Origin: Saccharospirillum sp.
GTDB taxonomy: Bacteria; Pseudomonadota; Gammaproteobacteria; Pseudomonadales; Natronospirillaceae
Length of the DNA stretch: 64,000 nt
NCBI GenBank assembly: GCA_018402545.1
Contig: JAGYIL010000002.1
Coordinates: 248,001-312,000, forward strand
Direction of reading: 5' to 3'
The position numbers were made by a program, and so were the translations under genes. The notes under the pieces are model-generated. The model was not told the DNA's origin and searched no databases. It was given only the letters and a program-made list of their open reading frames with translations. How positions within the stretch are numbered: position 1 is the first letter of the stretch; each line of letters begins with the position of its first letter. Shown piece by piece: positions 1 through 64,000 of the stretch.

Positions 1-1085
1 TCGCCCACATTGTTACCCCAGGCATTACGCTCATAGGTAATGACTGCTGCCATATCGGCATCGCTCAACTGGTTGCCATAGGCGGCCATGGACGTACCAC
101 GCACACCATTGACCACCACATCGAGGTGGCCTTCGGCAGACCCAATCGCAATTGGGCTGTTCGCCAGCGCCGGGAAAGCACCCGGTACGCCGGAGCCATC
201 TTGCTGGTGACAGGAAGCACAGGCAGAACCGTAGACTTGTTCGCCACGCTCCATCAGTTCTTCAAAAGTCCACTCGCGGTCATTCAATTCGGCCAGTTCA
301 ATGGCCTCCTGTTCTTTGTCGGCGAGCCACTGTTCAAATGCTTCCGGAGACACGGCTTCTACCACAACGGGCATGAAGCCATGATCCTTGCCACACAGTT
401 CGGTGCACTGACCACGGTAGGTGCCTTCTTCGTTGATGATGGTCCAGGCCTCGTTGACGATGCCGGGGATTGCGTCTTTCTTGACCGCCAGCGCCGGTAC
501 CCACCAGGAGTGAATTACGTCGGCAGAGGAGAGCAGGAAACGGACTTTGGTGCCGGTAGGCAGCACCACGGGCTCATCAACTTCCAGCAGATAGTTCTCG
601 TTTTTTTCGAGCCGGTTGTTGATCTCATCCCTGGGCGTCGACATGCTGGAGAAGAAGCTGACTTCCTGCTCAGCATTTTCATCAATATAACGATAACGCC
701 AGCGCCACTGATAACCGACGATTTCGACGGTCACCTCAGAGTCTTCAAAGTTATACATGTCAGCCAGCGTATAGGTCGCCTTGACACCAATGGCAAAAAT
801 CACCGCGGCAGGGATCAGCGTCCACGCCAGCTCTACTTTGGTACTTTCATGAAAATTGGCTGATACCGCACCCTTGGATTTGCGGTGCTTGAACATCGAA
901 TAGAACATGACGCCAAAAACCAGCACCCCAATAACGACACACACCCAAAGTGTGAGCATATGTAGCCCATACACTTCCTGGCTGATATCGGTTACACCAC
1001 GGGGCATGTTAAGTTGCCAGCCGGCATGCGCGACTGAGCTTATCAACAGCGCCGTCAGGGCAATAAATGCCCTTTGCAGCTTCAT
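1..1085 (-). CDS. coxB: Cytochrome c oxidase subunit II with fused cytochrome c domain (partial, 3' end cut by window)
   Basis: Subunit II of a terminal haem-copper oxidase; it takes electrons from cytochrome c and passes them through the CuA centre to subunit I at the inner membrane. About 361 residues are visible. They show a signal peptide (about 1-22), two membrane helices (about 42-62 and 85-107), a cupredoxin domain with the CuA motif CTELCGKDHGFM (C227, C231, H235, M238), and then a cytochrome c domain with haem motif CASCH (C289-H293). The fused c domain marks a caa3-type enzyme. The start at 1085 has GAAGG six bases upstream; an in-frame ATG at 1091 is the alternative. The frame stays open to base 1, so the C-terminus and the rest of the cox operon lie to the left. 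Confidence 0.95.
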   Translation of the reverse strand, partial: MKLQRAFIALTALLISSVAHAGWQLNMPRGVTDISQEVYGLHMLTLWVCVVIGVLVFGVMFYSMFKHRKSKGAVSANFHESTKVELAWTLIPAAVIFAIGVKATYTLADMYNFEDSEVTVEIVGYQWRWRYRYIDENAEQEVSFFSSMSTPRDEINNRLEKNENYLLEVDEPVVLPTGTKVRFLLSSADVIHSWWVPALAVKKDAIPGIVNEAWTIINEEGTYRGQCTELCGKDHGFMPVVVEAVSPEAFEQWLADKEQEAIELAELNDREWTFEELMERGEQVYGSACASCHQQDGSGVPGAFPALANSPIAIGSAEGHLDVVVNGVRGTSMAAYGNQLSDADMAAVITYERNAWGNNVG

Positions 1086-1091
1086 CTGCAT

Positions 1092-1425
1092 CCTTCACCT
1101 CTGCACTTGTTATTGTATTGGGATTCCTGGGTCGGACCGGATCACCTAATTTACTGCGATTGCTGGCGTCTGATTAGCGACTTACTGAATGAAGGGCTAA
1201 GCAGCGGCCTAAGGCTGGTCTGTGCCGAATTGAGTCTTTCTTGTTTCCCGGATCACCCGATTCAGATTGAGTCGAGTTAGTATAAACACGGATATTTTTA
1301 AAACCCAAGCATCAAGCGTTCCAAGGGCTGTTCAAATATCAGTCAGAGAAGACGAAATTATTTGTAAAAACAACACCTTAGGGGAATTATGACCCTTCAA
1401 AAATTTACCCGGGAGTGGGCCTGTT
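1092..1425. other. Divergent intergenic region between coxB and a MATE gene
   Basis: No convincing gene in these 334 bases. The stretch from about 1276 to 1390 is AT-rich and probably holds the divergent promoters of the cox operon and the MATE gene, but I could not pick out a clear -35/-10 pair. Confidence 0.4.
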
Positions 1426-2745
1426 TTGATCCGCGTATCCAATAACGCCTGGCGCCACACTTGGGCACTGATGTGGCCGGTGATGCTGGCCAACCTGTCA
1501 TTGCCATTACTGGGGCTGGTTGATACCGCCGTGCTTGGTCATCTCGACGACAGCGTGTACCTGGCTGGCGTCGCGCTGGGTGCCAGCCTGATCGCCTTTG
1601 TGTTCCTCGGCTTCAACTTCCTGTCGATGGGGTTGTCCGGCTTCACCTCCCAGGCAAAGGGGGCCGATGATGCCCGGCTGATTCGCACCCAGCTAGCCCA
1701 GTACTGCCTGGTGGCCGCCCTGCTGTCGGCGACGGTGCTTGCTGCACAATCGGTGCTGATTCAACTGGGGCTGGGGTTCATGCAAGCCTCGGAGGCTGCT
1801 ACCGCCGAGGCGCATCTGTATCTGAGCATACGCATCTGGGGCGTGCCCGCTCAGGTCTTTACCTCCATGTTGCTGGGTTTCTTTGTGGGCATGCAAAATA
1901 CCCGCATCGCTCTGGTGACTGTGTCGGTGGCGCAACTGGTGAATCTGGTGCTGAATGTCACCCTGGTTTACGGCTTTGGCATGACCACCGATGGCATTGC
2001 CCTGGGCACCGTCATCAGCGAGTACCTGGCCCTCGCCCTGGTAGTGCTGACGTTGAGGCGAACCCTGAAGCACCTGCCGCCCGGGCTGGATGCCAGCCGG
2101 CTGAAGGCACTGGTGGCCTATGCGGGCATTTTCAGCGTCAGCCTCAGTTTGTTTATTCGTACCTTTCTGTTACTGATGGGTTTTGCCTGGTTCAACCGGC
2201 TCAGTGCTGCTCTCGGTGATACCGTACTGGCCAGCAACGCCATCCTGCTGGCGTTTCTGACGCTGATTTCCAACAGTATGGATGCCAGCGCTGCCGCTGC
2301 CGAAGCCCAGGTCGGGCTGGCCATCGGACAACGCGATCCGCAAGCGCTGCGCGAAGTACTATGGACCACCGGCTGGTGCGCTTTCGGGCTGGCTTCCGCG
2401 CTGACGCTGGTGTTTGCCCTGCTGGGCAATAACCTGCTCGGCATTCTGACCAGCCAGCCAAACCTGCAACAACAAGCCGGCGCTTACCTGCCGTGGGTCG
2501 TCGCCATGCCCCTACTGGCTGGAACGGCCTATTGGCTCGATGGTGTGTTCATTGGCGCCCGACTCACCGCCCAGATGCGCAACGGCGTCGTGTTCGGTTT
2601 TTTCAGCTTTGTGCTGGCGAGCCAGTGGCTGCCGGCAACCCAGCAGGCCCTCTGGCTCGGGTTCAGCCTGCTTTTTATAGGTCGCTCACTCTGGATGCTG
2701 GCCGTTTACTGGCATTCGGTACGCCCGATGACGCAGACACCCTGA
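1426..2745 (+). CDS. MATE family efflux transporter (DinF-like)
   Basis: Inner-membrane multidrug or toxin exporter driven by a cation gradient. The 439 residues form about twelve hydrophobic helices in two halves, the usual MATE length. The opening WPVMLANLSLPLLGLVDTAV is typical of DinF-subfamily MATE proteins. The start is a TTG at 1426 with a GGGAG sequence about ten bases upstream; no ATG or GTG in frame lies closer, and the ATG at 1389 is in another frame. It stands alone, divergent from coxB. Substrate unknown. A second, distinct MATE gene lies at 33476. Confidence 0.88.
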   Translation: MIRVSNNAWRHTWALMWPVMLANLSLPLLGLVDTAVLGHLDDSVYLAGVALGASLIAFVFLGFNFLSMGLSGFTSQAKGADDARLIRTQLAQYCLVAALLSATVLAAQSVLIQLGLGFMQASEAATAEAHLYLSIRIWGVPAQVFTSMLLGFFVGMQNTRIALVTVSVAQLVNLVLNVTLVYGFGMTTDGIALGTVISEYLALALVVLTLRRTLKHLPPGLDASRLKALVAYAGIFSVSLSLFIRTFLLLMGFAWFNRLSAALGDTVLASNAILLAFLTLISNSMDASAAAAEAQVGLAIGQRDPQALREVLWTTGWCAFGLASALTLVFALLGNNLLGILTSQPNLQQQAGAYLPWVVAMPLLAGTAYWLDGVFIGARLTAQMRNGVVFGFFSFVLASQWLPATQQALWLGFSLLFIGRSLWMLAVYWHSVRPMTQTP

Positions 2746-2962
2746 AACAGAATTTGACCATCAGGGTGTGTTGCGAACGGCTCCAATTGCGGCAAAGTAA
2801 ACAGGCTGGGCTACACTAACGACGACATTGGTGCATGCCACGCACTGGTTACACGCAGCGTAAGCACGCCACGGTATCTCCCGGTACGCGATCATTGCAG
2901 GGATTGACGGTCGACACCCGAGACCTGCACGCTCGCCGATTCACCCGACAAGGCCCGTTGTC

Positions 2963-3571
2963 ATGTCTAAGCCCTGCATTGATAATGCCCTGGATCAAGC
3001 ATTGGCCGCCACGGAAGGGGAGCAAAGTCTGCAGCGTTTTATCGCTGTTTTTCATCGCAAACACCCGGCACTGCTGGTGGTGGAACACGGCACGCCCGAA
3101 CGACGACTGACCGCCATGCTGATCCAGTATTGCCGCTTGTTGCCCATCCTGCTGGAAGAAGCCAGGAACGTCACCACCAACGACAAGAACGCCGCCCAAT
3201 TCGACCCCCTGTACGATCTGGTTGCCGAATTCTTTTCCAGCCTGGAACCGGGACGTCTGGGCTTTGGCATTCTGGGCATTCTCGACAAGGTGTACTTTGG
3301 CCACCGCCTGCTCGAGGAATGGCATGACCGGCGCCGGCTTCACACCCAGTGCGCCGCGCTCAGCTGGGATACCTCCCTGTCGAATCTGCTGGTACACACC
3401 CTGATCGGCGATGCTTACGCCAACGAGCTGGATGCTGCTGTCATGGAGATCATCGAGAAGCAGCCACCGTCTTTTGACACCACCGGCGCCACGGGCAAGA
3501 GCAGGCAGCAGCAACCACCCTACCCCTGCCTGGCGTCGCGCCATGGTGTGCGCTTGTCGTGGAGTCGCTAA
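2963..3571 (+). CDS. Conserved hypothetical protein
   Basis: I do not recognise this 202-residue protein. It looks soluble and mostly helical, with no signal peptide or clear catalytic motif. A central region rich in Leu, Phe and Gly (GRLGFGILGILDKVYFGHRL) may be a buried helix pair. The C-terminal 25 residues are low in structure and rich in Gln, Pro and Arg. Its stop overlaps the end of the convergent purK gene by four bases, so its last residues are constrained by purK. An uncharacterised gene beside purK is also known in pseudomonads, but I cannot confirm homology. Confidence 0.6.
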   Translation: MSKPCIDNALDQALAATEGEQSLQRFIAVFHRKHPALLVVEHGTPERRLTAMLIQYCRLLPILLEEARNVTTNDKNAAQFDPLYDLVAEFFSSLEPGRLGFGILGILDKVYFGHRLLEEWHDRRRLHTQCAALSWDTSLSNLLVHTLIGDAYANELDAAVMEIIEKQPPSFDTTGATGKSRQQQPPYPCLASRHGVRLSWSR

Positions 3572-4659
3572 CCCAGGTCGTTGACCAACAAGGCTTCCAC
3601 CTGCTGGCAGCGTTCCTGCAGCTGCGCCTCGCTGGGCGCGGTAATGGTGATATGGCCGATCTTGCGACCCGGGCGCGGGTCTTTGCCGTAATCGTGCCAG
3701 TGGGCGCCAGGTATCGCCAGAATGGCGGCGCGGTCCGGAAGCGCTCCGATCAGGTTATACATCGCCACCGGCTGAGAAGCCCGGCACCGGCCTAATGGCA
3801 GATCGGCCACGGCGCGGATATGGTTTTCAAACTGGCTGCAGGTGCTGCCCTCTATGGTCCAGTGGCCGGAATTATGAACCCGGGGCGCAATCTCGTTGGC
3901 CAACAAGCGATCACCGACCACAAAAAACTCAAAGGCCAGTACGCCAACGTAGTCGAGCGCTGCCATCACCTGGCCGACCGCGGTTTCCGCCAGGCTTTGT
4001 AGCGGATGCTCGGCCACCGGTTGCGACCGGTACAACATGCCCTGGCGATGTTCGTTGCGCACCAGCGGGTAAAAAGCGAGTTCTCCCGATGCCGACCGCA
4101 CGCCGATGCAGGAGACCTCGTAGTCAAAATCGACAAAACCTTCGTAGATCAGCGGCACCGAGCCGAGTTCGGCAAAGGCATCTTCGGCATCCGCTTGCGT
4201 GCGCAGCACTTTCTGGCCTTTGCCGTCGTAGCCGAGCGTCCGGGTCTTCAGAATAGCGGGCAGGCCAAGCCGTTCCAGGGCGCGGTCGAGATCCGCCTGA
4301 TCGGTAATGTCGGCTATGGGCGCGGTCGGGATATCCAGACGCTGAAACAGGTTCTTTTCCAGCCAGCGATCCCGGGCAGTTTCCAGCGCCCGGGCCGAGG
4401 GATACACCGGTACCTGGTCAGCAATAAAAGCAACGGTTTCGGGCGGCACGCTTTCAAATTCGAAGGTAACCCGATCCGACATTTTCAAGAGTTCGCGAAT
4501 GGCGTAGTGATCGTCGTAAGCGCCTTCGACCAGGGGCCCCAGGTCAGCGGCGCAGGCGCCTTTGGCCGGGTCGAGAAAAGCCATGCGAATGCCCAGCGGC
4601 ACGGCTGCCAACGCCATCATGCGGCCCAGTTGGCCGCCGCCTATGACTCCAATGCGCAT
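3568..4659 (-). CDS. purK: N5-carboxyaminoimidazole ribonucleotide synthase
   Basis: ATP-grasp enzyme of purine synthesis: AIR + ATP + bicarbonate gives N5-CAIR, which PurE then rearranges. The 363 residues begin with the family's dinucleotide-binding-like strand MRIGVIGGGQLGRMMALAA, followed by the ATP-grasp region with KTRTLGYDGKGQ and the metal-binding stretch NEIAPRVHNSGHWT. Full length. It follows purE with three bases between them on the same strand, so the two are co-transcribed with yheV. Confidence 0.97.
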   Translation of the reverse strand: MRIGVIGGGQLGRMMALAAVPLGIRMAFLDPAKGACAADLGPLVEGAYDDHYAIRELLKMSDRVTFEFESVPPETVAFIADQVPVYPSARALETARDRWLEKNLFQRLDIPTAPIADITDQADLDRALERLGLPAILKTRTLGYDGKGQKVLRTQADAEDAFAELGSVPLIYEGFVDFDYEVSCIGVRSASGELAFYPLVRNEHRQGMLYRSQPVAEHPLQSLAETAVGQVMAALDYVGVLAFEFFVVGDRLLANEIAPRVHNSGHWTIEGSTCSQFENHIRAVADLPLGRCRASQPVAMYNLIGALPDRAAILAIPGAHWHDYGKDPRPGRKIGHITITAPSEAQLQERCQQVEALLVNDLG

Positions 4660-4662
4660 GCG

Positions 4663-5166
4663 TCAGTCCCCCGGAACCGGATTGGCCAGCACCCGGTCGG
4701 TCTGGTCGCTTCTAAATTTCAGCAGTGCGGCACGCACGCTTGCGTTCTCATTGGCGAGAATACTGGCTGCCAGCAACGCCGCATTGATGGCACCGGCCTT
4801 GCCAATGGCCAGCGTACCGGTGGGAATACCGGCCGGCATCTGCACAATGCTAAGCAGCGAATCGACACCACTGAGCATGCTGCTCTGAACCGGAACACCC
4901 AGCACCGGCAAGTGGGTCTTGGCGGCACACATGCCGGGCAAATGAGCTGCACCACCGGCGCCCGCAATAATGACTTTCAGACCACGGTCGAACGCCGATT
5001 CCGCATAATCAAACAGCAAGTCAGGCGTACGATGCGCCGACACCACCTTGCATTCGTGGGCGATCCCCAACTGAGTCAGGGTGTCGGCAGTGTGGCTCAT
5101 GGTGGCCCAGTCGGACTGGGAACCCATAATGATGCCAACGGTTACAGCCGGGGCGTTTTGCGTCAC
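4663..5166 (-). CDS. purE: N5-carboxyaminoimidazole ribonucleotide mutase
   Basis: Cytoplasmic class I PurE; it converts N5-CAIR to CAIR in purine synthesis. The 167-residue protein shows the family signature [13 protein letters not shown] near the N-terminus, the substrate loop SAHRTPD, and [11 protein letters not shown] in the middle. Its ATG overlaps the stop of yheV by four bases (ATGA), which indicates translational coupling. purK follows three bases after the stop. Confidence 0.97.
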
Positions 5167-5423
5167 TGGGAGTCATCCTTAGCGGGTGAGGTTGGATCAA
5201 GAATTTTAACCGGGGTTGCTTCAACCTCCGGTTTGGGCGGTGGCGGCGTGACCCGGGTCTTTATTTCATTAACGCTCTGATGGGTCTGGCTGATGCGATC
5301 GATATAGCCGCAGTCGACACACTCGCGCACCATGATGGCACCTTCGTGCTCGTAACCCGCTTTCAGGGTGTCCATGGCGCCGCATTTGGGGCACACCGCA
5401 CCGGCGATGAATCGAACCGTCAT
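5163..5423 (-). CDS. yheV: YheV-family putative zinc-ribbon protein
   Basis: Small soluble protein of unknown role with a two-CxxC zinc ribbon: CPKCG near residue 11 and CVDCG about 22 residues later. The opening [14 protein letters not shown] matches the E. coli YheV pattern (RFIAGAKCPAC). I start at 5423 because this fits the family N-terminus and has GAGG about nine bases upstream; an ATG at 5465 would add 14 unrelated residues. The C-terminal 35 residues are Pro/Lys-rich and probably disordered. It heads a short operon with purE and purK. Confidence 0.85.
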
Positions 5424-5629
5424 AGTCAACTGCCTCTTAAAATCGCGATTATACGGAAGTGACACAGCAGCGTCATTGTCGACCGCTCGGTCAAAACACC
5501 TCGTCTGCCATTGAGGTTCCTGTGCTAAACTAAGCGGCTGTCACCTGTGCGTCTGTGTAGGTGGCTCGCAAAGGCAGATAACACGTCGCCTTGCAGAACC
5601 CCGTATGCCGAACCATGGATGGTGACACC

Positions 5630-6541
5630 ATGTCCGACAAATTAAAAACCCGCTGGTTCCAGACACCCACCTCGTCTTCATCGCTGGGTTACGCCACCCG
5701 GTTCTACATGAAGGTGTTCCAGAGCCTGAAAGCCGATGAGTCATTGAACCTCGGCGCCCAGCTCGCACCGCTGAAAACCAACTGGTATCTGACTGAAAAA
5801 ACCACCGAACGCTGGCACAAGGTGTTCCATTACCAAAGCACGGCGCCCCAGGCATTTACTTACAGTGCTCCGGCCGGTGTTTGGGCGCTGATGCAGGTAC
5901 TGGAAGACCTGGGCATTAAGTTCAGCCGCATCATGCACCTGCGCAGCCACCTGTTGCTAACCTCGCCCGATGGTTTTGAAGTGAATGCTCACTACACCAC
6001 TAACGTCCGCTATATGGGAGCCAGACCGTTAAAAAGCCGCTCTGTCGCGCTGATCTTCCGGTCTGAAGTGCGGGATGTTCGGGGTCGGGAAATCATGCAG
6101 CTTGAAGACGAACTGTACGTCGGAGGCTTGCCGGAAGATTTCGTCGCACAACTGTCGTCCGAGCATATAAAAGTGCCCCAGGCAGAGCGCAGCGACATTG
6201 CCATCGATAACCCGGTGGCTGATCAGATTCCAGTCGCCATTGGCCGGCGACTGGGCAGTCAGTACGGGAAACTGTCGGGCGATTTGAACCCGCTTCATAT
6301 CTCAAGCATCGGCGCTCGATTGCTGGGTCACTCAGGGTCTTTTGTGCAGGGTCTGTGTACCGCCAATCTGCTGCTGGCAACCCTGGGAACTCACTGGCGC
6401 CGCTCCGTGCGCAGTCTGACCATGGAATTCAAACGGCCGGTACCGCAACCGGCCAAACTGACGCTGATCTGCACCCTGGATCAGTTCAGTCTGATTGACT
6501 CAAAGAAACGCGTGCTGGTAACTGGCTCCTACATTTGCTGA
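5630..6541 (+). CDS. MaoC-like hotdog-fold dehydratase family protein
   Basis: About 303 residues. The C-terminal half carries the MaoC/hydratase-2 pattern SGDLNPLHISSIGARLLG followed by a Gly-rich turn and FVQGLCTANLLL. The family's catalytic Asp and His are present in GDLNPLH; the downstream position that is often HG is QG here. It may act on an acyl-CoA or acyl-ACP as an enoyl hydratase, but the substrate cannot be told. The N-terminal half probably forms a second, degenerate hotdog. I chose the ATG at 5630; 5615 and 5591 are in-frame alternatives. It stands alone, convergent with engB, with a long palindrome between them. Confidence 0.8.
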   Translation: MSDKLKTRWFQTPTSSSSLGYATRFYMKVFQSLKADESLNLGAQLAPLKTNWYLTEKTTERWHKVFHYQSTAPQAFTYSAPAGVWALMQVLEDLGIKFSRIMHLRSHLLLTSPDGFEVNAHYTTNVRYMGARPLKSRSVALIFRSEVRDVRGREIMQLEDELYVGGLPEDFVAQLSSEHIKVPQAERSDIAIDNPVADQIPVAIGRRLGSQYGKLSGDLNPLHISSIGARLLGHSGSFVQGLCTANLLLATLGTHWRRSVRSLTMEFKRPVPQPAKLTLICTLDQFSLIDSKKRVLVTGSYIC

Positions 6542-6565
6542 ATAGCCACATGGCTGACCCCAGCC

Positions 6566-6763
6566 GTTCAAGTTTCGGAGTTCGGGATACTAGGGTGGCG
6601 CTCGTCCGTGGCGGCTACCGGTGTTGCCTCTGCGGGGTCGGGCGGAATGCCGCCCACTCAATCCATCCCTGGAGCCTAGACCGCAGCATCCCTGCTGCGG
6701 ACTTCCCCGCAGAGGCAACACCGGCATCCGCCACTCGTATTGTGGGAACTCCGAAACTTGAGC
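6566..6763 (-). repeat. Long palindromic element, copy A
   Basis: Outer arms at 6566-6583 and 6746-6763 contain a perfect 15-bp pair (CAAGTTTCGGAGTTC). Inner arms at 6608-6637 and 6705-6734 contain a perfect 20-bp pair (CCGGTGTTGCCTCTGCGGGG). The core at 6638-6704, read on the minus strand, starts AGTCCGCAGCAGGGA and forms an 8-bp hairpin CCGCAGCA/TGCTGCGG with a GGGA loop, then a GGGATGG-type motif and CGACCCC. It lies between two convergent genes and could also act as a bidirectional terminator, but lacks a T run. See copies B, C, D, F, G and H. Confidence 0.85.
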
Positions 6764-6799
6764 TACCTGAGAAGTTGACCCGTTTTTCATTGTGGTCAA

Positions 6800-7459
6800 C
6801 TAAACGTGTGAATCGGGGTTTTCCGGGTCGGCACCCAATGCGTTCTCCGGCTCAGCCTCAGGTTCCATCTGCTCCCGTAACCAACTCTCCAGCTCCGCAA
6901 CACCGTCTTTTTTCAGCGAGCTGAACAATTGCGCCGAGAGCCAATTGGCTTGCGACTGCAATTGACTGCGTACTTTCATCAGGGTGGTTTTGGCCGGGCC
7001 CTTCTTCAGTTTGTCGCTCTTGGTCAGCAGAGCGCGCAGCGGCATCTGGGTCTGGATCGCCCAGCGCACCATCATCTCATCGAACTCAGTCATCGGGTGG
7101 CGTACGTCCATCACCAGCACGATACCCTTCAGGCTGTGGCGATCGGCCAAATACTCACCGATGTTCTTTTCCCAGTCTTCCTTCATATCCCGGTTGACCT
7201 TGGCGTACCCGTACCCCGGTAAGTCAACGAGACGGCAGTTCTCGGTCGACAACGAGAAATAGTTGATCAACTGGGTGCGGCCCGGCGTTTTCGAGGTACG
7301 GGCCAGTTTGGAATTGCGCGTCAGCGCATTCATGGCGCTGCTTTTGCCCGCATTAGAGCGACCCGCAAAGGCCACTTCAGCGCCGCTGTCAGGAGGGCTC
7401 TGTTGCAGATGTTGGGCACTGGTCAGGAATCGGGCGGAATCAAATCGCAAAACCGACAT
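6800..7459 (-). CDS. engB: Ribosome biogenesis GTP-binding protein YihA/YsxC
   Basis: Essential GTPase of the TrmE-Era-EngA-YihA-Septin-like group, needed for late assembly of the large ribosomal subunit. The 219-residue protein has G1 GRSNAGKSS, G3 DLPGYGYA, and G4 TKSDK. The C-terminal tail after about residue 200 is acidic (EPEAEPENALGADPENP), a common feature in gammaproteobacteria. It is transcribed away from cytochrome c4, as in Pseudomonas where engB, cytochrome c4 and dsbA are neighbours. Confidence 0.96.
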   Translation of the reverse strand: MSVLRFDSARFLTSAQHLQQSPPDSGAEVAFAGRSNAGKSSAMNALTRNSKLARTSKTPGRTQLINYFSLSTENCRLVDLPGYGYAKVNRDMKEDWEKNIGEYLADRHSLKGIVLVMDVRHPMTEFDEMMVRWAIQTQMPLRALLTKSDKLKKGPAKTTLMKVRSQLQSQANWLSAQLFSSLKKDGVAELESWLREQMEPEAEPENALGADPENPDSHV

Positions 7460-7572
7460 TGGGGGTCTCTCAATGGGGGTTAAAAACCGGCAGTGTACCT
7501 GAAATCGGGCCCGGACGGAGTGCTGTTCACCGGTCGATGTTCAATTAATACCCACTCAGGGCGCGGGGTTTC

Positions 7573-7601
7573 TTCTCAACACCCTCCCGGGTCTATATAA
7601 T
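7573..7601 (+). promoter_or_regulatory. Putative sigma70 promoter of the cytochrome c4 gene
   Basis: A perfect -10 TATAAT at 7596-7601 is preceded, with 17 bases between, by TTCTCA at 7573-7578 (four of six matches to TTGACA). It points at the cytochrome gene 94 bases downstream. Confidence 0.6.
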
Positions 7602-7694
7602 GCCCGGTCATATTACCGGTGTGGTCAGAATCCGGATCCGTGCATATCCGTTCTGATGACCGACCTTTTCCACCTTTGACGTGCGGGACGCGAC

Positions 7695-8327
7695 ATGAAA
7701 AAACTGATCGTAGGCCTTGCCATGCTGGCCGGCATTTCCGGCTTTGCAATGGCCGAGGGCAATGCTGAAGACGGCGAACAATACACAGAATCCTGTGCCG
7801 CTTGCCACGGGGCCGACGGCAACAGCGCTGCCGCTTCCTTCCCCAAACTGGCAGGCCAGGGTGAAGCCTATCTGCTCAAGCAGATGATCGACGTCCAGAA
7901 TGGTGATCGTGTGATCACTCAAATGTCCGGTCAGCTCGACGGGCTCGATGAAGACCAGTTGGCCGATATCGCTGCCTTCTACGCCAGCCAGGACAAAACT
8001 GTCGGCAATGCCGATCCGGATCTGGTCGCTCTGGGCGAGCAGTTGTATCGCGGCGGCAACCCGGAAACCGGCGTGCCCTCCTGTGCAGGCTGTCACTCTC
8101 CCACCGGCGCGGGCAATGCGCCTGCCGGTTACCCGATGTTGTCTGGTCAGCATGCCGGCTACATCGAAAGCCAGTTGTACAAGTTTCAGCGTGGCTATCG
8201 CGCCTCTGAACCCAGCGACGAAGTCCGTACCAACGATGGCGAATCCCGCGTTATGCGCTCAACCGCCTTCCGTCTGAAAGACTTCGAAATTGAAGCGCTG
8301 GCCAGTTACATCAACGGGCTGCACTGA
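7695..8327 (+). CDS. Cytochrome c4 (periplasmic dihaem cytochrome c)
   Basis: Electron carrier that donates to terminal oxidases such as the caa3/cbb3 types. The 210 residues begin with a signal peptide (cut after about residue 20, GFAMA). Two cytochrome c domains follow, with haem motifs CAACH near residue 35 and CAGCH near residue 133, and distal Met ligands in each half. The length is normal for cytochrome c4. It is followed by a rho-independent terminator and then dsbA. Confidence 0.94.
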   Translation: MKKLIVGLAMLAGISGFAMAEGNAEDGEQYTESCAACHGADGNSAAASFPKLAGQGEAYLLKQMIDVQNGDRVITQMSGQLDGLDEDQLADIAAFYASQDKTVGNADPDLVALGEQLYRGGNPETGVPSCAGCHSPTGAGNAPAGYPMLSGQHAGYIESQLYKFQRGYRASEPSDEVRTNDGESRVMRSTAFRLKDFEIEALASYINGLH

Positions 8328-8385
8328 TCCAAAACCCGGATTAAACCGGCCGTTCAGGCCCAGTTAACCCGAGGTAAAGACAATG

Positions 8386-8422
8386 AAAAGCGAAGGACCG
8401 GTTCAAGGCCTTCGCTTTTTTT
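8386..8422 (+). terminator. Rho-independent terminator after cytochrome c4
   Basis: Stem AAAAGCGAAGG at 8386-8396 pairs with CCTTCGCTTTT at 8409-8419 across a 12-base loop and runs into a T tract ending at 8422. Confidence 0.9.
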
Positions 8423-8488
8423 GTGGGTGGCTTTCAGGCAAAGTGTCGGCCATTCCCCTATTCTGGTCCTCTTGTGGAGATCCAACCT

Positions 8489-9121
8489 ATGTTTAAACGT
8501 GTGATGTTGTCCGCGCTGGCACTGATGGTGCTGGTTGCCGGTTCCGCTACTGCAGAAGAATTTCAGGCAGGCACCCATTATCAGGTATTGCCGGAGAAAC
8601 TGCCGACCAGCTACCGGGGTGAAGAAGCGGGTGAGATCATGGAGATCTTCAGCTACAGCTGCATTCACTGTTTTAACCTGGAACCCTTTGTGACTTCCTG
8701 GAAACAAGGCAAGCCCGATGACATTCGCTTTACCCCGGTGCCTGTGCTGTTCAATGACCGCCAGATTCCGGAAGCCAAAGCCTATTATGCCGGTCAGTTT
8801 CTGGACGTTATTGCACAGAGTCACCCGTCGATTTACAACGAAATCCATATAAACCGGAACCGCCTGTCATCCGATGAAGACTTCGCTGAAATTTTTGAAC
8901 GCTTCGACATCAGTGAAAGTGAATACATGGACATGGCCAACTCTTTTGCCGTTAATACCCGCATTTCTCTGGCGCAGAAAATTACCCGGATGAGCCAGAT
9001 TCAAGGCACACCCAGCCTGGTCGTAAACGGCAAATACCTGATCTCCGGGCAAATGGCCGGCGGCAACGAGCGGATGTTCACCGTCGCTGAATGGCTGATT
9101 CGCAACGAAGACCAGCTGTAA
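8489..9121 (+). CDS. dsbA: Thiol:disulfide interchange protein DsbA
   Basis: Periplasmic oxidase that introduces disulfide bonds into exported proteins and is re-oxidised by DsbB. The 210-residue protein has a signal peptide (about 1-25, ending SATA), a thioredoxin fold with a helical insertion, active site C58-I-H-C61, and the cis-Pro loop GTPSLVV. The active site reads CIHC instead of the usual CPHC, so the residue after the first Cys is Ile, not Pro. Start 8489 has a GGAGA sequence nearby and begins the signal peptide; the frame is open further upstream. It lies between cytochrome c4 and an EEP hydrolase as in Pseudomonas. Confidence 0.93.
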   Translation: MFKRVMLSALALMVLVAGSATAEEFQAGTHYQVLPEKLPTSYRGEEAGEIMEIFSYSCIHCFNLEPFVTSWKQGKPDDIRFTPVPVLFNDRQIPEAKAYYAGQFLDVIAQSHPSIYNEIHINRNRLSSDEDFAEIFERFDISESEYMDMANSFAVNTRISLAQKITRMSQIQGTPSLVVNGKYLISGQMAGGNERMFTVAEWLIRNEDQL

Positions 9122-9243
9122 AGGTTCACCGGAACCAACTGCCCGATAACATCGTATTACCGGTTGCGCTACACTGAGTAGCCAGCCGGCCCTTCTGTTT
9201 TATCTTTGTCTGCCGTCGGGTCACTATCTACAGGAGCCCGTCA

Positions 9244-10059
9244 ATGAGATCGAGCCACCTTGATTACGAATTCCCGGTTCACCTCAGTGACCCCAAGGAG
9301 TTCTATCGCAAGGCCGACCCGGACCATCTGACGCTACTGAGTTTCAACATTCAGGTCGGCATCAACACCCGACACTTTCCCGATTATTTTTTGAAATCCT
9401 GGCAGCATGTCTGGCCCAGCCGCTCTCGCCAGCACAACCTGGATCGAATCAGCGATCTGATCCGTCACTTCGATGTGGTCTCCTTGCAGGAAGTCGATGG
9501 CGGCAGTTTTCGCACCGGCTTTGTCAACCAGGTGGAATACCTGGCAAAGAAATCCGGTCAGCCTTACTGGCACCAGCAATTGAACCGCAATCTGGGACGC
9601 TTTGCGCAACACAGCAATGGGTTGATTTCCCGCTTTGAACCTCACCGAATCGACACCCACGCCCTGCCCGGTTTGCCTGGCCGGGGTGCCATCGTGGTTC
9701 AGCTTGGCGACGAACACCCGGTTGTTATCGTCATGTTGCACCTGGCGTTGAGCAAAAAAGCTCAGGACCAGCAACTGCGCTTCATTCGCAATCTGATTCA
9801 GCAATACCATCATGTGATTGTGATGGGTGACATGAACACCCACAGCCTGAGACTGCTTAACGACTCTCCGCTGCGCGAATGCGGCCTCAAGTCGGCCCAT
9901 GCCCGGGCTACGTTTCCCAGTTGGCAGCCCCACCGCTGTCTCGACCATATTCTGGTCAGTCGTCATCTGCGCATTGTGCGCATGGGTGTACTGGACTTCC
10001 CGCTGTCAGATCACCTGCCGGTTGCGCTTGAAATAGAGTTGCCGGAACTGGCTCGATAA
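9244..10059 (+). CDS. Endonuclease/exonuclease/phosphatase (EEP) family hydrolase
   Basis: Metal-dependent phosphodiesterase-fold protein of 271 residues, cytoplasmic (no signal peptide). Motifs in order: LSFNIQVG near residue 31, VVSLQEVDGG with the metal-binding Glu near residue 84, a HLALSKKAQ stretch, MGDMNTHS with Asp and Asn near residue 196, and the final SDHLPVALE with the catalytic Asp-His pair. An AGGAG precedes the ATG closely. The Pseudomonas counterpart sits in the same place between dsbA and a diguanylate cyclase. Substrate unknown; a nuclease or a phosphoesterase are both possible. Confidence 0.88.
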   Translation: MRSSHLDYEFPVHLSDPKEFYRKADPDHLTLLSFNIQVGINTRHFPDYFLKSWQHVWPSRSRQHNLDRISDLIRHFDVVSLQEVDGGSFRTGFVNQVEYLAKKSGQPYWHQQLNRNLGRFAQHSNGLISRFEPHRIDTHALPGLPGRGAIVVQLGDEHPVVIVMLHLALSKKAQDQQLRFIRNLIQQYHHVIVMGDMNTHSLRLLNDSPLRECGLKSAHARATFPSWQPHRCLDHILVSRHLRIVRMGVLDFPLSDHLPVALEIELPELAR

Positions 10060-10140
10060 AAGCGGCTTGGCAGATCGGCGCGGCGCCAAAGCGCTGCTAT
10101 ACTCGCATCAGCTAGGGTAATTTTTCAGCAAGGTATCGGC

Positions 10141-10161
10141 ATGGGTATGTGGGACGAATGA
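10141..10161 (+). other. Possible six-codon leader ORF before the diguanylate cyclase
   Basis: ATG GGT ATG TGG GAC GAA TGA encodes MGMWDE. Its TGA overlaps the ATG of the cyclase gene (AATGA). An AAGG sequence lies about eight bases upstream of the leader ATG. The cyclase start itself has no good ribosome-binding site, so coupled re-initiation is plausible. It could also be chance. Confidence 0.3.
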
Positions 10162-11594
10162 GCGAAATACAGGACTTGTTGCGGCGCGGCGTACTGGACT
10201 TATCCATCATGGTACGGGGCATTGACCGCGAGCTCGATGAAACGCTGGATCAGCTTAAACTGGCTTTGCGTCAACGCAACGATCTTGATGCCGACGCTTT
10301 TGGCAAAGCCCTGGAAGCCACCGATAAGCGCTTTGACCTGATCGAAAGCCGCACCGAAGAAGGTGTTAGCCAGCTCTATTCACTCTATCAGCTGCTGGTC
10401 GATACTGACGACGAGCGCGTCCCGGACTCACTGATACGTCATCTCAATCAGCGCAGCCCCTACGTCCAGGATGCACTGTCGCTGGCACATCAAATACAAC
10501 CTCTGGTCTCAGTGGTCGCTGAACCGGATGCCGACAACAGCACCCTGGTTCGACTGCGGCAAAAGCTCTGTTCACGCTTTATTACTCTGTTACGCACCCT
10601 GGCCATCCTGGGCGATGAAGACGGTGCTTTGCGCGCATTGGCCGCCCGACTGGAGCCAATACCGGACTGGTCGACGCTGGATGTACTGGCGGCCGAGACT
10701 ATCATGTTGATCCAGACTCGACTTAACCAGGAAAAAGGTAAGTTCGAGTATTACCTCAATGAACTAAATGCCAAGCTGATCGCCATCAACCGCCTTATTG
10801 GTGAAGACCAGGCAGCGGTCTCCGACTTGCAGACCCTCAACGAAAGTCTGAACGCCAATGTCGACCACCAGCTGGAGCGAGTGCGTACCGAGCTGGAGTC
10901 AGCCACCGATATGCAGGCTTTGCGGCTGGCCATGACGCACTCCATGGACGATTTGCTGGGCGTTTTAGGCGAGTTTCAGGACCAGGTAAAAACCAGCCTG
11001 TCAGCCATGCACCAGCGCCAGGCAGAACTGAACGAGCAACTGACGTCATTGCAGGCCGATAACCACAAGCTGATCGAGCAGGTGAATCAGGAACGCGAAT
11101 TATCATTGCGCGATCCGCTGACTCAGTTGCCCAACCGGCAAGGATTTGATGCCCGGCTCGCCGAGGAAATCGCCCGCAGCGAGCGTTACCAGCAACCTTG
11201 CTGTGTCGCCCTGATCGACATTGACCTGTTCAAAACCATCAATGACCAGTACGGCCATCTTGCGGGCGACAAAGTGCTCAAGGTGCTGGCCAAGGAAATG
11301 CGCAGCCAGTTACGGCAGTCGGACTACCTGGCCCGGTTTGGCGGGGAAGAATTCGTTTTGTTGCTTCCCCAGACTCCCATCAATGCAGGCATGCAGGCCG
11401 TTGAAAAAATGCGACTGCACATCAGCCAGTGCCCGTTCAACTTTCAGGGTAAACCAGTCCAGATTACCTTTTCTGCCGGCGTATCGGCCTACCGCAACGG
11501 TGAATCAGCCGATCAATGGCTGCATCGTGCCGATGAGGCGCTTTATGCCAGCAAAGGCGCTGGTCGTAACAGAACAACACCGGCTGATGGCTGA
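10158..11594 (+). CDS. Diguanylate cyclase (GGDEF domain, coiled-coil N-terminus)
   Basis: Makes c-di-GMP from two GTP. The 478-residue protein has no membrane segment. Residues 1 to about 310 are helical and largely coiled coil. The GGDEF domain at about 315-475 carries active site GGEEF (395-399) and an allosteric I-site RQSD five residues before it, so the enzyme is probably active and product-inhibited. It occupies the position of dgcH (PA5487) in Pseudomonas, next to the EEP gene. Start: the ATG at 10158 overlaps the stop of a six-codon leader ORF at 10141-10161; a GTG at 10149 is the in-frame alternative. Confidence 0.92.
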   Translation: MSEIQDLLRRGVLDLSIMVRGIDRELDETLDQLKLALRQRNDLDADAFGKALEATDKRFDLIESRTEEGVSQLYSLYQLLVDTDDERVPDSLIRHLNQRSPYVQDALSLAHQIQPLVSVVAEPDADNSTLVRLRQKLCSRFITLLRTLAILGDEDGALRALAARLEPIPDWSTLDVLAAETIMLIQTRLNQEKGKFEYYLNELNAKLIAINRLIGEDQAAVSDLQTLNESLNANVDHQLERVRTELESATDMQALRLAMTHSMDDLLGVLGEFQDQVKTSLSAMHQRQAELNEQLTSLQADNHKLIEQVNQERELSLRDPLTQLPNRQGFDARLAEEIARSERYQQPCCVALIDIDLFKTINDQYGHLAGDKVLKVLAKEMRSQLRQSDYLARFGGEEFVLLLPQTPINAGMQAVEKMRLHISQCPFNFQGKPVQITFSAGVSAYRNGESADQWLHRADEALYASKGAGRNRTTPADG

Positions 11595-11625
11595 GTATAA
11601 ACAACCCGCACCCGATTTCAGGCAG

Positions 11626-14034
11626 TCACGGGTCTTGTACGTACTGAGCCAGTATCCGTTCCAGGTGGCGGGTATTAATGGGTTTGGTCAGAAAGTCATC
11701 CATACCCGACTCGATGCAGCGGCGGCGAACATCTTCCAGAGCGTGCGCAGTTAGCGCCACTATGGGTAGCCGGGGCAGGTTCTGGCTTTTCTCATAGGCC
11801 CGGATAGCCTCTGTCGCGGCATAGCCATCCATATGAGGCATTTCACAATCCATGAGCAGGACGTCACACTCAAAGTCGTCAGACTGCCGGGCCTCGACCG
11901 CTTCGCCACCGTGACTGGCCAGCACAACCTGATGCCCCAGTTTCTCCAGTAGCCCCTCAATAACCCGCTGATTGACCATATTGTCTTCCGCTACCAGCAC
12001 GCGCAGGCCGTTCAGGGGCCGCTCAGCCGTCAGGCGGGTTTCTTCGCGACGCTGACGAGCCTGCAGAAACGGCAACTTCACGGTAAAACAGGAACCCTGG
12101 TTTGGCACACTGCTGACCGTTAATGTTCCTCCCATTAACGCCACCAGCTCACGACTGATAGCCAGACCCAGCCCTGTTCCACCGGCTTTGCGCTGGCGCC
12201 CCGGATCAACATCGGAGTACAGATTGAACAGGTTTTTCTGGTCGACCTCGGAAATGCCAATACCCGTATCTTCAACCCGGAACTCCAGCAGCCGAGGGGC
12301 CTTCGGGTCGACACTAAGCGCTAGCTTGACCGTGCCACGGTCTGTGTACTTGATAGCGTTGCTGACCAGGTTAGACAGCACCTGGCGCACATGCTGCGCA
12401 TCCAGCATCACCCAGGCCGGTACCCTGGGGTCTATGTCACCGGTAAGCGCCAGTGACTTATGTTCTGCCTGAGACAAAAACAGTTTCACCTGCTGTTGCA
12501 CCAGCTGGTGTACATCGACCGGTTCACGGCGAAACGCCATTTTCCCCGCTTCGATCTTGGAGTAATCCAGAATGTCGTTGATCAGTGCCAGTAGAGAGCT
12601 GCCCGAGCCCTGAATGGTATCGACATAGCCGCGCTGTTCGTCATCCAGGCGGGTTCGGGACAAGACTTCCGTCATTCCCAGCACCCCGTTTAGCGGCGTT
12701 CGGATTTCGTGGCTGATCTGCGCCAGGAACTGGCTCTGGGCTTCCACTCGCATGCGCTGGCGATCCTGCTCATCCCGCAGCAGGCGAATACGGTACGCCA
12801 GGGCAAAGCTTAGTAACATGGCCTCGGCGAAAGACCCCAGTTTTGATGCCAGGTTAGGTGGCAGCGGCGCTTCAATGCCCAGTAAGCGCCCCAGCAGAAA
12901 GACCGAATTGCCTACCGCAAACAACACCCAGGCCAGCACAAAAAACTTGGCGGCTATAAAGCCTACACGCCAGGCCCGGATACCGGCCGATACCGCCAGA
13001 ACCATAAATACGATGATGGTCGGCGTATACAGCCGGGCAAACCAGTCGAGGTCGATCGTGACCAGCAGACCTGCGGCCACACACTGCAGGGCAATCATTC
13101 CATAGAGAGCCCACAGGTGGGCACGTGAGGTGTGCCTCAGATTCAGAAAGTGGATGACAAAGAAACTGGCAAAGATAACCGTCGCCAGGGTTATCCAGAA
13201 ATTGTACTCATAGTGATAGATCAGGTCCGGTGGCCACAGATACTGTGCCAGATACCCATCGAGCGACAGTTGCAGCACCCCGAAACCGGAAATAAACAGC
13301 ACATAGAACAGGTAGCTGACATCACGCACCGTGGTATACAGAAACCCGTTGTACAGCACCATCGCCAGCAATACCCCGTAGAACAGCCAGTTACCAATGT
13401 CAGCCTTGAGCAAGGGGGACCAGAAGTCATCACTGGGATAGGCATGCAGTGGCACCAGGGCCGACGGTGAGGTTTCAATACGCATCAGATAGGTGGTGGG
13501 CCCATAGACCTCAACCGGAACAATGAAGAAACGGTGATCTTCAATTCGACTCTGGTTCGGACGTTGCAAACCGGAACGGTAGATCAGCCGCGGCCCGCTG
13601 TTACCAAACACCTGATACACATCCACGTAGTCCAGCAGGGCGTTGGACAAAACCAGGTGCCATTCTTTGTGAATCGACTGGGCAGCATCCAGTCTGAACT
13701 GTATCCAGAAAGGGGTATCATCGTAGCCACGGCTGATACTGTGTGCCCTGTGCTCGGTCCATTCGCCAGCGTACTCCGGTTGCAGAATATCAAAGGGCGA
13801 TAACTGCCCGCTATCATCTGCCAAGAGCAACACCTGTGGACCCAGATTCTCGACATCTGATTGTGTCAGTTCTATCAGCGGCGCTATGGGTTCAGCCCGC
13901 AGTGCAGGCATCGCGAGGCATCCAAGCAGCACAATCAATAGCGGAGACAAGCCAAATAGCCCTGACAAGTGCCTGATTCCGGCAACACGTTGTAATCGGC
14001 TCAGTAACGCACTCCGGCGAATTCTTAACAGCAC
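11626..14034 (-). CDS. Hybrid sensor histidine kinase with 7TMR-DISM sensor (LadS-like)
   Basis: Inner-membrane sensor of 802 residues. Order: N-terminal signal/anchor (about 28-48), periplasmic 7TMR-DISMED2 domain (about 50-190), seven membrane helices (about 200-405), HisKA with H442 in SHEIRTPLNGVLG, HATPase with NAIKYTD, DTGIGIS and GGTGLGLAIS, then a receiver with the phospho-acceptor D729 in LLMDCEMPHMDG. This order and length match Pseudomonas LadS, which feeds the GacS pathway; equivalence here is inference. No HPt domain is present, so transfer to a partner is expected. It converges on the diguanylate cyclase with 31 bases between stops, which suggests a shared role in c-di-GMP or biofilm control. 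Confidence 0.92.
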   Translation of the reverse strand: MLLRIRRSALLSRLQRVAGIRHLSGLFGLSPLLIVLLGCLAMPALRAEPIAPLIELTQSDVENLGPQVLLLADDSGQLSPFDILQPEYAGEWTEHRAHSISRGYDDTPFWIQFRLDAAQSIHKEWHLVLSNALLDYVDVYQVFGNSGPRLIYRSGLQRPNQSRIEDHRFFIVPVEVYGPTTYLMRIETSPSALVPLHAYPSDDFWSPLLKADIGNWLFYGVLLAMVLYNGFLYTTVRDVSYLFYVLFISGFGVLQLSLDGYLAQYLWPPDLIYHYEYNFWITLATVIFASFFVIHFLNLRHTSRAHLWALYGMIALQCVAAGLLVTIDLDWFARLYTPTIIVFMVLAVSAGIRAWRVGFIAAKFFVLAWVLFAVGNSVFLLGRLLGIEAPLPPNLASKLGSFAEAMLLSFALAYRIRLLRDEQDRQRMRVEAQSQFLAQISHEIRTPLNGVLGMTEVLSRTRLDDEQRGYVDTIQGSGSSLLALINDILDYSKIEAGKMAFRREPVDVHQLVQQQVKLFLSQAEHKSLALTGDIDPRVPAWVMLDAQHVRQVLSNLVSNAIKYTDRGTVKLALSVDPKAPRLLEFRVEDTGIGISEVDQKNLFNLYSDVDPGRQRKAGGTGLGLAISRELVALMGGTLTVSSVPNQGSCFTVKLPFLQARQRREETRLTAERPLNGLRVLVAEDNMVNQRVIEGLLEKLGHQVVLASHGGEAVEARQSDDFECDVLLMDCEMPHMDGYAATEAIRAYEKSQNLPRLPIVALTAHALEDVRRRCIESGMDDFLTKPINTRHLERILAQYVQDP

Positions 14035-14198
14035 AGCTCAACATCCATTTATTAGCTCCGGGCTTAGGCAGGCAGTAGCACGGCAGTCGAAGAGGGAGAT
14101 GGTCACCTCAACCTCACCCGGGAGGTAATCCATTAGAAAAGCCGGGTCACTTCACTGTCCGCTTTCCAGAACAATGCACAAGGACCACAGCCCCAAGA

Positions 14199-14729
14199 TT
14201 ATCCACTTATCTTATTATTGTTGAGCTCCTTAATATACCAGTGATCGCACGCATTGTGACCGGTTTGGCCAATGGGTTGAGGCAGGCGCATAAAACCGGA
14301 TTTTCGATACAGCGCTGCTGCCTGAGCCATTCCGTTCAGGGTTTCAAGATAGCACCACTGATAATGACGCGCTGCGAAGTCCAGGGCCGCTTCCATCAGC
14401 CTTGCGCCCAGCCTGGCACCACGATGCTCAGCAAGAACGTACATTTTTTGCAGTTCACAACAATCCGCCACTCCCTGCAGACGTCCTATGCCACAACCAC
14501 CGACAACCCCTTCCCTGCTTCTGATGACCCAATAGGCCGTGGTGTCACCGCTGTAGGCCGTACTCAGGTCGTCGAGTTCCGGATCCTGCCAGGCAAAGCC
14601 CGGCCGGTTGGCGCCAAATTCAGTCAACCCCTGACGAATCACAATCGCCATGGCGGCGTTATCAGCGGGTTGAATCCTCGCCAGCGTATATTTTTCTGCA
14701 CTGCTTACATCAATGCCTTTGGACACCAT
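14199..14729 (-). CDS. GNAT family N-acetyltransferase
   Basis: Acetyl-CoA-dependent acyltransferase of 176 residues. The acetyl-CoA loop is seen in LQKMYVLAEHRGARLGARLM (about 92-111), followed by the motif B region YLETLNGMAQAAALYRKSGF, typical of small-molecule or antibiotic-type GNATs. Soluble, no signal peptide. Several upstream start codons are possible; the first residues MVSKGIDVSS are weakly supported. It is divergent from the peroxiredoxin gene. Substrate unknown. Confidence 0.85.
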   Translation of the reverse strand: MVSKGIDVSSAEKYTLARIQPADNAAMAIVIRQGLTEFGANRPGFAWQDPELDDLSTAYSGDTTAYWVIRSREGVVGGCGIGRLQGVADCCELQKMYVLAEHRGARLGARLMEAALDFAARHYQWCYLETLNGMAQAAALYRKSGFMRLPQPIGQTGHNACDHWYIKELNNNKISG

Positions 14730-14892
14730 GGCCGGTTTGCTCCTGAAGTCTGTGGTTGGTCGATTTGCGACACCATCCCAATAAATGTCTCAATAAAGCC
14801 GCATCAAGTCCATCGTCAGCTCGGTTTCGTATATCATGGCCAGAAAACACCACACACTGAACAGACTGGTACCCATGGAGAAGCCTGCGCTT

Positions 14893-15387
14893 ATGACCAT
14901 TCAAGTTGGAGAAACCCTACCCAATGTCCTGCTGCACCGCATGGGCGAAGGCGGCCCCGTCAGCGTGTCGTCCGACGACCTCTTTGCCGACCAGACGGTC
15001 GTGCTGTTTGCCGTCCCTGGCGCCTTCACCCCCACCTGCAGCCAATCTCACCTGCCTGGCTTCGTGGTCAACGCAGACACCCTCAAAGCAAAAGGTGTAG
15101 ACCGTATCGTGTGCCTCAGTGTCAACGACGCCTTCGTCATGGCCGCCTGGGGCAAACAGCAGAATGCGGAAGCCCTGGACATGATCGCCGACGGCAATGC
15201 CGACTTTGTAGAAGCCCTGGGGCTGGAAATGGATGCGACCGGGCGCGGCATGGGCGTTCGCTCGCGCCGTTTCGCACTGATTGCTAAAAACGGCATCGTA
15301 GAATGGATAGCAGTGGAAGAGCCGGGCCAGTTCGAAGTCAGTTCTTCAGAGCACGTCATTAACGCCTTGGACAAACTCCAAAGCTGA
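14893..15387 (+). CDS. Peroxiredoxin (Prx5/AhpC-TSA type)
   Basis: Thiol peroxidase of 164 residues that reduces hydrogen and organic peroxides. The catalytic motif PGAFTPTCSQSH holds the peroxidatic Cys; another Cys occurs in RIVCLSVND and could be resolving. The fold pattern and length are those of PRX5-like peroxiredoxins. I take the ATG at 14893 because MTIQVGETLP is the family N-terminus and GGAGAAG lies nine bases upstream; 14875 and 14836 are in-frame alternatives. The reductant partner is not encoded nearby. Confidence 0.92.
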   Translation: MTIQVGETLPNVLLHRMGEGGPVSVSSDDLFADQTVVLFAVPGAFTPTCSQSHLPGFVVNADTLKAKGVDRIVCLSVNDAFVMAAWGKQQNAEALDMIADGNADFVEALGLEMDATGRGMGVRSRRFALIAKNGIVEWIAVEEPGQFEVSSSEHVINALDKLQS

Positions 15388-15414
15388 TAACGATAGATGT
15401 CGTTCGTAAGGGTG

Positions 15415-15430
15415 TGTTCCACGTGGAACA
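15415..15430. other. parS centromere-like site 1
   Basis: Perfect 16-bp palindrome TGTTCCACGTGGAACA, identical to the Pseudomonas-type ParB-binding parS. It lies just after the peroxiredoxin gene, about 7.6 kb from oriC. Confidence 0.85.
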
Positions 15431-15563
15431 AACCCTTTCATTCACAACAAATCTAATTTTTTAATCCCCCTCTTCTCTTTCCCACCAACCTTGATGTCAC
15501 CCATTCACTGAACTCACCGCAGCGGCTAAACTGACTATTCAATTCTGTTTCAGGTAGGAAGGC

Positions 15564-15911
15564 ATGTCAGGCAACCATCAGGATGACGTCCACACATCGC
15601 CCAAAGCCGCGTTCTACCAGACCCTCAGTTCAATTCCTCCCGGCTATTTCACCAGCTATGGCCGCCTGGCAAGCCTGTGCGGCGTTCATGTTCGGCAAAT
15701 ACAAGCCTGGCTCAGAACACTGCCGAGAGAATCCGGCTTGCCCTGGTTCAGGATCATCAATAGCCAACGCAAGATTACTGAGCATCCGGGATCAATTACG
15801 CAATATGACCTGCTAAAGGCCGAAGGGTTATTGGCAGACAATCGGGGACGTTTTCCAAAGGACCGATACTGGCCAGACTGTCTGAGCACTCACCAGGGTG
15901 ACCCTGATTAG
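15564..15911 (+). CDS. Alkyltransferase-like protein (MGMT family, no catalytic Cys)
   Basis: Small DNA-binding relative of O6-alkylguanine-DNA alkyltransferase, 115 residues. The region FTSYGRLASLCG with a helix-turn-helix matches the MGMT DNA-binding domain. The active-site PCHR of true MGMT is replaced by P60-W-F-R63, so alkyl transfer is not possible; ATL proteins instead flag alkylated bases for nucleotide excision repair. The usual ATL motif is PWHR, and Phe in place of His is unusual. It is bracketed by two parS sites. Confidence 0.82.
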   Translation: MSGNHQDDVHTSPKAAFYQTLSSIPPGYFTSYGRLASLCGVHVRQIQAWLRTLPRESGLPWFRIINSQRKITEHPGSITQYDLLKAEGLLADNRGRFPKDRYWPDCLSTHQGDPD

Positions 15912-15931
15912 AGATCACTTAATTTGAACCA

Positions 15932-15947
15932 TGTTCCACGTGGAACT
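15932..15947. other. parS centromere-like site 2
   Basis: TGTTCCACGTGGAACT; the inner 14 bases GTTCCACGTGGAAC are a perfect palindrome identical to site 1. It lies 20 bases after the alkyltransferase-like gene and seven bases before the target duplication of the MITE. Confidence 0.83.
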
Positions 15948-15957
15948 TAATAGCTAG

Positions 15958-16273
15958 GGAGCCTCTGAACAACTCCCCTGGGGCTCTGGCTTATCCGAGG
16001 GACGTTTCCGCGAGGCGGACTTGGACTTATGCAGGAATGTCTAGACCTTTCAAATGAGTCCAACAAAGTAGCAGCGTTCCTCGGAAAGTCGGAATGCCGC
16101 ACCACCCGTAGGGCGCGGCTAAAACGTCCTGCCCCGGCGTTGCACTTCTTGACAAGGGCTACGGCCATTGCGCTGCGAAGTGCGTAGGACTGGGCCGGCA
16201 CTCCGGTGCCGCCCACTTGGCCAAAACGTTTTAGCTCGCGCAGAGCCTTGGGGGAGTTGTTCAGAGGGGCTCC
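15958..16273. mobile_element. MITE with IS5-like ends and CTAG target duplication
   Basis: A 316-bp non-coding element. The left end GGAGCCTCTGAACAACTCCC and the inverted right end (GGAGCCCCTCTGAACAACTC read inward) match over about 30 bp. A direct repeat CTAG flanks it (15954-15957 and 16274-16277); CTAG fits the YTAR target of IS5-group transposases. No transposase reading frame is inside; the minus-strand frame at 15947-16216 is a by-product of composition. It would need a transposase in trans. Confidence 0.75.
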
Positions 16274-16428
16274 CTAGTGCTGCAGACTAAACGTTAAAGC
16301 TATTGAAAGGGCCCTAGAACGAAATTCTAGCCAATGAGCGAGACAACAATACCTTCTATTGTCTAGCAATAGGTGCGCAGCACCAGGCGCGGGCACCACT
16401 TCTATGGGTAAAAAGACTTTATATCCAT

Positions 16429-16455
16429 AAAAAAAAGGGCCTTAGTAGGCCCTTT
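16429..16455 (-). terminator. Rho-independent terminator of the gyrB operon
   Basis: AAAGGGCCT (16434-16442) pairs with AGGCCCTTT (16447-16455) across a four-base loop. Read on the minus strand it is followed by eight T, so it ends transcripts leaving gyrB, about 280 bases past the stop and beyond palindrome D. Confidence 0.9.
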
Positions 16456-16506
16456 AGTCAAATATCGAATTACTATTCTTTAGGTCTAACCGCGATATCC
16501 AGCTAA

Positions 16507-16702
16507 GTGCTGGCGGCCGGTAGGTCTATCCGGGGTAGTCCGCAGCAGGGACTAAAACGCCAGGAGCGTTTTAGCATGAGCGCAGCGAACCCGAAGGGTG
16601 AATCCCATGGACGGGATTCATATCATGCGGTCTAGGCTCCAGGGATGGATTGAGTGGGCGGCACTCCGCCCGACCCCGGATAGACCTAGCGGTTGCCAGC
16701 AC
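16507..16702 (+). repeat. Long palindromic element, copy D
   Basis: Arms at 16507-16536 and 16673-16702 match at 27 of 30 positions (GTGCTGGC at the ends, TAGGTCTATCCGGGGT at the inside). Two of the three mismatches are G-T wobbles on the plus strand. The core reads AGTCCGCAGCAGGGA, hairpin CTAAAACGC/GCGTTTTAG (16552-16574), hairpin TGAATCCC/GGGATTCA (16599-16620), then TGCGGTCTAGGCTCCAGGGA and CGACCCC. It sits between gyrB and its terminator, so it is present in the gyrB 3' untranslated RNA in antisense orientation. Confidence 0.85.
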
Positions 16703-16733
16703 GAACTAGAGGCAGCCTAGTAAAAGAAACCTC

Positions 16734-20241
<3,508 letters not shown>

Positions 20242-20266
20242 GCCGGGCTTAAGACCCTGTGCCCGG

Positions 20267-21376
20267 TTACAGACGCATCGGCATCACGACATAAACCGAT
20301 GAGTCATCATCGAAATCGCTCAGCAGGGCGCTGCTGTTGGCGTCTGAGAGCACCAGCTTGACCTGTTCGCCCTGAGTCACGTTCATGACGTCGAGCAAGT
20401 ATGTCACGTTGAAGCCGACTTCCAGTTCCGGACCCTGGTAATCGATTTCCTGATTCACCTCGGCTTCTTCCTGCTCCGGGTTATTGGCCCTGACCTGGAG
20501 GTTGTTCTCACTGAGCAGAAGACGGACACCACGGTATTTTTCGTTGGAGAGAATGGCCGCACGACCGAAAATGGAACGCAACGACTGCCTATCGCCGACC
20601 ACTTCCTTGTCGCCACCACGAGGCACTACCCGCTCATAATCCGGGAACTTGCCATCGACCAGCTTGGAACTGAAGGTAAAGGCCGCCGTTTTGGCACGCA
20701 AATGGTTGGTACCCAGTGAAATTTCGACCAAGTCATCCGAGTCACTCATCAGCCGGTTCAACTCAAGGATACCCTTGCGCGGGACAATAACCTGGCGCCG
20801 TTCCTCAACACCCAGTGCATCGACACTTTGGCTACTCATAGCCAGACGATGGCCGTCAGTCGCTACCGTACGCACCCTGTTCTGCGACAATTCAAGCAAC
20901 ATGCCATTCAAATAGTAACGCACATCCTGTTGCGCCATGGCAAAGGAAGTGGCATCAACCAGCTTTTTCAGTATTTTCTGCGGCATGTTGAAATTCAGGG
21001 TGTTTTCGTCTTCCTCGACATTCGGGAAGTCCGATGCCGGCAAGGTGGAAAGCGTAAAGCGGCTGCGACCACTGGTGACCACCACCCGGTCGTCGTTCTG
21101 AACCAGGCTGATCAGGCTGTCGTCCGGCAGTGATTTGACGATATCGAGCAACTTGCGGGCCGGTACCGTAACAGCGCCCTCGGTCGAGGGTTCCGATAGT
21201 TCAACCCGGCCCTGAATCTCGACTTCGAGGTCAGTACCGGTGAGTGATAGCTGGTTGCCTTCGATCTCCAGCAGCACGTTAGACAGGACTGGTAATGTCT
21301 GACGTTTTTCAACAACACCCCCCACCAGTTGCAGCGGCTTTAACAGGGTGTCTCGTGGCAATGAGAATTGAATCAT
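20267..21376 (-). CDS. dnaN: DNA polymerase III beta subunit (sliding clamp)
   Basis: Ring-shaped processivity clamp of Pol III; also the docking site for other polymerases and Hda. 369 residues in three similar domains, starting MIQFSLPRDTLLKPLQLVGG and ending VYVVMPMRL, both typical. I start at 21376; an ATG at 21394 adds six residues (MDGNGL). It lies 21 bases after dnaA. Confidence 0.98.
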   Translation of the reverse strand: MIQFSLPRDTLLKPLQLVGGVVEKRQTLPVLSNVLLEIEGNQLSLTGTDLEVEIQGRVELSEPSTEGAVTVPARKLLDIVKSLPDDSLISLVQNDDRVVVTSGRSRFTLSTLPASDFPNVEEDENTLNFNMPQKILKKLVDATSFAMAQQDVRYYLNGMLLELSQNRVRTVATDGHRLAMSSQSVDALGVEERRQVIVPRKGILELNRLMSDSDDLVEISLGTNHLRAKTAAFTFSSKLVDGKFPDYERVVPRGGDKEVVGDRQSLRSIFGRAAILSNEKYRGVRLLLSENNLQVRANNPEQEEAEVNQEIDYQGPELEVGFNVTYLLDVMNVTQGEQVKLVLSDANSSALLSDFDDDSSVYVVMPMRL

Positions 21377-21397
21377 GAGTCCGTTTCCATCCATTAA

Positions 21398-22882
21398 TCA
21401 GGTGGTCAGCGTTCGTAACAGGTTGTTGTAATCTTCGTTGATGTCCAGGGTGGTTTCGCGCAATTCCCTGACCTTGCGACAGGCGTGCAAAACCGTTGTA
21501 TGGTCGCGGCCGCCAAAGGCTTCACCAATTTCCGGCAAGCTGTGCTGGGTCAGTTCTTTGGCCAGGGCCATCGCCACCTGACGCGGACGTGCAATGCTGC
21601 GACTGCGTCGTTTGCTGTGCAGATCCGATATCTTGATCTTGTAGTACTCAGCCACGGTGCGCTGAATGTTATCAATACTGACTTGTTTGTCCTGCAGCGC
21701 CAAGAGGTCTTTCAACGACTCTTTAACAAAGGCGGTATTGATCGCCGCCCCGGTAAACTGCGAATTCGCTACTACCCGTTTCAGAGCACCCTCGAGTTCC
21801 CGCACATTCGACCGGATCCTCTGGGCGATAAAGAAAGCCGCATCGGCCGGCAGTTTAACTCGCTGCTTTTCCGCCTTCTTCATCAGAATCGCCACCCGGG
21901 TCTCCAGATCTGGCGGTTCCACTGCGACGGTCAGGCCCCAGCCAAAGCGACTCTTCAGACGATCTTCCAGACCTTCGATTTCCTTGGGGTAACGATCGCA
22001 GGTAAGAATTACCTGCTGGTTCCCTTCGAGCAAGGCATTAAAGGTATGAAAGAACTCTTCCTGAGAGCGGTCTTTCTTGGCGAAAAATTGTATATCGTCA
22101 ATCAACAGAGCATCGAGACTTCGGTAAAACCGCTTGAACTCGGCCATGGCATTGAGCTGCAACGCCTTAACCATATCCGCTACAAAGCGTTCCGAGTGCA
22201 AATAAACCACTTTGGCGCCAGGGTTCTGATCGACAATATGATTACCAATTGCCTGCATCAGGTGGGTTTTACCCAGACCAACGCCTCCGTATATAAACAG
22301 TGGGTTGTAGGCACCCCCGGCGTTATCGGCCACCTGCTGACTCGCCGCCAGGGCGAGCTGGTTTGACTTGCCCTCTACAAAGGAAGCAAAGCTGAAACCG
22401 GGGTTCAGGTAACTTTGAAACTTGCCCTTGCCACGTTGAGAGCCCGTCGTTTGCACCGGCATCGGATCATTGTTCAGTCGCTCAGCCACAACGGAAGCGG
22501 GCTCGGTTGTTGACACCTGGCTATCAGCCTGAGCTGATTCCGGATCTACCAGGGAACCGGACTGAGCGTTGTTGTCGTTGCCGGTAGTGGCGGGTTGCTG
22601 CGGTTCCGGTGCACGCCGCGCCGGACGCGCCGGACGACCGGACCGGGCACTGACTTCTACAAGCACTTCCGCCCCGGTCGCACCAAACTGATTCATCAGT
22701 TCCTGAATACGGTGTAAATACTTGTCCCGGACCCAGTTACCCACAAAACGGTTGGGTGCCAGCAACACCAGCGCCTCACCATCCTGTCGATGGCTCAGGG
22801 GGCGGATCCAGGTATTGAACTGATGCGAGGGAACCTCTCCGCGCAGCAGGTCAAGACACTGTTGCCAGGCTGAATCGGGCAC
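21398..22882 (-). CDS. dnaA: Chromosomal replication initiator protein DnaA
   Basis: AAA+ initiator that binds DnaA boxes and opens oriC. 494 residues: domain I (1-80, [17 protein letters not shown]), a long Ala/Gln/Pro-rich linker domain II (about 85-160), AAA+ domain with Walker [10 protein letters not shown] and Walker B LLIDDIQF, and a C-terminal HTH with the signature [12 protein letters not shown]. Transcribed away from oriC. First gene of the dnaA-dnaN-recF-gyrB block. Confidence 0.98.
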
Positions 22883-23039
22883 AAACTCTCCGGAAGACGA
22901 TCAAAATAGAAGCCGCATTCTAACTTGCCCACACGCCACACGCCAGTCGCAGTCTTGTCGAAAACAGCGCTATCGACTCTGCTTTTCACAGACAGACAAA
23001 TGACCCAAATCCCGCTTTATTCGGGCCTTACAGAACATT

Positions 23040-23340
23040 TTTCGGTAAGAACCCCAGACGCGCAAAGTCTGTGAATAACCGGGCGCACAAGGCTGTGTGT
23101 AACCACAGGGACGGTTTTGTGAATAAATCATTGTGCATAAGTTGCCATGTTACACACACCTTGTTGACCGCTCATACCCAGGCCGTACCCAGGGAAGCCC
23201 TGACTTAATAGGTCTGTAACTCATTGTTTTATATAGATTTTTTACACTTTTAAACAGAAATCGGCTGCACTAATAAGTAACAACAAAGAACTAAACCTAA
23301 AACACTACATACCTATATAAATTCTTTAAGTGAAAACCCT
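23040..23340. other. oriC: Chromosomal origin of replication (oriC)
   Basis: The gap between dnaA and rpmH holds three exact DnaA boxes (TTATNCACA, on the minus strand) at 23070-23078, 23118-23126 and 23132-23140. One-mismatch boxes lie at 23094-23102 (minus strand) and 23150-23158 (TTACACACA, plus strand). An AT-rich stretch from about 23206 to 23335 follows and would be the unwinding element. Gene order (dnaA on one side, rpmH-rnpA-yidC-mnmE on the other) is that of Pseudomonas-type origins. The 150 bases next to dnaA (22883-23039) hold no gene and probably the dnaA promoter. Confidence 0.88.
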
Positions 23341-23421
23341 GAATAACATCAGACCCATTTCAAAGCAGTGAACCGGGATGAGCCGCTGTGAGACGGATAC
23401 TCACTGATTAAAAAATCGTCA

Positions 23422-23450
23422 TTGAATTACACCGTCAAAGTGATTAGAAT
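23422..23450 (+). promoter_or_regulatory. Promoter of the rpmH-rnpA operon
   Basis: TTGAAT at 23422-23427 and TAGAAT at 23445-23450 with a 17-base spacer. Transcription would begin near 23457, which puts both the ATG at 23489 (rnpA long frame) and the rpmH ATG at 23553 in the transcript. Confidence 0.7.
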
Positions 23451-23552
23451 CCGCCGTCCAAATTTAGGGGTTCGATCTCTTCCGGAAAATGGAAATTCGG
23501 ACCCGATGCCTAACGGAAGCACAGCTTCCCCCGACTCGGTGTGAGAACAGCC

Positions 23553-23687
23553 ATGAAACGTACTTTTCAACCCAGCGTCCTGAAGCGCAAGCGTACCCAC
23601 GGTTTTCGTGCCCGTATGGCCACAGCCAATGGCCGCAAGGTTCTGGCACGTCGCCGTGCTCGTGGTCGTGCTGCCCTGACGGTTTAA
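23553..23687 (+). CDS. rpmH: Large ribosomal subunit protein bL34
   Basis: Highly basic 44-residue ribosomal protein, [18 protein letters not shown] at the N-terminus and [12 protein letters not shown] at the end, nearly the bacterial consensus. It stands first in the rpmH-rnpA operon right after oriC. Its whole length is also open in another frame that leads into rnpA. The ribosome-binding site is weak (GTGAGAAC about six bases upstream). Confidence 0.97.
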
Positions 23688-23692
23688 CCGGT

Positions 23693-24109
23693 ATTTCTCC
23701 GGAAAGCGCCCAGGAACCCGGTACTCACTCTGCACCGGGCTACGGACATCCTCGCAGTCACCGTTTGCTGACACCCGGGGATTTCCGTGCCGTTTTCGAT
23801 CAGGTAGCCGTCAAATCGGCTTGCCCCGAATTACTGCTTTTGTCCCGCCCTTCACAATCGGGGTCGGCTCGCCTTGGCTTTATTCTCGCCAAAAAGAACA
23901 TCCGCACGGCGGTAGCCCGAAACCGCATCAAGCGATGTGCCCGCGAAGTTTTTCGATTGCATTATGCCGACTGGCCACCGCTCGACATCATCCTCATGGG
24001 TCGAAAGGAACTGGGCCTGCTGACGCATGAGCAGTTGCACGAGCTGATTGATAAACAGCTCAGACGACTGACACGTCGCTGGCATAAGGCCGCGGCAGAG
24101 TCAGCCTGA
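23693..24109 (+). CDS. rnpA: Ribonuclease P protein component
   Basis: Basic protein partner of the RNase P ribozyme, which trims tRNA 5' ends. The recognisable part runs from SHRLLTPGDFRAVF to the end and holds the signature ARNRIKRCAREVFR. The start is unclear. In this frame there is no ATG or GTG between the rpmH stop and the domain. Candidates are an ATT at 23693 (given here, five bases after the rpmH stop), a TTG at 23765 that would cut off the conserved first strand, or an ATG at 23489 upstream of rpmH, which would give a 206-residue protein whose gene contains all of rpmH in another frame, as described for Thermus. Function sure, start not. Confidence 0.9.
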   Translation: MSPESAQEPGTHSAPGYGHPRSHRLLTPGDFRAVFDQVAVKSACPELLLLSRPSQSGSARLGFILAKKNIRTAVARNRIKRCAREVFRLHYADWPPLDIILMGRKELGLLTHEQLHELIDKQLRRLTRRWHKAAAESA

Positions 24110-24353
24110 AGCGTGATTACCGTTTTTGTCCTGCGGCCGGTATTTGGCTGGCAATAAACACCCTGTGCAGGTACCATTTCGGCGCTTTTTACACAGGAAG
24201 CGGGCGGATGTCGTCTGCCGTGTAGCTTCCTCAGCCTGAACCGGGCCACCACAGACTGCTCCCATCTTCATCCGACCCCTGGTGCGTTGGATATAGCGTG
24301 TTTTTGACAGTCAGGAATCGGTTCAGGGTTAATGATCTGACTGGAAATTGATT
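24110..24353. other. Gap between rnpA and yidC without an intact yidD
   Basis: In most gammaproteobacteria yidD lies here. All frames of these 244 bases are broken. A frame around 24208-24309 gives C-R-x-P-C-S and later HPTPGALD, faintly like the YidD CRFxPSCS and HPxxPGG motifs but too short. A TTGACA at 24304-24309 with a TTAATG about 19 bases on may be the yidC promoter. Confidence 0.45.
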
Positions 24354-26048
24354 ATGGATGTGCGCCGTATTGTCCTGATCGCGGGTTTGGCCGTGGTCTC
24401 TTACATCTTGGTCCTGCAGTGGTCGTCTGACTATTCCGGTGCGCCGCAGCAAGAGCAAACCGCCAGTTCGTCAGAAATGGCCCCTCTGGAAGTCCCTCAG
24501 TCCGAGGTTCCTTCTGATACCGCCAGTGCTGCCGCACCGGACAGTGAAGTGCCTGAAGCAGCGGGTGGGCCCAGCGCCAGCGCGGCTGCACCAGCAGCCG
24601 GTGGTGACGTGGTCAGACTGCAATCAGACGTGCTTGATCTGACCATTGACCTGAATGGTGGTGACGTCATCAATGCGGCCCTGCCTGAATACCCTGCTCG
24701 CGCCGATACGCCCAATGTCCCTTTCAGCATTCTCGAAAATCGTCAGCGCACTTACACGGCCATGAGTGGTCTGGTCGGGCCTGATGGCATCGACAGTGAG
24801 CAACGTGCGCGCTACCAGGCAGAGCAGAGCGAGTACCAGCTGGACGAGGGTACCGAGCAGCTTGAAGTTACCCTGGCGCACACCACCGACACGGGCGTTA
24901 CCGTTAACAAAATTTTCACGCTGACGCGTGGCAGCTACCTGATCGACATTCGTTATGAGATTCAGAACGGATCGGAACAGGCCATCACCACTAACCTGTT
25001 CGCCCAGCTCAAGCGTGACCGCTCTGATGATCCAAGCGCCGGTGGCCAGATTGGCATGGCGTCCTACCTCGGCGCGGCCATCACCACACCGGACGATCGT
25101 TACCGCAAGATTTCCTTTGGCGACATGGAAGACGAAACCTTCCGCATCACCCAGACGGGTGGCTGGATTGCCTTCTTGCAGCACTATTTCCTGTCAGCCT
25201 GGGTTCCGGCGACGGATCAGTCTCACAGCTACTATGCCCGTCAGCTCGCTAACGGCCTATACTACGCAGGCTTTCAGTCACCGGCGGTAACGGTAGCGCC
25301 GGGTGATACAGCGACCACCGCTACCCGACTCTACGTTGGCCCGAAAGATCAGGACGACCTGGCAACCATCGCCGAGCACCTCGAATTGACGGTCGATTAC
25401 GGCTGGTTGTGGTGGGCGGCCCAGCCATTGTTCAAACTGTTGCAATTCATGCACGGCCTGGTGGGTAACTGGGGCTGGGCGATTGTACTGATGACGCTGA
25501 CGGTCAAGATGGTTCTCTACCCGCTGACCGCTTCAAGTTACCGCTCCATGGCCAAGATGCGCAAATTTGCGCCGAAGATGACGCAACTGCGTGAGCAGTT
25601 CGGCGACGATCGCCAGCGTCTGGGTCAGGAAATGATGAAGATGTACAAGAAAGAGAAGCTGAACCCCATGGGCGGTTGTTTGCCGATCCTGGTGCAGATG
25701 CCAATCTTTATTGCCTTGTACTGGGTGCTGATGGAAGCCGTTGAACTGCGTCAGTCGCCGTTTATCTTCTGGATTGAAGACCTCTCGATTAAAGACCCCT
25801 ACTTCGTGCTGCCGCTGCTGATGGGCGCCTCCATGTTTGTGCAAATGCAGATGCAGCAGCAACCGAGCATGGACCCAATGCAGGCGCGGATGATGAAGTT
25901 CATGCCAGTGATCTTCACCTTCATGTTCCTCTGGTTCCCGGCCGGTCTGACGTTGTACTGGTTCGTCAACAACGTGACTACTATTGTGCAGCAGTACATT
26001 GTTAACCGTCAGTTCGAGAAAGCCGACAAGGCCAAATCGAGCAGCTGA
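24354..26048 (+). CDS. yidC: Membrane protein insertase YidC
   Basis: Inserts and folds inner-membrane proteins, alone or with Sec. 564 residues: N-terminal anchor (about 5-24), a Ser/Ala/Pro-rich linker (30-85), the large periplasmic beta domain typical of Gram-negative YidC (about 90-330), then the conserved core of five helices with [20 protein letters not shown] and the C-terminal [15 protein letters not shown] use the ATG at 24354; a TTG two codons earlier also exists. Its stop overlaps the mnmE start by one base (TGATG). Confidence 0.97.
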
Positions 26049-27409
26049 TGTCCGACCGCGATACGATCTGTGCCCTGGCAACGCCACCCGGACGAGGTGG
26101 CGTTGGCATCATCCGGGTTTCCGGAACGGGCACAGCCGCTATCGCCAGGGCCATACTTGGTTACACCCCTCAGGTTCGGAACGCTCATTATGGCCCCTTT
26201 CTCGATGCCGACCAGCAACCGCTGGATGAAGGTATTGCCCTGTTTTTTGCCAACCCCCAGTCCTTTACCGGTGAAGACGTGCTCGAGCTTCAGGGCCATG
26301 GCGGGCCAGTCATTCTGGACTTGCTGTTGCAGCGGGTTATGGAGCTCGGCGCCCGCCTTGCGCGACCCGGCGAATTCTCCGAACGCGCCTTTCTGAACGA
26401 TAAGCTGGATCTGGCCCAGGCCGAGGCCATTGCCGACCTGATTGACGCCTCCTCCAGCGAAGCCGCCCGCTCTGCGGTGCGTTCCCTGCAAGGCGCCTTC
26501 TCCAAAGAAATCCACAGCCTGGTTGAGCAACTGATCTGTCTGCGTATTTACGTTGAAGCTTCCATCGACTTTCCCGAGGAAGAAATCGATTTCCTCTCCG
26601 ATGGCAAGGTGCAGTCGGACTTGGCGGCCATTATTGGTCAGCTGGACCGGGTGACTGAAGCGGCAAACCAGGGCAGCCTGATGCGTGACGGCATGACGGT
26701 GGTGATCGCCGGGCGGCCAAACGCCGGGAAGAGCAGTTTACTCAACGCCCTGGCCGGTAACGACCGGGCTATTGTGACTGACATTGCCGGCACCACTCGC
26801 GATGTACTGCGCGAACATATCCACATTGACGGCATGCCGTTACACATCATCGATACCGCTGGCCTGCGGGACACCCCGGATGCCGTCGAACGCATCGGTG
26901 TTGAACGTGCCTGGCAGGAGATCGAACAGGCCGACAGAGTCCTGCTCATGGTGGATGCGAGTGAAACTGATGCGACCGACCCGGCGCTGTTGTGGCCCGA
27001 TTTTGTGCATCGCCTGCCCGCCAACGCAGCAATCACCGTGGTGCGCAACAAGATCGATATTACAGAAGAATCCCCAGGTTTATCCACAGAGCAGTCACAG
27101 CCGGTGATCCGGCTATCCGCACGGGACCAGATCGGTCTCGACGCCCTGCGTTTGCACCTGAAACAACTGATGGGTTATGAAAGCGCCCGTGAAGGCGGAT
27201 TCATCGCCCGGCGTCGCCACTTGGAAGCCTTGCACCAGGCTCAGGCGTTTTTGCAGTCCGGTGAAGCCCAGTTACTGGGTGCGGCAGCCGGTGAGTTACT
27301 GGCCGAAGACCTGCGCCTGGCGCAAAACGCGCTCAACGAGATCACTGGTGAATTCACCTCCGATGACCTGCTGGGGCGGATATTTTCCAGTTTCTGCATT
27401 GGGAAATAG
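26048..27409 (+). CDS. mnmE: tRNA uridine-5-carboxymethylaminomethyl(34) modification GTPase MnmE
   Basis: With MnmG it modifies the wobble uridine of certain tRNAs, using tetrahydrofolate. 453 residues: N-terminal folate-binding domain (1-118), helical domain, inserted G domain with G1 [10 protein letters not shown]2 TTRD, G3 DTAGLRDT and G4 NKID, and the invariant C-terminal FCIGK. Coupled to yidC. mnmG does not follow it; a palindromic repeat and unrelated genes do. Confidence 0.98.
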
Positions 27410-27424
27410 CGAAGTTTGGCGGTT

Positions 27425-27693
27425 ACTCAAGGTTTAGAGTTCAGTTTGCTTGGGTGCCTATCGCCCGCGACGGCTACCGGTGGTACCTCTGTGGGGTCGG
27501 CGTGAATCCGTCCTGGCGGTCCGACGTCTCGGGCCTAGGCCGCAGGAGATGAATCCCATCCCTGGGATTCACCCTCCGGGCTCGCTTCGCTCATGCTAAA
27601 ACGCTCCTGGCGTTTTAGTCCCTGCTGCGGACTACCCCACAGAGGTACCACCGGCATCCGGCGCTCATAACCTACGAACTCGAAAACTTGAGT
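27425..27693 (-). repeat. Long palindromic element, copy B
   Basis: Outer arms 27425-27442 and 27676-27693 match at 16 of 18. Inner arms 27477-27496 and 27635-27654 are a perfect 20-bp pair (CCGGTGGTACCTCTGTGGGG). Compared with copy A three positions differ in the inner arm, each matched on the other arm. The core holds hairpins TGAATCCCA/TGGGATTCA (27550-27571) and CTAAAACGC/GCGTTTTAG (27596-27618); read on the minus strand it starts AGTCCGCAGCAGGGACTAAA. It fills most of the 320-base gap between the convergent mnmE and hydrolase genes. Confidence 0.87.
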
Positions 27694-27729
27694 TGGTTAT
27701 CCCCACAGGGTACTTAACCTTCCAAAACA

Positions 27730-28632
27730 TCAGCCAGTCGTCACACACCCTGCCAAATGCTCCCACACCTCCAGCGCATTGGTTTCATTCACCAGTTCAT
27801 GGCGGCCACCTTCGAACAAGCGGGTGCTGGCCAAATTAACCCCAGCGGCTTTGATCGCTTCTATATGTTTGCCAATACCCTTGCCGAATTCACCGACGGG
27901 ATCATCGGAACCAGACATGACATGTACTGGCAAGTCTTTGGGCCATTGGCGCGGGTCGATGGTGAGCAAACCGCCAATAAAATCGCTCCACAGCTGAACC
28001 GTGCAGTCGAAGCCGCAGTAAGCATCTTCCAGATAAGCATCGACCTGGTCGGTATCCCGGCTCAGCCAGTCATGGGTGGTGCGATTGGGTTTGAAGGCTT
28101 TGTTGAAAGCACCGAAGGTCATTTTAGTGACCAGCGGGCTCAGATGACGCGGGCCTTTTGCGGCTTTGATTGCGTCGACCATCAGTTTGGAGACCAACAA
28201 TTGCGGCCGGTTGATGCGGTTGGTGGCACAGAGGATAAGCCCCTGCAGTTTGTCGCCAAAGCGCTGAACATAAGCCTGGGCAATAAAAGACCCCATGCTG
28301 TGGCCAAATAGGGTCAGGGGGGCATCGGGTTCCAGTGAACGGGCGTAGTCGACGACCTGGTCGAGGTCGGTAATCACCTTGTTCCAGCCATCCTGATCGG
28401 CATAGTGGCCGAGATCGGCTTCGGGGCAGTCGTCGCTGTGGCCGCGATGCTCAATGGCCACGACCGCGATATCCCGGTTATTCAGCCAGTCGGCCAGGGG
28501 CGCGTAGCGGCTGGCGTGTTCTGCCATGCCATGAGCGATGACCAGCGTTGCTGTGGGTGTCCTCGGACGCCAGACCTTGACTGGAATGGCGTGACCATCG
28601 CTTGCCGTTAACCATTCTTCGAGATATTGCAT
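27730..28632 (-). CDS. Alpha/beta hydrolase (monoacylglycerol lipase/lysophospholipase type)
   Basis: Serine hydrolase of 300 residues in the serine aminopeptidase S33/lysophospholipase L2 group. N-terminal VIAHGMAEHASRY carries the oxyanion HG motif; the nucleophile elbow is GHSMGS near residue 114; the acid lies in MSGSDDPVG and the catalytic His in EGGRHEL near the end. Cytoplasmic, no signal peptide. It probably cleaves monoacylglycerols or lysophospholipids. A small DUF2256 gene lies 71 bases upstream on the same strand. Confidence 0.88.
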   Translation of the reverse strand: MQYLEEWLTASDGHAIPVKVWRPRTPTATLVIAHGMAEHASRYAPLADWLNNRDIAVVAIEHRGHSDDCPEADLGHYADQDGWNKVITDLDQVVDYARSLEPDAPLTLFGHSMGSFIAQAYVQRFGDKLQGLILCATNRINRPQLLVSKLMVDAIKAAKGPRHLSPLVTKMTFGAFNKAFKPNRTTHDWLSRDTDQVDAYLEDAYCGFDCTVQLWSDFIGGLLTIDPRQWPKDLPVHVMSGSDDPVGEFGKGIGKHIEAIKAAGVNLASTRLFEGGRHELVNETNALEVWEHLAGCVTTG

Positions 28633-28703
28633 AACCTGTACCCTGAGCCGCTATTAACCCCGCCAGAGTGTCATGCAGCCGGTATGACGTCCAGTATTCG
28701 TGG

Positions 28704-28868
28704 TTATCCGGCCGTATTGGCGTTCCTTTTCCGGGATCTTCGGCAACGTTCGCTGCAATATTTGACGGAATCCCAACAATCGGCCCATTTTTTACGCCAG
28801 CTAAAGGGGCGCTGGCACAGGGCGCAGTGTTTTTCGGGCAGATTGTGTTTGGCGGGAGTCCGTGGCAC
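28704..28868 (-). CDS. Small DUF2256 protein (zinc-finger-like)
   Basis: A 54-residue protein read from a GTG at 28868. It carries the DUF2256 pattern PEKHCALCQRPFSWRKKWAD, then CWDSVKYCSERCRR. Cysteines at 15, 18, 31, 38 and 42 could bind zinc, and Lys/Arg-rich ends suggest nucleic-acid contact. The function of the family is unknown; it is often found next to cryptochrome/photolyase genes, which are not visible here. An in-frame stop shortly before the GTG fixes the start. The ribosome-binding site is weak. Confidence 0.8.
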   Translation of the reverse strand: MPRTPAKHNLPEKHCALCQRPFSWRKKWADCWDSVKYCSERCRRSRKRNANTAG

Positions 28869-28940
28869 GGGTGATTACCGGGTAAGGATGTCAATCATCC
28901 TCTACGTTTGCGGCATGAATAAGGTTCAGTGATTGCAATA

Positions 28941-28962
28941 CCCGTACTGGCCGGGTTTTTTA
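28941..28962 (+). terminator. Terminator-like hairpin
   Basis: ACCCG and CGGGT around a seven-base loop, followed by six T on the plus strand. No convincing plus-strand gene ends before it. The rest of the gap 28869-29106 holds nothing I can name. Confidence 0.4.
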
Positions 28963-29106
28963 TACACAAAGGTAACGCACAGAGATATCGCCAGGCTTAG
29001 GGCTATTTCAGCCTTAATTTACCGGATAAACAGCAATAGTCCGATATTTTCTCCCCAGCCAATACCCAGCTCCTGCAATGGTTATACCCGGGTTATACAC
29101 AGGCTG

Positions 29107-29733
29107 TTACCGCTCACCCGAGGCGGGTTTGCGGGCCTGGTCGAGCAGAATGGTGTGGGCTTGCTGGTCGACCTTGGCTTTCAGGTAGGCCGCATTGTGC
29201 TGGTTGACGTAGACACCGGTATCCTGACGGTCGACCACCTCTATGCCGAAATCCTGCAACTGGCTGGCTTTGTGCGGGTTATTCGACAACAGGCGAATGC
29301 GTTTAATGCCCAGCGCCAGCAGCATTTCAGCCGCGGGTTTGAAATCGCGCATGTCGTGGGCGAAGCCGAGCATTTCGTTGGCGGTGTAGGTATCGATGCC
29401 CTTGTCCTGAAGGGCGTAGGCATCCAGTTTATTGTAAAGGCCGATGCCTCGGCCCTCCTGTCTCAAGTACAGTAAAACACCGCCCTGATCGGCCAGCAGA
29501 CGCTGGGCCTCGTGCAGCTGTTCGCCACAGTCGCATCGCTGCGATCCAAACACGTCACCGGTCAGGCATTCGCTGTGCAAGCGCACCAACGGGGTATCAT
29601 CCTGTTCGGGCGTGCCATACAGAATGGCCAGGTGTTCCTTGTTGTCACTGAGGTCATTAAAGCTTACAAAACGGGTGGGCACCGAGGCTTCACCCAGGGG
29701 AATAGTGACAGTGGCGCGTTGTTCGATGCTCAT
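29107..29733 (-). CDS. ribA: GTP cyclohydrolase II
   Basis: First step of riboflavin synthesis: GTP to 2,5-diamino-6-ribosylamino-pyrimidinone phosphate, formate and pyrophosphate. 208 residues with the zinc site CLTGDVFGSQRCDCGEQ, the catalytic region YLRQEGRGIGL with the nucleophile Arg, and NNPHKASQLQDFGIEV. It is the stand-alone form without the RibB domain. An ATG at 29769 would add 12 residues; the shorter form matches the family better. Confidence 0.95.
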   Translation of the reverse strand: MSIEQRATVTIPLGEASVPTRFVSFNDLSDNKEHLAILYGTPEQDDTPLVRLHSECLTGDVFGSQRCDCGEQLHEAQRLLADQGGVLLYLRQEGRGIGLYNKLDAYALQDKGIDTYTANEMLGFAHDMRDFKPAAEMLLALGIKRIRLLSNNPHKASQLQDFGIEVVDRQDTGVYVNQHNAAYLKAKVDQQAHTILLDQARKPASGER

Positions 29734-29769
29734 GGCGGTCTCTGGTAGTCGGTAACGGTCTGTGGTCAT

Positions 29770-30064
29770 GACCCGGCGGTACTTGGCTAATTTGGCGTAA
29801 AGGTTGGGTCAAAGGGTCCAATTAAAAGGTGATCCGGCAACGGCATTGCCGTGTAGGTTACAGTGTAACGCATTTGGTCAAGTGTCTGCGCCCGGGTGCA
29901 GCAAGATTGGTATTCGACCATTTTCTTTTGTTAACCGGTTTGCGGATGGCCCGGGTGAACCCCATAGTAAGTAACCAGAGTTCAAACCGGAAAACCGCGA
30001 AGGTTCGAAGGTAAGGTTCAAAGCTCGTTTTCATTTCAACAGCGATTAAGTCAGGAGTCTCATC
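29770..30064. other. Intergenic region before the renalase-like gene
   Basis: About 295 bases between the divergent ribA and flavoprotein genes. It holds an inverted repeat GTTACAGTGTAAC near 29857. A minus-strand frame 29858-30034 (58 residues starting MKTSFEPYLRTFAVFRF) looks somewhat protein-like but has no ribosome-binding site; I do not call it a gene. Confidence 0.3.
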
Positions 30065-31051
30065 ATGGCAGTGTTTGCAGTCGTGGGTGCCGGGTTGTCG
30101 GGCATGACGTTGGCGCGTGAACTCGAACAGGCCGGTCACCGGTGTCAGGTGTTCGAGAAAAGCCGCGGCCGTGGTGGCCGCCTGGCGACACGCCGCCGCG
30201 ACGGCTGGCAGGCGGACCACGGCGCGCAGTATTTTACGGTGCGGGATCCGGCGTTCCAGCAGGAGGTTGATCACTGGCTGGCTGAGGGCTGGGTCGCGCC
30301 CTGGCCGGTATCGCCCGTGGTGCTGGATCGCGACGGCGTTCAGTCGTCTCCGGATGAGCAGACGCGATACGTCGGCACGCCAACGATGAACGCCATGGTG
30401 CAAGGCCTGAGTGAGGGGCTCGATCTGTTTGTTCAAACCCGGGTAGACCGGCTGGAACGTGTCGGCAAACAGTGGCGTCTGTGGGATGACCAGGGTGAAC
30501 AGTATGGCCAGTTCGACGCCGTTTTGCTGACTGCGCCTCTCGCCCAGTCGCTGGCGTTACTGCCGCCGGGTTCAAATCTGGAAGTGCCGTTGCGCGGTAC
30601 AACCGCCATGCTGCCCTGCTGGGCGCTGGCTATAACCTTCAGTGAGCCCACCGGCATAGAGGCGGATGCGGCCTTTGTAAAAACCGGCGTTGTGAACTGG
30701 CTGGCCCGTGACAGCAGCAAACCCGGACGAACGGCAGAGCCGGAAACCTGGGTTGCGCACTTTACCGCCCAGTGGTCGGCCAATCATCTTGATGCCTCGG
30801 ACAGCTTGCTGGAACAGCAGTGTCTGGCGGCATTGCGTCGTCTGGGCCAACCGGAACTGCCGGCGGTGTCGGATCGCTTCAAGCACCGCTGGTTGTATGC
30901 CCGCTCCGGTACTGAAACGCGACTGGATGTCGCCTTTGATAGCAACCTGGCCATTGGTCTGGCCGGTGACTGGACCCAGGGAGACCGCCTCGAAGGCGCC
31001 TGGCGCAGCGGCCACCGCCTGGCAAAAACCCTGATTGAACAGTGGTCCTGA
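30065..31051 (+). CDS. NAD(P)/FAD-dependent oxidoreductase (renalase-like)
   Basis: Flavoprotein of 328 residues. The Rossmann FAD motif VVGAGLSGMTLARELEQAG opens the protein, followed by FEKSRGRGGRLATRR and DHGAQYFTV, the pattern of bacterial renalases and related amine oxidases. The C-terminal GLAGDWTQGDRLEGAWRSG contacts FAD. Bacterial renalase oxidises mis-reduced dihydro-NAD(P) isomers; assignment to that activity is inference. Cytoplasmic. A FrnE-like gene follows 52 bases on. Confidence 0.87.
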   Translation: MAVFAVVGAGLSGMTLARELEQAGHRCQVFEKSRGRGGRLATRRRDGWQADHGAQYFTVRDPAFQQEVDHWLAEGWVAPWPVSPVVLDRDGVQSSPDEQTRYVGTPTMNAMVQGLSEGLDLFVQTRVDRLERVGKQWRLWDDQGEQYGQFDAVLLTAPLAQSLALLPPGSNLEVPLRGTTAMLPCWALAITFSEPTGIEADAAFVKTGVVNWLARDSSKPGRTAEPETWVAHFTAQWSANHLDASDSLLEQQCLAALRRLGQPELPAVSDRFKHRWLYARSGTETRLDVAFDSNLAIGLAGDWTQGDRLEGAWRSGHRLAKTLIEQWS

Positions 31052-31103
31052 TTCAGAACGGCCACAGAGTTGCGGCTATGAACCGCGAAGTTAAGAGGTA
31101 ACC

Positions 31104-31760
31104 ATGAAAAATCTGAGTATCGATGTTGTGTCTGATGTGGCCTGCCCCTGGTGCGTCATCGGCTATAAAAACCTGGAACAGGCGCTGGCGTCGCTGGACG
31201 GTGAGATCGAAGCTGACCTCGCCTGGCATGCCTTTGAACTGCGGCCCGATGCACCGGCCGAAGGTGAAAACTGGCGTGAGCACATCATGGCGAAATACGG
31301 CTTGAGCTATGAGCAGAGTGAAGAGAACCGCAAGCGCATCACCGAGGCGGGCAGCCAGGTTGGTTTTACCTTCAATTTCACCGATGACATGCGCACCCAG
31401 AACACCTTCAATTGCCACCGTCTGCTGCACTGGGCCAAAGACACCGAACAGCAAACGGCACTGAAACTGGCATTGTTTGAAGCCTATTTCACCGATCGGA
31501 CCAATGTGAACGACACCGAGGTGTTGCTGCAGGCCGTCGAAAAAGCCGGACTCGATCGGGACAGTGCAGCAGCCGTGCTCGCCTCGGACCGCTATGAGCA
31601 GGCGGTTCGGACCGAAGAAGGACATTATCAGCAGATGGGCGTAAGCTCGGTGCCGACCTTTATTGTGAACGGCAAATACGCCATCACTGGTGGTCAGCCA
31701 GCTGAGGTGTTTGTTCAGGCACTGCGCCAGATTGCCAGCGAGAACGCCAGTACGGCCTGA
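31104..31760 (+). CDS. DsbA-family oxidoreductase (FrnE-like)
   Basis: Cytoplasmic thioredoxin-fold protein of 218 residues in the FrnE/2-hydroxychromene-2-carboxylate isomerase branch of DsbA. The active site is CPWC near residue 14 (SDVACPWCVIG), the cis-Pro loop is SSVPTFIVNGKY, and a helical domain lies between them. No signal peptide, unlike the dsbA at 8489. FrnE proteins act in cytoplasmic disulfide chemistry and oxidative-stress tolerance. SD GAGG lies close to the ATG. Confidence 0.9.
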   Translation: MKNLSIDVVSDVACPWCVIGYKNLEQALASLDGEIEADLAWHAFELRPDAPAEGENWREHIMAKYGLSYEQSEENRKRITEAGSQVGFTFNFTDDMRTQNTFNCHRLLHWAKDTEQQTALKLALFEAYFTDRTNVNDTEVLLQAVEKAGLDRDSAAAVLASDRYEQAVRTEEGHYQQMGVSSVPTFIVNGKYAITGGQPAEVFVQALRQIASENASTA

Positions 31761-31819
31761 GATTCATTGGGCGGCTGTGGTAAACTGCGCGCCTCATTAC
31801 ACGGTTTTAAGAGGCGACC

Positions 31820-32161
31820 ATGGCTCTGGTATACAGCACTGAATCGGGCCGCACCTGTCCGGATTGCCAGCAACCCCGCTCGCAATGCCAGTGCACATCT
31901 CGGGAAGCGATTCCCGAGGGCGATGGCATTGTTCGCATCAGCCGAGAGACCAAGGGCCGCAAAGGCAAGGGCGTGACGCTGATTCGCGGCATTCCGCTGA
32001 CAGAGAAAGATCTGAAAGCCCTGGCTAAAAAGCTGAAGGCCAAGTGCGGTACAGGCGGCACCGTCAAAGACGGCGTGATCGAGATACAGGGTGACCAGCG
32101 TGACCTGCTGGTGACCGAGTTAAGCCAGCAAGGCTATACGGTAAAAAAAGCGGGCGGCTAG
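31820..32161 (+). CDS. yciH: Translation initiation factor Sui1 family protein YciH
   Basis: 113-residue SUI1-domain protein related to eukaryotic eIF1. N-terminal Cys pairs (CPDCQQPRSQCQC) resemble a small metal site. The SUI1 core is GRKGKGVTLIRGIP, KKLKAKCGTGGTVKDGVIEI and GDQRD. In E. coli YciH influences start-site fidelity. Starts a run of three short genes on the plus strand. Confidence 0.95.
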   Translation: MALVYSTESGRTCPDCQQPRSQCQCTSREAIPEGDGIVRISRETKGRKGKGVTLIRGIPLTEKDLKALAKKLKAKCGTGGTVKDGVIEIQGDQRDLLVTELSQQGYTVKKAGG

Positions 32162-32209
32162 TGGATCATATACATATCACTGCGCGCCCGCTTTTCAGGA
32201 GTATTCCCC

Positions 32210-32506
32210 ATGCAAGACCCAACCAAGACTGAACTTGAAGCGGCGGCGTTTCGCCGCTTAGTGCAGCATTTGCAGGAACGCACCGATGTGCAGAACATCG
32301 ATATGATGAATCTGGCGGGTTTTTGCCGCAATTGCCTGTCGCGCTGGTATCAGGAAGCCGCCAGCGAGCAAGGTGTCGACATCGATAAAGACAGCGCCCG
32401 CGAGGTGGTTTACGGCATGCCCTACGATCAGTGGAAAGCCAAATACCAGACCGAAGCCAGCGATGCCCAACAGGCCGCTTTCTCACAACAGGCGAAGCAT
32501 GACTGA
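32210..32506 (+). CDS. DUF1244 family protein
   Basis: 98-residue helical protein with the family pattern HLQERTDVQNIDMMNLAGFC, then RNCLSRWY and GMPYDQWKAKYQ. The two Cys in FCRNC are conserved in the family. Function unknown; soluble. An AGGAG lies ahead of the ATG. Overlaps the next gene by eight bases, which indicates co-translation. Confidence 0.92.
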   Translation: MQDPTKTELEAAAFRRLVQHLQERTDVQNIDMMNLAGFCRNCLSRWYQEAASEQGVDIDKDSAREVVYGMPYDQWKAKYQTEASDAQQAAFSQQAKHD

Positions 32507-33200
32507 GTCACTGAACGTTAAAAGCCTGAGTTATCAGGATGCTCGTAAGTGGGTAACCGATAACCTGCCTACCGAAAATGCCGAGGGTCCGGTACCGCCG
32601 AGTCTTGACGGCCTGAACGGGTTTTTCTTTGCCATCAGCCAGGCGCCGGTGCCGGTATCGGCCAGTGACTGGCTGGGGGATGTGTTGCCACTGTTTGGTC
32701 ACATCGAACCCGCTTCGAATGCACTCAACGCCGTGCTGTCGTTGCAGCGCCACATTGAACAGGCGTGTGAAAAACAGGAATATCCGATACCGGACACGGC
32801 CGGTATGGATGCGGTCAGTCAGATCAAACCCGGGCACCGGATGAACGACTGGAGCCTGGGGTTTGAAGCCGGCTTCGTCCATGCCCGGCCGCTGTGGCTG
32901 ACACTGGTGCCGGCAGAGTTACGGACGGAACTCGACAGTCTGTATTTCGCCCTCAGCTTTTTTGCCTCACCCGACAAAGCGCGGGAATTCATTGCGCGGC
33001 GCTCTTCACCCTTGCGGCCCGAGCAACTGGCCGACCAGATACTGGGCCAGTTTCCCAAGGCGGCTGATCTGTTTTCGCGCCTGTCGATCTCGGTCGGGGC
33101 CGTTGCCCAGTCGGCGGCCGAACCCCGACAGTCGGTTGGCCGTAACGACCCCTGCCCCTGTGGCAGTGGCAAGAAATACAAGCACTGTTGTCTGCAATAA
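32499..33200 (+). CDS. UPF0149/YecA-like protein with SEC-C zinc motif
   Basis: 233 residues. A helical UPF0149-type region (about 1-190) is followed by a Ser/Gln linker and a C-terminal SEC-C motif, NDPCPCGSGKKYKHCC, which binds zinc and in SecA contacts SecB and the ribosome. YecA, of like architecture, binds ribosomes. I start at 32499, where the ATG overlaps the end of the DUF1244 gene; the open frame begins earlier but inside that gene. Confidence 0.88.
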   Translation: MTESLNVKSLSYQDARKWVTDNLPTENAEGPVPPSLDGLNGFFFAISQAPVPVSASDWLGDVLPLFGHIEPASNALNAVLSLQRHIEQACEKQEYPIPDTAGMDAVSQIKPGHRMNDWSLGFEAGFVHARPLWLTLVPAELRTELDSLYFALSFFASPDKAREFIARRSSPLRPEQLADQILGQFPKAADLFSRLSISVGAVAQSAAEPRQSVGRNDPCPCGSGKKYKHCCLQ

Positions 33201-33222
33201 TCCGTTGAACCTACCCCTGTGG

Positions 33223-33433
33223 CATGAGTTAAAAATTCGCAGGACAATTGGCAAAGGTGCTCACCATTACCTACTTGCCAAGCGGATCACCAGGTACACC
33301 TGCTGAAGGTACGCCGTAAACCCGTCCATGGGGGCTCGAAGATCGCGTCCCTGCGATCTAACGACCTCCAGCAGGTGCACCTGGCGATCCTTGGGTAGAT
33401 CGAGGTTGATCTCAAGCGAATTTCTAACTCATG
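33223..33433 (-). repeat. Long palindromic element, copy F
   Basis: Outer arms 33223-33240 and 33416-33433 (CATGAGTTAAAAATTCGC) match at 17 of 18. Inner arms 33284-33305 and 33369-33390 (GGATCACCAGGTACACCTGC first) match at 20 of 22. All three mismatches are A-C on the plus strand, that is G-T wobbles on the minus strand. The core on the minus strand has hairpin GATCGC/GCGATC with an AGGGA-type loop, then CCCCCATGGACGGGTTTAC. It lies between the SEC-C gene and the MATE gene. Confidence 0.82.
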
Positions 33434-33475
33434 ACGATCGTCTGAGTCTGGCCAGTCAAAAAAGGAGTTTTTAAG

Positions 33476-34822
33476 ATGCTGGCGCTGTCCTATCGTCGCA
33501 TTGTGAGTCTGGCGTTACCCATCAGCCTGCAAGCCTTGCTGACCTCATCATTGAGCGTGGTCGATATCTACATGGTCAGTTCCCTTGGTTCAGCCGCCGT
33601 CGCTGCTGTGGGGTTGATCAGCAAGGTTTACTTCGTTGCTCTATTGATCGCCATAGGTTTGAGCGGTGGTGTTTCGATGCTGGTGGCGCAGTATTGGGGC
33701 GCTTCTGATCGTATCGCTGTGCTGGGGTATTTGTGGACCGGTTTAGCCTGGTGCGGGCTGGCGATGTTGCCGCTGACGGTGATGGCGCTGTTCTTTACCC
33801 AGCCCATGGCCGGTCTGTTATCGCCGGATGACGCAGTGGCTGGCATGGCCGCCAATTACTGGTTCTGGACTTTTCCCTTTGCTGCCCTCTCCGGCTTCAG
33901 TTTCTTGCTGGCGAGTGTACAACGCGCCACCGGTGACACCCTGTGGCCAATGGCGGCCAGCGGCCTGGCGCTGCTGACCAATACATTGCTGAACTATCTG
34001 GTGCTGTTTGGGCCTTTCCCGGTGCTCAATATTGGTCTTGCCGGTGTTGCCTTTGCATCGGTCGCTTCAAGGGTGCTGGAGCTGGCCTTGCTGCTGTTTC
34101 TGTTGCGTCGCCATTTGCAGGTGATCTGGGTATGGTCGGCGGATCGGTTCTGGGAAGTCTGGCGCTATGGCCGGGTGCTGATGCTGAACGAGGGCCTCTG
34201 GAGTGCAGGTATTTTTGCCTTCTTTCTGGTCTATGCCTACATGGGGGCTGCGCCTTTGGCGGCGATGAGTCTGATGTCGCCGCTGGAGAACGTGATCGTC
34301 GATCTGTTCATTGGCTTTGGCATAGCGGCGTCGATTCTGATTGGCCAGCACCTGGGCCGGCACGAATACGATGAAGCCCGGGCGCTGTGCTACTTCTTTC
34401 TGAATAAAATTACCCTGGCGTCAGCCTTACTGGCGGTTGTTCTGGCAATGATGACGCCTTGGGTGGTTGGCGCCTTTGCCTTTGTGGAAGCGCCGGTTCG
34501 GGAGTTGCTGGCCGGTGTCTGGCTGGTGTACTGCATCGGCTTGCCGGTGCGCACTCACAACATGCTGGCGGTAATTGGTATTCTGCGGGCGGGTGGCGAT
34601 AATCGGTTTGTGCTATTGACTGAAGCTATTTCACTCTGGTTACTGGCCGTACCGGTATCCGCGCTGGTCGCGCTCTGGCTGGGCTGGCCGCTGTGGGCCG
34701 TGGTTGGAGTAACGGTGCTGGAAGAGTTGGGTAAAGTAGCGTTGTTCCGGTGGCGAACAGGCCGGGGTTACTGGCTGAGAAATCTGACGTCGAAGCCTGG
34801 CTCCGACGTCATGTCAAACTGA
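33476..34822 (+). CDS. MATE family efflux transporter
   Basis: 448-residue inner-membrane exporter with about twelve helices in two halves, opening RIVSLALPISLQALLTSSLS, typical of NorM-type MATE proteins. It is only distantly like the DinF-type gene at 1426. GGAG lies eight bases before the ATG. The promoter must lie within or just after palindrome F. Substrate unknown. Confidence 0.87.
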   Translation: MLALSYRRIVSLALPISLQALLTSSLSVVDIYMVSSLGSAAVAAVGLISKVYFVALLIAIGLSGGVSMLVAQYWGASDRIAVLGYLWTGLAWCGLAMLPLTVMALFFTQPMAGLLSPDDAVAGMAANYWFWTFPFAALSGFSFLLASVQRATGDTLWPMAASGLALLTNTLLNYLVLFGPFPVLNIGLAGVAFASVASRVLELALLLFLLRRHLQVIWVWSADRFWEVWRYGRVLMLNEGLWSAGIFAFFLVYAYMGAAPLAAMSLMSPLENVIVDLFIGFGIAASILIGQHLGRHEYDEARALCYFFLNKITLASALLAVVLAMMTPWVVGAFAFVEAPVRELLAGVWLVYCIGLPVRTHNMLAVIGILRAGGDNRFVLLTEAISLWLLAVPVSALVALWLGWPLWAVVGVTVLEELGKVALFRWRTGRGYWLRNLTSKPGSDVMSN

Positions 34823-34854
34823 CTGATTGCAGTTCAAATGATCAGGGCGGCTGG

Positions 34855-35481
34855 TCAGAAGCGGTAGCTAAGTACCGTGCGAATTGAAACGGTTTGCACG
34901 TCGACGTTGCCGTCGAAGAATTCTTCGTAGTTGTCGCCGAAATGCCAGTCGGCCTGAATATCCAGACCCAGCTCATCCCAATTGTAGCCACCGCCACCGC
35001 CCACGTAGAAACCGCTGATGCGAGTGTCTTCGAAGCCTTCCTGTTCAACGGTTTCTGCGTAGTAACCCAGGCTGCCATAGTATTTGGTGCCATAGCGGGC
35101 AACGCCACGCCCCAGTTTGGCGCCCACATCCCAGCCGATCAGGTAGACGTCGGAGTCGCTGGTGACAATCTGTTTGTAGTGATAGCTGCCCTGCAAGGCA
35201 AAGGCGCCAATACCGGCTTCAATATCGAGGGACGGGCCGACAAAGGCGTCGTATTCGCTCTCATCGGGGTAGACCCAGACCGAGGAACGTACGCCGGCGC
35301 CAATGGCAAAGCCGCCCAGATCGGCCAGTGCTTCATCGCCATGACAATGGTATTCGCCGGTAACGGCGTCGTTGTGGCAGTCGAACCGATCCAGTGCACC
35401 GGGGTCGGCCCAGGCCATTGGATGAATAACCAGAGCAGCCAGAGTGGCCAGTGGCAAGCTGAGACGAAGCGGCAGGTGCAT
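34855..35481 (-). CDS. Outer-membrane beta-barrel protein with YHYH-like N-terminus
   Basis: 208 residues. A signal peptide ends near residue 25 (HPMAWA). A short Cys/His segment DCHNDAVTGEYHCHGD follows; such CHxx...YHCH motifs occur in YHYH and Excalibur-like domains that bind metals. The rest shows alternating strands with many Tyr, Gly and Asp and ends in SYRF with a terminal Phe, the outer-membrane barrel signature. About eight strands fit. Function unknown; metal-binding surface protein is inference. Confidence 0.7.
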   Translation of the reverse strand: MHLPLRLSLPLATLAALVIHPMAWADPGALDRFDCHNDAVTGEYHCHGDEALADLGGFAIGAGVRSSVWVYPDESEYDAFVGPSLDIEAGIGAFALQGSYHYKQIVTSDSDVYLIGWDVGAKLGRGVARYGTKYYGSLGYYAETVEQEGFEDTRISGFYVGGGGGYNWDELGLDIQADWHFGDNYEEFFDGNVDVQTVSIRTVLSYRF

Positions 35482-35568
35482 GGGTTAACTCCTCATTTTT
35501 ATCCTGATCAGTGTATCACAGCCTTGCCATGCGGCCAGTGGCGGCGTTGTCAGATGAGAACCGGGTCA

Positions 35569-36462
35569 TCATATGGCACCCAGATCAAAGCTATGAAAAC
35601 GACGAATCAGATGGTCCCGTACCACGGCGACGCGTTTTGGCAATTCACTTCTCTGCGCCCAAACCAGCCAGAGTGAGGTGTTTTCAATCTCCCAGTCGGG
35701 CAGAACCTGCACCAACCGACCCTGCTGCAAGGGTTCACGAAGCACTAGGTTCGATAGCCGGGCAATGCCCAGCCCCTGCTCGGCGGCCAGTAACTGAGCC
35801 TGGCTGCTGGGTGCATGCCAGCTGCCCTGGGGGTAATGAACGTGGTGGTCATTGCCCCGCCGGAATTGCCAGGATTTGGGCGTGCCGGTAATGCAATTGA
35901 AGTCGCCCAGTTCACTGGGATGCCGCGGAAACCCGTGCTGGTTCAGGTAGCGGGGGCTGGCACAGAGCATCAGGCGCAGTCGGCCAACTCGTTCAGCGGC
36001 CACCCCGCTGCCCGGGTCATCACCCCCGCGCAGTACCAGATCCACCGGGTCCTGGTTCGGGTCGACCCGGGCGCTGCTGAAATCGATCTGAAACTGCAGT
36101 TGCGGATGCTGGGCGGCAACCTCAGTCAGCATGCGCGCCAGGTAGTGCTCACCCAGAATACCGCCCACCGAGTTGATGCGTACCGGCCCGGATAAGCGGT
36201 CAGCCATCATTTTCAGGCTATGCTCGGCCGCATCAATCTGATTCAAACTCGACTGGGTGCGCAGGCGAAAATGCTCGCCTTCCGGTGTTAGCGACACACT
36301 CCGGGTAGTCCGATGCAGCAGGGTTATCCCCAGCCGGGCCTCCAGCTCGGCCACTCTCTGACTGATGCGCCCTCGGGATATCGACAGTTTCTCCGCCGCC
36401 CGGGTAAAACTCCCGGCGTCACAAATCGCAAGAAAGGCCTCAATCTCCGCAAAACGATCCAT
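35569..36462 (-). CDS. LysR family transcriptional regulator
   Basis: 297 residues: N-terminal winged HTH (MDRFAEIEAFLAICDAGSFT, SISRGRISQRVAELEARLG) and a periplasmic-binding-like effector domain (about 90-290). The HTH and PSELGDFNCITG region place it in the CrgA/YafC/DsdC-like group that often controls reductases and drug-resistance genes. It is divergent from a run of three aldo/keto reductases, which are its likely targets. Effector unknown. Confidence 0.93.
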   Translation of the reverse strand: MDRFAEIEAFLAICDAGSFTRAAEKLSISRGRISQRVAELEARLGITLLHRTTRSVSLTPEGEHFRLRTQSSLNQIDAAEHSLKMMADRLSGPVRINSVGGILGEHYLARMLTEVAAQHPQLQFQIDFSSARVDPNQDPVDLVLRGGDDPGSGVAAERVGRLRLMLCASPRYLNQHGFPRHPSELGDFNCITGTPKSWQFRRGNDHHVHYPQGSWHAPSSQAQLLAAEQGLGIARLSNLVLREPLQQGRLVQVLPDWEIENTSLWLVWAQRSELPKRVAVVRDHLIRRFHSFDLGAI

Positions 36463-36473
36463 TAGTTAGTCTC

Positions 36474-36492
36474 ATTAACGAATAAGGTTAAT
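36474..36492. promoter_or_regulatory. Putative LysR operator
   Basis: ATTAAC-N7-GTTAAT, a perfect 6+6 inverted repeat with LysR-type spacing, 12 bases upstream of the lysR start codon. It suits autoregulation and control of the divergent reductase genes. Confidence 0.6.
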
Positions 36493-36502
36493 TTTTGCAG
36501 GA

Positions 36503-36530
36503 TTATCATCGAAATGATAGCAACTATACT
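36503..36530 (+). promoter_or_regulatory. Putative promoter of the aldo/keto reductase operon
   Basis: TTATCA at 36503-36508 and TATACT at 36525-36530, 16 bases apart, facing the reductases and next to the LysR operator. If used, palindrome C lies in the 5' untranslated region. Confidence 0.45.
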
Positions 36531-36569
36531 CGTTGTCTCATTGTTACTAGTTCTAGATTTGCATTGGAC

Positions 36570-36760
36570 CTAGTGACGGCTGCCGGGTAGGCCTGTTCGG
36601 GGAAGTCTGAGGCATGGACTAAAACGCCGGGAGCGTTTTAGCACGAGCACAGCGAGCCCGATGGGTGGATCCCATGGATGGGATTCATATCCCGAAGCCT
36701 AGGCCCCATGGATGGGTTCATGCCGACCCCGAACAGGCCTACCCGGCAGTTGGCACGAAT
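36570..36760 (+). repeat. Long palindromic element, copy C
   Basis: Arms 36580-36602 and 36727-36749 are a perfect 23-bp pair (CTGCCGGGTAGGCCTGTTCG at the outside, then GGG). Weaker pairing extends outward (GTG/CAC). The core holds hairpin CTAAAACGC/GCGTTTTAG (36619-36641), GATCCCATGGATGGGATTCA, AGCCTAGGCCCCATGGATGG, and GACCCC before the right arm. It is in the same orientation as the reductase operon it precedes. Confidence 0.87.
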
Positions 36761-36847
36761 TCCAGCCACTAAAGGGAGCCCAAACTCCGTTTTTGGCGTA
36801 AGTGGCACATAAGCAAACCATTCCCAATAAACAACCAGGAGCAGATT

Positions 36848-37843
36848 ATGAGCCAGATTGTTCAACACAGACCGCTCGGTAAGACCGGGTATTCCGTCTC
36901 TGAAATCGGCCTGGGCTGTTGGCAGTTGGGTGGTGACTGGGGTGCCCTGCAAGCTGGTCAGGCCGAGTCGGTTTTACAAGCCGCCAGCGACAACGGTGTT
37001 ACCTTTTGGGATACCGCTGATGTATATGGTGGTGGTGAAAGTGAACGGATTATTGGCGAGTTTAACAAAGCGCATCCTGAAACTGACCGCATTATTATCA
37101 CCAAGTCGGGCCGTACCCCCGAATTGTATCCGGATGGCTATAGCCGGGATCGGTTGAAGGCAGCCATCGAAGCATCGCGTGAGCGGCTGCAGGTCGAGCA
37201 GCTCGATATGGTGCAACTGCACTGCATTCCGATCAGTGAGATCAAGCGCGGTGACGTCTTTGAATGGCTTGCCGAGTTTAAACAGGCTGGTCTGATACGC
37301 CAGTTTGGCGCCAGTGTTGAAACCTGCGACGACGCCCGTTACTGCCTCGAAAATACAGAGGTCGCTTCGCTGCAATTAATCGTGAATTTGTTGCGACAAG
37401 ACATGGCTGAATCCATTTTACCATTGGCGCATCAGAAAGAAGTCGGTGTGATTGTGAGGCTTGGTCTGGCGAGTGGGTTGTTGTCTGGAAAAATGACGGC
37501 CGACCATGAGTTTGCCAAAGAAGATCATCGGAATTTCAATCAGAATGGCGATGCGTTCTTTGTTGGTGAAACCTTTGCCGGCCTGCCCTATAAAACCGGC
37601 GTTGCGCTGGCCAGTGAACTGAAAAGTCTGGTGCCGGATGGCATGACGCTGGCGCAGATGTCGTTGCGCTGGTTGCTCGATCAGCAAGGCGTGAGCAGTG
37701 TTATTACCGGCGCAAGCCGACCCGAACAGATCGCCGACAATGCGGCGGTCTCTGCCCTGCCATCTCTTGACAACGAACTGCACACCCACCTGTCTCATTT
37801 CTATCACGACCGGGTGCGCCAGCACATTCGGGGAGAGATCTGA
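36848..37843 (+). CDS. Aldo/keto reductase
   Basis: NAD(P)H-dependent carbonyl reductase with a TIM-barrel fold, 331 residues. Opening RPLGKTGYSVSEIGLGCWQLGG; catalytic Asp and Tyr in DTADVYGGGESE, Lys in IITKSGR, and His in VQLHCIP. The C-terminal NADP site includes VSSVITGASRPEQI. AGGAG precedes the ATG. It overlaps the second reductase gene by one base, so they are co-translated. Substrate unknown. Confidence 0.93.
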   Translation: MSQIVQHRPLGKTGYSVSEIGLGCWQLGGDWGALQAGQAESVLQAASDNGVTFWDTADVYGGGESERIIGEFNKAHPETDRIIITKSGRTPELYPDGYSRDRLKAAIEASRERLQVEQLDMVQLHCIPISEIKRGDVFEWLAEFKQAGLIRQFGASVETCDDARYCLENTEVASLQLIVNLLRQDMAESILPLAHQKEVGVIVRLGLASGLLSGKMTADHEFAKEDHRNFNQNGDAFFVGETFAGLPYKTGVALASELKSLVPDGMTLAQMSLRWLLDQQGVSSVITGASRPEQIADNAAVSALPSLDNELHTHLSHFYHDRVRQHIRGEI

Positions 37844-38784
37844 TGAATTATCGTCGACTGGGTAAAACCGAACTGAAGGTATCCGACATTGGTTTTGGCG
37901 CCTGGCAGTTGGGCAACAACGATCAGTGGGGCGGTATGGATGACACCACGGCTCATCAGTTGGTGGCCGAAGCACTCGACCGGGGCTGTAACCTCTTCGA
38001 TACCGCGCCGAATTATGCGAAAACCAACAGTGAGCGGTTGTTGGGAGAAACGCTGCGCGGCGTGCGCCAGGACGTAGTGCTGGTCAGTAAATTCGGTCAC
38101 AAGCCGGAAGGCGGCACCGATTACAGTGCCGAGGCGTTTCAGGAGAGTCTGCACGGTTCGCTGGAACGATTGAAAACGGATTATCTCGACGTGGTGCTGG
38201 TGCACAGCCCGCCACTGGAAGTATTGAACGGACAGCACCCGATTTGGCAGGCGATGAAAAAAGCGCAAACCGAAGGCAAGGTCCGCTTTTATGGCGCCAG
38301 CACTGATTACGCTTTTGAAGTGCGTGAAACGCTAGAAACCACCGATGCCCAGGTGCTGGAATTGCTGTTCAACGTACTGCACCAGGATGTCCGGCTGGCC
38401 TTTGACCAGGTTCGCGCCAAGGACGTGGGTGTCATCACCAAGGTGCCGCTCGACAGCGGCTGGCTCGGCGGCAAATACAACGCCCAAACCGTTTTCGACG
38501 GCGTACGCAAACGCTGGAGCCAGGCCGACGTTGAACAACGCGCTGCCCTGGTTGAGCAATTAGCCTGGCTACCCACTGCCGATCGCAACCTGGCGCAACA
38601 ATCTCTGGCCTATTTGCTCAGCTACGATGAGGTGTCCAGCGTGATCCCGGGCATTCGCTCCCAGACGCAACTGGACGCCAACTTCGGCGCCACCGGTCAA
38701 CGGTTGTCGGCCGCCGATCGCGCCAGGCTGGAAACCTTCTGGGATGGTTTCACTGACAAAGGCACCCATTTGCTGCCCTGGTAG
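37843..38784 (+). CDS. Aldo/keto reductase
   Basis: Second reductase of the pair, 313 residues, starting MNYRRLGKTELKVSDIGFGA. Catalytic features: DTAPNYAKTNSERLLG (Asp, Tyr), VLVSKFGHKP (Lys), and VLVHSPP (His). C-terminal cofactor motif SSVIPGIRSQTQL. It resembles L-galactose/D-threo-aldose dehydrogenase-like members, but substrate is unknown. Followed by palindrome G and a third reductase. Confidence 0.92.
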   Translation: MNYRRLGKTELKVSDIGFGAWQLGNNDQWGGMDDTTAHQLVAEALDRGCNLFDTAPNYAKTNSERLLGETLRGVRQDVVLVSKFGHKPEGGTDYSAEAFQESLHGSLERLKTDYLDVVLVHSPPLEVLNGQHPIWQAMKKAQTEGKVRFYGASTDYAFEVRETLETTDAQVLELLFNVLHQDVRLAFDQVRAKDVGVITKVPLDSGWLGGKYNAQTVFDGVRKRWSQADVEQRAALVEQLAWLPTADRNLAQQSLAYLLSYDEVSSVIPGIRSQTQLDANFGATGQRLSAADRARLETFWDGFTDKGTHLLPW

Positions 38785-38812
38785 GTCGTGGCTCTTTTAA
38801 CACGGAGGCAAA

Positions 38813-38946
38813 AGCGCAATCGCAACCGGGCACGTTGCTGACGGGTCGCTGCAAGTACACCGAGACGTCGGACCGCCCTGTAAGCTCGACGGTCCCCATC
38901 CATGGGGACCGACGCCCCGTCAGCAACGCACCCGGTCACGATCGCT
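38813..38946 (-). repeat. Long palindromic element, copy G
   Basis: Stem GTTGCTGACGGG (38834-38845) pairs perfectly with CCCGTCAGCAAC (38916-38927). Further out, ACCGGG pairs with CCCGGT (38825-38830 and 38931-38936), with AGCG near 38813 and CGCT near 38945. Inside is a hairpin GGTCCCCA/TGGGGACC around TCCA (38891-38910). On the minus strand this reads CCCCATGGATGGGG, linking it to the other copies. It separates the second and third reductase genes. Confidence 0.78.
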
Positions 38947-39005
38947 TGATGCAGCTTTACCTCTAACTTTTACTTTACACGACCTCGAGTCGTATAGGAG
39001 TCATC

Positions 39006-40001
39006 ATGGAATATCGTCGTCTTGGCCGTTCCGGCCTGAAAGTCTCAGCCCTGTCGTTAGGGTCTTGGGTTACCTTTGGCAAGCAGGTTGATTTGAACGA
39101 TGCCAAAACCTTACTGAAAACCGCTTACGACAGCGGCGTGAATTTTTTCGATAACGCCGAAGGCTATGAAGCCGGCGAATCGGAAAAAATCATGGGTGAT
39201 GCCATTAACGCATTGGGCTTGCCGCGCGATACTTTTGTGGTTTCGTCAAAAGTGTTCTGGGGTGGTGAAAAACCGACACAGCTGGGCTTGTCGGCCAAGC
39301 ACGTGCGCGATGCCTGCGATGCAGCGCTGCGTCGTCTAAAAGTCGACTACCTCGATTTGTTTTTCTGCCACCGCCCCGATGTTGATACCCCCATCGAAGA
39401 AACGGTGCGTGCCATGCATCAGTTGGTGATGCAGGGTAAAATCGTCTATTGGGGCACGTCAGAGTGGAATGCGCAGCAGCTCACCGAAGCCCACGCCATT
39501 GCTCGTCAGGAGCACCTGACGCCGCCAACGATGGAACAGCCGCAGTACAACATGTTCAACCGCGACAAGGTAGAAGGCGAGTACCGGCCGATTTACGAGC
39601 AGTACGGGCTGGGTACCACCATCTGGTCGCCACTGGCTTCAGGTATTCTGACCGGTAAATACCTGGATGGTATTCCCGATGACAGCCGCATGAACCTGCC
39701 CGGTTACGAGTGGTTGAAGGACACCTTGCTCAGCGATGAAGGTAGGGCGCGGCTGGAAAAAGTTCGTCAGCTGAAGCCGATTGCTGATGAGCTTGGCCTG
39801 AGCCTGACGCACCTGTCGCTGGCCTGGTGTTTGAAGAACCCGAACGTCAGCACGGTTATTCTGGGCGCGTCTCGTTTGAGCCAGTTGGAAGATAACCTGA
39901 AAGCGATGGATGTTACTGACAAGCTGACCGATGCGGTGATGGAGCGAATCGATGCGGTGCTGGACAACAAGCCAGCGGGGCCTGAGCGATTCGGGCAGTA
40001 A
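39006..40001 (+). CDS. Aldo/keto reductase (Kv-beta-like)
   Basis: 331-residue reductase of the Kv-beta/YghZ-type subgroup: MEYRRLGRSGLKVSALSLGS, DNAEGYEAGESEKIMG, VSSKVFWGG, LDLFFCHRPD, and long active-site loops around NMFNRDKVEGEYRPIYEQY. C-terminal NVSTVILGASRLSQLEDNL binds NADPH. More distant from the other two reductases than they are from each other. It ends in a strong terminator. Confidence 0.93.
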   Translation: MEYRRLGRSGLKVSALSLGSWVTFGKQVDLNDAKTLLKTAYDSGVNFFDNAEGYEAGESEKIMGDAINALGLPRDTFVVSSKVFWGGEKPTQLGLSAKHVRDACDAALRRLKVDYLDLFFCHRPDVDTPIEETVRAMHQLVMQGKIVYWGTSEWNAQQLTEAHAIARQEHLTPPTMEQPQYNMFNRDKVEGEYRPIYEQYGLGTTIWSPLASGILTGKYLDGIPDDSRMNLPGYEWLKDTLLSDEGRARLEKVRQLKPIADELGLSLTHLSLAWCLKNPNVSTVILGASRLSQLEDNLKAMDVTDKLTDAVMERIDAVLDNKPAGPERFGQ

Positions 40002-40026
40002 TAGTCGCTTGGTTTGTGAGGTGAAA

Positions 40027-40059
40027 AACGGGTCTGGTTAAGTGCCAGGCCCGTTTTTT
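40027..40059 (+). terminator. Rho-independent terminator after the reductase cluster
   Basis: AACGGGTCTGG (40027-40037) pairs with CCAGGCCCGTT (40045-40055), with one G-T pair, and ends in six T. Confidence 0.9.
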
Positions 40060-40113
40060 GTCGTATACGAATTTAAGTATTGGTTGTCGTAGTAAGTGTA
40101 ACCAGCTTAACAA

Positions 40114-40226
40114 GTGACGGGTGCCGGGTGTCCCTATTTAGGGGAGTCCGCAACAGGGACGTTGCGGTCTAGCGCCCATGGATGGGTTCACAGCGACCCT
40201 AAATAGGGACACCCGGTGCCTGTCAC
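40114..40226 (+). repeat. Long palindromic element, copy H
   Basis: Arms 40114-40143 and 40197-40226 match at 27 of 30, and all three mismatches are G-T wobbles on the plus strand. The inner part GGGTGTCCCTATTTAGGG is perfect. The core has hairpin CCGCAAC/GTTGCGG with an AGGGA-type loop, then GTCTAGCGCCCATGGATGGG. It is the shortest copy and lies between the reductase terminator and the MFS gene. Confidence 0.85.
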
Positions 40227-40267
40227 GAATTAAGGCAACTACCAAAAGAAACCACCAAACATTGAGA

Positions 40268-41443
40268 GTGAAATTGAATAGAGCGTTTTGGTTACAACCT
40301 ATGGTGTTGCGGCTGCTGGCCCTGAGCATGTTGCTGGGTACGGCCGGTGCGTCTGTTTTTCCTGTTTTAAGTACGCATCTGGCGATTAATCTGGGGATTG
40401 AGCCGCTGTGGATCGGGGTGTTTTTTGTGGCCAATACGCTGGCCGGTATTGGTGTCAGCCAGTGGCTGGCCAAACGCTCTGATGCCGGTATGAGCCGGAT
40501 GAAGATTCTCTACGTCTCCGTCATCGTGTCGATGTTCGGCTCTGTGGGGCTGGGCGTGGTTGAGTGGTATCCGCTGTTGCTGGTGGTCGGAATGGTCTGG
40601 TTTGGATTGTCGTCGACGGCGCAGCCGCAACTGTTTGCACTGGCGCGCGAGCAGGTCAACGATCAGCAGGCCGCATTGTTTCAATCGGTGCTGCGGGCCA
40701 CCATTTCGATGAGCTGGATTGCCGGGCCGCCACTGGCCTACTTCCTGTTTGACTGGCTTGGCTTTCGGTCTCTGATGATGATTACCGCCGCGATCTTTTT
40801 TCTGACGCTGCTGATGTTGCCTGGCATGAAAGACACTCGCTTGTCTGGTTCGACCAGCAAGGTGTCGGTGACCGACCCTCGTGTGCTGGGGCTGATGATG
40901 GTGACCATTGCCATCTTTGCTGCCAACTCCATGTACATTGTCTATATGCCGCTCTATGTACGGGATGTCCTGGAATTGATGACCATCGCCCCCGGCTTGC
41001 TGATGGGCATGGCCGCCGGGCTGGAAATCCCGATCATGATTTTTGGCGGTGCCCAGGCCTGGCGCTGGCATCTGTTTGCACCGCTGAAAGTCGCCGCCCT
41101 GAGCGGTATGGTGTTTTATACTGGCGTTTGGTGGTTCAACAGCTTTAGCATGTTGCTCGCCATGCAGGTGTTCAACGCGGGCCTGGTTGGCCTGGCGGCC
41201 GGGATTGGCATCAGTATCTTTCAGACGCTGATGAAAGACCGGCTCGGTATGGCATCCACGCTGTATACTACCTCGATCAAAATTGGCAGCCTCGCCGGGG
41301 CCGGGCTGGGCGGTGTGATCGCTCAGTGGGGCGGTTACGATGGCGTCTTTATTGGCTGCGGTCTGCTGGCGACTATCGCCACCGGGCTCGTTTTCTGGAT
41401 CAGTTCCAAACCTGGGTTGTCTGAGGAGTCACCCGCACCATGA
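40268..41443 (+). CDS. MFS transporter (sugar efflux SetA/SetB-like)
   Basis: Inner-membrane exporter of 391 residues with twelve helices. The layout and the region GTAGASVFPVLSTHLAINLG are like the Set family of sugar or drug efflux pumps. I start at GTG 40268; TTG 40274 is a close alternative with GAGAG upstream. The open frame reaches back to an ATG at 40178, but that lies inside palindrome H and is rejected. Its stop overlaps the LysE-family gene by four bases. Confidence 0.85.
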   Translation: MKLNRAFWLQPMVLRLLALSMLLGTAGASVFPVLSTHLAINLGIEPLWIGVFFVANTLAGIGVSQWLAKRSDAGMSRMKILYVSVIVSMFGSVGLGVVEWYPLLLVVGMVWFGLSSTAQPQLFALAREQVNDQQAALFQSVLRATISMSWIAGPPLAYFLFDWLGFRSLMMITAAIFFLTLLMLPGMKDTRLSGSTSKVSVTDPRVLGLMMVTIAIFAANSMYIVYMPLYVRDVLELMTIAPGLLMGMAAGLEIPIMIFGGAQAWRWHLFAPLKVAALSGMVFYTGVWWFNSFSMLLAMQVFNAGLVGLAAGIGISIFQTLMKDRLGMASTLYTTSIKIGSLAGAGLGGVIAQWGGYDGVFIGCGLLATIATGLVFWISSKPGLSEESPAP

Positions 41444-42066
41444 TCAATACTGCTTTGCTGGCTGCTTTTATTCCTACCTTCGCGCTGGTGTCGCTGACGC
41501 CGGGCATGTGCATGACACTGGCGATGAGTCTCGGCATCACCATCGGCATAAAACGCACCCTCTGGATGATGATCGGAGAACTGATTGGCGTTGGTCTGGT
41601 CAGTGTGTTGGCCGTGATCGGTGTGGCCGCCATTATGCTCAGCGCGCCCATGGTCTTTACCGTTTTCAAATGGGCCGGCGGTCTCTATTTAATGTGGCTG
41701 GGTCTGCAAATGTGGCAGTCGCGCGGCAAGCTGGCAATACCGGAAACTGGCGACTCGGCGCATGCCGGCGCCAGCCGCTTGCAGCTGGCATTGCAGGGGT
41801 TTGTGACCGCGGTCGCCAACCCCAAAGGCTGGGCGTTCACCATGGTGTTGTTGCCACCTTTTCTGGATGACAGTAAACCCCTGGCGCCGCAACTGGCGGC
41901 TTTAGTGGCCATCATGCTATTGATCGAATGGGTGGCACTGATGATGTATGCCGGTGGTGGCAAGTCCCTGAGTGTGGTGTTGTCGCGCGGTCAGAACGTG
42001 AGGTTGATCAACCGGATTGCCGGCACCTTAATGCTGGTGGTTGGGGTTTGGCTGGCGGTAGGCTAG
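41440..42066 (+). CDS. LysE family translocator
   Basis: 208-residue amino-acid or small-metabolite exporter with six helices, opening LAAFIPTFALVSLTPGMCM; the SLTPGM motif is the family signature, and GGLYLMWLGLQM follows. Overlaps the MFS gene (ATGA), so both exporters are made together. Substrate unknown; relatives export lysine, threonine or homoserine lactones. Confidence 0.9.
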   Translation: MINTALLAAFIPTFALVSLTPGMCMTLAMSLGITIGIKRTLWMMIGELIGVGLVSVLAVIGVAAIMLSAPMVFTVFKWAGGLYLMWLGLQMWQSRGKLAIPETGDSAHAGASRLQLALQGFVTAVANPKGWAFTMVLLPPFLDDSKPLAPQLAALVAIMLLIEWVALMMYAGGGKSLSVVLSRGQNVRLINRIAGTLMLVVGVWLAVG

Positions 42067-42068
42067 TG

Positions 42069-44702
42069 TCAGGCTCCCGAGTCGTCCAGCAAGCTTAGAA
42101 ACGTCTCAAAGGGCATGGGTCTGGCGAGCAGAAAACCCTGCACCTCCTCAATGCCCAGTTGCTGCACCACCGTTAATTGTTCTTCGGTTTCCACGCCTTC
42201 TGCGTTGACGACCAACTGCAACGTCTTGCCAATTTGTGCGGCTGCCTGAACAACAGCGCGTGCCGTGGTGTTGCTGTGCATGGTTTTGATAAAGCTCTGG
42301 TCGATCTTGATTTTATCGATCGGAAATTGCGTCAGGTAACTCAGTGATGAAAAGCCCGTGCCGAAATCATCCAGTGAAATATGCACGCCGAAATGCCGCA
42401 GAGACTGCAGCGAGGCGATGACGCCTTCTGTGCGTTCGAACATAACGCGTTCGGTCAGTTCCAATGCCAGTTGCGGGCCGACACGCTTAATGCGTGGCAG
42501 CAATGGCTGAATAATGTCGGTGAAGGTATGGTTGTTGAAGTGGTGGGCTGAGAGGTTAAAGCTCAGCACCAAGTCAGCGTGTTTTTGCCTGAGCTTGTCA
42601 CAATAATCGAGAATCTGTTCCAGCACCCACACATCAATATCGGCTATCAGACCGGATCGTTCAGCCAGCGGAATAAACTGCGCCGGGCTGATAAACCCAG
42701 CCTCGGTCGGCCAGCGAATCAGCGCCTCCGCACCTATGATACGACGGCTCTGTGCATCAAAAACCGGCTGAAAATGAAGCAACAGCTTGTTGGCGCGCAG
42801 CGCCAGTGCCAGCTCGTTCTCCATGGATTTTTCCGATTGCAGATCCACCCGCATCCGGTGTTCATAGAGACGGTAGCCAGCACGCCCGGTGCGCTTGCAT
42901 CGGTACAGGGCAAGGTCTGCCGCGCTCATGACATCTTCAATGACGGCGTGTGACCGGTCGGCATCCAGTTGATGGCACAGCACCACACCCATACTGGCGG
43001 TGACTTTGAGTGTTGATTCCTGGTAACGGAACTCCCGGCTGACACGGTCGCCAATTTGCACGCACAGAATATCCAGATCGGTTTCTGAAAGGGCACCATC
43101 GATCAGCACGGCGAATTCATCCCCGCCCAGCCGAAAGGTTTTGCATGGCGCATTCAGTGGTTGCTGCAAACGTTTGGCGAGCTCGACCAACAGGGCATCA
43201 CCGACCAGGTGACCGAGGGTATCGTTGATGTCCTTGAAATGATCGAGGTCGAGAAAGATGACCGTGAATTCATGATGCGGGTGTAGCTGCCAGTGGTCGT
43301 ACGCCTGTTGCAATTGCTGTTGAAACTGACTGCGGTTGGGCAACTGGGTCAGGGTATCGTGTTCGGCCAGGTAGCGAATTTCATTTTCGGCATCAACCTG
43401 TTCGGTAATGTCGATGATCGACCCCTGAATCACTTCCCGGCCGGTGTGGCGTTCGGTCACATACTGGGCGTTCATCAGCACCCAGATGGGTTTGCCGTCG
43501 CGGCGCACCATGCGGGCTCGTTGGTTCACCACCGTCCGGTCACGCTGCAGCATCGACAGCAAACGCAGCCGTTGACGGGGGCTGTCATAGAGTTTTTGGG
43601 TGATGTCATCGTAATAGGCGAGGCATTCTTCGCGTGAGGCGCATGCCAGCGTGCGGGCAAATAAATGATTCACCCGAATGAAGGTGCCACCGATGGTCGA
43701 TTGGTACAGGCCGGCCTGGGCGGTATTGAACAGGTCTTCGTAGTCGCTTTCGGCATTGCGACGAGCCTCTTCCGAGCGCTTTAACTCGGAAATGTCGGCA
43801 ATGGTACCGATGATATGCACCAGCTCGCCCTGCTCATTGACCACCTGGCGAGCGTTTTGCCGCACCCAGATTCGATCGCCATCCTTACGTTTCATCTGGC
43901 ATTCGAACCCCGATACTTCGTTGTTATGAGCCAGGGCTTCGAGAAAGCGTGTTCTGTCTTCGGTGTGCACGTAGATGTCGTGCGCCGCGCGCCGAACCTG
44001 GTCTTTCATGTCGGCGGGCGAATCGTAGCGAAACAGCCGGGCCAGGGAATGGTTGGCGTAGATTACGGCGCCCCGGGCATCTGTCTGGTAAATGCCGTCT
44101 ACCGAATATTCCAGAATGCGGCGGTAGTTTTCGCGCTCTTCCATCGGGTGACACACCATCACCACAAACTGCTGGTTCGGGTCGCTGGTGATCTCCCAGC
44201 GCAGGCACATGCCCTGTAGTTCCCGTTCCAGATTGATGGCGACATCCTGCTGCAGCCAGTCTGTAAAATGTCTTCGCCAGCGTTCCGGCAACAGGGCTTC
44301 CCAGTCGCGAAGGCCAAGCGAGGCGAGAAAGTTCTGGGCGGCGGTGTTGGCGTACACCAGGGTCTGGTTTGCATCGAACACCAGCGCATTGAACTGCAGC
44401 AGCGACAGGCTGCTTTGCAGCACATCGAGGTGTTTCCAGATATGCAGCAACTGATGCTCACCCAGGGGCGTCAGACTGGCCATGGCACCAGGGATGCAGT
44501 TCTGGAAATTACTGCGATCCGGGTCAACGGCCTGGTATAAAGCCAACCAGGGTTCAAAATGGGCCCAGTAGTCACATAGTGACTGACCTTGGGATGGTGG
44601 TGGCGTCAGCAAACCCTGGGCATCACCAATGGCGATCAGGCGATACTCGCTGTCCAGCAGTAGTTTGGCAGAGGTAATGGGTGGGTTACTCGACGTCGGC
44701 AC
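42069..44702 (-). CDS. PAS-GGDEF-EAL protein (c-di-GMP turnover)
   Basis: 877 residues with no membrane helix. Three PAS-like domains (about 95-190, 195-310 and 320-440; the second contains YSVDGIYQTDARGAVIYANH), then GGDEF (526-530) and EAL (E659-A-L661, with ELTERV and DDFGTGFSSLSYL). Both catalytic motifs look intact, so the protein could make or break c-di-GMP; hybrid proteins of this type often act mainly as phosphodiesterases. Convergent with lysE with two bases between stops. Ligand of the PAS domains is unknown. Confidence 0.92.
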   Translation of the reverse strand: MPTSSNPPITSAKLLLDSEYRLIAIGDAQGLLTPPPSQGQSLCDYWAHFEPWLALYQAVDPDRSNFQNCIPGAMASLTPLGEHQLLHIWKHLDVLQSSLSLLQFNALVFDANQTLVYANTAAQNFLASLGLRDWEALLPERWRRHFTDWLQQDVAINLERELQGMCLRWEITSDPNQQFVVMVCHPMEERENYRRILEYSVDGIYQTDARGAVIYANHSLARLFRYDSPADMKDQVRRAAHDIYVHTEDRTRFLEALAHNNEVSGFECQMKRKDGDRIWVRQNARQVVNEQGELVHIIGTIADISELKRSEEARRNAESDYEDLFNTAQAGLYQSTIGGTFIRVNHLFARTLACASREECLAYYDDITQKLYDSPRQRLRLLSMLQRDRTVVNQRARMVRRDGKPIWVLMNAQYVTERHTGREVIQGSIIDITEQVDAENEIRYLAEHDTLTQLPNRSQFQQQLQQAYDHWQLHPHHEFTVIFLDLDHFKDINDTLGHLVGDALLVELAKRLQQPLNAPCKTFRLGGDEFAVLIDGALSETDLDILCVQIGDRVSREFRYQESTLKVTASMGVVLCHQLDADRSHAVIEDVMSAADLALYRCKRTGRAGYRLYEHRMRVDLQSEKSMENELALALRANKLLLHFQPVFDAQSRRIIGAEALIRWPTEAGFISPAQFIPLAERSGLIADIDVWVLEQILDYCDKLRQKHADLVLSFNLSAHHFNNHTFTDIIQPLLPRIKRVGPQLALELTERVMFERTEGVIASLQSLRHFGVHISLDDFGTGFSSLSYLTQFPIDKIKIDQSFIKTMHSNTTARAVVQAAAQIGKTLQLVVNAEGVETEEQLTVVQQLGIEEVQGFLLARPMPFETFLSLLDDSGA

Positions 44703-44754
44703 GATATTGTTGTCTGTTTTGGCCTGATGAGTAAGAGAGCCTACCCGAATTCGA

Positions 44755-46773
44755 TCAATTGTTCAGCATGGCACGGAGGTTGGCGAAGGTCTCTTTACTG
44801 TTCACCTTATCGGCGGTGCTGCCGGCATCGCGCCCTTCCCAGCTGACGTCGTCGGCGGGCAGTTCATCCAGAAAGCGGCTGGGTGTACAGTCGATGATCT
44901 CACCAAACTGCTTGCGCCGGGCGGCGAACGTCAGTGCCAGGGTGCGCTGGGCGCGGGTAATGCCAACGTACATCAGGCGGCGTTCTTCTTCGATATCGCC
45001 GTTTTCGATGCTGTTGCGGTGCGGCAGCAATTCTTCTTCCAGGCCCATGATGAATACATGTGGAAATTCGAGGCCCTTGGAGGCGTGCAGCGTCATCAGT
45101 TGCACCGCATCGGTTTCGTCTTCCTGCTCCTGGCGGTCGAGAATGTCGCGCAGCACCAGTTTGCCGATGGCGTCCTGGATTTGCAGATCAGACTCTTCGT
45201 CTTCATCGCCGCGTTCGAGCATCGATTTCAGGCTGTCGATCAGAATGTAAACGTTGGCCAGGCGTTTTTCGGCCTGCAGGTCGGAGACACTGTCCTGGCG
45301 AAGCCAGGCCTCGTAATTGATATCGGTTACCACTTCCCGGATCACCATCACCGGGTCGGCCTCGGTGTGCAGCTTGTGGATGATACGGCCGAGCCAGTCG
45401 GAAAAGCGATGCAACCGCTCGGCGGCCTTGGCTGGCAGCAGTTGCTGCAAGCCCAGTTCCTGGCAGGCGGCACTCAGGCTGACTTTGCGATGACTGGCGT
45501 ATTCGGTGAGTTTCTCCAGCGTTGCCGGACCAATTTCGCGACGCGGCGTGTTGATGATGCGCAGGAAGGCCGCATCGTCATCCGGGTTCACCAGCAGGCG
45601 CAGGTAACTCATGATGTCCTTGATCTCGGCTTTGGCAAAAAAGGAGGTGCCGCCGTTGATCTTGTACGGAATGCGGTTCTGCTGCAGTTTGATTTCCAGA
45701 ATGCGCGCCTGGTGGTTGCCGCGATAGAGCACGGCAAAATCGCGGTACTCGCCACGCCGGATTAAATGCTGGTGCAGGATTTCGTTGGCGATGCGCTCGG
45801 CTTCGGCTTCATCGTTCGGCGTGCGGATGATGCGAATGGGGTCGCCAAAGCCCATTTCGCTCCACAGGGTTTTCTTGAACACGTGCGGGTTGTTGTCGAT
45901 TACCGTGTTGGCTGCTTTTAGAATCAGCCCGGTAGAGCGGTAATTCTGCTCAAGTTTGACGATCTTCAAGTGCGGATAGTCGGTCTGCAGTTGCACCAGG
46001 TTTTCTGGGCGGGCACCGCGCCAGCTGTAGATCGACTGATCGTCATCGCCCACCACCGTAAACCGGGGCTGATCGCCCACCAGCAGTTTCACCAGCAGAT
46101 ACTGGGAGGAATTGGTGTCCTGGTATTCATCGACCAGCAGGTAGCGAATCTTGCGCTGCCATTTGGCCAGTACCTCGGGGTTTCTCATGAACAGCAGCGC
46201 GGGCAGCCGGATCAGATCGTCAAAATCGACGGCGTTGTAGGCGCTGAGCATTCGATTGTATTGCTCGTAAATCTCAACAGCCAGGGCGTCGCGAGCTTCG
46301 TCCATCTTGCCGCGCAAGTCAGCCGGTTCGGTCAGGTCGTTTTTCCAGCGGCTGATGAGGTTGCGAAAGTGGTCGATTTCATCGACGGCGTTGGGCACTT
46401 CACGCAACAGAATGTCTTTGATCAGCGCTTTGGAGTCGTGATCATCGAACAGGGTGAAGCCGCTTTTAAGATTAATGTGGCTGGCTTCCTTGCGCAGGAT
46501 GTTCAGCCCCAGATTGTGGAAGGTCGAAACGATCAGCCCGCGCGCGGCCTTGCCTTTAATCAGTTTGCCCACCCGCTCCTTCATTTCACGCGCGGCTTTG
46601 TTGGTAAAGGTCACGGCCGCAATGGTGTGCGCCTTGTAGCCACATTCATTGACCAGATAGGCGATTTTCCGGGTAATCACCGAGGTTTTGCCACTGCCCG
46701 CCCCGGCCAGCACCAGCATCGGACCACTGATGTACTTAACAGACTCTTCTTGTCTGGGGTTGAGCTGTGCCAT
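44755..46773 (-). CDS. rep: ATP-dependent DNA helicase Rep
   Basis: Superfamily 1A 3'-5' helicase that clears proteins ahead of the replication fork. 672 residues: MAQLNPRQEESVKYISGP, Walker A AGAGSGKT, Walker B VDEYQDTN, GDDDQSIYSWRGA, QNYRST, and the C-terminal LMTLHASKGLEF and YVGITRAQ. I start at 46773; an upstream ATG at 46827 adds an unrelated 18 residues. Normal length for Rep. Confidence 0.96.
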   Translation of the reverse strand: MAQLNPRQEESVKYISGPMLVLAGAGSGKTSVITRKIAYLVNECGYKAHTIAAVTFTNKAAREMKERVGKLIKGKAARGLIVSTFHNLGLNILRKEASHINLKSGFTLFDDHDSKALIKDILLREVPNAVDEIDHFRNLISRWKNDLTEPADLRGKMDEARDALAVEIYEQYNRMLSAYNAVDFDDLIRLPALLFMRNPEVLAKWQRKIRYLLVDEYQDTNSSQYLLVKLLVGDQPRFTVVGDDDQSIYSWRGARPENLVQLQTDYPHLKIVKLEQNYRSTGLILKAANTVIDNNPHVFKKTLWSEMGFGDPIRIIRTPNDEAEAERIANEILHQHLIRRGEYRDFAVLYRGNHQARILEIKLQQNRIPYKINGGTSFFAKAEIKDIMSYLRLLVNPDDDAAFLRIINTPRREIGPATLEKLTEYASHRKVSLSAACQELGLQQLLPAKAAERLHRFSDWLGRIIHKLHTEADPVMVIREVVTDINYEAWLRQDSVSDLQAEKRLANVYILIDSLKSMLERGDEDEESDLQIQDAIGKLVLRDILDRQEQEDETDAVQLMTLHASKGLEFPHVFIMGLEEELLPHRNSIENGDIEEERRLMYVGITRAQRTLALTFAARRKQFGEIIDCTPSRFLDELPADDVSWEGRDAGSTADKVNSKETFANLRAMLNN

Positions 46774-46924
46774 GGGGCCGGGTGTCCTGTCGGGGGGCGA
46801 AGTCGAGCCGCCGCAGTGTACCAGCACGCCGGTAGCGACCCAAGCAGGGAACAGTGGTCAGCCCGGGCATCGGCTCTGAAAAGGCGGTATACACGCCGTG
46901 CCCTGTTGACCCAGACCTGAGCAT

Positions 46925-47503
46925 TTACATCAGTTGGGTAACCAGCACCCCGCCGACAATCAGAATCAGCGCAATAATACCCATGGTAACCAGGCCGGAG
47001 CGCTCTTTGTCGGCTCGGGTCGGGGCTTTCCGGGAGGATTTTTTCGGGTCGTTGCCATCGATTATCTCATCGGGCTGGTTCATTCTCTCTAGTGCGTCAA
47101 TCAGTGCGTCGAAATGCTGGGTATCAAACTGGTAAGGGTTGAAGGTCTTGAATCCAAATTTGGCCAGCAGTGTCTTGATCGAGTCGTTAATGGCGGTGTA
47201 TTTCATCGACCAGTCGTCAAACCGACGAAGCTGTACCGGCTTTTCTGAAACGATTTTTACATCGGTATGTCGGTCATCACGATGCAGCCGGTCGAGCAGT
47301 TTGTGTACGGCGGCCTTGTCGCCCTCCAGGCATTGGAAGAAATGCCCGTCGCCGTAGAACAGAACGCCACCCACATCCACTTTCGCGTTGTTGATGCGGG
47401 ACGATTGCAGTATCCGCGCGACGTTAGGTTCAATGCCCTTGATGGCGGGCGTGGGCTTGAAGGTAGCTCGGCTGATGTACATCAGCCGGATCAGATTGCT
47501 CAT
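46925..47503 (-). CDS. BLUF-domain blue-light sensor with C-terminal membrane anchor
   Basis: 192 residues. The BLUF domain (about 3-105) binds FAD: Y9 in RLMYISRA, N38/N39, Q57 in FFQCLEG, and W in DDWSMKY. There is a six-residue insertion between Tyr and Asn compared with AppA, while the Asn-Gln spacing is kept. After a charged linker (about 145-168) a single hydrophobic helix, GIIALILIVGGVLVTQLM, closes the protein, so it is probably tail-anchored with BLUF in the cytoplasm. No enzyme domain is attached. I start at 47503; the frame is open further but lacks BLUF homology. Confidence 0.88.
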   Translation of the reverse strand: MSNLIRLMYISRATFKPTPAIKGIEPNVARILQSSRINNAKVDVGGVLFYGDGHFFQCLEGDKAAVHKLLDRLHRDDRHTDVKIVSEKPVQLRRFDDWSMKYTAINDSIKTLLAKFGFKTFNPYQFDTQHFDALIDALERMNQPDEIIDGNDPKKSSRKAPTRADKERSGLVTMGIIALILIVGGVLVTQLM

Positions 47504-47731
47504 AATGTCACTCTTGAATTCAGCGGTTAATGGGTGCAAAAGCAGACACCGGAGTGTCAATGTCACCGTCACGGTAACCCGTCTGCGTTTCGGAGCTTCT
47601 TTACGGCCATGACTAAGTTTTGTATCACTCCTGAATCCGACCGGGCGCACATTCAGACTTCCGCGGTATTGACGCACCCCAGTCCGACAGGTCAGGCTTT
47701 GGCGGTCTTCAACCCCATCACTGGCCGCCTG

Positions 47732-47902
47732 ATGAAACCAACCGATTCCGACACCCACACGCACGCTGGCAATACGGCCGATACACGACCCGCCGGCACC
47801 GGGCGCATCGTCCTCATTGCGGGCCTGTGGCTGATATCGGTTGGGTTCTGGTTGTGGGCGGGTGTGCAACTGGGTCAGTTGATTGGGGAACTCTGGTTTT
47901 AG
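47732..47902 (+). CDS. Small single-helix membrane protein (hypothetical)
   Basis: 56 residues. A polar His/Thr-rich start is followed by the hydrophobic IVLIAGLWLISVGFWLWAG helix and a short tail. The frame is open upstream to 47534, so the true start may be earlier, for instance at 47609. Divergent from the BLUF gene. Not recognised; the ribosome-binding site is weak. Confidence 0.4.
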   Translation: MKPTDSDTHTHAGNTADTRPAGTGRIVLIAGLWLISVGFWLWAGVQLGQLIGELWF

Positions 47903-47920
47903 CCATAGACAATCCGCCCG

Positions 47921-48070
47921 GTGCTGACTATGGTTTTTAACGTGACCCTGGTTTTTTTAGCGACAGCTTGGGAAGTGCCGCAATGGGGGGTTGGACCAAT
48001 GCTCGGAGCGCTTGTTTTTTCCCTGAATTATCGTTTCAATCTGCGCGGCCAGCGTTTGCCAGACTTTTGA
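47921..48070 (+). CDS. Possible very small membrane protein
   Basis: A GTG at 47921 or ATG at 47930 opens a 46-49 residue frame with the hydrophobic starts MVFNVTLVFLATAW and GPMLGALVFSL, ending in a basic tail LRGQRLPDF. It lies between the previous small frame and aroE, all on the same strand. No homologue is known to me; may be chance. Confidence 0.3.
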   Translation: MLTMVFNVTLVFLATAWEVPQWGVGPMLGALVFSLNYRFNLRGQRLPDF

Positions 48071-48096
48071 ACTTCACCCATTACTAAGGATCATCT

Positions 48097-48906
48097 ATGG
48101 ACCGTTATGCGGTATTGGGCCATCCGATCAAGCACAGCCTGTCTCCGGTTATTCACACCGCCTTTGCCCGGCAAACCGGAGAAGTGCTGGAATACGAAGC
48201 CATTGAATTGCCAGTCACGAGTTTTGAAACCCGGGTCTGGCAAATGTTTCGCGATGGCTATCGCGGGTTTAACATTACCGCGCCGTTCAAGCAGGATGCC
48301 CATGATTTCGCCGACGATCTGACCGAACGCGCCAAGCGAGCCCGGGCCGTCAACACCCTGGTCAAACAAGCCGATGGTCGCATTTTGGGTGATACCACCG
48401 ATGGCGAGGGCCTGGTTTTCGATCTTGAAACCCTGCTGAAGTGGCGCATTGCCGATCGCAATGTCCTTATTCTGGGCGCCGGTGGTGCCGTGCGGGGTGT
48501 ACTGGAAACGCTGTTGTCGCGCAACCCGGCCAACCTGGTGCTGGCCAACCGTACCCTGGCCAAGGCTGAAGAACTGACGGACGATTTTCCGGAAATATCC
48601 CCCAGTGCCTTCGATGAACTCAGCGGCCGCTTCGATCTGGTGATCAACGGCACTTCGGCAGGCTTGTCCGGCAATCTGCCGCCCCTGCCGGAAGGCCTCT
48701 TTACGCCCGATACTCACTGTTACGACATGATTTACAGCAAGGATGAGACGGCCTTTAACCGCTGGGCACGCGAGCAGGGTGCGGGCCAGTGCTCCGATGG
48801 CCTCGGTATGCTGGTCGGCCAGGCCGCCGTCAGTTTTGAATTGTGGCGCGGGGTCCGCCCGGACACGGTGCCCGTATTGGAGCAGCTGCGGGCAGAACTG
48901 GCCTGA
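48097..48906 (+). CDS. aroE: Shikimate dehydrogenase
   Basis: NADP-dependent step of the shikimate pathway: 3-dehydroshikimate to shikimate. 269 residues: substrate site GHPIKHSLSPVIH, catalytic Lys and Asp region NITAPFKQDAH and DTTDGEGL, NADP loop GAGGAVRGV and NRTLAKAEEL. Full length. AAGGA precedes the ATG. Its stop overlaps the start of the next gene by one base. Confidence 0.96.
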   Translation: MDRYAVLGHPIKHSLSPVIHTAFARQTGEVLEYEAIELPVTSFETRVWQMFRDGYRGFNITAPFKQDAHDFADDLTERAKRARAVNTLVKQADGRILGDTTDGEGLVFDLETLLKWRIADRNVLILGAGGAVRGVLETLLSRNPANLVLANRTLAKAEELTDDFPEISPSAFDELSGRFDLVINGTSAGLSGNLPPLPEGLFTPDTHCYDMIYSKDETAFNRWAREQGAGQCSDGLGMLVGQAAVSFELWRGVRPDTVPVLEQLRAELA

Positions 48907-49907
48907 TGTGGCGGCAGCCCGGCCTGGCGCTGCTGGGCGTGCTGCTGGCAACCGGGGCCATGGCACGTGATGGCGCGCTGAGTCTGGGTCTGACGGCGCC
49001 GCCCACAGCCCTGCTGGAGCCCGGTATGTCGCTGGGCTGGCAGGAGACACTGGGGCGACGCCTGGTGTTGGGCGTGGGCGTCGGGGTGTCGGAACCCCGG
49101 CCCGCCGATCGCGATCTGAGTCTGACTGGACGGCTTTCCCTGCCAACCGACGCCGGCTTTAACCAGCGCTGGTATCCCTGGATTGGCGTTGACCAGCCGT
49201 TGCCGGCCAGTCGCGACAAAATAGACGCCGCACAATGGCAGGCTGGCCTTGGCCTGGAACGTTTTTTCCTGCCTGAAATCGCCGGTTTTGCAGAATTGCG
49301 CTGGCAACCCGAACTGGAAGAAACCCTCCACGCTCAATTGGGGTTACGCTTCTGGCCCGGTCGTTTGAACCGGCTCGATGCGCGCCTGCGCGACAGCGAA
49401 CCGGTGCAGCCAAAGCGCGAGGCACAGGGTTTCGCTGGCCCCATCGTGCTGAACACCACTTCAACGACCGAATCTGCAACCACTGACCCGGTTGCAGCCA
49501 GGCCCGTTCAAACACCCGCTGCCGGGTCAGCCGACGACGAGTTACCGTCGCTGACCATGCAGGCAGCCCCGGAAGGAGACCCGATAGCGGTCTCTCAAGT
49601 TGGGGTGGCCGAGGTTAGTGAGCCCTTACCAGCGCCGCAACGCGACACCGAGACTGGACTGCCCAGTGTGGACTCTCTGGCGTCAGGTACCTACGTACAC
49701 CTCGGCCTGTTCCGGGAAGAGGCTTCGGTGCAGCGGCTTCGCAACCAGCTAGAGCCCGATGACCGGGCACAAAGCCAGGTCGCTTATGACGCGGAAGCCG
49801 GTGGTTACCGGGTAGTGCTCGGACCCTTCCCTGAAACCCGCGCCACAGAGCAGCGGGCCCGACTGGCTGGCCAGGGCATCGACTCCTTCATCTACCGGCG
49901 CGACTGA
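48906..49907 (+). CDS. Exported SPOR-domain protein
   Basis: 333 residues. Signal peptide about 1-18 (ending TGAMA). Residues about 20-165 alternate hydrophobic and polar residues with many Gly, Leu and Arg and could form a small barrel or beta sandwich. A Thr/Ala/Pro-rich linker follows (about 170-255). The C-terminal 75 residues fit a SPOR domain (GTYVHLGLFREEASVQRLRN, GYRVVLGPFPE), which binds denuded septal peptidoglycan. Coupled to aroE. The pairing of a barrel-like part with SPOR is inference. Confidence 0.72.
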   Translation: MWRQPGLALLGVLLATGAMARDGALSLGLTAPPTALLEPGMSLGWQETLGRRLVLGVGVGVSEPRPADRDLSLTGRLSLPTDAGFNQRWYPWIGVDQPLPASRDKIDAAQWQAGLGLERFFLPEIAGFAELRWQPELEETLHAQLGLRFWPGRLNRLDARLRDSEPVQPKREAQGFAGPIVLNTTSTTESATTDPVAARPVQTPAAGSADDELPSLTMQAAPEGDPIAVSQVGVAEVSEPLPAPQRDTETGLPSVDSLASGTYVHLGLFREEASVQRLRNQLEPDDRAQSQVAYDAEAGGYRVVLGPFPETRATEQRARLAGQGIDSFIYRRD

Positions 49908-49996
49908 CGAACTGCTGGCCAATCATGTCAGTATGAACCAATGACGGCGGGTAGCCGTACCTCTGGCTAATTCCTGTCTAAAGAGTGTCGAAACCT

Positions 49997-51232
49997 ATGA
50001 GCAGCCGCTGGGTACGATGGAGCTTGCCGCTGGTCGTTCTGGGCGCCGGTGTGGCCGGGGCGTTGTGGATGAATGACGCGCCGGAACCCTCAACCGACAA
50101 TACCGCCGAGGCCGAGCCACAACCGCTGGCCGATGCACCAACCGTGGCCACGGTCGGGCCAGACGCTGGGCGTTGGTCGCCGCAGCTGATGTTGTATCCC
50201 CGGTATCAGAGTCGCCAGTCGGTAAGGCTGACCAGCCCAGTTGCGACAGACGTTGAGTCTGTTGAGGTCGCTGTAGGTCAATCGGTCGAGGCCGGGGCGG
50301 CGTTGTTGCAGCTGGATGACCGTGCCCTGCAGCGCCAGGTCACCCAGCTGGAAGCCCGGCGGGCGGAGCTGGCCTCGCGCAGTCGGCTGGAGCAAAGTAA
50401 GTATCAGAGTGATCAGTCGGCGCTGGCAATCGAACAAAATCTGGTGTCCATTGCCCAGCGCAGTGTCGAGCGATTGCAGAACCTGGCGCGCCAGAATCTG
50501 AGTTCGGCGGCCGATCTGGAAGCCGCTGAGCGGACATTGCAAAATCAGCGACTGGCGCTGCAGCAGAGAGAGCTGGCGATCGCCCGCTATGACGACATTG
50601 AACAACAACTGGCCGCCCAGCGGGACGAACTTGACAGTCAACTGGAGCAGGCCCGCGACAACCTGGCTGAAGCCACAATAACCGCACCCTTCGCAGGCCG
50701 CATTGCCAGCCTGGAGGTTCAGCCCGGGGGCGAGGTGAGCACCGGCAGCACCCTGTTGACCCTGGTCAACGACCGGGATACCGAATGGGTTGCCTGGGTG
50801 GCTGCCTCCGCCATGCCGCAGATTGATGGCTTATCCTCACTGACGGCGATGGTCGAAACTGACTCGGGAGCCATCCCGGTTGACTTGAGGCAGCGAGATC
50901 CGGTCGCCGACCGGGGAAGCCTGCGCCTGTATTTTCAGACTGAAAATGAACAGCCCAAGGCAACCCTGAACCGAACCTACCCCTTGCGGTTAGACTTGCC
51001 TGAAATTCAGGCGCACCGGGTACCAGACGCCAGTGTCTATGCTAACGAGTCGGTCTATCGCGTGGCTGACAATCGGCTGGAGCGAGTGCCGGTTCGGTTG
51101 CTCGGTGAGCAGTTCGACGACGGGCAGGTCTGGCGTTTGATAGAGGCAGATCTAAATACCGGTGACCGGTTGTTGGCGACCCGATTGCAACAGGCGGCCG
51201 ACGGCCTGGCGGTCAAGGTGGCCGACCAATGA
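49997..51232 (+). CDS. RND efflux periplasmic adaptor subunit
   Basis: Membrane fusion protein, 411 residues, that links the RND pump to an outer-membrane channel. N-terminal anchor (about 6-24), lipoyl-like halves VEVAVGQSVEAGAALLQLDD and ATITAPFAGRIASLEVQPGG around a long coiled-coil hairpin (about 115-215), then beta-barrel and membrane-proximal domains. I start at ATG 49997; GTG 49985 is in frame. It overlaps the pump gene by four bases. No outer-membrane channel gene is next to it. Confidence 0.9.
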   Translation: MSSRWVRWSLPLVVLGAGVAGALWMNDAPEPSTDNTAEAEPQPLADAPTVATVGPDAGRWSPQLMLYPRYQSRQSVRLTSPVATDVESVEVAVGQSVEAGAALLQLDDRALQRQVTQLEARRAELASRSRLEQSKYQSDQSALAIEQNLVSIAQRSVERLQNLARQNLSSAADLEAAERTLQNQRLALQQRELAIARYDDIEQQLAAQRDELDSQLEQARDNLAEATITAPFAGRIASLEVQPGGEVSTGSTLLTLVNDRDTEWVAWVAASAMPQIDGLSSLTAMVETDSGAIPVDLRQRDPVADRGSLRLYFQTENEQPKATLNRTYPLRLDLPEIQAHRVPDASVYANESVYRVADNRLERVPVRLLGEQFDDGQVWRLIEADLNTGDRLLATRLQQAADGLAVKVADQ

Positions 51233-54200
51233 GCGGTTTGCTGAGAGCCTTTGCTCACCACAGAGTCGCCCCCAATGCGCTGATGTTCGTGGTCATTTTT
51301 TTGGGGCTAATCGCACTCGATCGGCTCAATACCCAGTTTTTACCCGATTTTGAGCTAAAAATTGCGACAGTGAACACGGAGTGGGCCGGGGCCAGTGCCG
51401 AGGACGTTCAGGACGGAGTGACCATCCCGCTCGAGCAGGCCATTCTGCAATTGACCGACGTCGACCGGCTGACCACCACAACCATTGAAGGCGGGTCGTT
51501 CATGACCATTACCTTCAAGGAAGCGGTCAGTGACATTGAGCAGGCGGTGGCCGAGGTTGAAAAGGCGCTCGACACCGTTTCGCTGCCCGACGGCGCTGAC
51601 GAACCCGAAGTCACCCGTCAGGTGTTCTATGAACCGGTCGCGGAAGTATTGTTACACGGCGATGTGACCCTGAACGAGCTGCAATACTGGGCCGAGACCG
51701 CTGAGACAAGCCTGCAGGCGGCGGGCATCGCCAAGGTGGATCTTAATGGACTGCCGGACCGGGAACTGAACCTGCGCATGACGGTGGCCGAGTACCTGTC
51801 GGGTGAGGCCTCGCTGTCAGAGCTCGGGCAGCAGCTGGCCGCGCGGAACTTGAATGTGCCCGCCGGCATTACCGGCGAGGGCCAATTGCAGTCGCAGTTG
51901 CGGGTACCGGCCGAAGCCAGCGACCCGGCGACCCTGGGTCGCCAGACTCTGACGCAAGGCGATGCCATTCTGAGTCTCGACCAGCGCATGACCCTGAGCG
52001 AAGACCGAGACCCGGATCAGACCCGGGTGACCTATCAGGGGCAACCGGCCGTGAAACTCGCGCTCAGTCGCACCCGGGGTGAAGACACCCTGCGCATGGC
52101 CGAGATTCTGAATGAGTGGGTGGCCGAGTTTGAACCAACGTTGCCGGCGGGCATGGAGCTTCACGTCTACAACGAAACCTACGAGTTTGTGCAGGCCCGC
52201 ATTGGCATCATTGTCGACAATGGCGTCGGCGGGTTGTTGATCGTATTGGCCGTGCTGTTCCTGTTTTTAAGGCCGAAGCTCGCCTGGTGGGTCGCCGCTG
52301 GCATTCCGATCTCCTTTCTCGGGACCTTTATTTTTCTGGAGTTGAGCGGCAACTCCATTAATCTGATCAGTTTGTTCGGGTTTCTGGTCGCATTGGGGGT
52401 GATCGTCGACGATGCCATCGTGGTCGGCGAAAACGCCTACAGCCGAATGGAACAGGGGGAAGAGCCCCGCCAGGCCTCGTTACGGGCCGCGCAACAGATG
52501 TTGCCGGCGGTGGTTGCCTCCTCGGTGACCACCATCGCCGCCTTCCTGCCCCTGCTGCTGGTCGGCGGCCAGGCCGGGGTCTTCACCAAGAGCGTACCGC
52601 TGGTGGTGATCATGGCGATTGCCGCCTCGCTGGTGGAGTGTTTTTTAATTCTGCCCGGCCACCTGGCCCACAGCGTGGGCAAGGGCAAACTGAAACCTCC
52701 GGGCCGCCTGCGTGCTGGCTTTGAGAATGGGTTTGAGCGGTTTCGCCAGGGGCCTTTCCGGCGTGCGGTTACTATGGCTGTCGCCTATCGGGGCACCACC
52801 TTTGCGTTGTCCGTTGTGGCGCTGGTGCTGGCGGTATCGCTGGTGACCAGTGGTCGCGTTCAGTTCGTGTTTTTCCCGGCCATTCAGCAGCCGGCGCTAC
52901 AAATGAACGTCGACTTCGCTGAAGGGACGGATCCGGCCGTGACCCGGGCCTTCCTGACGGACATGGAATCCGCCCTGCTTGATATCGAGGAGTCCTATGG
53001 CGTAAATCTGGTTGAAACCATCGTTATGGAAACACACCGGGAATCCCGCGAAGACGGTGCGCTGTTCGTGCAACTGGACGACAGCACCGAGCGCCCGGTG
53101 TCCAACAGCGAGATCACCCGTCAGTGGCGGCAGCGGGTGGAAGAGCCGGCCGGGCTGGTGTCGGTCAGCTTCATTGAAAGCCAGCAGGGCCCTTCAACCG
53201 ACGGCATTCAGGTTCGCCTGGTGGGCGAAGATCTTGCACGACTGCAGCAGGCGGCCAACTGGACCCGGCAACGGCTGGGGCAAATACCGGGGCTGATCGA
53301 CATTGAAGACAACCTGCCGCTGGGCGCCGAACAACTGAACCTGAACCTCACGGCTGAGGCTCTGGCACAGGGTCTGACACCACAGCAGCTGGCGAGCACC
53401 CTGCGCCACTGGACCAATGGCTACCCGGTGCAAACCCTGCAGATCGAAGGCGATGAGCGCCCGGTGCAGCTGCGTTTGCTTGAATCCGAAGTCGACGCCT
53501 GGCCCCGGCTGGCCCAGCTACCCGTGCCCCTGCCAGACGGTACCCAGCGGCCTTTGTCGGCCCTGGCAGTACCCGAGTCAGAACGGGCCATTCAGCAATT
53601 GAACCGGGTGGATGGCGAACTGTCGGTGCAGGTCTCGGCCAAGCGAGACAGTTCGGACGTGAACCTGACCGAGGTGAACCGGCTGATCGACACCGAGGTG
53701 CGGGCAGAGCTGGCGGAGCAGTTCGGCGATGTCAGCCTGCGCGTTGAAGGCGACCAGGAATCGCAGAACGACTTCTTCCGCGATGTTCAGATTGGTGCCG
53801 TACTCGGGCTAATGCTGATCTTCATCGCCCTGGCTTGGGTATTTGAAAGCTGGAGCTGGCCGCTGGCCGTCATGTCGACCATCCCTTTCGGGCTGACTGG
53901 CGCCATCGCCGGGCACTGGATCATGGGGCTGGAGCTGAGTGTACTCAGCATTTACGGCCTGTTCGGGCTGTCGGGCATTGTGATCAACAACGCCATCGTG
54001 CTGGTGACGGTCTACCGCCAGTTGCGTGACGACGGCATGCGCATGGAGCAGGCCATCATTGAAGCCAGTGTGCGGCGACTGCGTGCAGTCATCATCACCA
54101 CGCTAACCACGGTCGGGGGCCTGGGCTTTTTGTTGTTCGAAACGTCCTTTGACGCCCAGTTCCTGATCCCGATGGCGGCCGGCATCGCCTTTGGCCTGAT

Positions 54201-54318
54201 GTTCGCAACCCTGCTGATCCTGGTTTACGTCCCCGCCATGCTGATGGCCGTTGAACACGGGCGGGCGCGTATGGGTCGCTGGAAAGACTGGCTGCTGGGG
54301 CGGGAGGTGACGCTGTGA
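51229..54318 (+). CDS. RND efflux pump permease (AcrB/HAE-1 superfamily)
   Basis: Proton-driven inner-membrane pump, 1029 residues, twelve helices and two large periplasmic loops. Proton-relay Asp pair in VALGVIVDDAIVVGENAYSR (fourth helix), second-half motif FGLSGIVINNAIVLVTVYRQ. The N-terminal FLPDFELKIATVNTEWAGAS is typical of the less-studied branch that exports varied organic compounds. Likely works with the adaptor upstream and a TolC encoded elsewhere. Substrate unknown. Confidence 0.93.
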   Translation: MSGLLRAFAHHRVAPNALMFVVIFLGLIALDRLNTQFLPDFELKIATVNTEWAGASAEDVQDGVTIPLEQAILQLTDVDRLTTTTIEGGSFMTITFKEAVSDIEQAVAEVEKALDTVSLPDGADEPEVTRQVFYEPVAEVLLHGDVTLNELQYWAETAETSLQAAGIAKVDLNGLPDRELNLRMTVAEYLSGEASLSELGQQLAARNLNVPAGITGEGQLQSQLRVPAEASDPATLGRQTLTQGDAILSLDQRMTLSEDRDPDQTRVTYQGQPAVKLALSRTRGEDTLRMAEILNEWVAEFEPTLPAGMELHVYNETYEFVQARIGIIVDNGVGGLLIVLAVLFLFLRPKLAWWVAAGIPISFLGTFIFLELSGNSINLISLFGFLVALGVIVDDAIVVGENAYSRMEQGEEPRQASLRAAQQMLPAVVASSVTTIAAFLPLLLVGGQAGVFTKSVPLVVIMAIAASLVECFLILPGHLAHSVGKGKLKPPGRLRAGFENGFERFRQGPFRRAVTMAVAYRGTTFALSVVALVLAVSLVTSGRVQFVFFPAIQQPALQMNVDFAEGTDPAVTRAFLTDMESALLDIEESYGVNLVETIVMETHRESREDGALFVQLDDSTERPVSNSEITRQWRQRVEEPAGLVSVSFIESQQGPSTDGIQVRLVGEDLARLQQAANWTRQRLGQIPGLIDIEDNLPLGAEQLNLNLTAEALAQGLTPQQLASTLRHWTNGYPVQTLQIEGDERPVQLRLLESEVDAWPRLAQLPVPLPDGTQRPLSALAVPESERAIQQLNRVDGELSVQVSAKRDSSDVNLTEVNRLIDTEVRAELAEQFGDVSLRVEGDQESQNDFFRDVQIGAVLGLMLIFIALAWVFESWSWPLAVMSTIPFGLTGAIAGHWIMGLELSVLSIYGLFGLSGIVINNAIVLVTVYRQLRDDGMRMEQAIIEASVRRLRAVIITTLTTVGGLGFLLFETSFDAQFLIPMAAGIAFGLMFATLLILVYVPAMLMAVEHGRARMGRWKDWLLGREVTL

Positions 54319-54370
54319 TGCGACGGGCCTGTGGTAAAATCCGGCTTTTGCCAACGACGGACGATGCCCG

Positions 54371-54721
54371 ATGACACTGAACGATTTTGCAGACCAGCTT
54401 TACACCCGGCCAGAGACGATCGATTTTGATCAGGCCATTGCGGTGATCGACCGGGAATTTGAGTTCACGCCAGTGGCGTTTACGGTGGGTGAGCAGCACA
54501 ACGCCGCCGGTACCAACCAGGGCTCATGCCGGTTGCTGGCCTTTGCTCTTGCGATGAATTTGCCGGAAGCAACCACGCTGGCGCTGTTTGGCGATTATTA
54601 TCGCAAGGATGTGCTGGGCAATCCCGAAGGGCAGGATCACGCCAACATTCGTCAGTTTATGCAGCATGGCTGGAAAGGTGTTCGTTTTGCTGCGCCGGCT
54701 TTAAAGCGAAAAGTAGTGTAG
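54371..54721 (+). CDS. HopJ family protein
   Basis: 116 residues matching the HopJ family first named from a Pseudomonas syringae effector candidate: DFDQAIAVIDREFEFTPVAF, GTNQGSCRLLAFA and HANIRQFMQHGWKGV. No secretion system genes are nearby and the family is widespread in free-living marine bacteria, so a housekeeping role is more likely than effector function. Soluble; function unknown. Confidence 0.88.
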   Translation: MTLNDFADQLYTRPETIDFDQAIAVIDREFEFTPVAFTVGEQHNAAGTNQGSCRLLAFALAMNLPEATTLALFGDYYRKDVLGNPEGQDHANIRQFMQHGWKGVRFAAPALKRKVV

Positions 54722-54748
54722 CTCATCGGGCGATTGGCACGTCAAAAC

Positions 54749-54851
54749 CCTCCGTTCGCCCTGAGCCTGTCGAAGGGCCTTGGGGAACGTAACCAGCCAC
54801 AGGTTGACGGCTATCCCCAAGGGGGTTCGACAAGCTCACCCCGAACGGAGG
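54749..54851. repeat. REP-like palindrome (CTGAGCxTGTCGAA type)
   Basis: Left arm opens CCTCCGTTCGCCCTGAGCCT and the right arm, read inward, CCTCCGTTCGGGGTGAGCTT; both continue TGTCGAA and end CCTTGGGG. The stem is about 37 bp with a few mismatches and a loop of about 29 bases. It belongs to a palindrome type scattered through many Proteobacteria and shares no core with elements A-H. Confidence 0.8.
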
Positions 54852-54905
54852 TAATTCACTGGCACATCAAGCCATGCCGTGTACCCTGAGCCTTGTTGCA
54901 GAGTC

Positions 54906-56945
54906 TCAGGCAGCAATACCGGAGTGCCGCAGCAAAGCATCGACCTGAGGTTCCCGCCCGCGGAACTGCTTGAACAGCTCTCCGGCCGGTACGCTGCCGC
55001 CGTTGGCCAGAATCACATCGCGGAACGCCTTGCCGGTCTCGGCATTGAAAATGCCCTCTTCTTCAAAGCGGCTGTAGGCATCGGCGCTGAGCACTTCGGC
55101 CCACTTGTAGCTGTAGTAGCCGGCCGAATAGCCACCGGCGAAGATGTGACCAAAGCTGTGCTGGAAGCGGTTTTCCGGCACGGTTTTAATGACCGACACC
55201 TCATCCCGAACCTGATCCAGCACCGCCTGCACGTCATTCACCATGAAAGCTTCAGTTTTACTGTGCAGCTTCATGTCGAACAGGGAGAACTGCAGCTGGC
55301 GCGCCGTGCCCATGGCCGACTGAAAGTTTTTGGCGGCCAGCATCTTTTCCAGCAGATCGGCTGGCAGGGGTTCGCCGGTATCGACATGGCCGGAAATAAA
55401 GGCCAGTGCTTCGGGCTCCCAGCACCAGTTTTCCATGAACTGACTGGGCAGCTCGACGGCATCCCAGGCGACCCCGCTAATGCCACTCACATCGCCGACA
55501 TCTACCCGGGTCAGCATGTGGTGCAGGCTGTGGCCAAATTCGTGGAACAGGGTGGTCACCTCATCGTGCGTCAGCAGCGAGGGTTTACCCTCGACCGGGG
55601 GCGTGAAGTTGCACGTCAGATAGGCAACCGGCTTTTGCAGCTTGCCGCCGATGCGCACCCGCTTGCGGCACTCGTCCATCCAGGCGCCGCCGCGTTTGCC
55701 TTCGCGGGCATAGAGGTCCATGTAGAAGCGGGCTACAACGTCGCCGTTCTCAAGCACGTTGTAGAGCTGCACATCCGGGTGGTACGTCTCAAAGTCGGAG
55801 ACTTGCTCGAACGAGATGTCGAACAGACGGTGTGCGGTTTCGAACAGGCCTTCAATCACCCGCGGTGCCGGGAAATACGGTTTCAGCTCTTCCTGAGAGA
55901 CGGCATAGCGTTGCTCCTTCAGCTTTTCGCTGGCGTAGCTGATGTCCCAGGGTTCCAGTTCGTCGGTCATGCCCAGTTCATCCCGGGCGAAAGCGACCAG
56001 CTCTTCATACTCGCGTTTGGCCTGGGGCACGGCTTTGGCGGCCAACTGGTTCAGAAAATCGAGCACGGCTGCGGGAGAGTCGGCCATCTTGGTCGCCAGT
56101 GATACCTCGGCATGGCTGGCAAAGCCCAGCAATTCGGCGGCGGCCTGGCGTTTGGTCAGAATGTCGGTCATTTCCGGGCCGTTGTCGTAAACGCCGCCGT
56201 TTGGGCCGACATCGGAAGCGCGGGTAACCTGGGCCATATAGGTCTCGCGGCGCAGGTCACGGTCGTCGGCGTAGGTCAGTACCGGAATCACCGAGGGCAT
56301 TTCCAGGGTGACCAGCCAGCCATCCTTGTCTTTCTGGCGGGCATACTGCGCCAGGGTGGCCCGGGCTGAAGCGGGCAAGCCGGATAAACGGGCTTCATCG
56401 GTAATGTGCAACGACCAGGCCTGGGTGGCATCGAGCACGTGTTCGCTGAAGCGCTGTTGCAGCTGGGCCAGCTCCGATTGCAGAGTGGCGAAGGCTTTTT
56501 TGTCGTTCTCATTCAGGTCGATGCCGGACAGCCGGAAATCGCGCAGTGCCTGTTCAATCGCGGCCTTCTGGGCGGTGGACAGCGTATTGAAGTCATCGCG
56601 CCCTGCGATCTGCTGATAGGCCTTGAACAGCCCATCGTGCTGGCCTAGCCAGCTCTGGTAGTCGGTGTACAGTGCCAGCGCCTGGCTGTAGGCGTCGCGC
56701 AATTCGGGCGAATCCTTAACGCCACTTAGGTGACCGAACACCGCCCAGGCATTGTTGAGCCGCTCGTCCAGTTCGCTGATCGGTTCGATCAGGGCATCCC
56801 AGGTTGGTTCAGTAACCGTTTCGACCAATTCATTAATGCGTGCCTTGCTGCTGTCGATGATCTCGGTCATGGCCGGGACGATCTGGTCTGCGTTGAATTG
56901 CTCAAAAGGCGGCAGTTCATGCGGTTCAAGCAATGGGTTGGTCAT
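54906..56945 (-). CDS. prlC: Oligopeptidase A
   Basis: M3-family zinc metallopeptidase, cytoplasmic, that degrades oligopeptides and cleaved signal peptides. 679 residues, the normal length. Zinc motif HEFGH at 468-472, with the third ligand Glu some 25 residues on, in SQFMENWCWEPEA. N-terminal MTNPLLEPHELPPFEQF is typical. Single gene, divergent from the GH79-like gene. Confidence 0.96.
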   Translation of the reverse strand: MTNPLLEPHELPPFEQFNADQIVPAMTEIIDSSKARINELVETVTEPTWDALIEPISELDERLNNAWAVFGHLSGVKDSPELRDAYSQALALYTDYQSWLGQHDGLFKAYQQIAGRDDFNTLSTAQKAAIEQALRDFRLSGIDLNENDKKAFATLQSELAQLQQRFSEHVLDATQAWSLHITDEARLSGLPASARATLAQYARQKDKDGWLVTLEMPSVIPVLTYADDRDLRRETYMAQVTRASDVGPNGGVYDNGPEMTDILTKRQAAAELLGFASHAEVSLATKMADSPAAVLDFLNQLAAKAVPQAKREYEELVAFARDELGMTDELEPWDISYASEKLKEQRYAVSQEELKPYFPAPRVIEGLFETAHRLFDISFEQVSDFETYHPDVQLYNVLENGDVVARFYMDLYAREGKRGGAWMDECRKRVRIGGKLQKPVAYLTCNFTPPVEGKPSLLTHDEVTTLFHEFGHSLHHMLTRVDVGDVSGISGVAWDAVELPSQFMENWCWEPEALAFISGHVDTGEPLPADLLEKMLAAKNFQSAMGTARQLQFSLFDMKLHSKTEAFMVNDVQAVLDQVRDEVSVIKTVPENRFQHSFGHIFAGGYSAGYYSYKWAEVLSADAYSRFEEEGIFNAETGKAFRDVILANGGSVPAGELFKQFRGREPQVDALLRHSGIAA

Positions 56946-57042
56946 GGTGGTGTCCTTTTGTTGAGTCTTGAAGGGTCAGTACGGTGCCAGGCGGTCATGG
57001 CGGTGTCGTCAAACGGTCACAGAAATGTCGTATAACCGGCGC

Positions 57043-58521
57043 ATGACTGCATTGCTCCGCGCCCTATGGCGTCACCCACGATGGCTCACCGCTGCACTGG
57101 TACTGATCCTGATCGGTTTAGTATGGGCCCCTGTCAGGACCCCGACCACTATTTACCTGAGTGTGGGGTTCGAGCGCGGTGAAACAAGTGCGGATTTCGT
57201 TGGTGTTGCCATCGATGCCGCCATGCTGACTGGTGGCGACTGGTGGACCGACCTCGACGGACCGCCCCGCCCGCTCGATCTGACCGACACTGACCTGAGG
57301 CGCTGGACTCGAATTCTGGCCCCTGCATGGATCCGGCTTGGCGGTACTGAAGCCGACAAGCTCTGGTGGCAGTCAGCCGACGACCCGGACCCGGCTCAGC
57401 CGTGGCTGGATCGCGATGACCTCAACCACTTTCTGAACTTCACCCGGGCCGCCGGCGCCCGGCCAATGATCACCACCAGCACCGGCCCCAGGGTGCGAGA
57501 CAGGGGCGACTGGCAACCGGACCAACTGCAGCGACTGCTCGATTGGCTGCCCGATGATTACAACGGCGTATTGGAGTTCGGCAATGAACCCGGCGCCCAC
57601 TGGCTGATGTTTGGCCTGCGACACCAGTACGGGTTCGATCAGTACACCGAAGAATTCGCCCGGGCCCGCGCACTCACTGATAATGTTCCACTGGCCGGGC
57701 CTGCCAACGCTTTCTGGCCGGGCATCGGCGAACCCTTGCGACCGCTGGTGGGCAGCTCCCGCACCTTCCTGGAAAACGGGGCCAACCCGGCCATCTTCAG
57801 CTGGCACTACTACCCGACCCAGTCGTCTCGCTGCCGGGTACGCACTGAAGGGGCGGAGTGGGAATCGCTGGTCGACATTGAAGCGGTGGACGAATTCCGC
57901 CGCCAGGCACAACGCGTTCGTGGCTGGGTCGACCGATACTCGCCAGACTCTGAACTTTGGCTGGGTGAAACCGGCCCGGCCCAGTGCGGTGGTGTTGATC
58001 AGCTGACCAACCGTTTTGGCTCCAGCTTGTGGTGGCTGACGCAACTGGGAACCGCGGCTCAAACGGGGCAGGATACCGTTATCCGGCAGTCTCTGGTTGG
58101 CGGAGACTACGCGCTGCTCGCCCACCGCACCCGCTATAGCCCCAACCCGGATTACTGGGCCCAGGTGTTTTGGAACCGACTGATGGGCCCGCGCTGGTAT
58201 GAGGTGCGCGGCAGTGGCGCGGTGATTCAGGCGTATGCGCATTGTGACCCTGAGACGCGGGGCGTGCTCACCCTGCTAACCGTAAACCTGAAACCGGAAC
58301 CAATAACCGTGGTTCTGCCAGACAACCAGCCCCGGCCGACCCTGACCGTGACCAGTCCGTCGCTCGACAGCCGTTATGTCCAGGTTGAAGGTCAATGGCC
58401 TGAAATTTTCGACTGGAACATTGAGGAACCCTTGCCCTGGGTGCAACGCGACAACAGCGACGCCCAACCCGGCTACAGTTATCGCTTCACCCGGCTGGAT
58501 GCGCCCGAAAGCTGTTCCTGA
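57043..58521 (+). CDS. Glycoside hydrolase family 79-like (heparanase-like) membrane-anchored protein
   Basis: 492 residues. A single N-terminal helix (about 14-34) works as signal anchor, so the enzyme faces the periplasm. The TIM barrel shows heparanase-type motifs: [26 protein letters not shown], the acid/base E182 in [15 protein letters not shown], nucleophile E309 in [12 protein letters not shown], then [14 protein letters not shown] and [14 protein letters not shown]. The spacing of the two Glu (127) is close to human heparanase. A C-terminal beta domain closes the protein. It may act on glucuronide-containing glycans; substrate is inference. ATG 57025 is an alternative start. Confidence 0.8.
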
Positions 58522-58591
58522 TGCATGGTGTGCACAGGCGGGCCCGACCTCTATACTGTGGGGCTCATCAATCAGTGAAAGGCTTTACCCT

Positions 58592-59314
58592 ATGCGCCCA
58601 AGCGGTCGTACACCGGATCAACTTCGCCCCGTCAGCATTCAACGCGGTTTCACCAAGCATGCCGAAGGCTCGGTACTGGTCAGTTTTGGGGACACCCAGG
58701 TCATCGTGACCGCCAGCGTCGAAACCAGCGTGCCGCGTTTTCTGAAGGGCAAGGGCCAGGGTTGGGTAACCGCCGAATACGGCATGCTGCCGCGCGCCAC
58801 CGGCTCCCGCAACCAGCGCGAAGCAGCGCGTGGCAAACAGGGCGGGCGCACCGTGGAAATTGGACGCCTGATCGGCCGCTCGCTGCGTGCTGCTGTTGAT
58901 ATGACGGCGCTTGGCGAACACAGCATCACCCTCGACTGCGATGTGATTCAGGCTGACGGCGGCACTCGCACCGCCGCCATTACCGGCGCTTTTGTGGCCC
59001 TGACCGATGCCGTTAATTACATGCTGGCAAACGGCATGATCAAGACCAACCCGATCCGTCACCCGATCGCCGCCGTCTCGGTCGGCATCTGGCAAAACAC
59101 CCCGGTGCTGGATCTGGACTATGCTGAAGACAGCACCTGCGATACAGACCTGAACGTGATCATGACCGGCGATGGCGGTTTTATTGAAATTCAGGGCACG
59201 GCCGAAGGCGAGCCGTTCCAGCCCGACGAACTGAACGCCATGCTGGCCCTGGCCCGCAAGGGCGTTACCGAACTCTGTGATCTGCAGCGCGCGGCGCTGA
59301 ACCCGGAGGCCTGA
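58592..59314 (+). CDS. rph: Ribonuclease PH
   Basis: Phosphorolytic 3'-5' exoribonuclease for tRNA 3'-end trimming. 240 residues, opening [60 protein letters not shown] and [20 protein letters not shown] are all family motifs. The open frame runs back into the GH79 gene; the ATG at 58592 is right. Followed three bases later by yicC, the usual pairing. Confidence 0.97.
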
Positions 59315-59317
59315 GCC

Positions 59318-60181
59318 ATGACCGACAGCATGACCGCCTTCGCCCGGCGTGAGGAAGACACCGCCTTCGGTACTCTGTCGGTTGAAATTCGCTCGGTGAA
59401 CCACCGCTACCTGGAACCGACCTTTCGCCAGCCCGATACTCTGAAACCGGTGGAAATGCCGCTGCGTGAGGCGCTGAAAAAGCAGGTCAAACGCGGCAAG
59501 GTCGATGTTCAGTTACGCTTTTATCCCAACCAGGCCAGTGCCGGGCTCGATGTGAACGTCGAGCGTTTGCAAGCCCTGAACGCAGCGCTTCACAAAGTAC
59601 GCGATAACGTTGCCGACAGTCCGATGCCGGACGCGCTGGCGCTGTTGCAGTATCCCGGCATTCTCGCCGAAGAAGCGGTGGATATGGAGGCCGTGTTCAG
59701 CAGCATGCGTTCCCTGTTCGACGCCGCCCTTGCCGACTTTATGGCCCACCGGCGCCGCGAAGGCCAGGAGCTGGGCAAGATGATCGGCGACCGGCTCGAT
59801 GAGATCGACGCCATCGTCGAGGTGCTACGCGAAGAGATGCCGGGCTGGGTGGCCAGCTTCAGGGAATCCCTGAACGCCAAGGCTGCTCAATTGCAGGTTG
59901 ATCTGGACCCGGAGCGGCTCGAACAGGAAGTGGTTATTCTGGCGCAAAAAGCCGATGTTGCCGAAGAGCTCGACCGCCTGGTCACCCACACCCGCGAAGT
60001 TCGCCACATTCTGAAACAGAAAGGCGCCATCGGTCGCCGGCTCGATTTCCTGATGCAGGAATTCAACCGCGAAGCCAACACCCTGGGTTCCAAAGCTACT
60101 AACAGCCGGGTTACCCAGGCCTCGGTGGACTTGAAAGTGTTGATCGAACAGATGCGTGAGCAGGTGCAGAATATCGAATGA
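59318..60181 (+). CDS. yicC: YicC family endoribonuclease
   Basis: 287 residues with the family ends MTDSMTAFARREEDTAFG and the C-terminal DUF1732 region GRRLDFLMQEFNREANTLGS, KATNSRVTQASVDLKVLIEQ. E. coli YicC is an endoribonuclease that acts on the RyhB small RNA. Couples with rph. The last codons overlap the next gene by four bases (ATGA). Confidence 0.95.
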   Translation: MTDSMTAFARREEDTAFGTLSVEIRSVNHRYLEPTFRQPDTLKPVEMPLREALKKQVKRGKVDVQLRFYPNQASAGLDVNVERLQALNAALHKVRDNVADSPMPDALALLQYPGILAEEAVDMEAVFSSMRSLFDAALADFMAHRRREGQELGKMIGDRLDEIDAIVEVLREEMPGWVASFRESLNAKAAQLQVDLDPERLEQEVVILAQKADVAEELDRLVTHTREVRHILKQKGAIGRRLDFLMQEFNREANTLGSKATNSRVTQASVDLKVLIEQMREQVQNIE

Positions 60182-61020
60182 ACCAGTCAGCCCCGCAATG
60201 GCAAACAGCCGCCCACCCTTCACTTTTCCAGTGGTTCATTAGCCGCGGGCGGGTGGGTTTGGGCCGGTTGTTAGCGGTGTTGTGGTTGGCTCTGGTAAAC
60301 ACTGTTGGGGCTGCAACAGCCGATGACTGGCGATTTGGCTTTGCTGAAGACGAAGCACCAGTCAGTGACACCGGGCCCCGCGGTGCCGGGGGTATCATTC
60401 CGGACCTGGCGATTGAGTTATTCAATCGACTGCCCGGTGAAGCGCTGCTGATGGACGCGGGCCCCTGGATCCGGATGCAACGCTGGGTTGAAACCGGGCA
60501 ACTGGATGGGTTTATAACCTACCCTTCGGACGAGCGTCAGCGCTATGCCGTGTTCAGTCAGACGCCCGTGTTCAACATCGATTTTGGCTACCTTGTTTTC
60601 CGCCATGACCACCTCGAGCGCGACCGTCTGGAGGCAGCGGAGAGCTTCGACGATCTGGCAGGCCTGGTGTTTATTGGACAACAAGGCGCAGAGTGGGAGC
60701 GCGATAATATCCCCGCGAGTTTGGAGACCGTTCTGGTTGGCCAGCTTGATACCATGATGCACCTGCTGGTGCGCCGCCGGTCGGGCGACTTTATGGTCAT
60801 GCCCCCGGAGCAGGCTATCGCCATCGCCCGGCGCCTGGGGTATGAAGGCCAGGTGGTCTATCATCCGGTCGATTTCATACCCAACGCCCGCATCCCCTTT
60901 CATGTTGGTCTGCGACTCAGCCACCCGCAAAGCGATGTGGTCATTGAGCGTATAGACGGTGTACTGAGCTCAGAGAGCTACCGGGAAGCGGCCGACCGGA
61001 TCGTTGAGGAATACCGGTAA
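60178..61020 (+). CDS. Periplasmic substrate-binding-like protein (SBP_bac_3 type)
   Basis: 280 residues. N-terminal cytoplasmic stretch and hydrophobic signal (about 28-46, ending NTVGAATA), then a two-lobed amino-acid-binding fold: GIIPDLAIELFNRLPGE, DGFITYPSDERQRYAVFSQT, and DLAGLVFIGQQGAEWERDN. Similar stand-alone proteins occur widely in Oceanospirillales without an ABC transporter. No permease or ATPase gene lies nearby. Ligand unknown. Overlaps yicC. Confidence 0.78.
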   Translation: MNQSAPQWQTAAHPSLFQWFISRGRVGLGRLLAVLWLALVNTVGAATADDWRFGFAEDEAPVSDTGPRGAGGIIPDLAIELFNRLPGEALLMDAGPWIRMQRWVETGQLDGFITYPSDERQRYAVFSQTPVFNIDFGYLVFRHDHLERDRLEAAESFDDLAGLVFIGQQGAEWERDNIPASLETVLVGQLDTMMHLLVRRRSGDFMVMPPEQAIAIARRLGYEGQVVYHPVDFIPNARIPFHVGLRLSHPQSDVVIERIDGVLSSESYREAADRIVEEYR

Positions 61021-61065
61021 AGCCGGATAAGTGGGGCATGGCCAAGGTGAATTACTCTGGGTCAG

Positions 61066-61401
61066 TTAACCTACGGCCACACACTCTGGATCAACATGTG
61101 GCTTAATACGTTTCACATTTTTGGCTTCCTGCTCGTAGGCCTTGTGGCGTACGTCCCAGAGCTCAACCGCATGTTGAATATTCAGCCAAAACTCCGGCGT
61201 ATTTCCCAGGGCTTTAGCCAGTTTAATCGCCATAGGGGCTGTTAATGCACCCTTATCATGAACCAGTCGGCTCAGTGTGTTTCTGTGAACACCCATGGCT
61301 TCGGCCAACTCATTGATTTCGATACCCATTGGCTCCAAAAACTCGGTTACCAACATTTGACCAACTGTTACCGGTCTACGCTTTGTATTTCTCATGATCA
61401 T
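61066..61401 (-). CDS. higA: HigA-family antitoxin (XRE HTH)
   Basis: 111-residue HTH antitoxin, opening RRPVTVGQMLVTEFLEPMGI; the helix-turn-helix is ELAEAMGVHRNTLSRLVHDK, and the C-terminal PEFWLNIQHAVELWDV is the HigA signature. It neutralises HigB and represses the operon. Second gene of the pair, eight bases after higB, which is the normal higBA order (toxin first). Confidence 0.93.
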   Translation of the reverse strand: MIMRNTKRRPVTVGQMLVTEFLEPMGIEINELAEAMGVHRNTLSRLVHDKGALTAPMAIKLAKALGNTPEFWLNIQHAVELWDVRHKAYEQEAKNVKRIKPHVDPECVAVG

Positions 61402-61409
61402 TACCTCCC

Positions 61410-61703
61410 CTAGCCCTTATACGCATGTGGGTCTAGATAAATGTCCTGGGCAATACCCTCCTCCCAGCGAAAAATAAGACGGTATTGCTGGTTCACCCTA
61501 ATAGAGCACCACCCGGATAACTTTCCCTTGAGATGCTCAAACCGATTGTCTGGCGGGACCCTGAGGTCCGACTCCATCTGGGCTGCATCCAGAATCTGGA
61601 GCTTCCTGTAGAGCGCGCCTTCTATGGTGTCCGGTATCTTTTTATGGCATAGGTCTTCTTCGTAAAAGGCTTCCAGCCATGAGTCCCTGAATTCAATAGC
61701 CAT
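61410..61703 (-). CDS. higB: HigB-family toxin (RelE superfamily)
   Basis: 97-residue ribosome-dependent mRNase toxin. LYRKLQILDAAQMESDLRVP, GKLSGWCSIRVNQQYRLIFRW and DIYLDPHAYKG match HigB, including the basic patch and the C-terminal Asp/His/Tyr cluster. Full length. First gene of the module; its promoter lies in the AT-rich 60 bases upstream (61704-61766). Confidence 0.93.
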   Translation of the reverse strand: MAIEFRDSWLEAFYEEDLCHKKIPDTIEGALYRKLQILDAAQMESDLRVPPDNRFEHLKGKLSGWCSIRVNQQYRLIFRWEEGIAQDIYLDPHAYKG

Positions 61704-61766
61704 CGTATTCCATTCGCTTTTTGATCATGCTATGCACAATAGCGTTGTGCGTCAAGATAAGTGTTT

Positions 61767-62354
61767 TTATGTTGGTTTAAGCTGATCTACCCGGATCCTC
61801 AACTTGGGGAGTAGTTCCGTCTCAAACCAGGTATTGCGCTTAAACCAGGCCTGGTTTCTCGGGCTGGGGTGTGGCAGTGGCAAATACCGGGGCCAGACCT
61901 CCTCCCAATGGCGAACCGCTTCGGTAACCGTGCTGCGCCGATACTGCGGCAGGTGATACGCCAGCGCGTAGCGGCCAAGCACCAGGGTCAGATGAATGTT
62001 GGGCAATGCTTCAAGCAGCGTCGAATGCCATTGCTCTGCACATTCCGGCCTTGGCGGCGCGTCGCCGCCGCCTGCCTTGCCGGGGTAGCAAAACCCCATG
62101 GGTACAATTGCAAAACGGGCCGGGTCGTAAAAAGCGGCCCGATCCACGCCCAGCCAGCTGCGTAACCGGTCGCCACTGGCATCGTCAAAGGGCACACCAC
62201 TATCATGAGCGCGACGTCCGGGTGCTTGGCCAGCGATCAGAATGGTGGCGCGGGGGTCGGCCTGGAGGATGGGTTTGGGGGCCAGTGGAAGATGTAGGGC
62301 GCATGTCTGGCAATGACGTATGCGGGTTAATAAGGCGTCGAATTCTGCCGTCAC
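61767..62354 (-). CDS. Uracil-DNA glycosylase family protein
   Basis: 195 residues of the UDG superfamily: N-terminal CQTCALHLPLAPKPI, the catalytic-loop-like GQAPGRRAHDSGVPFDDASG, FAIVPMGFCYPGKAGGGDAP, LVLGRYAL and the DNA-insertion-like HPSPRN. The iron-sulfur cysteine set of family 4/5 UDG is incomplete. This group is common beside other genes in Proteobacteria; its base specificity is not known. Confidence 0.85.
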   Translation of the reverse strand: MTAEFDALLTRIRHCQTCALHLPLAPKPILQADPRATILIAGQAPGRRAHDSGVPFDDASGDRLRSWLGVDRAAFYDPARFAIVPMGFCYPGKAGGGDAPPRPECAEQWHSTLLEALPNIHLTLVLGRYALAYHLPQYRRSTVTEAVRHWEEVWPRYLPLPHPSPRNQAWFKRNTWFETELLPKLRIRVDQLKPT

Positions 62355-62482
62355 GGTGTTAATCCCCCATCCTGATTATTCCTTTTTCACCCATTCTTTC
62401 AGTTCGGGTTACCAAAATACAGGCCGACTCCATCTCTGGCATAATGCCCTGGGTTTCCTATCATCGACCGGGTAAACGCTGT

Positions 62483-63772
62483 ATGGCATCGCCGAAAAGC
62501 CTGATTTTCCAGCTGCATCGCCACTGGGAGGTCATTGAATTACTCTGCCGGCAATCCCGTGAATTGCCTGCCTTTGAGCAATCCCATTTGCTCGCGGTGA
62601 TCGAGCGCTTTACTAATGCAGAAGACCCTACAGAACCGGCGGCCATTCTGCGTTCGCTGTGCGCGGCGGACTTGCTGCAACCCCTGAGTCGCTCTGACTA
62701 TTTGCAAATCAACCCCCTAGTACTGGACTTCGTGCGTGGCCTGACCCGCGAGCATGAACTCGGCCTGTCGGCGGTGCTCAAGGCGCGTGTCGAAGCCGTT
62801 CGCGAAGCCACGGCAACGCTGGCCGAGGGTATTGATGAACAGGATATGGACAAGGTGCGTACTGGGGCCGCGCGGCTGTCGGACCTGTTCCGGCAAATTG
62901 CACGGCAACTGGATGCCGACCGACATGCCATTCTGGAACTGGCCGAAAAAGCCAAGGCCAGTGATGCCGCCATGCCCATCGCACGTCGCTACCGGGCGGT
63001 GTTGGATGCCTACGACCAGTACGTCGAGCCGATGAACGAAATGATGGACAGTGGCCTGGGCGGTACCTTTTACCCCCATCTCAAACTGGCGGTGCAAAAT
63101 CTGGATCGTGCCGAGGAGGCGCTGGCCATTCGCGGTGCGCTTTATACCCAGCGGCTTCAACTGCGCCAGGTCGCGCAACAGGCCAAGGAGCTGCGCCGAC
63201 TCGGGCGTCTGGTCGCCCTGCAATGTTCGGATACCCTGTTGCCTTTGCGTGAAGAGGCGCGCCAGCACAATGTGCTGTCCAGTGCGATCGGCGACCTGTT
63301 GGGCCAGGTGCGTAAGCGCGGTTTAAAAGCAGTGCTGCGCTCAGCACCTGGTCGCCCGAAGCTGCCCGGCTGGCAGCGTGAACGGCGCACCCTGGTGCAT
63401 CTGGGCGACGAGATTCGTACCCTGATGGCCGATGCAATGCGCTTTGAGCCCCGGGTGCAAACCTTCCCCGAGCCGGTGGAAAGCAGCCCGGCTGATCTGA
63501 GCGACTGGGTCGATGAACCTCGCTTGAAGCAGGCTCTCGCACAGGCGTTGCCTTTAGATAACCTGCTGCTCTGGATACAGCAGAACTACCCGCAACTGAA
63601 AGACGCCACTCTGTTGAGGCTTTATGATGAACTGGTGCGCGAGTCTGGCTGGGATGCCACTCTGACCCCGGATCAAACCCGCACCCCGTTGAAAGCCGTG
63701 CAGGTGGTGTACCATCCGCATCGACTGGATCCTGTCGTGAAGGAAGAGACCCGAGATGACTCAAGCCATTGA
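62483..63772 (+). CDS. mksF: Condensin-like subunit MksF (kleisin)
   Basis: 429 residues resembling the MksF/MukF/JetA kleisin: N-terminal winged-helix region (SLIFQLHRHWEVIELLCRQS to LLQPLSRSDYLQINPLVLDF), a long helical middle, and a C-terminal helical part LLLWIQQNYPQLKDATLLR. It would bridge the SMC-like MksB heads with MksE. Start taken at ATG 62483; ATG 62444 is an alternative. It overlaps mksE by 17 bases. Distinct from MukF but same architecture. The rest of the operon is beyond the window. Confidence 0.82.
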   Translation: MASPKSLIFQLHRHWEVIELLCRQSRELPAFEQSHLLAVIERFTNAEDPTEPAAILRSLCAADLLQPLSRSDYLQINPLVLDFVRGLTREHELGLSAVLKARVEAVREATATLAEGIDEQDMDKVRTGAARLSDLFRQIARQLDADRHAILELAEKAKASDAAMPIARRYRAVLDAYDQYVEPMNEMMDSGLGGTFYPHLKLAVQNLDRAEEALAIRGALYTQRLQLRQVAQQAKELRRLGRLVALQCSDTLLPLREEARQHNVLSSAIGDLLGQVRKRGLKAVLRSAPGRPKLPGWQRERRTLVHLGDEIRTLMADAMRFEPRVQTFPEPVESSPADLSDWVDEPRLKQALAQALPLDNLLLWIQQNYPQLKDATLLRLYDELVRESGWDATLTPDQTRTPLKAVQVVYHPHRLDPVVKEETRDDSSH

Positions 63773-64000
63773 TCTGGCTCGGCTGCCGAATGTGGCCGAG
63801 CTGTTCAAACTGTTCAACAGTGGCAAACACCTGAACCGTTTGTCCGACGCCGCCCTGTGGGCCGATCTGGAACAGCAGAGCGACGCCTATACCGCCCTGT
63901 TTCGGGCGCTGGGCTATGAACTGCGCATCGACGGGCGGGGCTTTGCCTGGTTTCATACCGACGAGAAAAGCGCCACCCTAAGCCACCAGTCGCGCCAGCT
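63756..64000 (+). CDS. mksE: Condensin-like subunit MksE (partial, cut by window end)
   Basis: 81 residues are visible: MTQAIDLARLPNVAELFKLF, then NSGKHLNRLSD and ALFRALGYELRIDGRGFAWF. This pattern of a short helix and a winged helix with a hydrophobic wing ending in ARG-type FAWFH matches MksE/JetB. It begins inside the end of mksF. The frame is open at base 64000. Confidence 0.78.
   Translation, partial: MTQAIDLARLPNVAELFKLFNSGKHLNRLSDAALWADLEQQSDAYTALFRALGYELRIDGRGFAWFHTDEKSATLSHQSRQ

Follow-up and report, generated by a model that had tools for sequence, protein, structure and literature searches.

Intergenic palindromes in such bacteria are usually dismissed as anonymous repeats. Among the described kinds, REP and REPIN elements, with their RAYT transposases, occur as numerous intergenic palindromes per genome, and the REP enzyme reads a stem together with a 5′ tetranucleotide. 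CsrB (RF00018) and RsmZ (RF00166) carry several ANGGA hairpins that hold CsrA, for which the best spacing of sites is ∼18 nt. They belong to the same Rfam clan (CL00106) as TwoAYGGAY (RF01731), which appears in Weinberg 2010 (PMC2864571) and for which CsrA binding has been proposed (PMC4333381). The high-affinity Csr/Rsm (CsrA/RsmE) site is given as a hexaloop ANGGAX on a stem (PMC4005645), and single CsrA sRNAs are described in Alcanivorax (PMC9788540). A RAYT gene between palindromes of its own is the mark of REP and REPIN systems, and terminal inverted repeats with a target-site duplication are that of a MITE.

The DNA analyzed here is a 64,000-nt stretch (the window) of a Saccharospirillum sp. 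genome (GCA_018402545.1, JAGYIL010000002.1, 248,001-312,000), and coordinates below are positions within it. A sequence-only reading had listed five palindromes in the window (A, B, C, D, and H) with a shared core and had argued from matched changes in their arms that the fold is either selected for or copied. We built covariance model R1 from 24 copies, all from the Saccharospirillum sp. genome, and model R2 from 13 rows, two from the genus-mate G005 and 11 from other genera, with none from the Saccharospirillum sp. genome. All five copies lie where they had been placed (R1 E 2e-9 to 1e-21). Element H (40114-40226, plus strand; R1 E 1.3e-21; fold z −9.9) is the 113-nt short form, with hairpin loop 1 at 40154-40161 (CAGGGACG) and hairpin loop 2 at 40177-40184 (CATGGATG). 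Element A (6608-6734, minus strand; R1 E 1.3e-19; fold z −11.2) has a closing stem, hairpin 1, hairpin 2, and an extra GGGCGG hairpin; both of its loops read CAGGGATG (loop 1 at 6687-6694, loop 2 at 6664-6671, minus strand). Two further copies found by R1 lie on the minus strand at 33278-33394 (R1 E 6e-14, R2 E 8.9e-18; fold z −10.8) and at 38816-38945 (R1 E 7.4e-14, R2 E 3.6e-11), the latter with CATGGATG as loop 1 and a degenerate second hairpin.

The remaining three copies are long forms with a hairpin module of ∼73 nt in the first loop. Element B (27467-27664, minus strand; R1 E 1.1e-14) has its module at 27546-27618; in element C (36573-36756, plus strand; R1 E 1.8e-16), which has a tandem-GA central stem, the module occupies 36619-36691; and in element D (16507-16702, plus strand; R1 E 2e-9, missed by R2) comparison with short forms places it at 16552-16624, after CAGGGA of loop 1. 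The limits first given for A and B were right as to location and too wide in extent, as they took in an imperfect flanking repeat of the CTCAAGTTTCGGAGTTCG type outside the 113-nt unit. This outer repeat accompanies only part of the copies.

In the predicted fold of each element, a long closing stem opens at a junction into two hairpins, each with a hexaloop A-N-G-G-A-N directly on a C-G pair. The GGA strands of A, H, and the two added copies fold with z-scores from −9.3 to −11.2, and in each case none of 200 shuffled sequences folded as well; for element D, z is −7.2 for the GGA strand and −8.4 for its complement. As had been noted, three positions of a 20-nt arm distinguish A from B, and the opposite arm matches all three. 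Across the 24 copies, 25 of the 46 pairs changed on both sides, with 132 cells against 38 in shuffled data and no shuffle of 500 as high. The two conditions that the sequence-only reading had set for refuting selection on structure both turn out in its favor. The copies are not recent duplicates with identical arms, the arms differing between copies, nor do the arms decay without compensation: in alignments of four orthologous sites, two-sided change with pairing retained is seen in 30 pairs and one-sided change with pairing retained in eight, while seven pairs are lost in one species or more.

Loop and stem counts were made on 121 copies picked by stem pairing alone, after 29 of the 150 copies listed by R1 had been dropped (more than six mispaired cells in a gapless reading); counts from 117 of the 150 copies preselected for GGA were left out of the loop statistics. 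The stems of the 121 copies contain 134 G·U and 12 A·C, so the GGA strand is the single strand that is kept folded, and it folds lower than its complement in 139 of the 150 listed copies. Such a strand asymmetry is a simple test for any palindrome family. Selection or copying of the fold, as first argued, is thus supported, and can be sharpened to one strand with loops reading ANGGA. The observation of the sequence-only reading is confirmed and its interpretation partly supported; the invariant GGA loops, the kept strand, and two copies had gone unnoticed.

The loops are held while the stems drift with compensation. CANGGANG with a closing C-G forms hairpin loop 1 in 115 and hairpin loop 2 in 119 of the 121 copies. 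The strict TwoAYGGAY loop, AYGGAY, is found in 61/121 (loop 1) and 99/121 (loop 2), ANGGAN being common to both loops and N of loop 1 often A or G. All four loop changes at the four orthologous sites fall at N or X positions. A motif-blind reading of 464 kb ranked ANGGA first among 256 loop motifs (the runner-up, ANCCA, had 13), and in 19 of the 23 long palindromes detected without reference to any motif, one strand and not the other has a stem topped by ANGGA (13/16 in the stretches of genome G001 alone). In 22 copies from ten genomes and five genera GGA stands in both loops of every copy, and two-sided change affects 13 of the 15 core pairs; set A3 took in 22 of the 30 loci L297-L326. Class-wide matches have the hexaloop with closing C-G in 26/28 and 26/28 cases; the class-wide analysis covered 25 loci from a set of 30 (L355-L384), L379 being the Saccharospirillum sp. 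genome itself and L381-L384 left out. By sequence, the element loop equals the published high-affinity CsrA/RsmE site, both loops presenting ANGGAX on a stem (PMC4005645). Literature searches, among them searches for CsrA together with REP or MITE elements and for pieces of the element sequence, listed no account of these repeats as CsrA sites.

At the gathering threshold, Rfam gave no match anywhere in the window, including to RF00018, RF00166, and RF01731. The earlier statement that no named family was known with precisely this core therefore stands as far as thresholds go, and falls short in that TwoAYGGAY is near; it is the nearest known kind. As in TwoAYGGAY, a closing stem encloses two hairpins with A-N-GGA-N loops, and three R1 copies match the whole model with 38.6, 38.1, and 37.4 bits, short of the gathering score of 43. 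Two places elsewhere in the genome, outside the best 150 matches of R1, score 49.6 and 47.8 bits. TwoAYGGAY also has tandem G·A pairs in a stem (PMC4333381), and these occur here in 10 of the 150 listed copies. High-copy dispersal, nested modules, and inversion, together with the subthreshold scores and the frequent A or G at N of loop 1, set the present elements apart from TwoAYGGAY as far as the available descriptions go. They share several ANGGA hairpins with CsrB and RsmZ, although those are single-locus sRNA genes and the present elements are dispersed. In 19 genomes RF00166 yielded two weak matches, none over threshold. Long stems also gave subthreshold matches to Ysr224 and microRNA families, far under the thresholds of those families, and these were rejected.

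R1 found at least 150 copies in the Saccharospirillum sp. genome and many copies in three of five genus-mates, and when a core model trained without the Saccharospirillum sp. genome was run on 274 genomes of the class, 56 had matches. Comparison of species shows gain, loss, and inversion of copies. For 20 copies the orthologous place in G001 was read, and 11 of these places hold no copy or a decayed one, among them the empty site of B, which shares no flank for reading a target-site duplication. The core is inverted in three of the nine filled sites, including that of C, showing that palindrome arms recombine. BLAST of two copies against plasmids gave no match.

The main rival explanation is a non-autonomous mobile palindrome of the REP or MITE type, in which an enzyme would recognize the folded single strand including its GGA loops and stems would be compensated via selection for copying, not for host regulation. 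This agrees with the high copy number and turnover, with near-random orientation to co-directional genes (49 sense vs 39 antisense among the 150 listed copies, four of which have no flanking gene; p 0.34), and with modules that follow ANGGA directly in 39 of 40 copies examined and differ between orthologous sites. It agrees also with a G·U excess whatever the gene context: with misread copies dropped, G·U:A·C is 53:1 in sense, 30:3 in antisense, 43:8 in convergent, and 7:0 in divergent copies, and the excess in antisense and divergent copies means that the neighboring mRNA is not what is selected everywhere. An apparent sense/antisense difference in this ratio (p 0.04, 0.004) was due to few A·C cells and misread copies, and a seemingly stronger decay of divergent copies was an artefact of gapless misreading (26 and 15 mispaired cells; rank test p 0.43). 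Among ten family genomes, the six with a Y1_Tnp gene hold at least 150, 137, 122, 148, 32, and 11 copies, against 13, 5, 3, and 9 in the four without. However, R1 and R2 had no match at E ≤ 1 in the nine loci around Y1_Tnp genes, two of which adjoin other palindromes of a GTAGGAG type, so that a RAYT mobilizer is unsupported by these loci even though genomes with the gene tend to have more copies. In REPs, moreover, the enzyme reads the stem, whereas here the stems vary and the loops are fixed; the closing stem is far longer than in REP and REPIN, and the loop equals the known site of another kind of protein. We regard such a mobile palindrome as an unlikely explanation.

An mRNA 3′-end structure (stabilizer, RNase barrier, or part of a terminator) without a CsrA role would fit the absence of all 150 listed copies from predicted genes, their preference for convergent over divergent gaps (44 vs 14), and their median distance of 50 nt to a gene 3′ end against 125 nt to a 5′ end. 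It is at odds with the sense and antisense counts and with the inverted cores, an invariant GGA loop is needless for a barrier, and no T-run was noticed 3′ of the copies read, making this account quite improbable. Least probable is arm-to-arm conversion or template switching in DNA, which would keep arms complementary without selection on the fold. Long near-perfect arms and the arm recombination revealed by core inversion are in its favor, but strand-symmetric repair alone cannot yield the measured G·U excess, which speaks against conversion as the sole cause, and it leaves unexplained both the invariant GGA loops and the compensation in short internal hairpins across genera.

On balance, the elements are probably a dispersed structured RNA with paired CsrA sites, akin to TwoAYGGAY and turning over fast, that would dock or titrate CsrA when transcribed. 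Lying 23 nt from each other, the loops would occupy both faces of a single CsrA (RsmA) dimer, with the inserted modules supplying further GGA loops, and transcribed copies would act like CsrB and RsmZ, yet from many dispersed sites, by titration or local control. The kept strand would act as RNA; its G·U asymmetry alone is no proof of this, as G·T pairs occur in ssDNA too. Near-random gene orientation, the G·U excess in antisense and divergent copies, inverted cores, and the four of 23 motif-blind palindromes without an ANGGA loop count against this reading. If the loops are CsrA sites, the palindromes become a regulatory layer open to testing in harmless culture-collection strains, and mobile-looking palindromes are linked to a global post-transcriptional regulator. 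Of 19 genomes, 18 have a single csrA gene and the remaining one has three; the gene is canonical in the Saccharospirillum sp. genome. A CsrB-like candidate in the genus, below threshold, may already serve it, which also counts against the CsrA-docking reading.

The data hint that the palindromes form a spreading family of RNAs that bind a regulator and stand near a known, little-understood family. A bolder and rather doubtful extension sees in them a CsrA sponge that spreads itself, as mobile structured RNA across gammaproteobacteria whose dispersed copies would each clamp a CsrA dimer, jointly set the level of free regulator, and lengthen as further GGA hairpins enter their loops. In 18 module-bearing 8-kb loci (Idiomarina, Aliidiomarina, Arsukibacterium, Lacimicrobium, Aliiglaciecola, Bowmanella, Alkalimonas, and one unclassified MAG) R2 had no match at E ≤ 0.01, indicating that the module travels without the element.

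The palindromes A (6608-6734, minus strand), B (27467-27664, minus), C (36573-36756, plus), D (16507-16702, plus) and H (40114-40226, plus) are present in the window as the sequence-only reading described them, and R1, a covariance model built from 24 copies of the Saccharospirillum genome (G000), adds two more at 33278-33394 and 38816-38945. Each element comprises a closing stem of ~30 bp followed by hairpin 1 and then hairpin 2, both with the loop C-A-N-G-G-A-N-G and at a spacing of 23 nt. Nested hairpins differ among copies: a ~73-nt module, inserted in loop 1 of the long forms B, C and D, occurs 40 times in the stretches read (many of these loci having been chosen via a module-bearing copy), directly 3' of ANGGA in 39, alongside hairpins of CGAGACGTCGGACCGCC type (n = 13), GAGTGGGCGGCATTCCGCCC type (n = 20) and two rarer types (n = 4 and n = 3). 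The 4.25-Mb genome holds at least 150 R1 matches; GTCCGCAGCAGGGA occurs, with up to two mismatches, at 216 places versus 40 for the reversed control pattern, and the CCGCARCANGGATGCTGCGGYC pattern at 150 versus 0 for its control. Based on gene prediction with a simple codon model, none of the 150 R1 matches listed lies within a predicted gene, and the 146 with a gene on both sides are co-directional (88; 49 sense, 39 antisense), convergent (44) or divergent (14).

The loops are nearly invariant. Among 121 copies picked solely for their stem pairing, CANGGANG is found in loop 1 of 115 and loop 2 of 119, and both loops keep GGA in all 22 copies compared across ten genomes of five genera, in which 13 of 15 core pairs have changes on both sides. 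Because the R1 training copies came from GGA-holding patterns, we also ran a motif-free control: a scan of the window plus 400 kb of the genus-mate G001, 464 kb together, which yielded 23 long palindromes. Of these, 19 have ANGGA atop a stem on one strand only, none has it on both strands and four have it on neither (13/16 with ANGGA in G001 alone); among 256 gapped motifs ANGGA ranks first, ahead of ANCCA (13; median 1). One long palindrome in the window (15962-16267; 27-nt arms, 252-nt spacer) lacks an ANGGA hairpin and is an unrelated element.

Stem cells of the 24-copy alignment are 97.8% paired, with both-side changes at 25 of 46 pairs, a level reached by 0 of 500 shuffles. Were a palindrome maintained in double-stranded form, G·U and A·C would be expected in equal numbers, because each G·T becomes A·C when the complementary strand is read. 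Excluding two pairs rich in wobbles, the 121 copies (of 150) readable without gaps have 134 G·U versus 12 A·C. Every gene context shows the excess: 53:1 for sense copies, 30:3 for antisense, 43:8 for convergent and 7:0 for divergent. The strand whose two loops read ANGGA (GGA strand) has the lower fold in 139 of the 150 copies listed. Therefore, what counts is a single strand, RNA or ssDNA, and not only within a neighbour's mRNA. All seven window copies also score best with R1 on the GGA strand; the opposite strand is matched in six, much lower (for H, 109.4 versus 41.6 bits).

A high-affinity CsrA site is a hexaloop ANGGAX sitting directly on a stem (PMC4005645), and the genome encodes one csrA gene with a canonical protein. 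CsrA docking or titration is the most likely mechanism that we predict for the family. The palindromes may instead be mobile DNA, which accounts better for their spread, turnover and orientation, or may both spread as mobile DNA and bind CsrA. The window, G000:C4:248001-312000, is syntenic with G001, where 9 of 20 orthologous places read are filled and 11 are empty or decayed, A being reduced to a half-arm remnant. The core is inverted between its arms at three of the nine filled sites (C, G000:C1:985230 and G000:C5:177354, the latter two on other contigs); in-place inversion is likely for C, as both species have the same tandem-GA core, whereas at C1:985230 the core differs between species and was possibly replaced. 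The ~73-nt module is confined to one of the two species at H, C and C5:177354, as are other modules at C5:32369. Across four aligned orthologous sites, pairing has survived changes on both sides at 30 pairs and on one side at 8, and is absent from one or both species at 7; the four loop changes all fall on N or X positions. Large divergence makes replacement by another copy possible at C1:857119 and C5:200740; C5:32189 and C5:191662 look vertically inherited.

For CsrA docking or titration, the nearest comparison is TwoAYGGAY (RF01731; clan CL00106, with CsrB and RsmZ), for which CsrA binding has been proposed and the paired sites put down to CsrA being a dimer (PMC4333381). The R1 family is of like build, and three G000 copies match the whole model at 37.4-38.6 bits, but we do not assign it to TwoAYGGAY because these scores fall below the 43-bit threshold. 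The threshold is passed at two other places in G000 and at places in G001, G004 (a genus-mate), G010 and G223; none of 14 control genomes matched. Two-hairpin palindromes above it at G000:C6:287664-287784 and G001:C11:10978-11098 are similar across both species, with a junction unlike that of the R1 family.

Among the best 150 candidates scored per genome, R1 matches number 137 in G001, 122 in G003, 148 in G004, 13 in G002 and 5 in G005 (all genus-mates), and 32 in G010, 11 in G011, 9 in G012, 3 in G008, 1 in G016 and 0 in G014. A core model (R2) whose 13 training copies include none from G000, two being from G005 and the remaining 11 from outside the genus, recovers copies in 33/33 G000 loci searched and 6/7 window elements, missing D. 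With strict filters, rough E-values and 17 candidates scored per genome, R2 matches 56 of 274 genomes of the class (50 of 222 genera) at E ≤ 1e-3; the best E-value is ≤ 1e-9 in 46 of these 56, G000 included. The 28 matches in 25 of these loci share the core of the family, with CANGGANG in 26 and 26 of 28; their covariation score is reached by 0 of 500 shuffles and G·U outnumbers A·C 13 to 2, counts that lean on the R2 model.

Several minor observations were made alongside. In G010 and G011, RAYT-like genes (Y1_Tnp) adjoin GTAGGAG-type palindromes of a different repeat family (L397 2265-2406, L398 1720-1960). Sub-threshold matches that are possibly canonical CsrA sponges were found in G004 (CsrB-like, 32.6 of 71 bits; L353 1498-1749) and G005 (RsmZ-like, 29.6 of 44 bits; L354 1501-1625). 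In a dnaA-like region of the window (22211-22291), AsdA, an RNA antisense to dnaA mRNA, is matched at 29.2 bits, under its threshold of 52. By eye, around CTAAAACGCCNGGAGCGTTTTAG matches, the ~73-nt hairpin module directly follows GTTC(G)A in Idiomarina, Aliidiomarina, Lacimicrobium and Aliiglaciecola (L122, L132, L133, L134), which would fit insertion into the T-loop of tRNA/tmRNA 3'-end copies.
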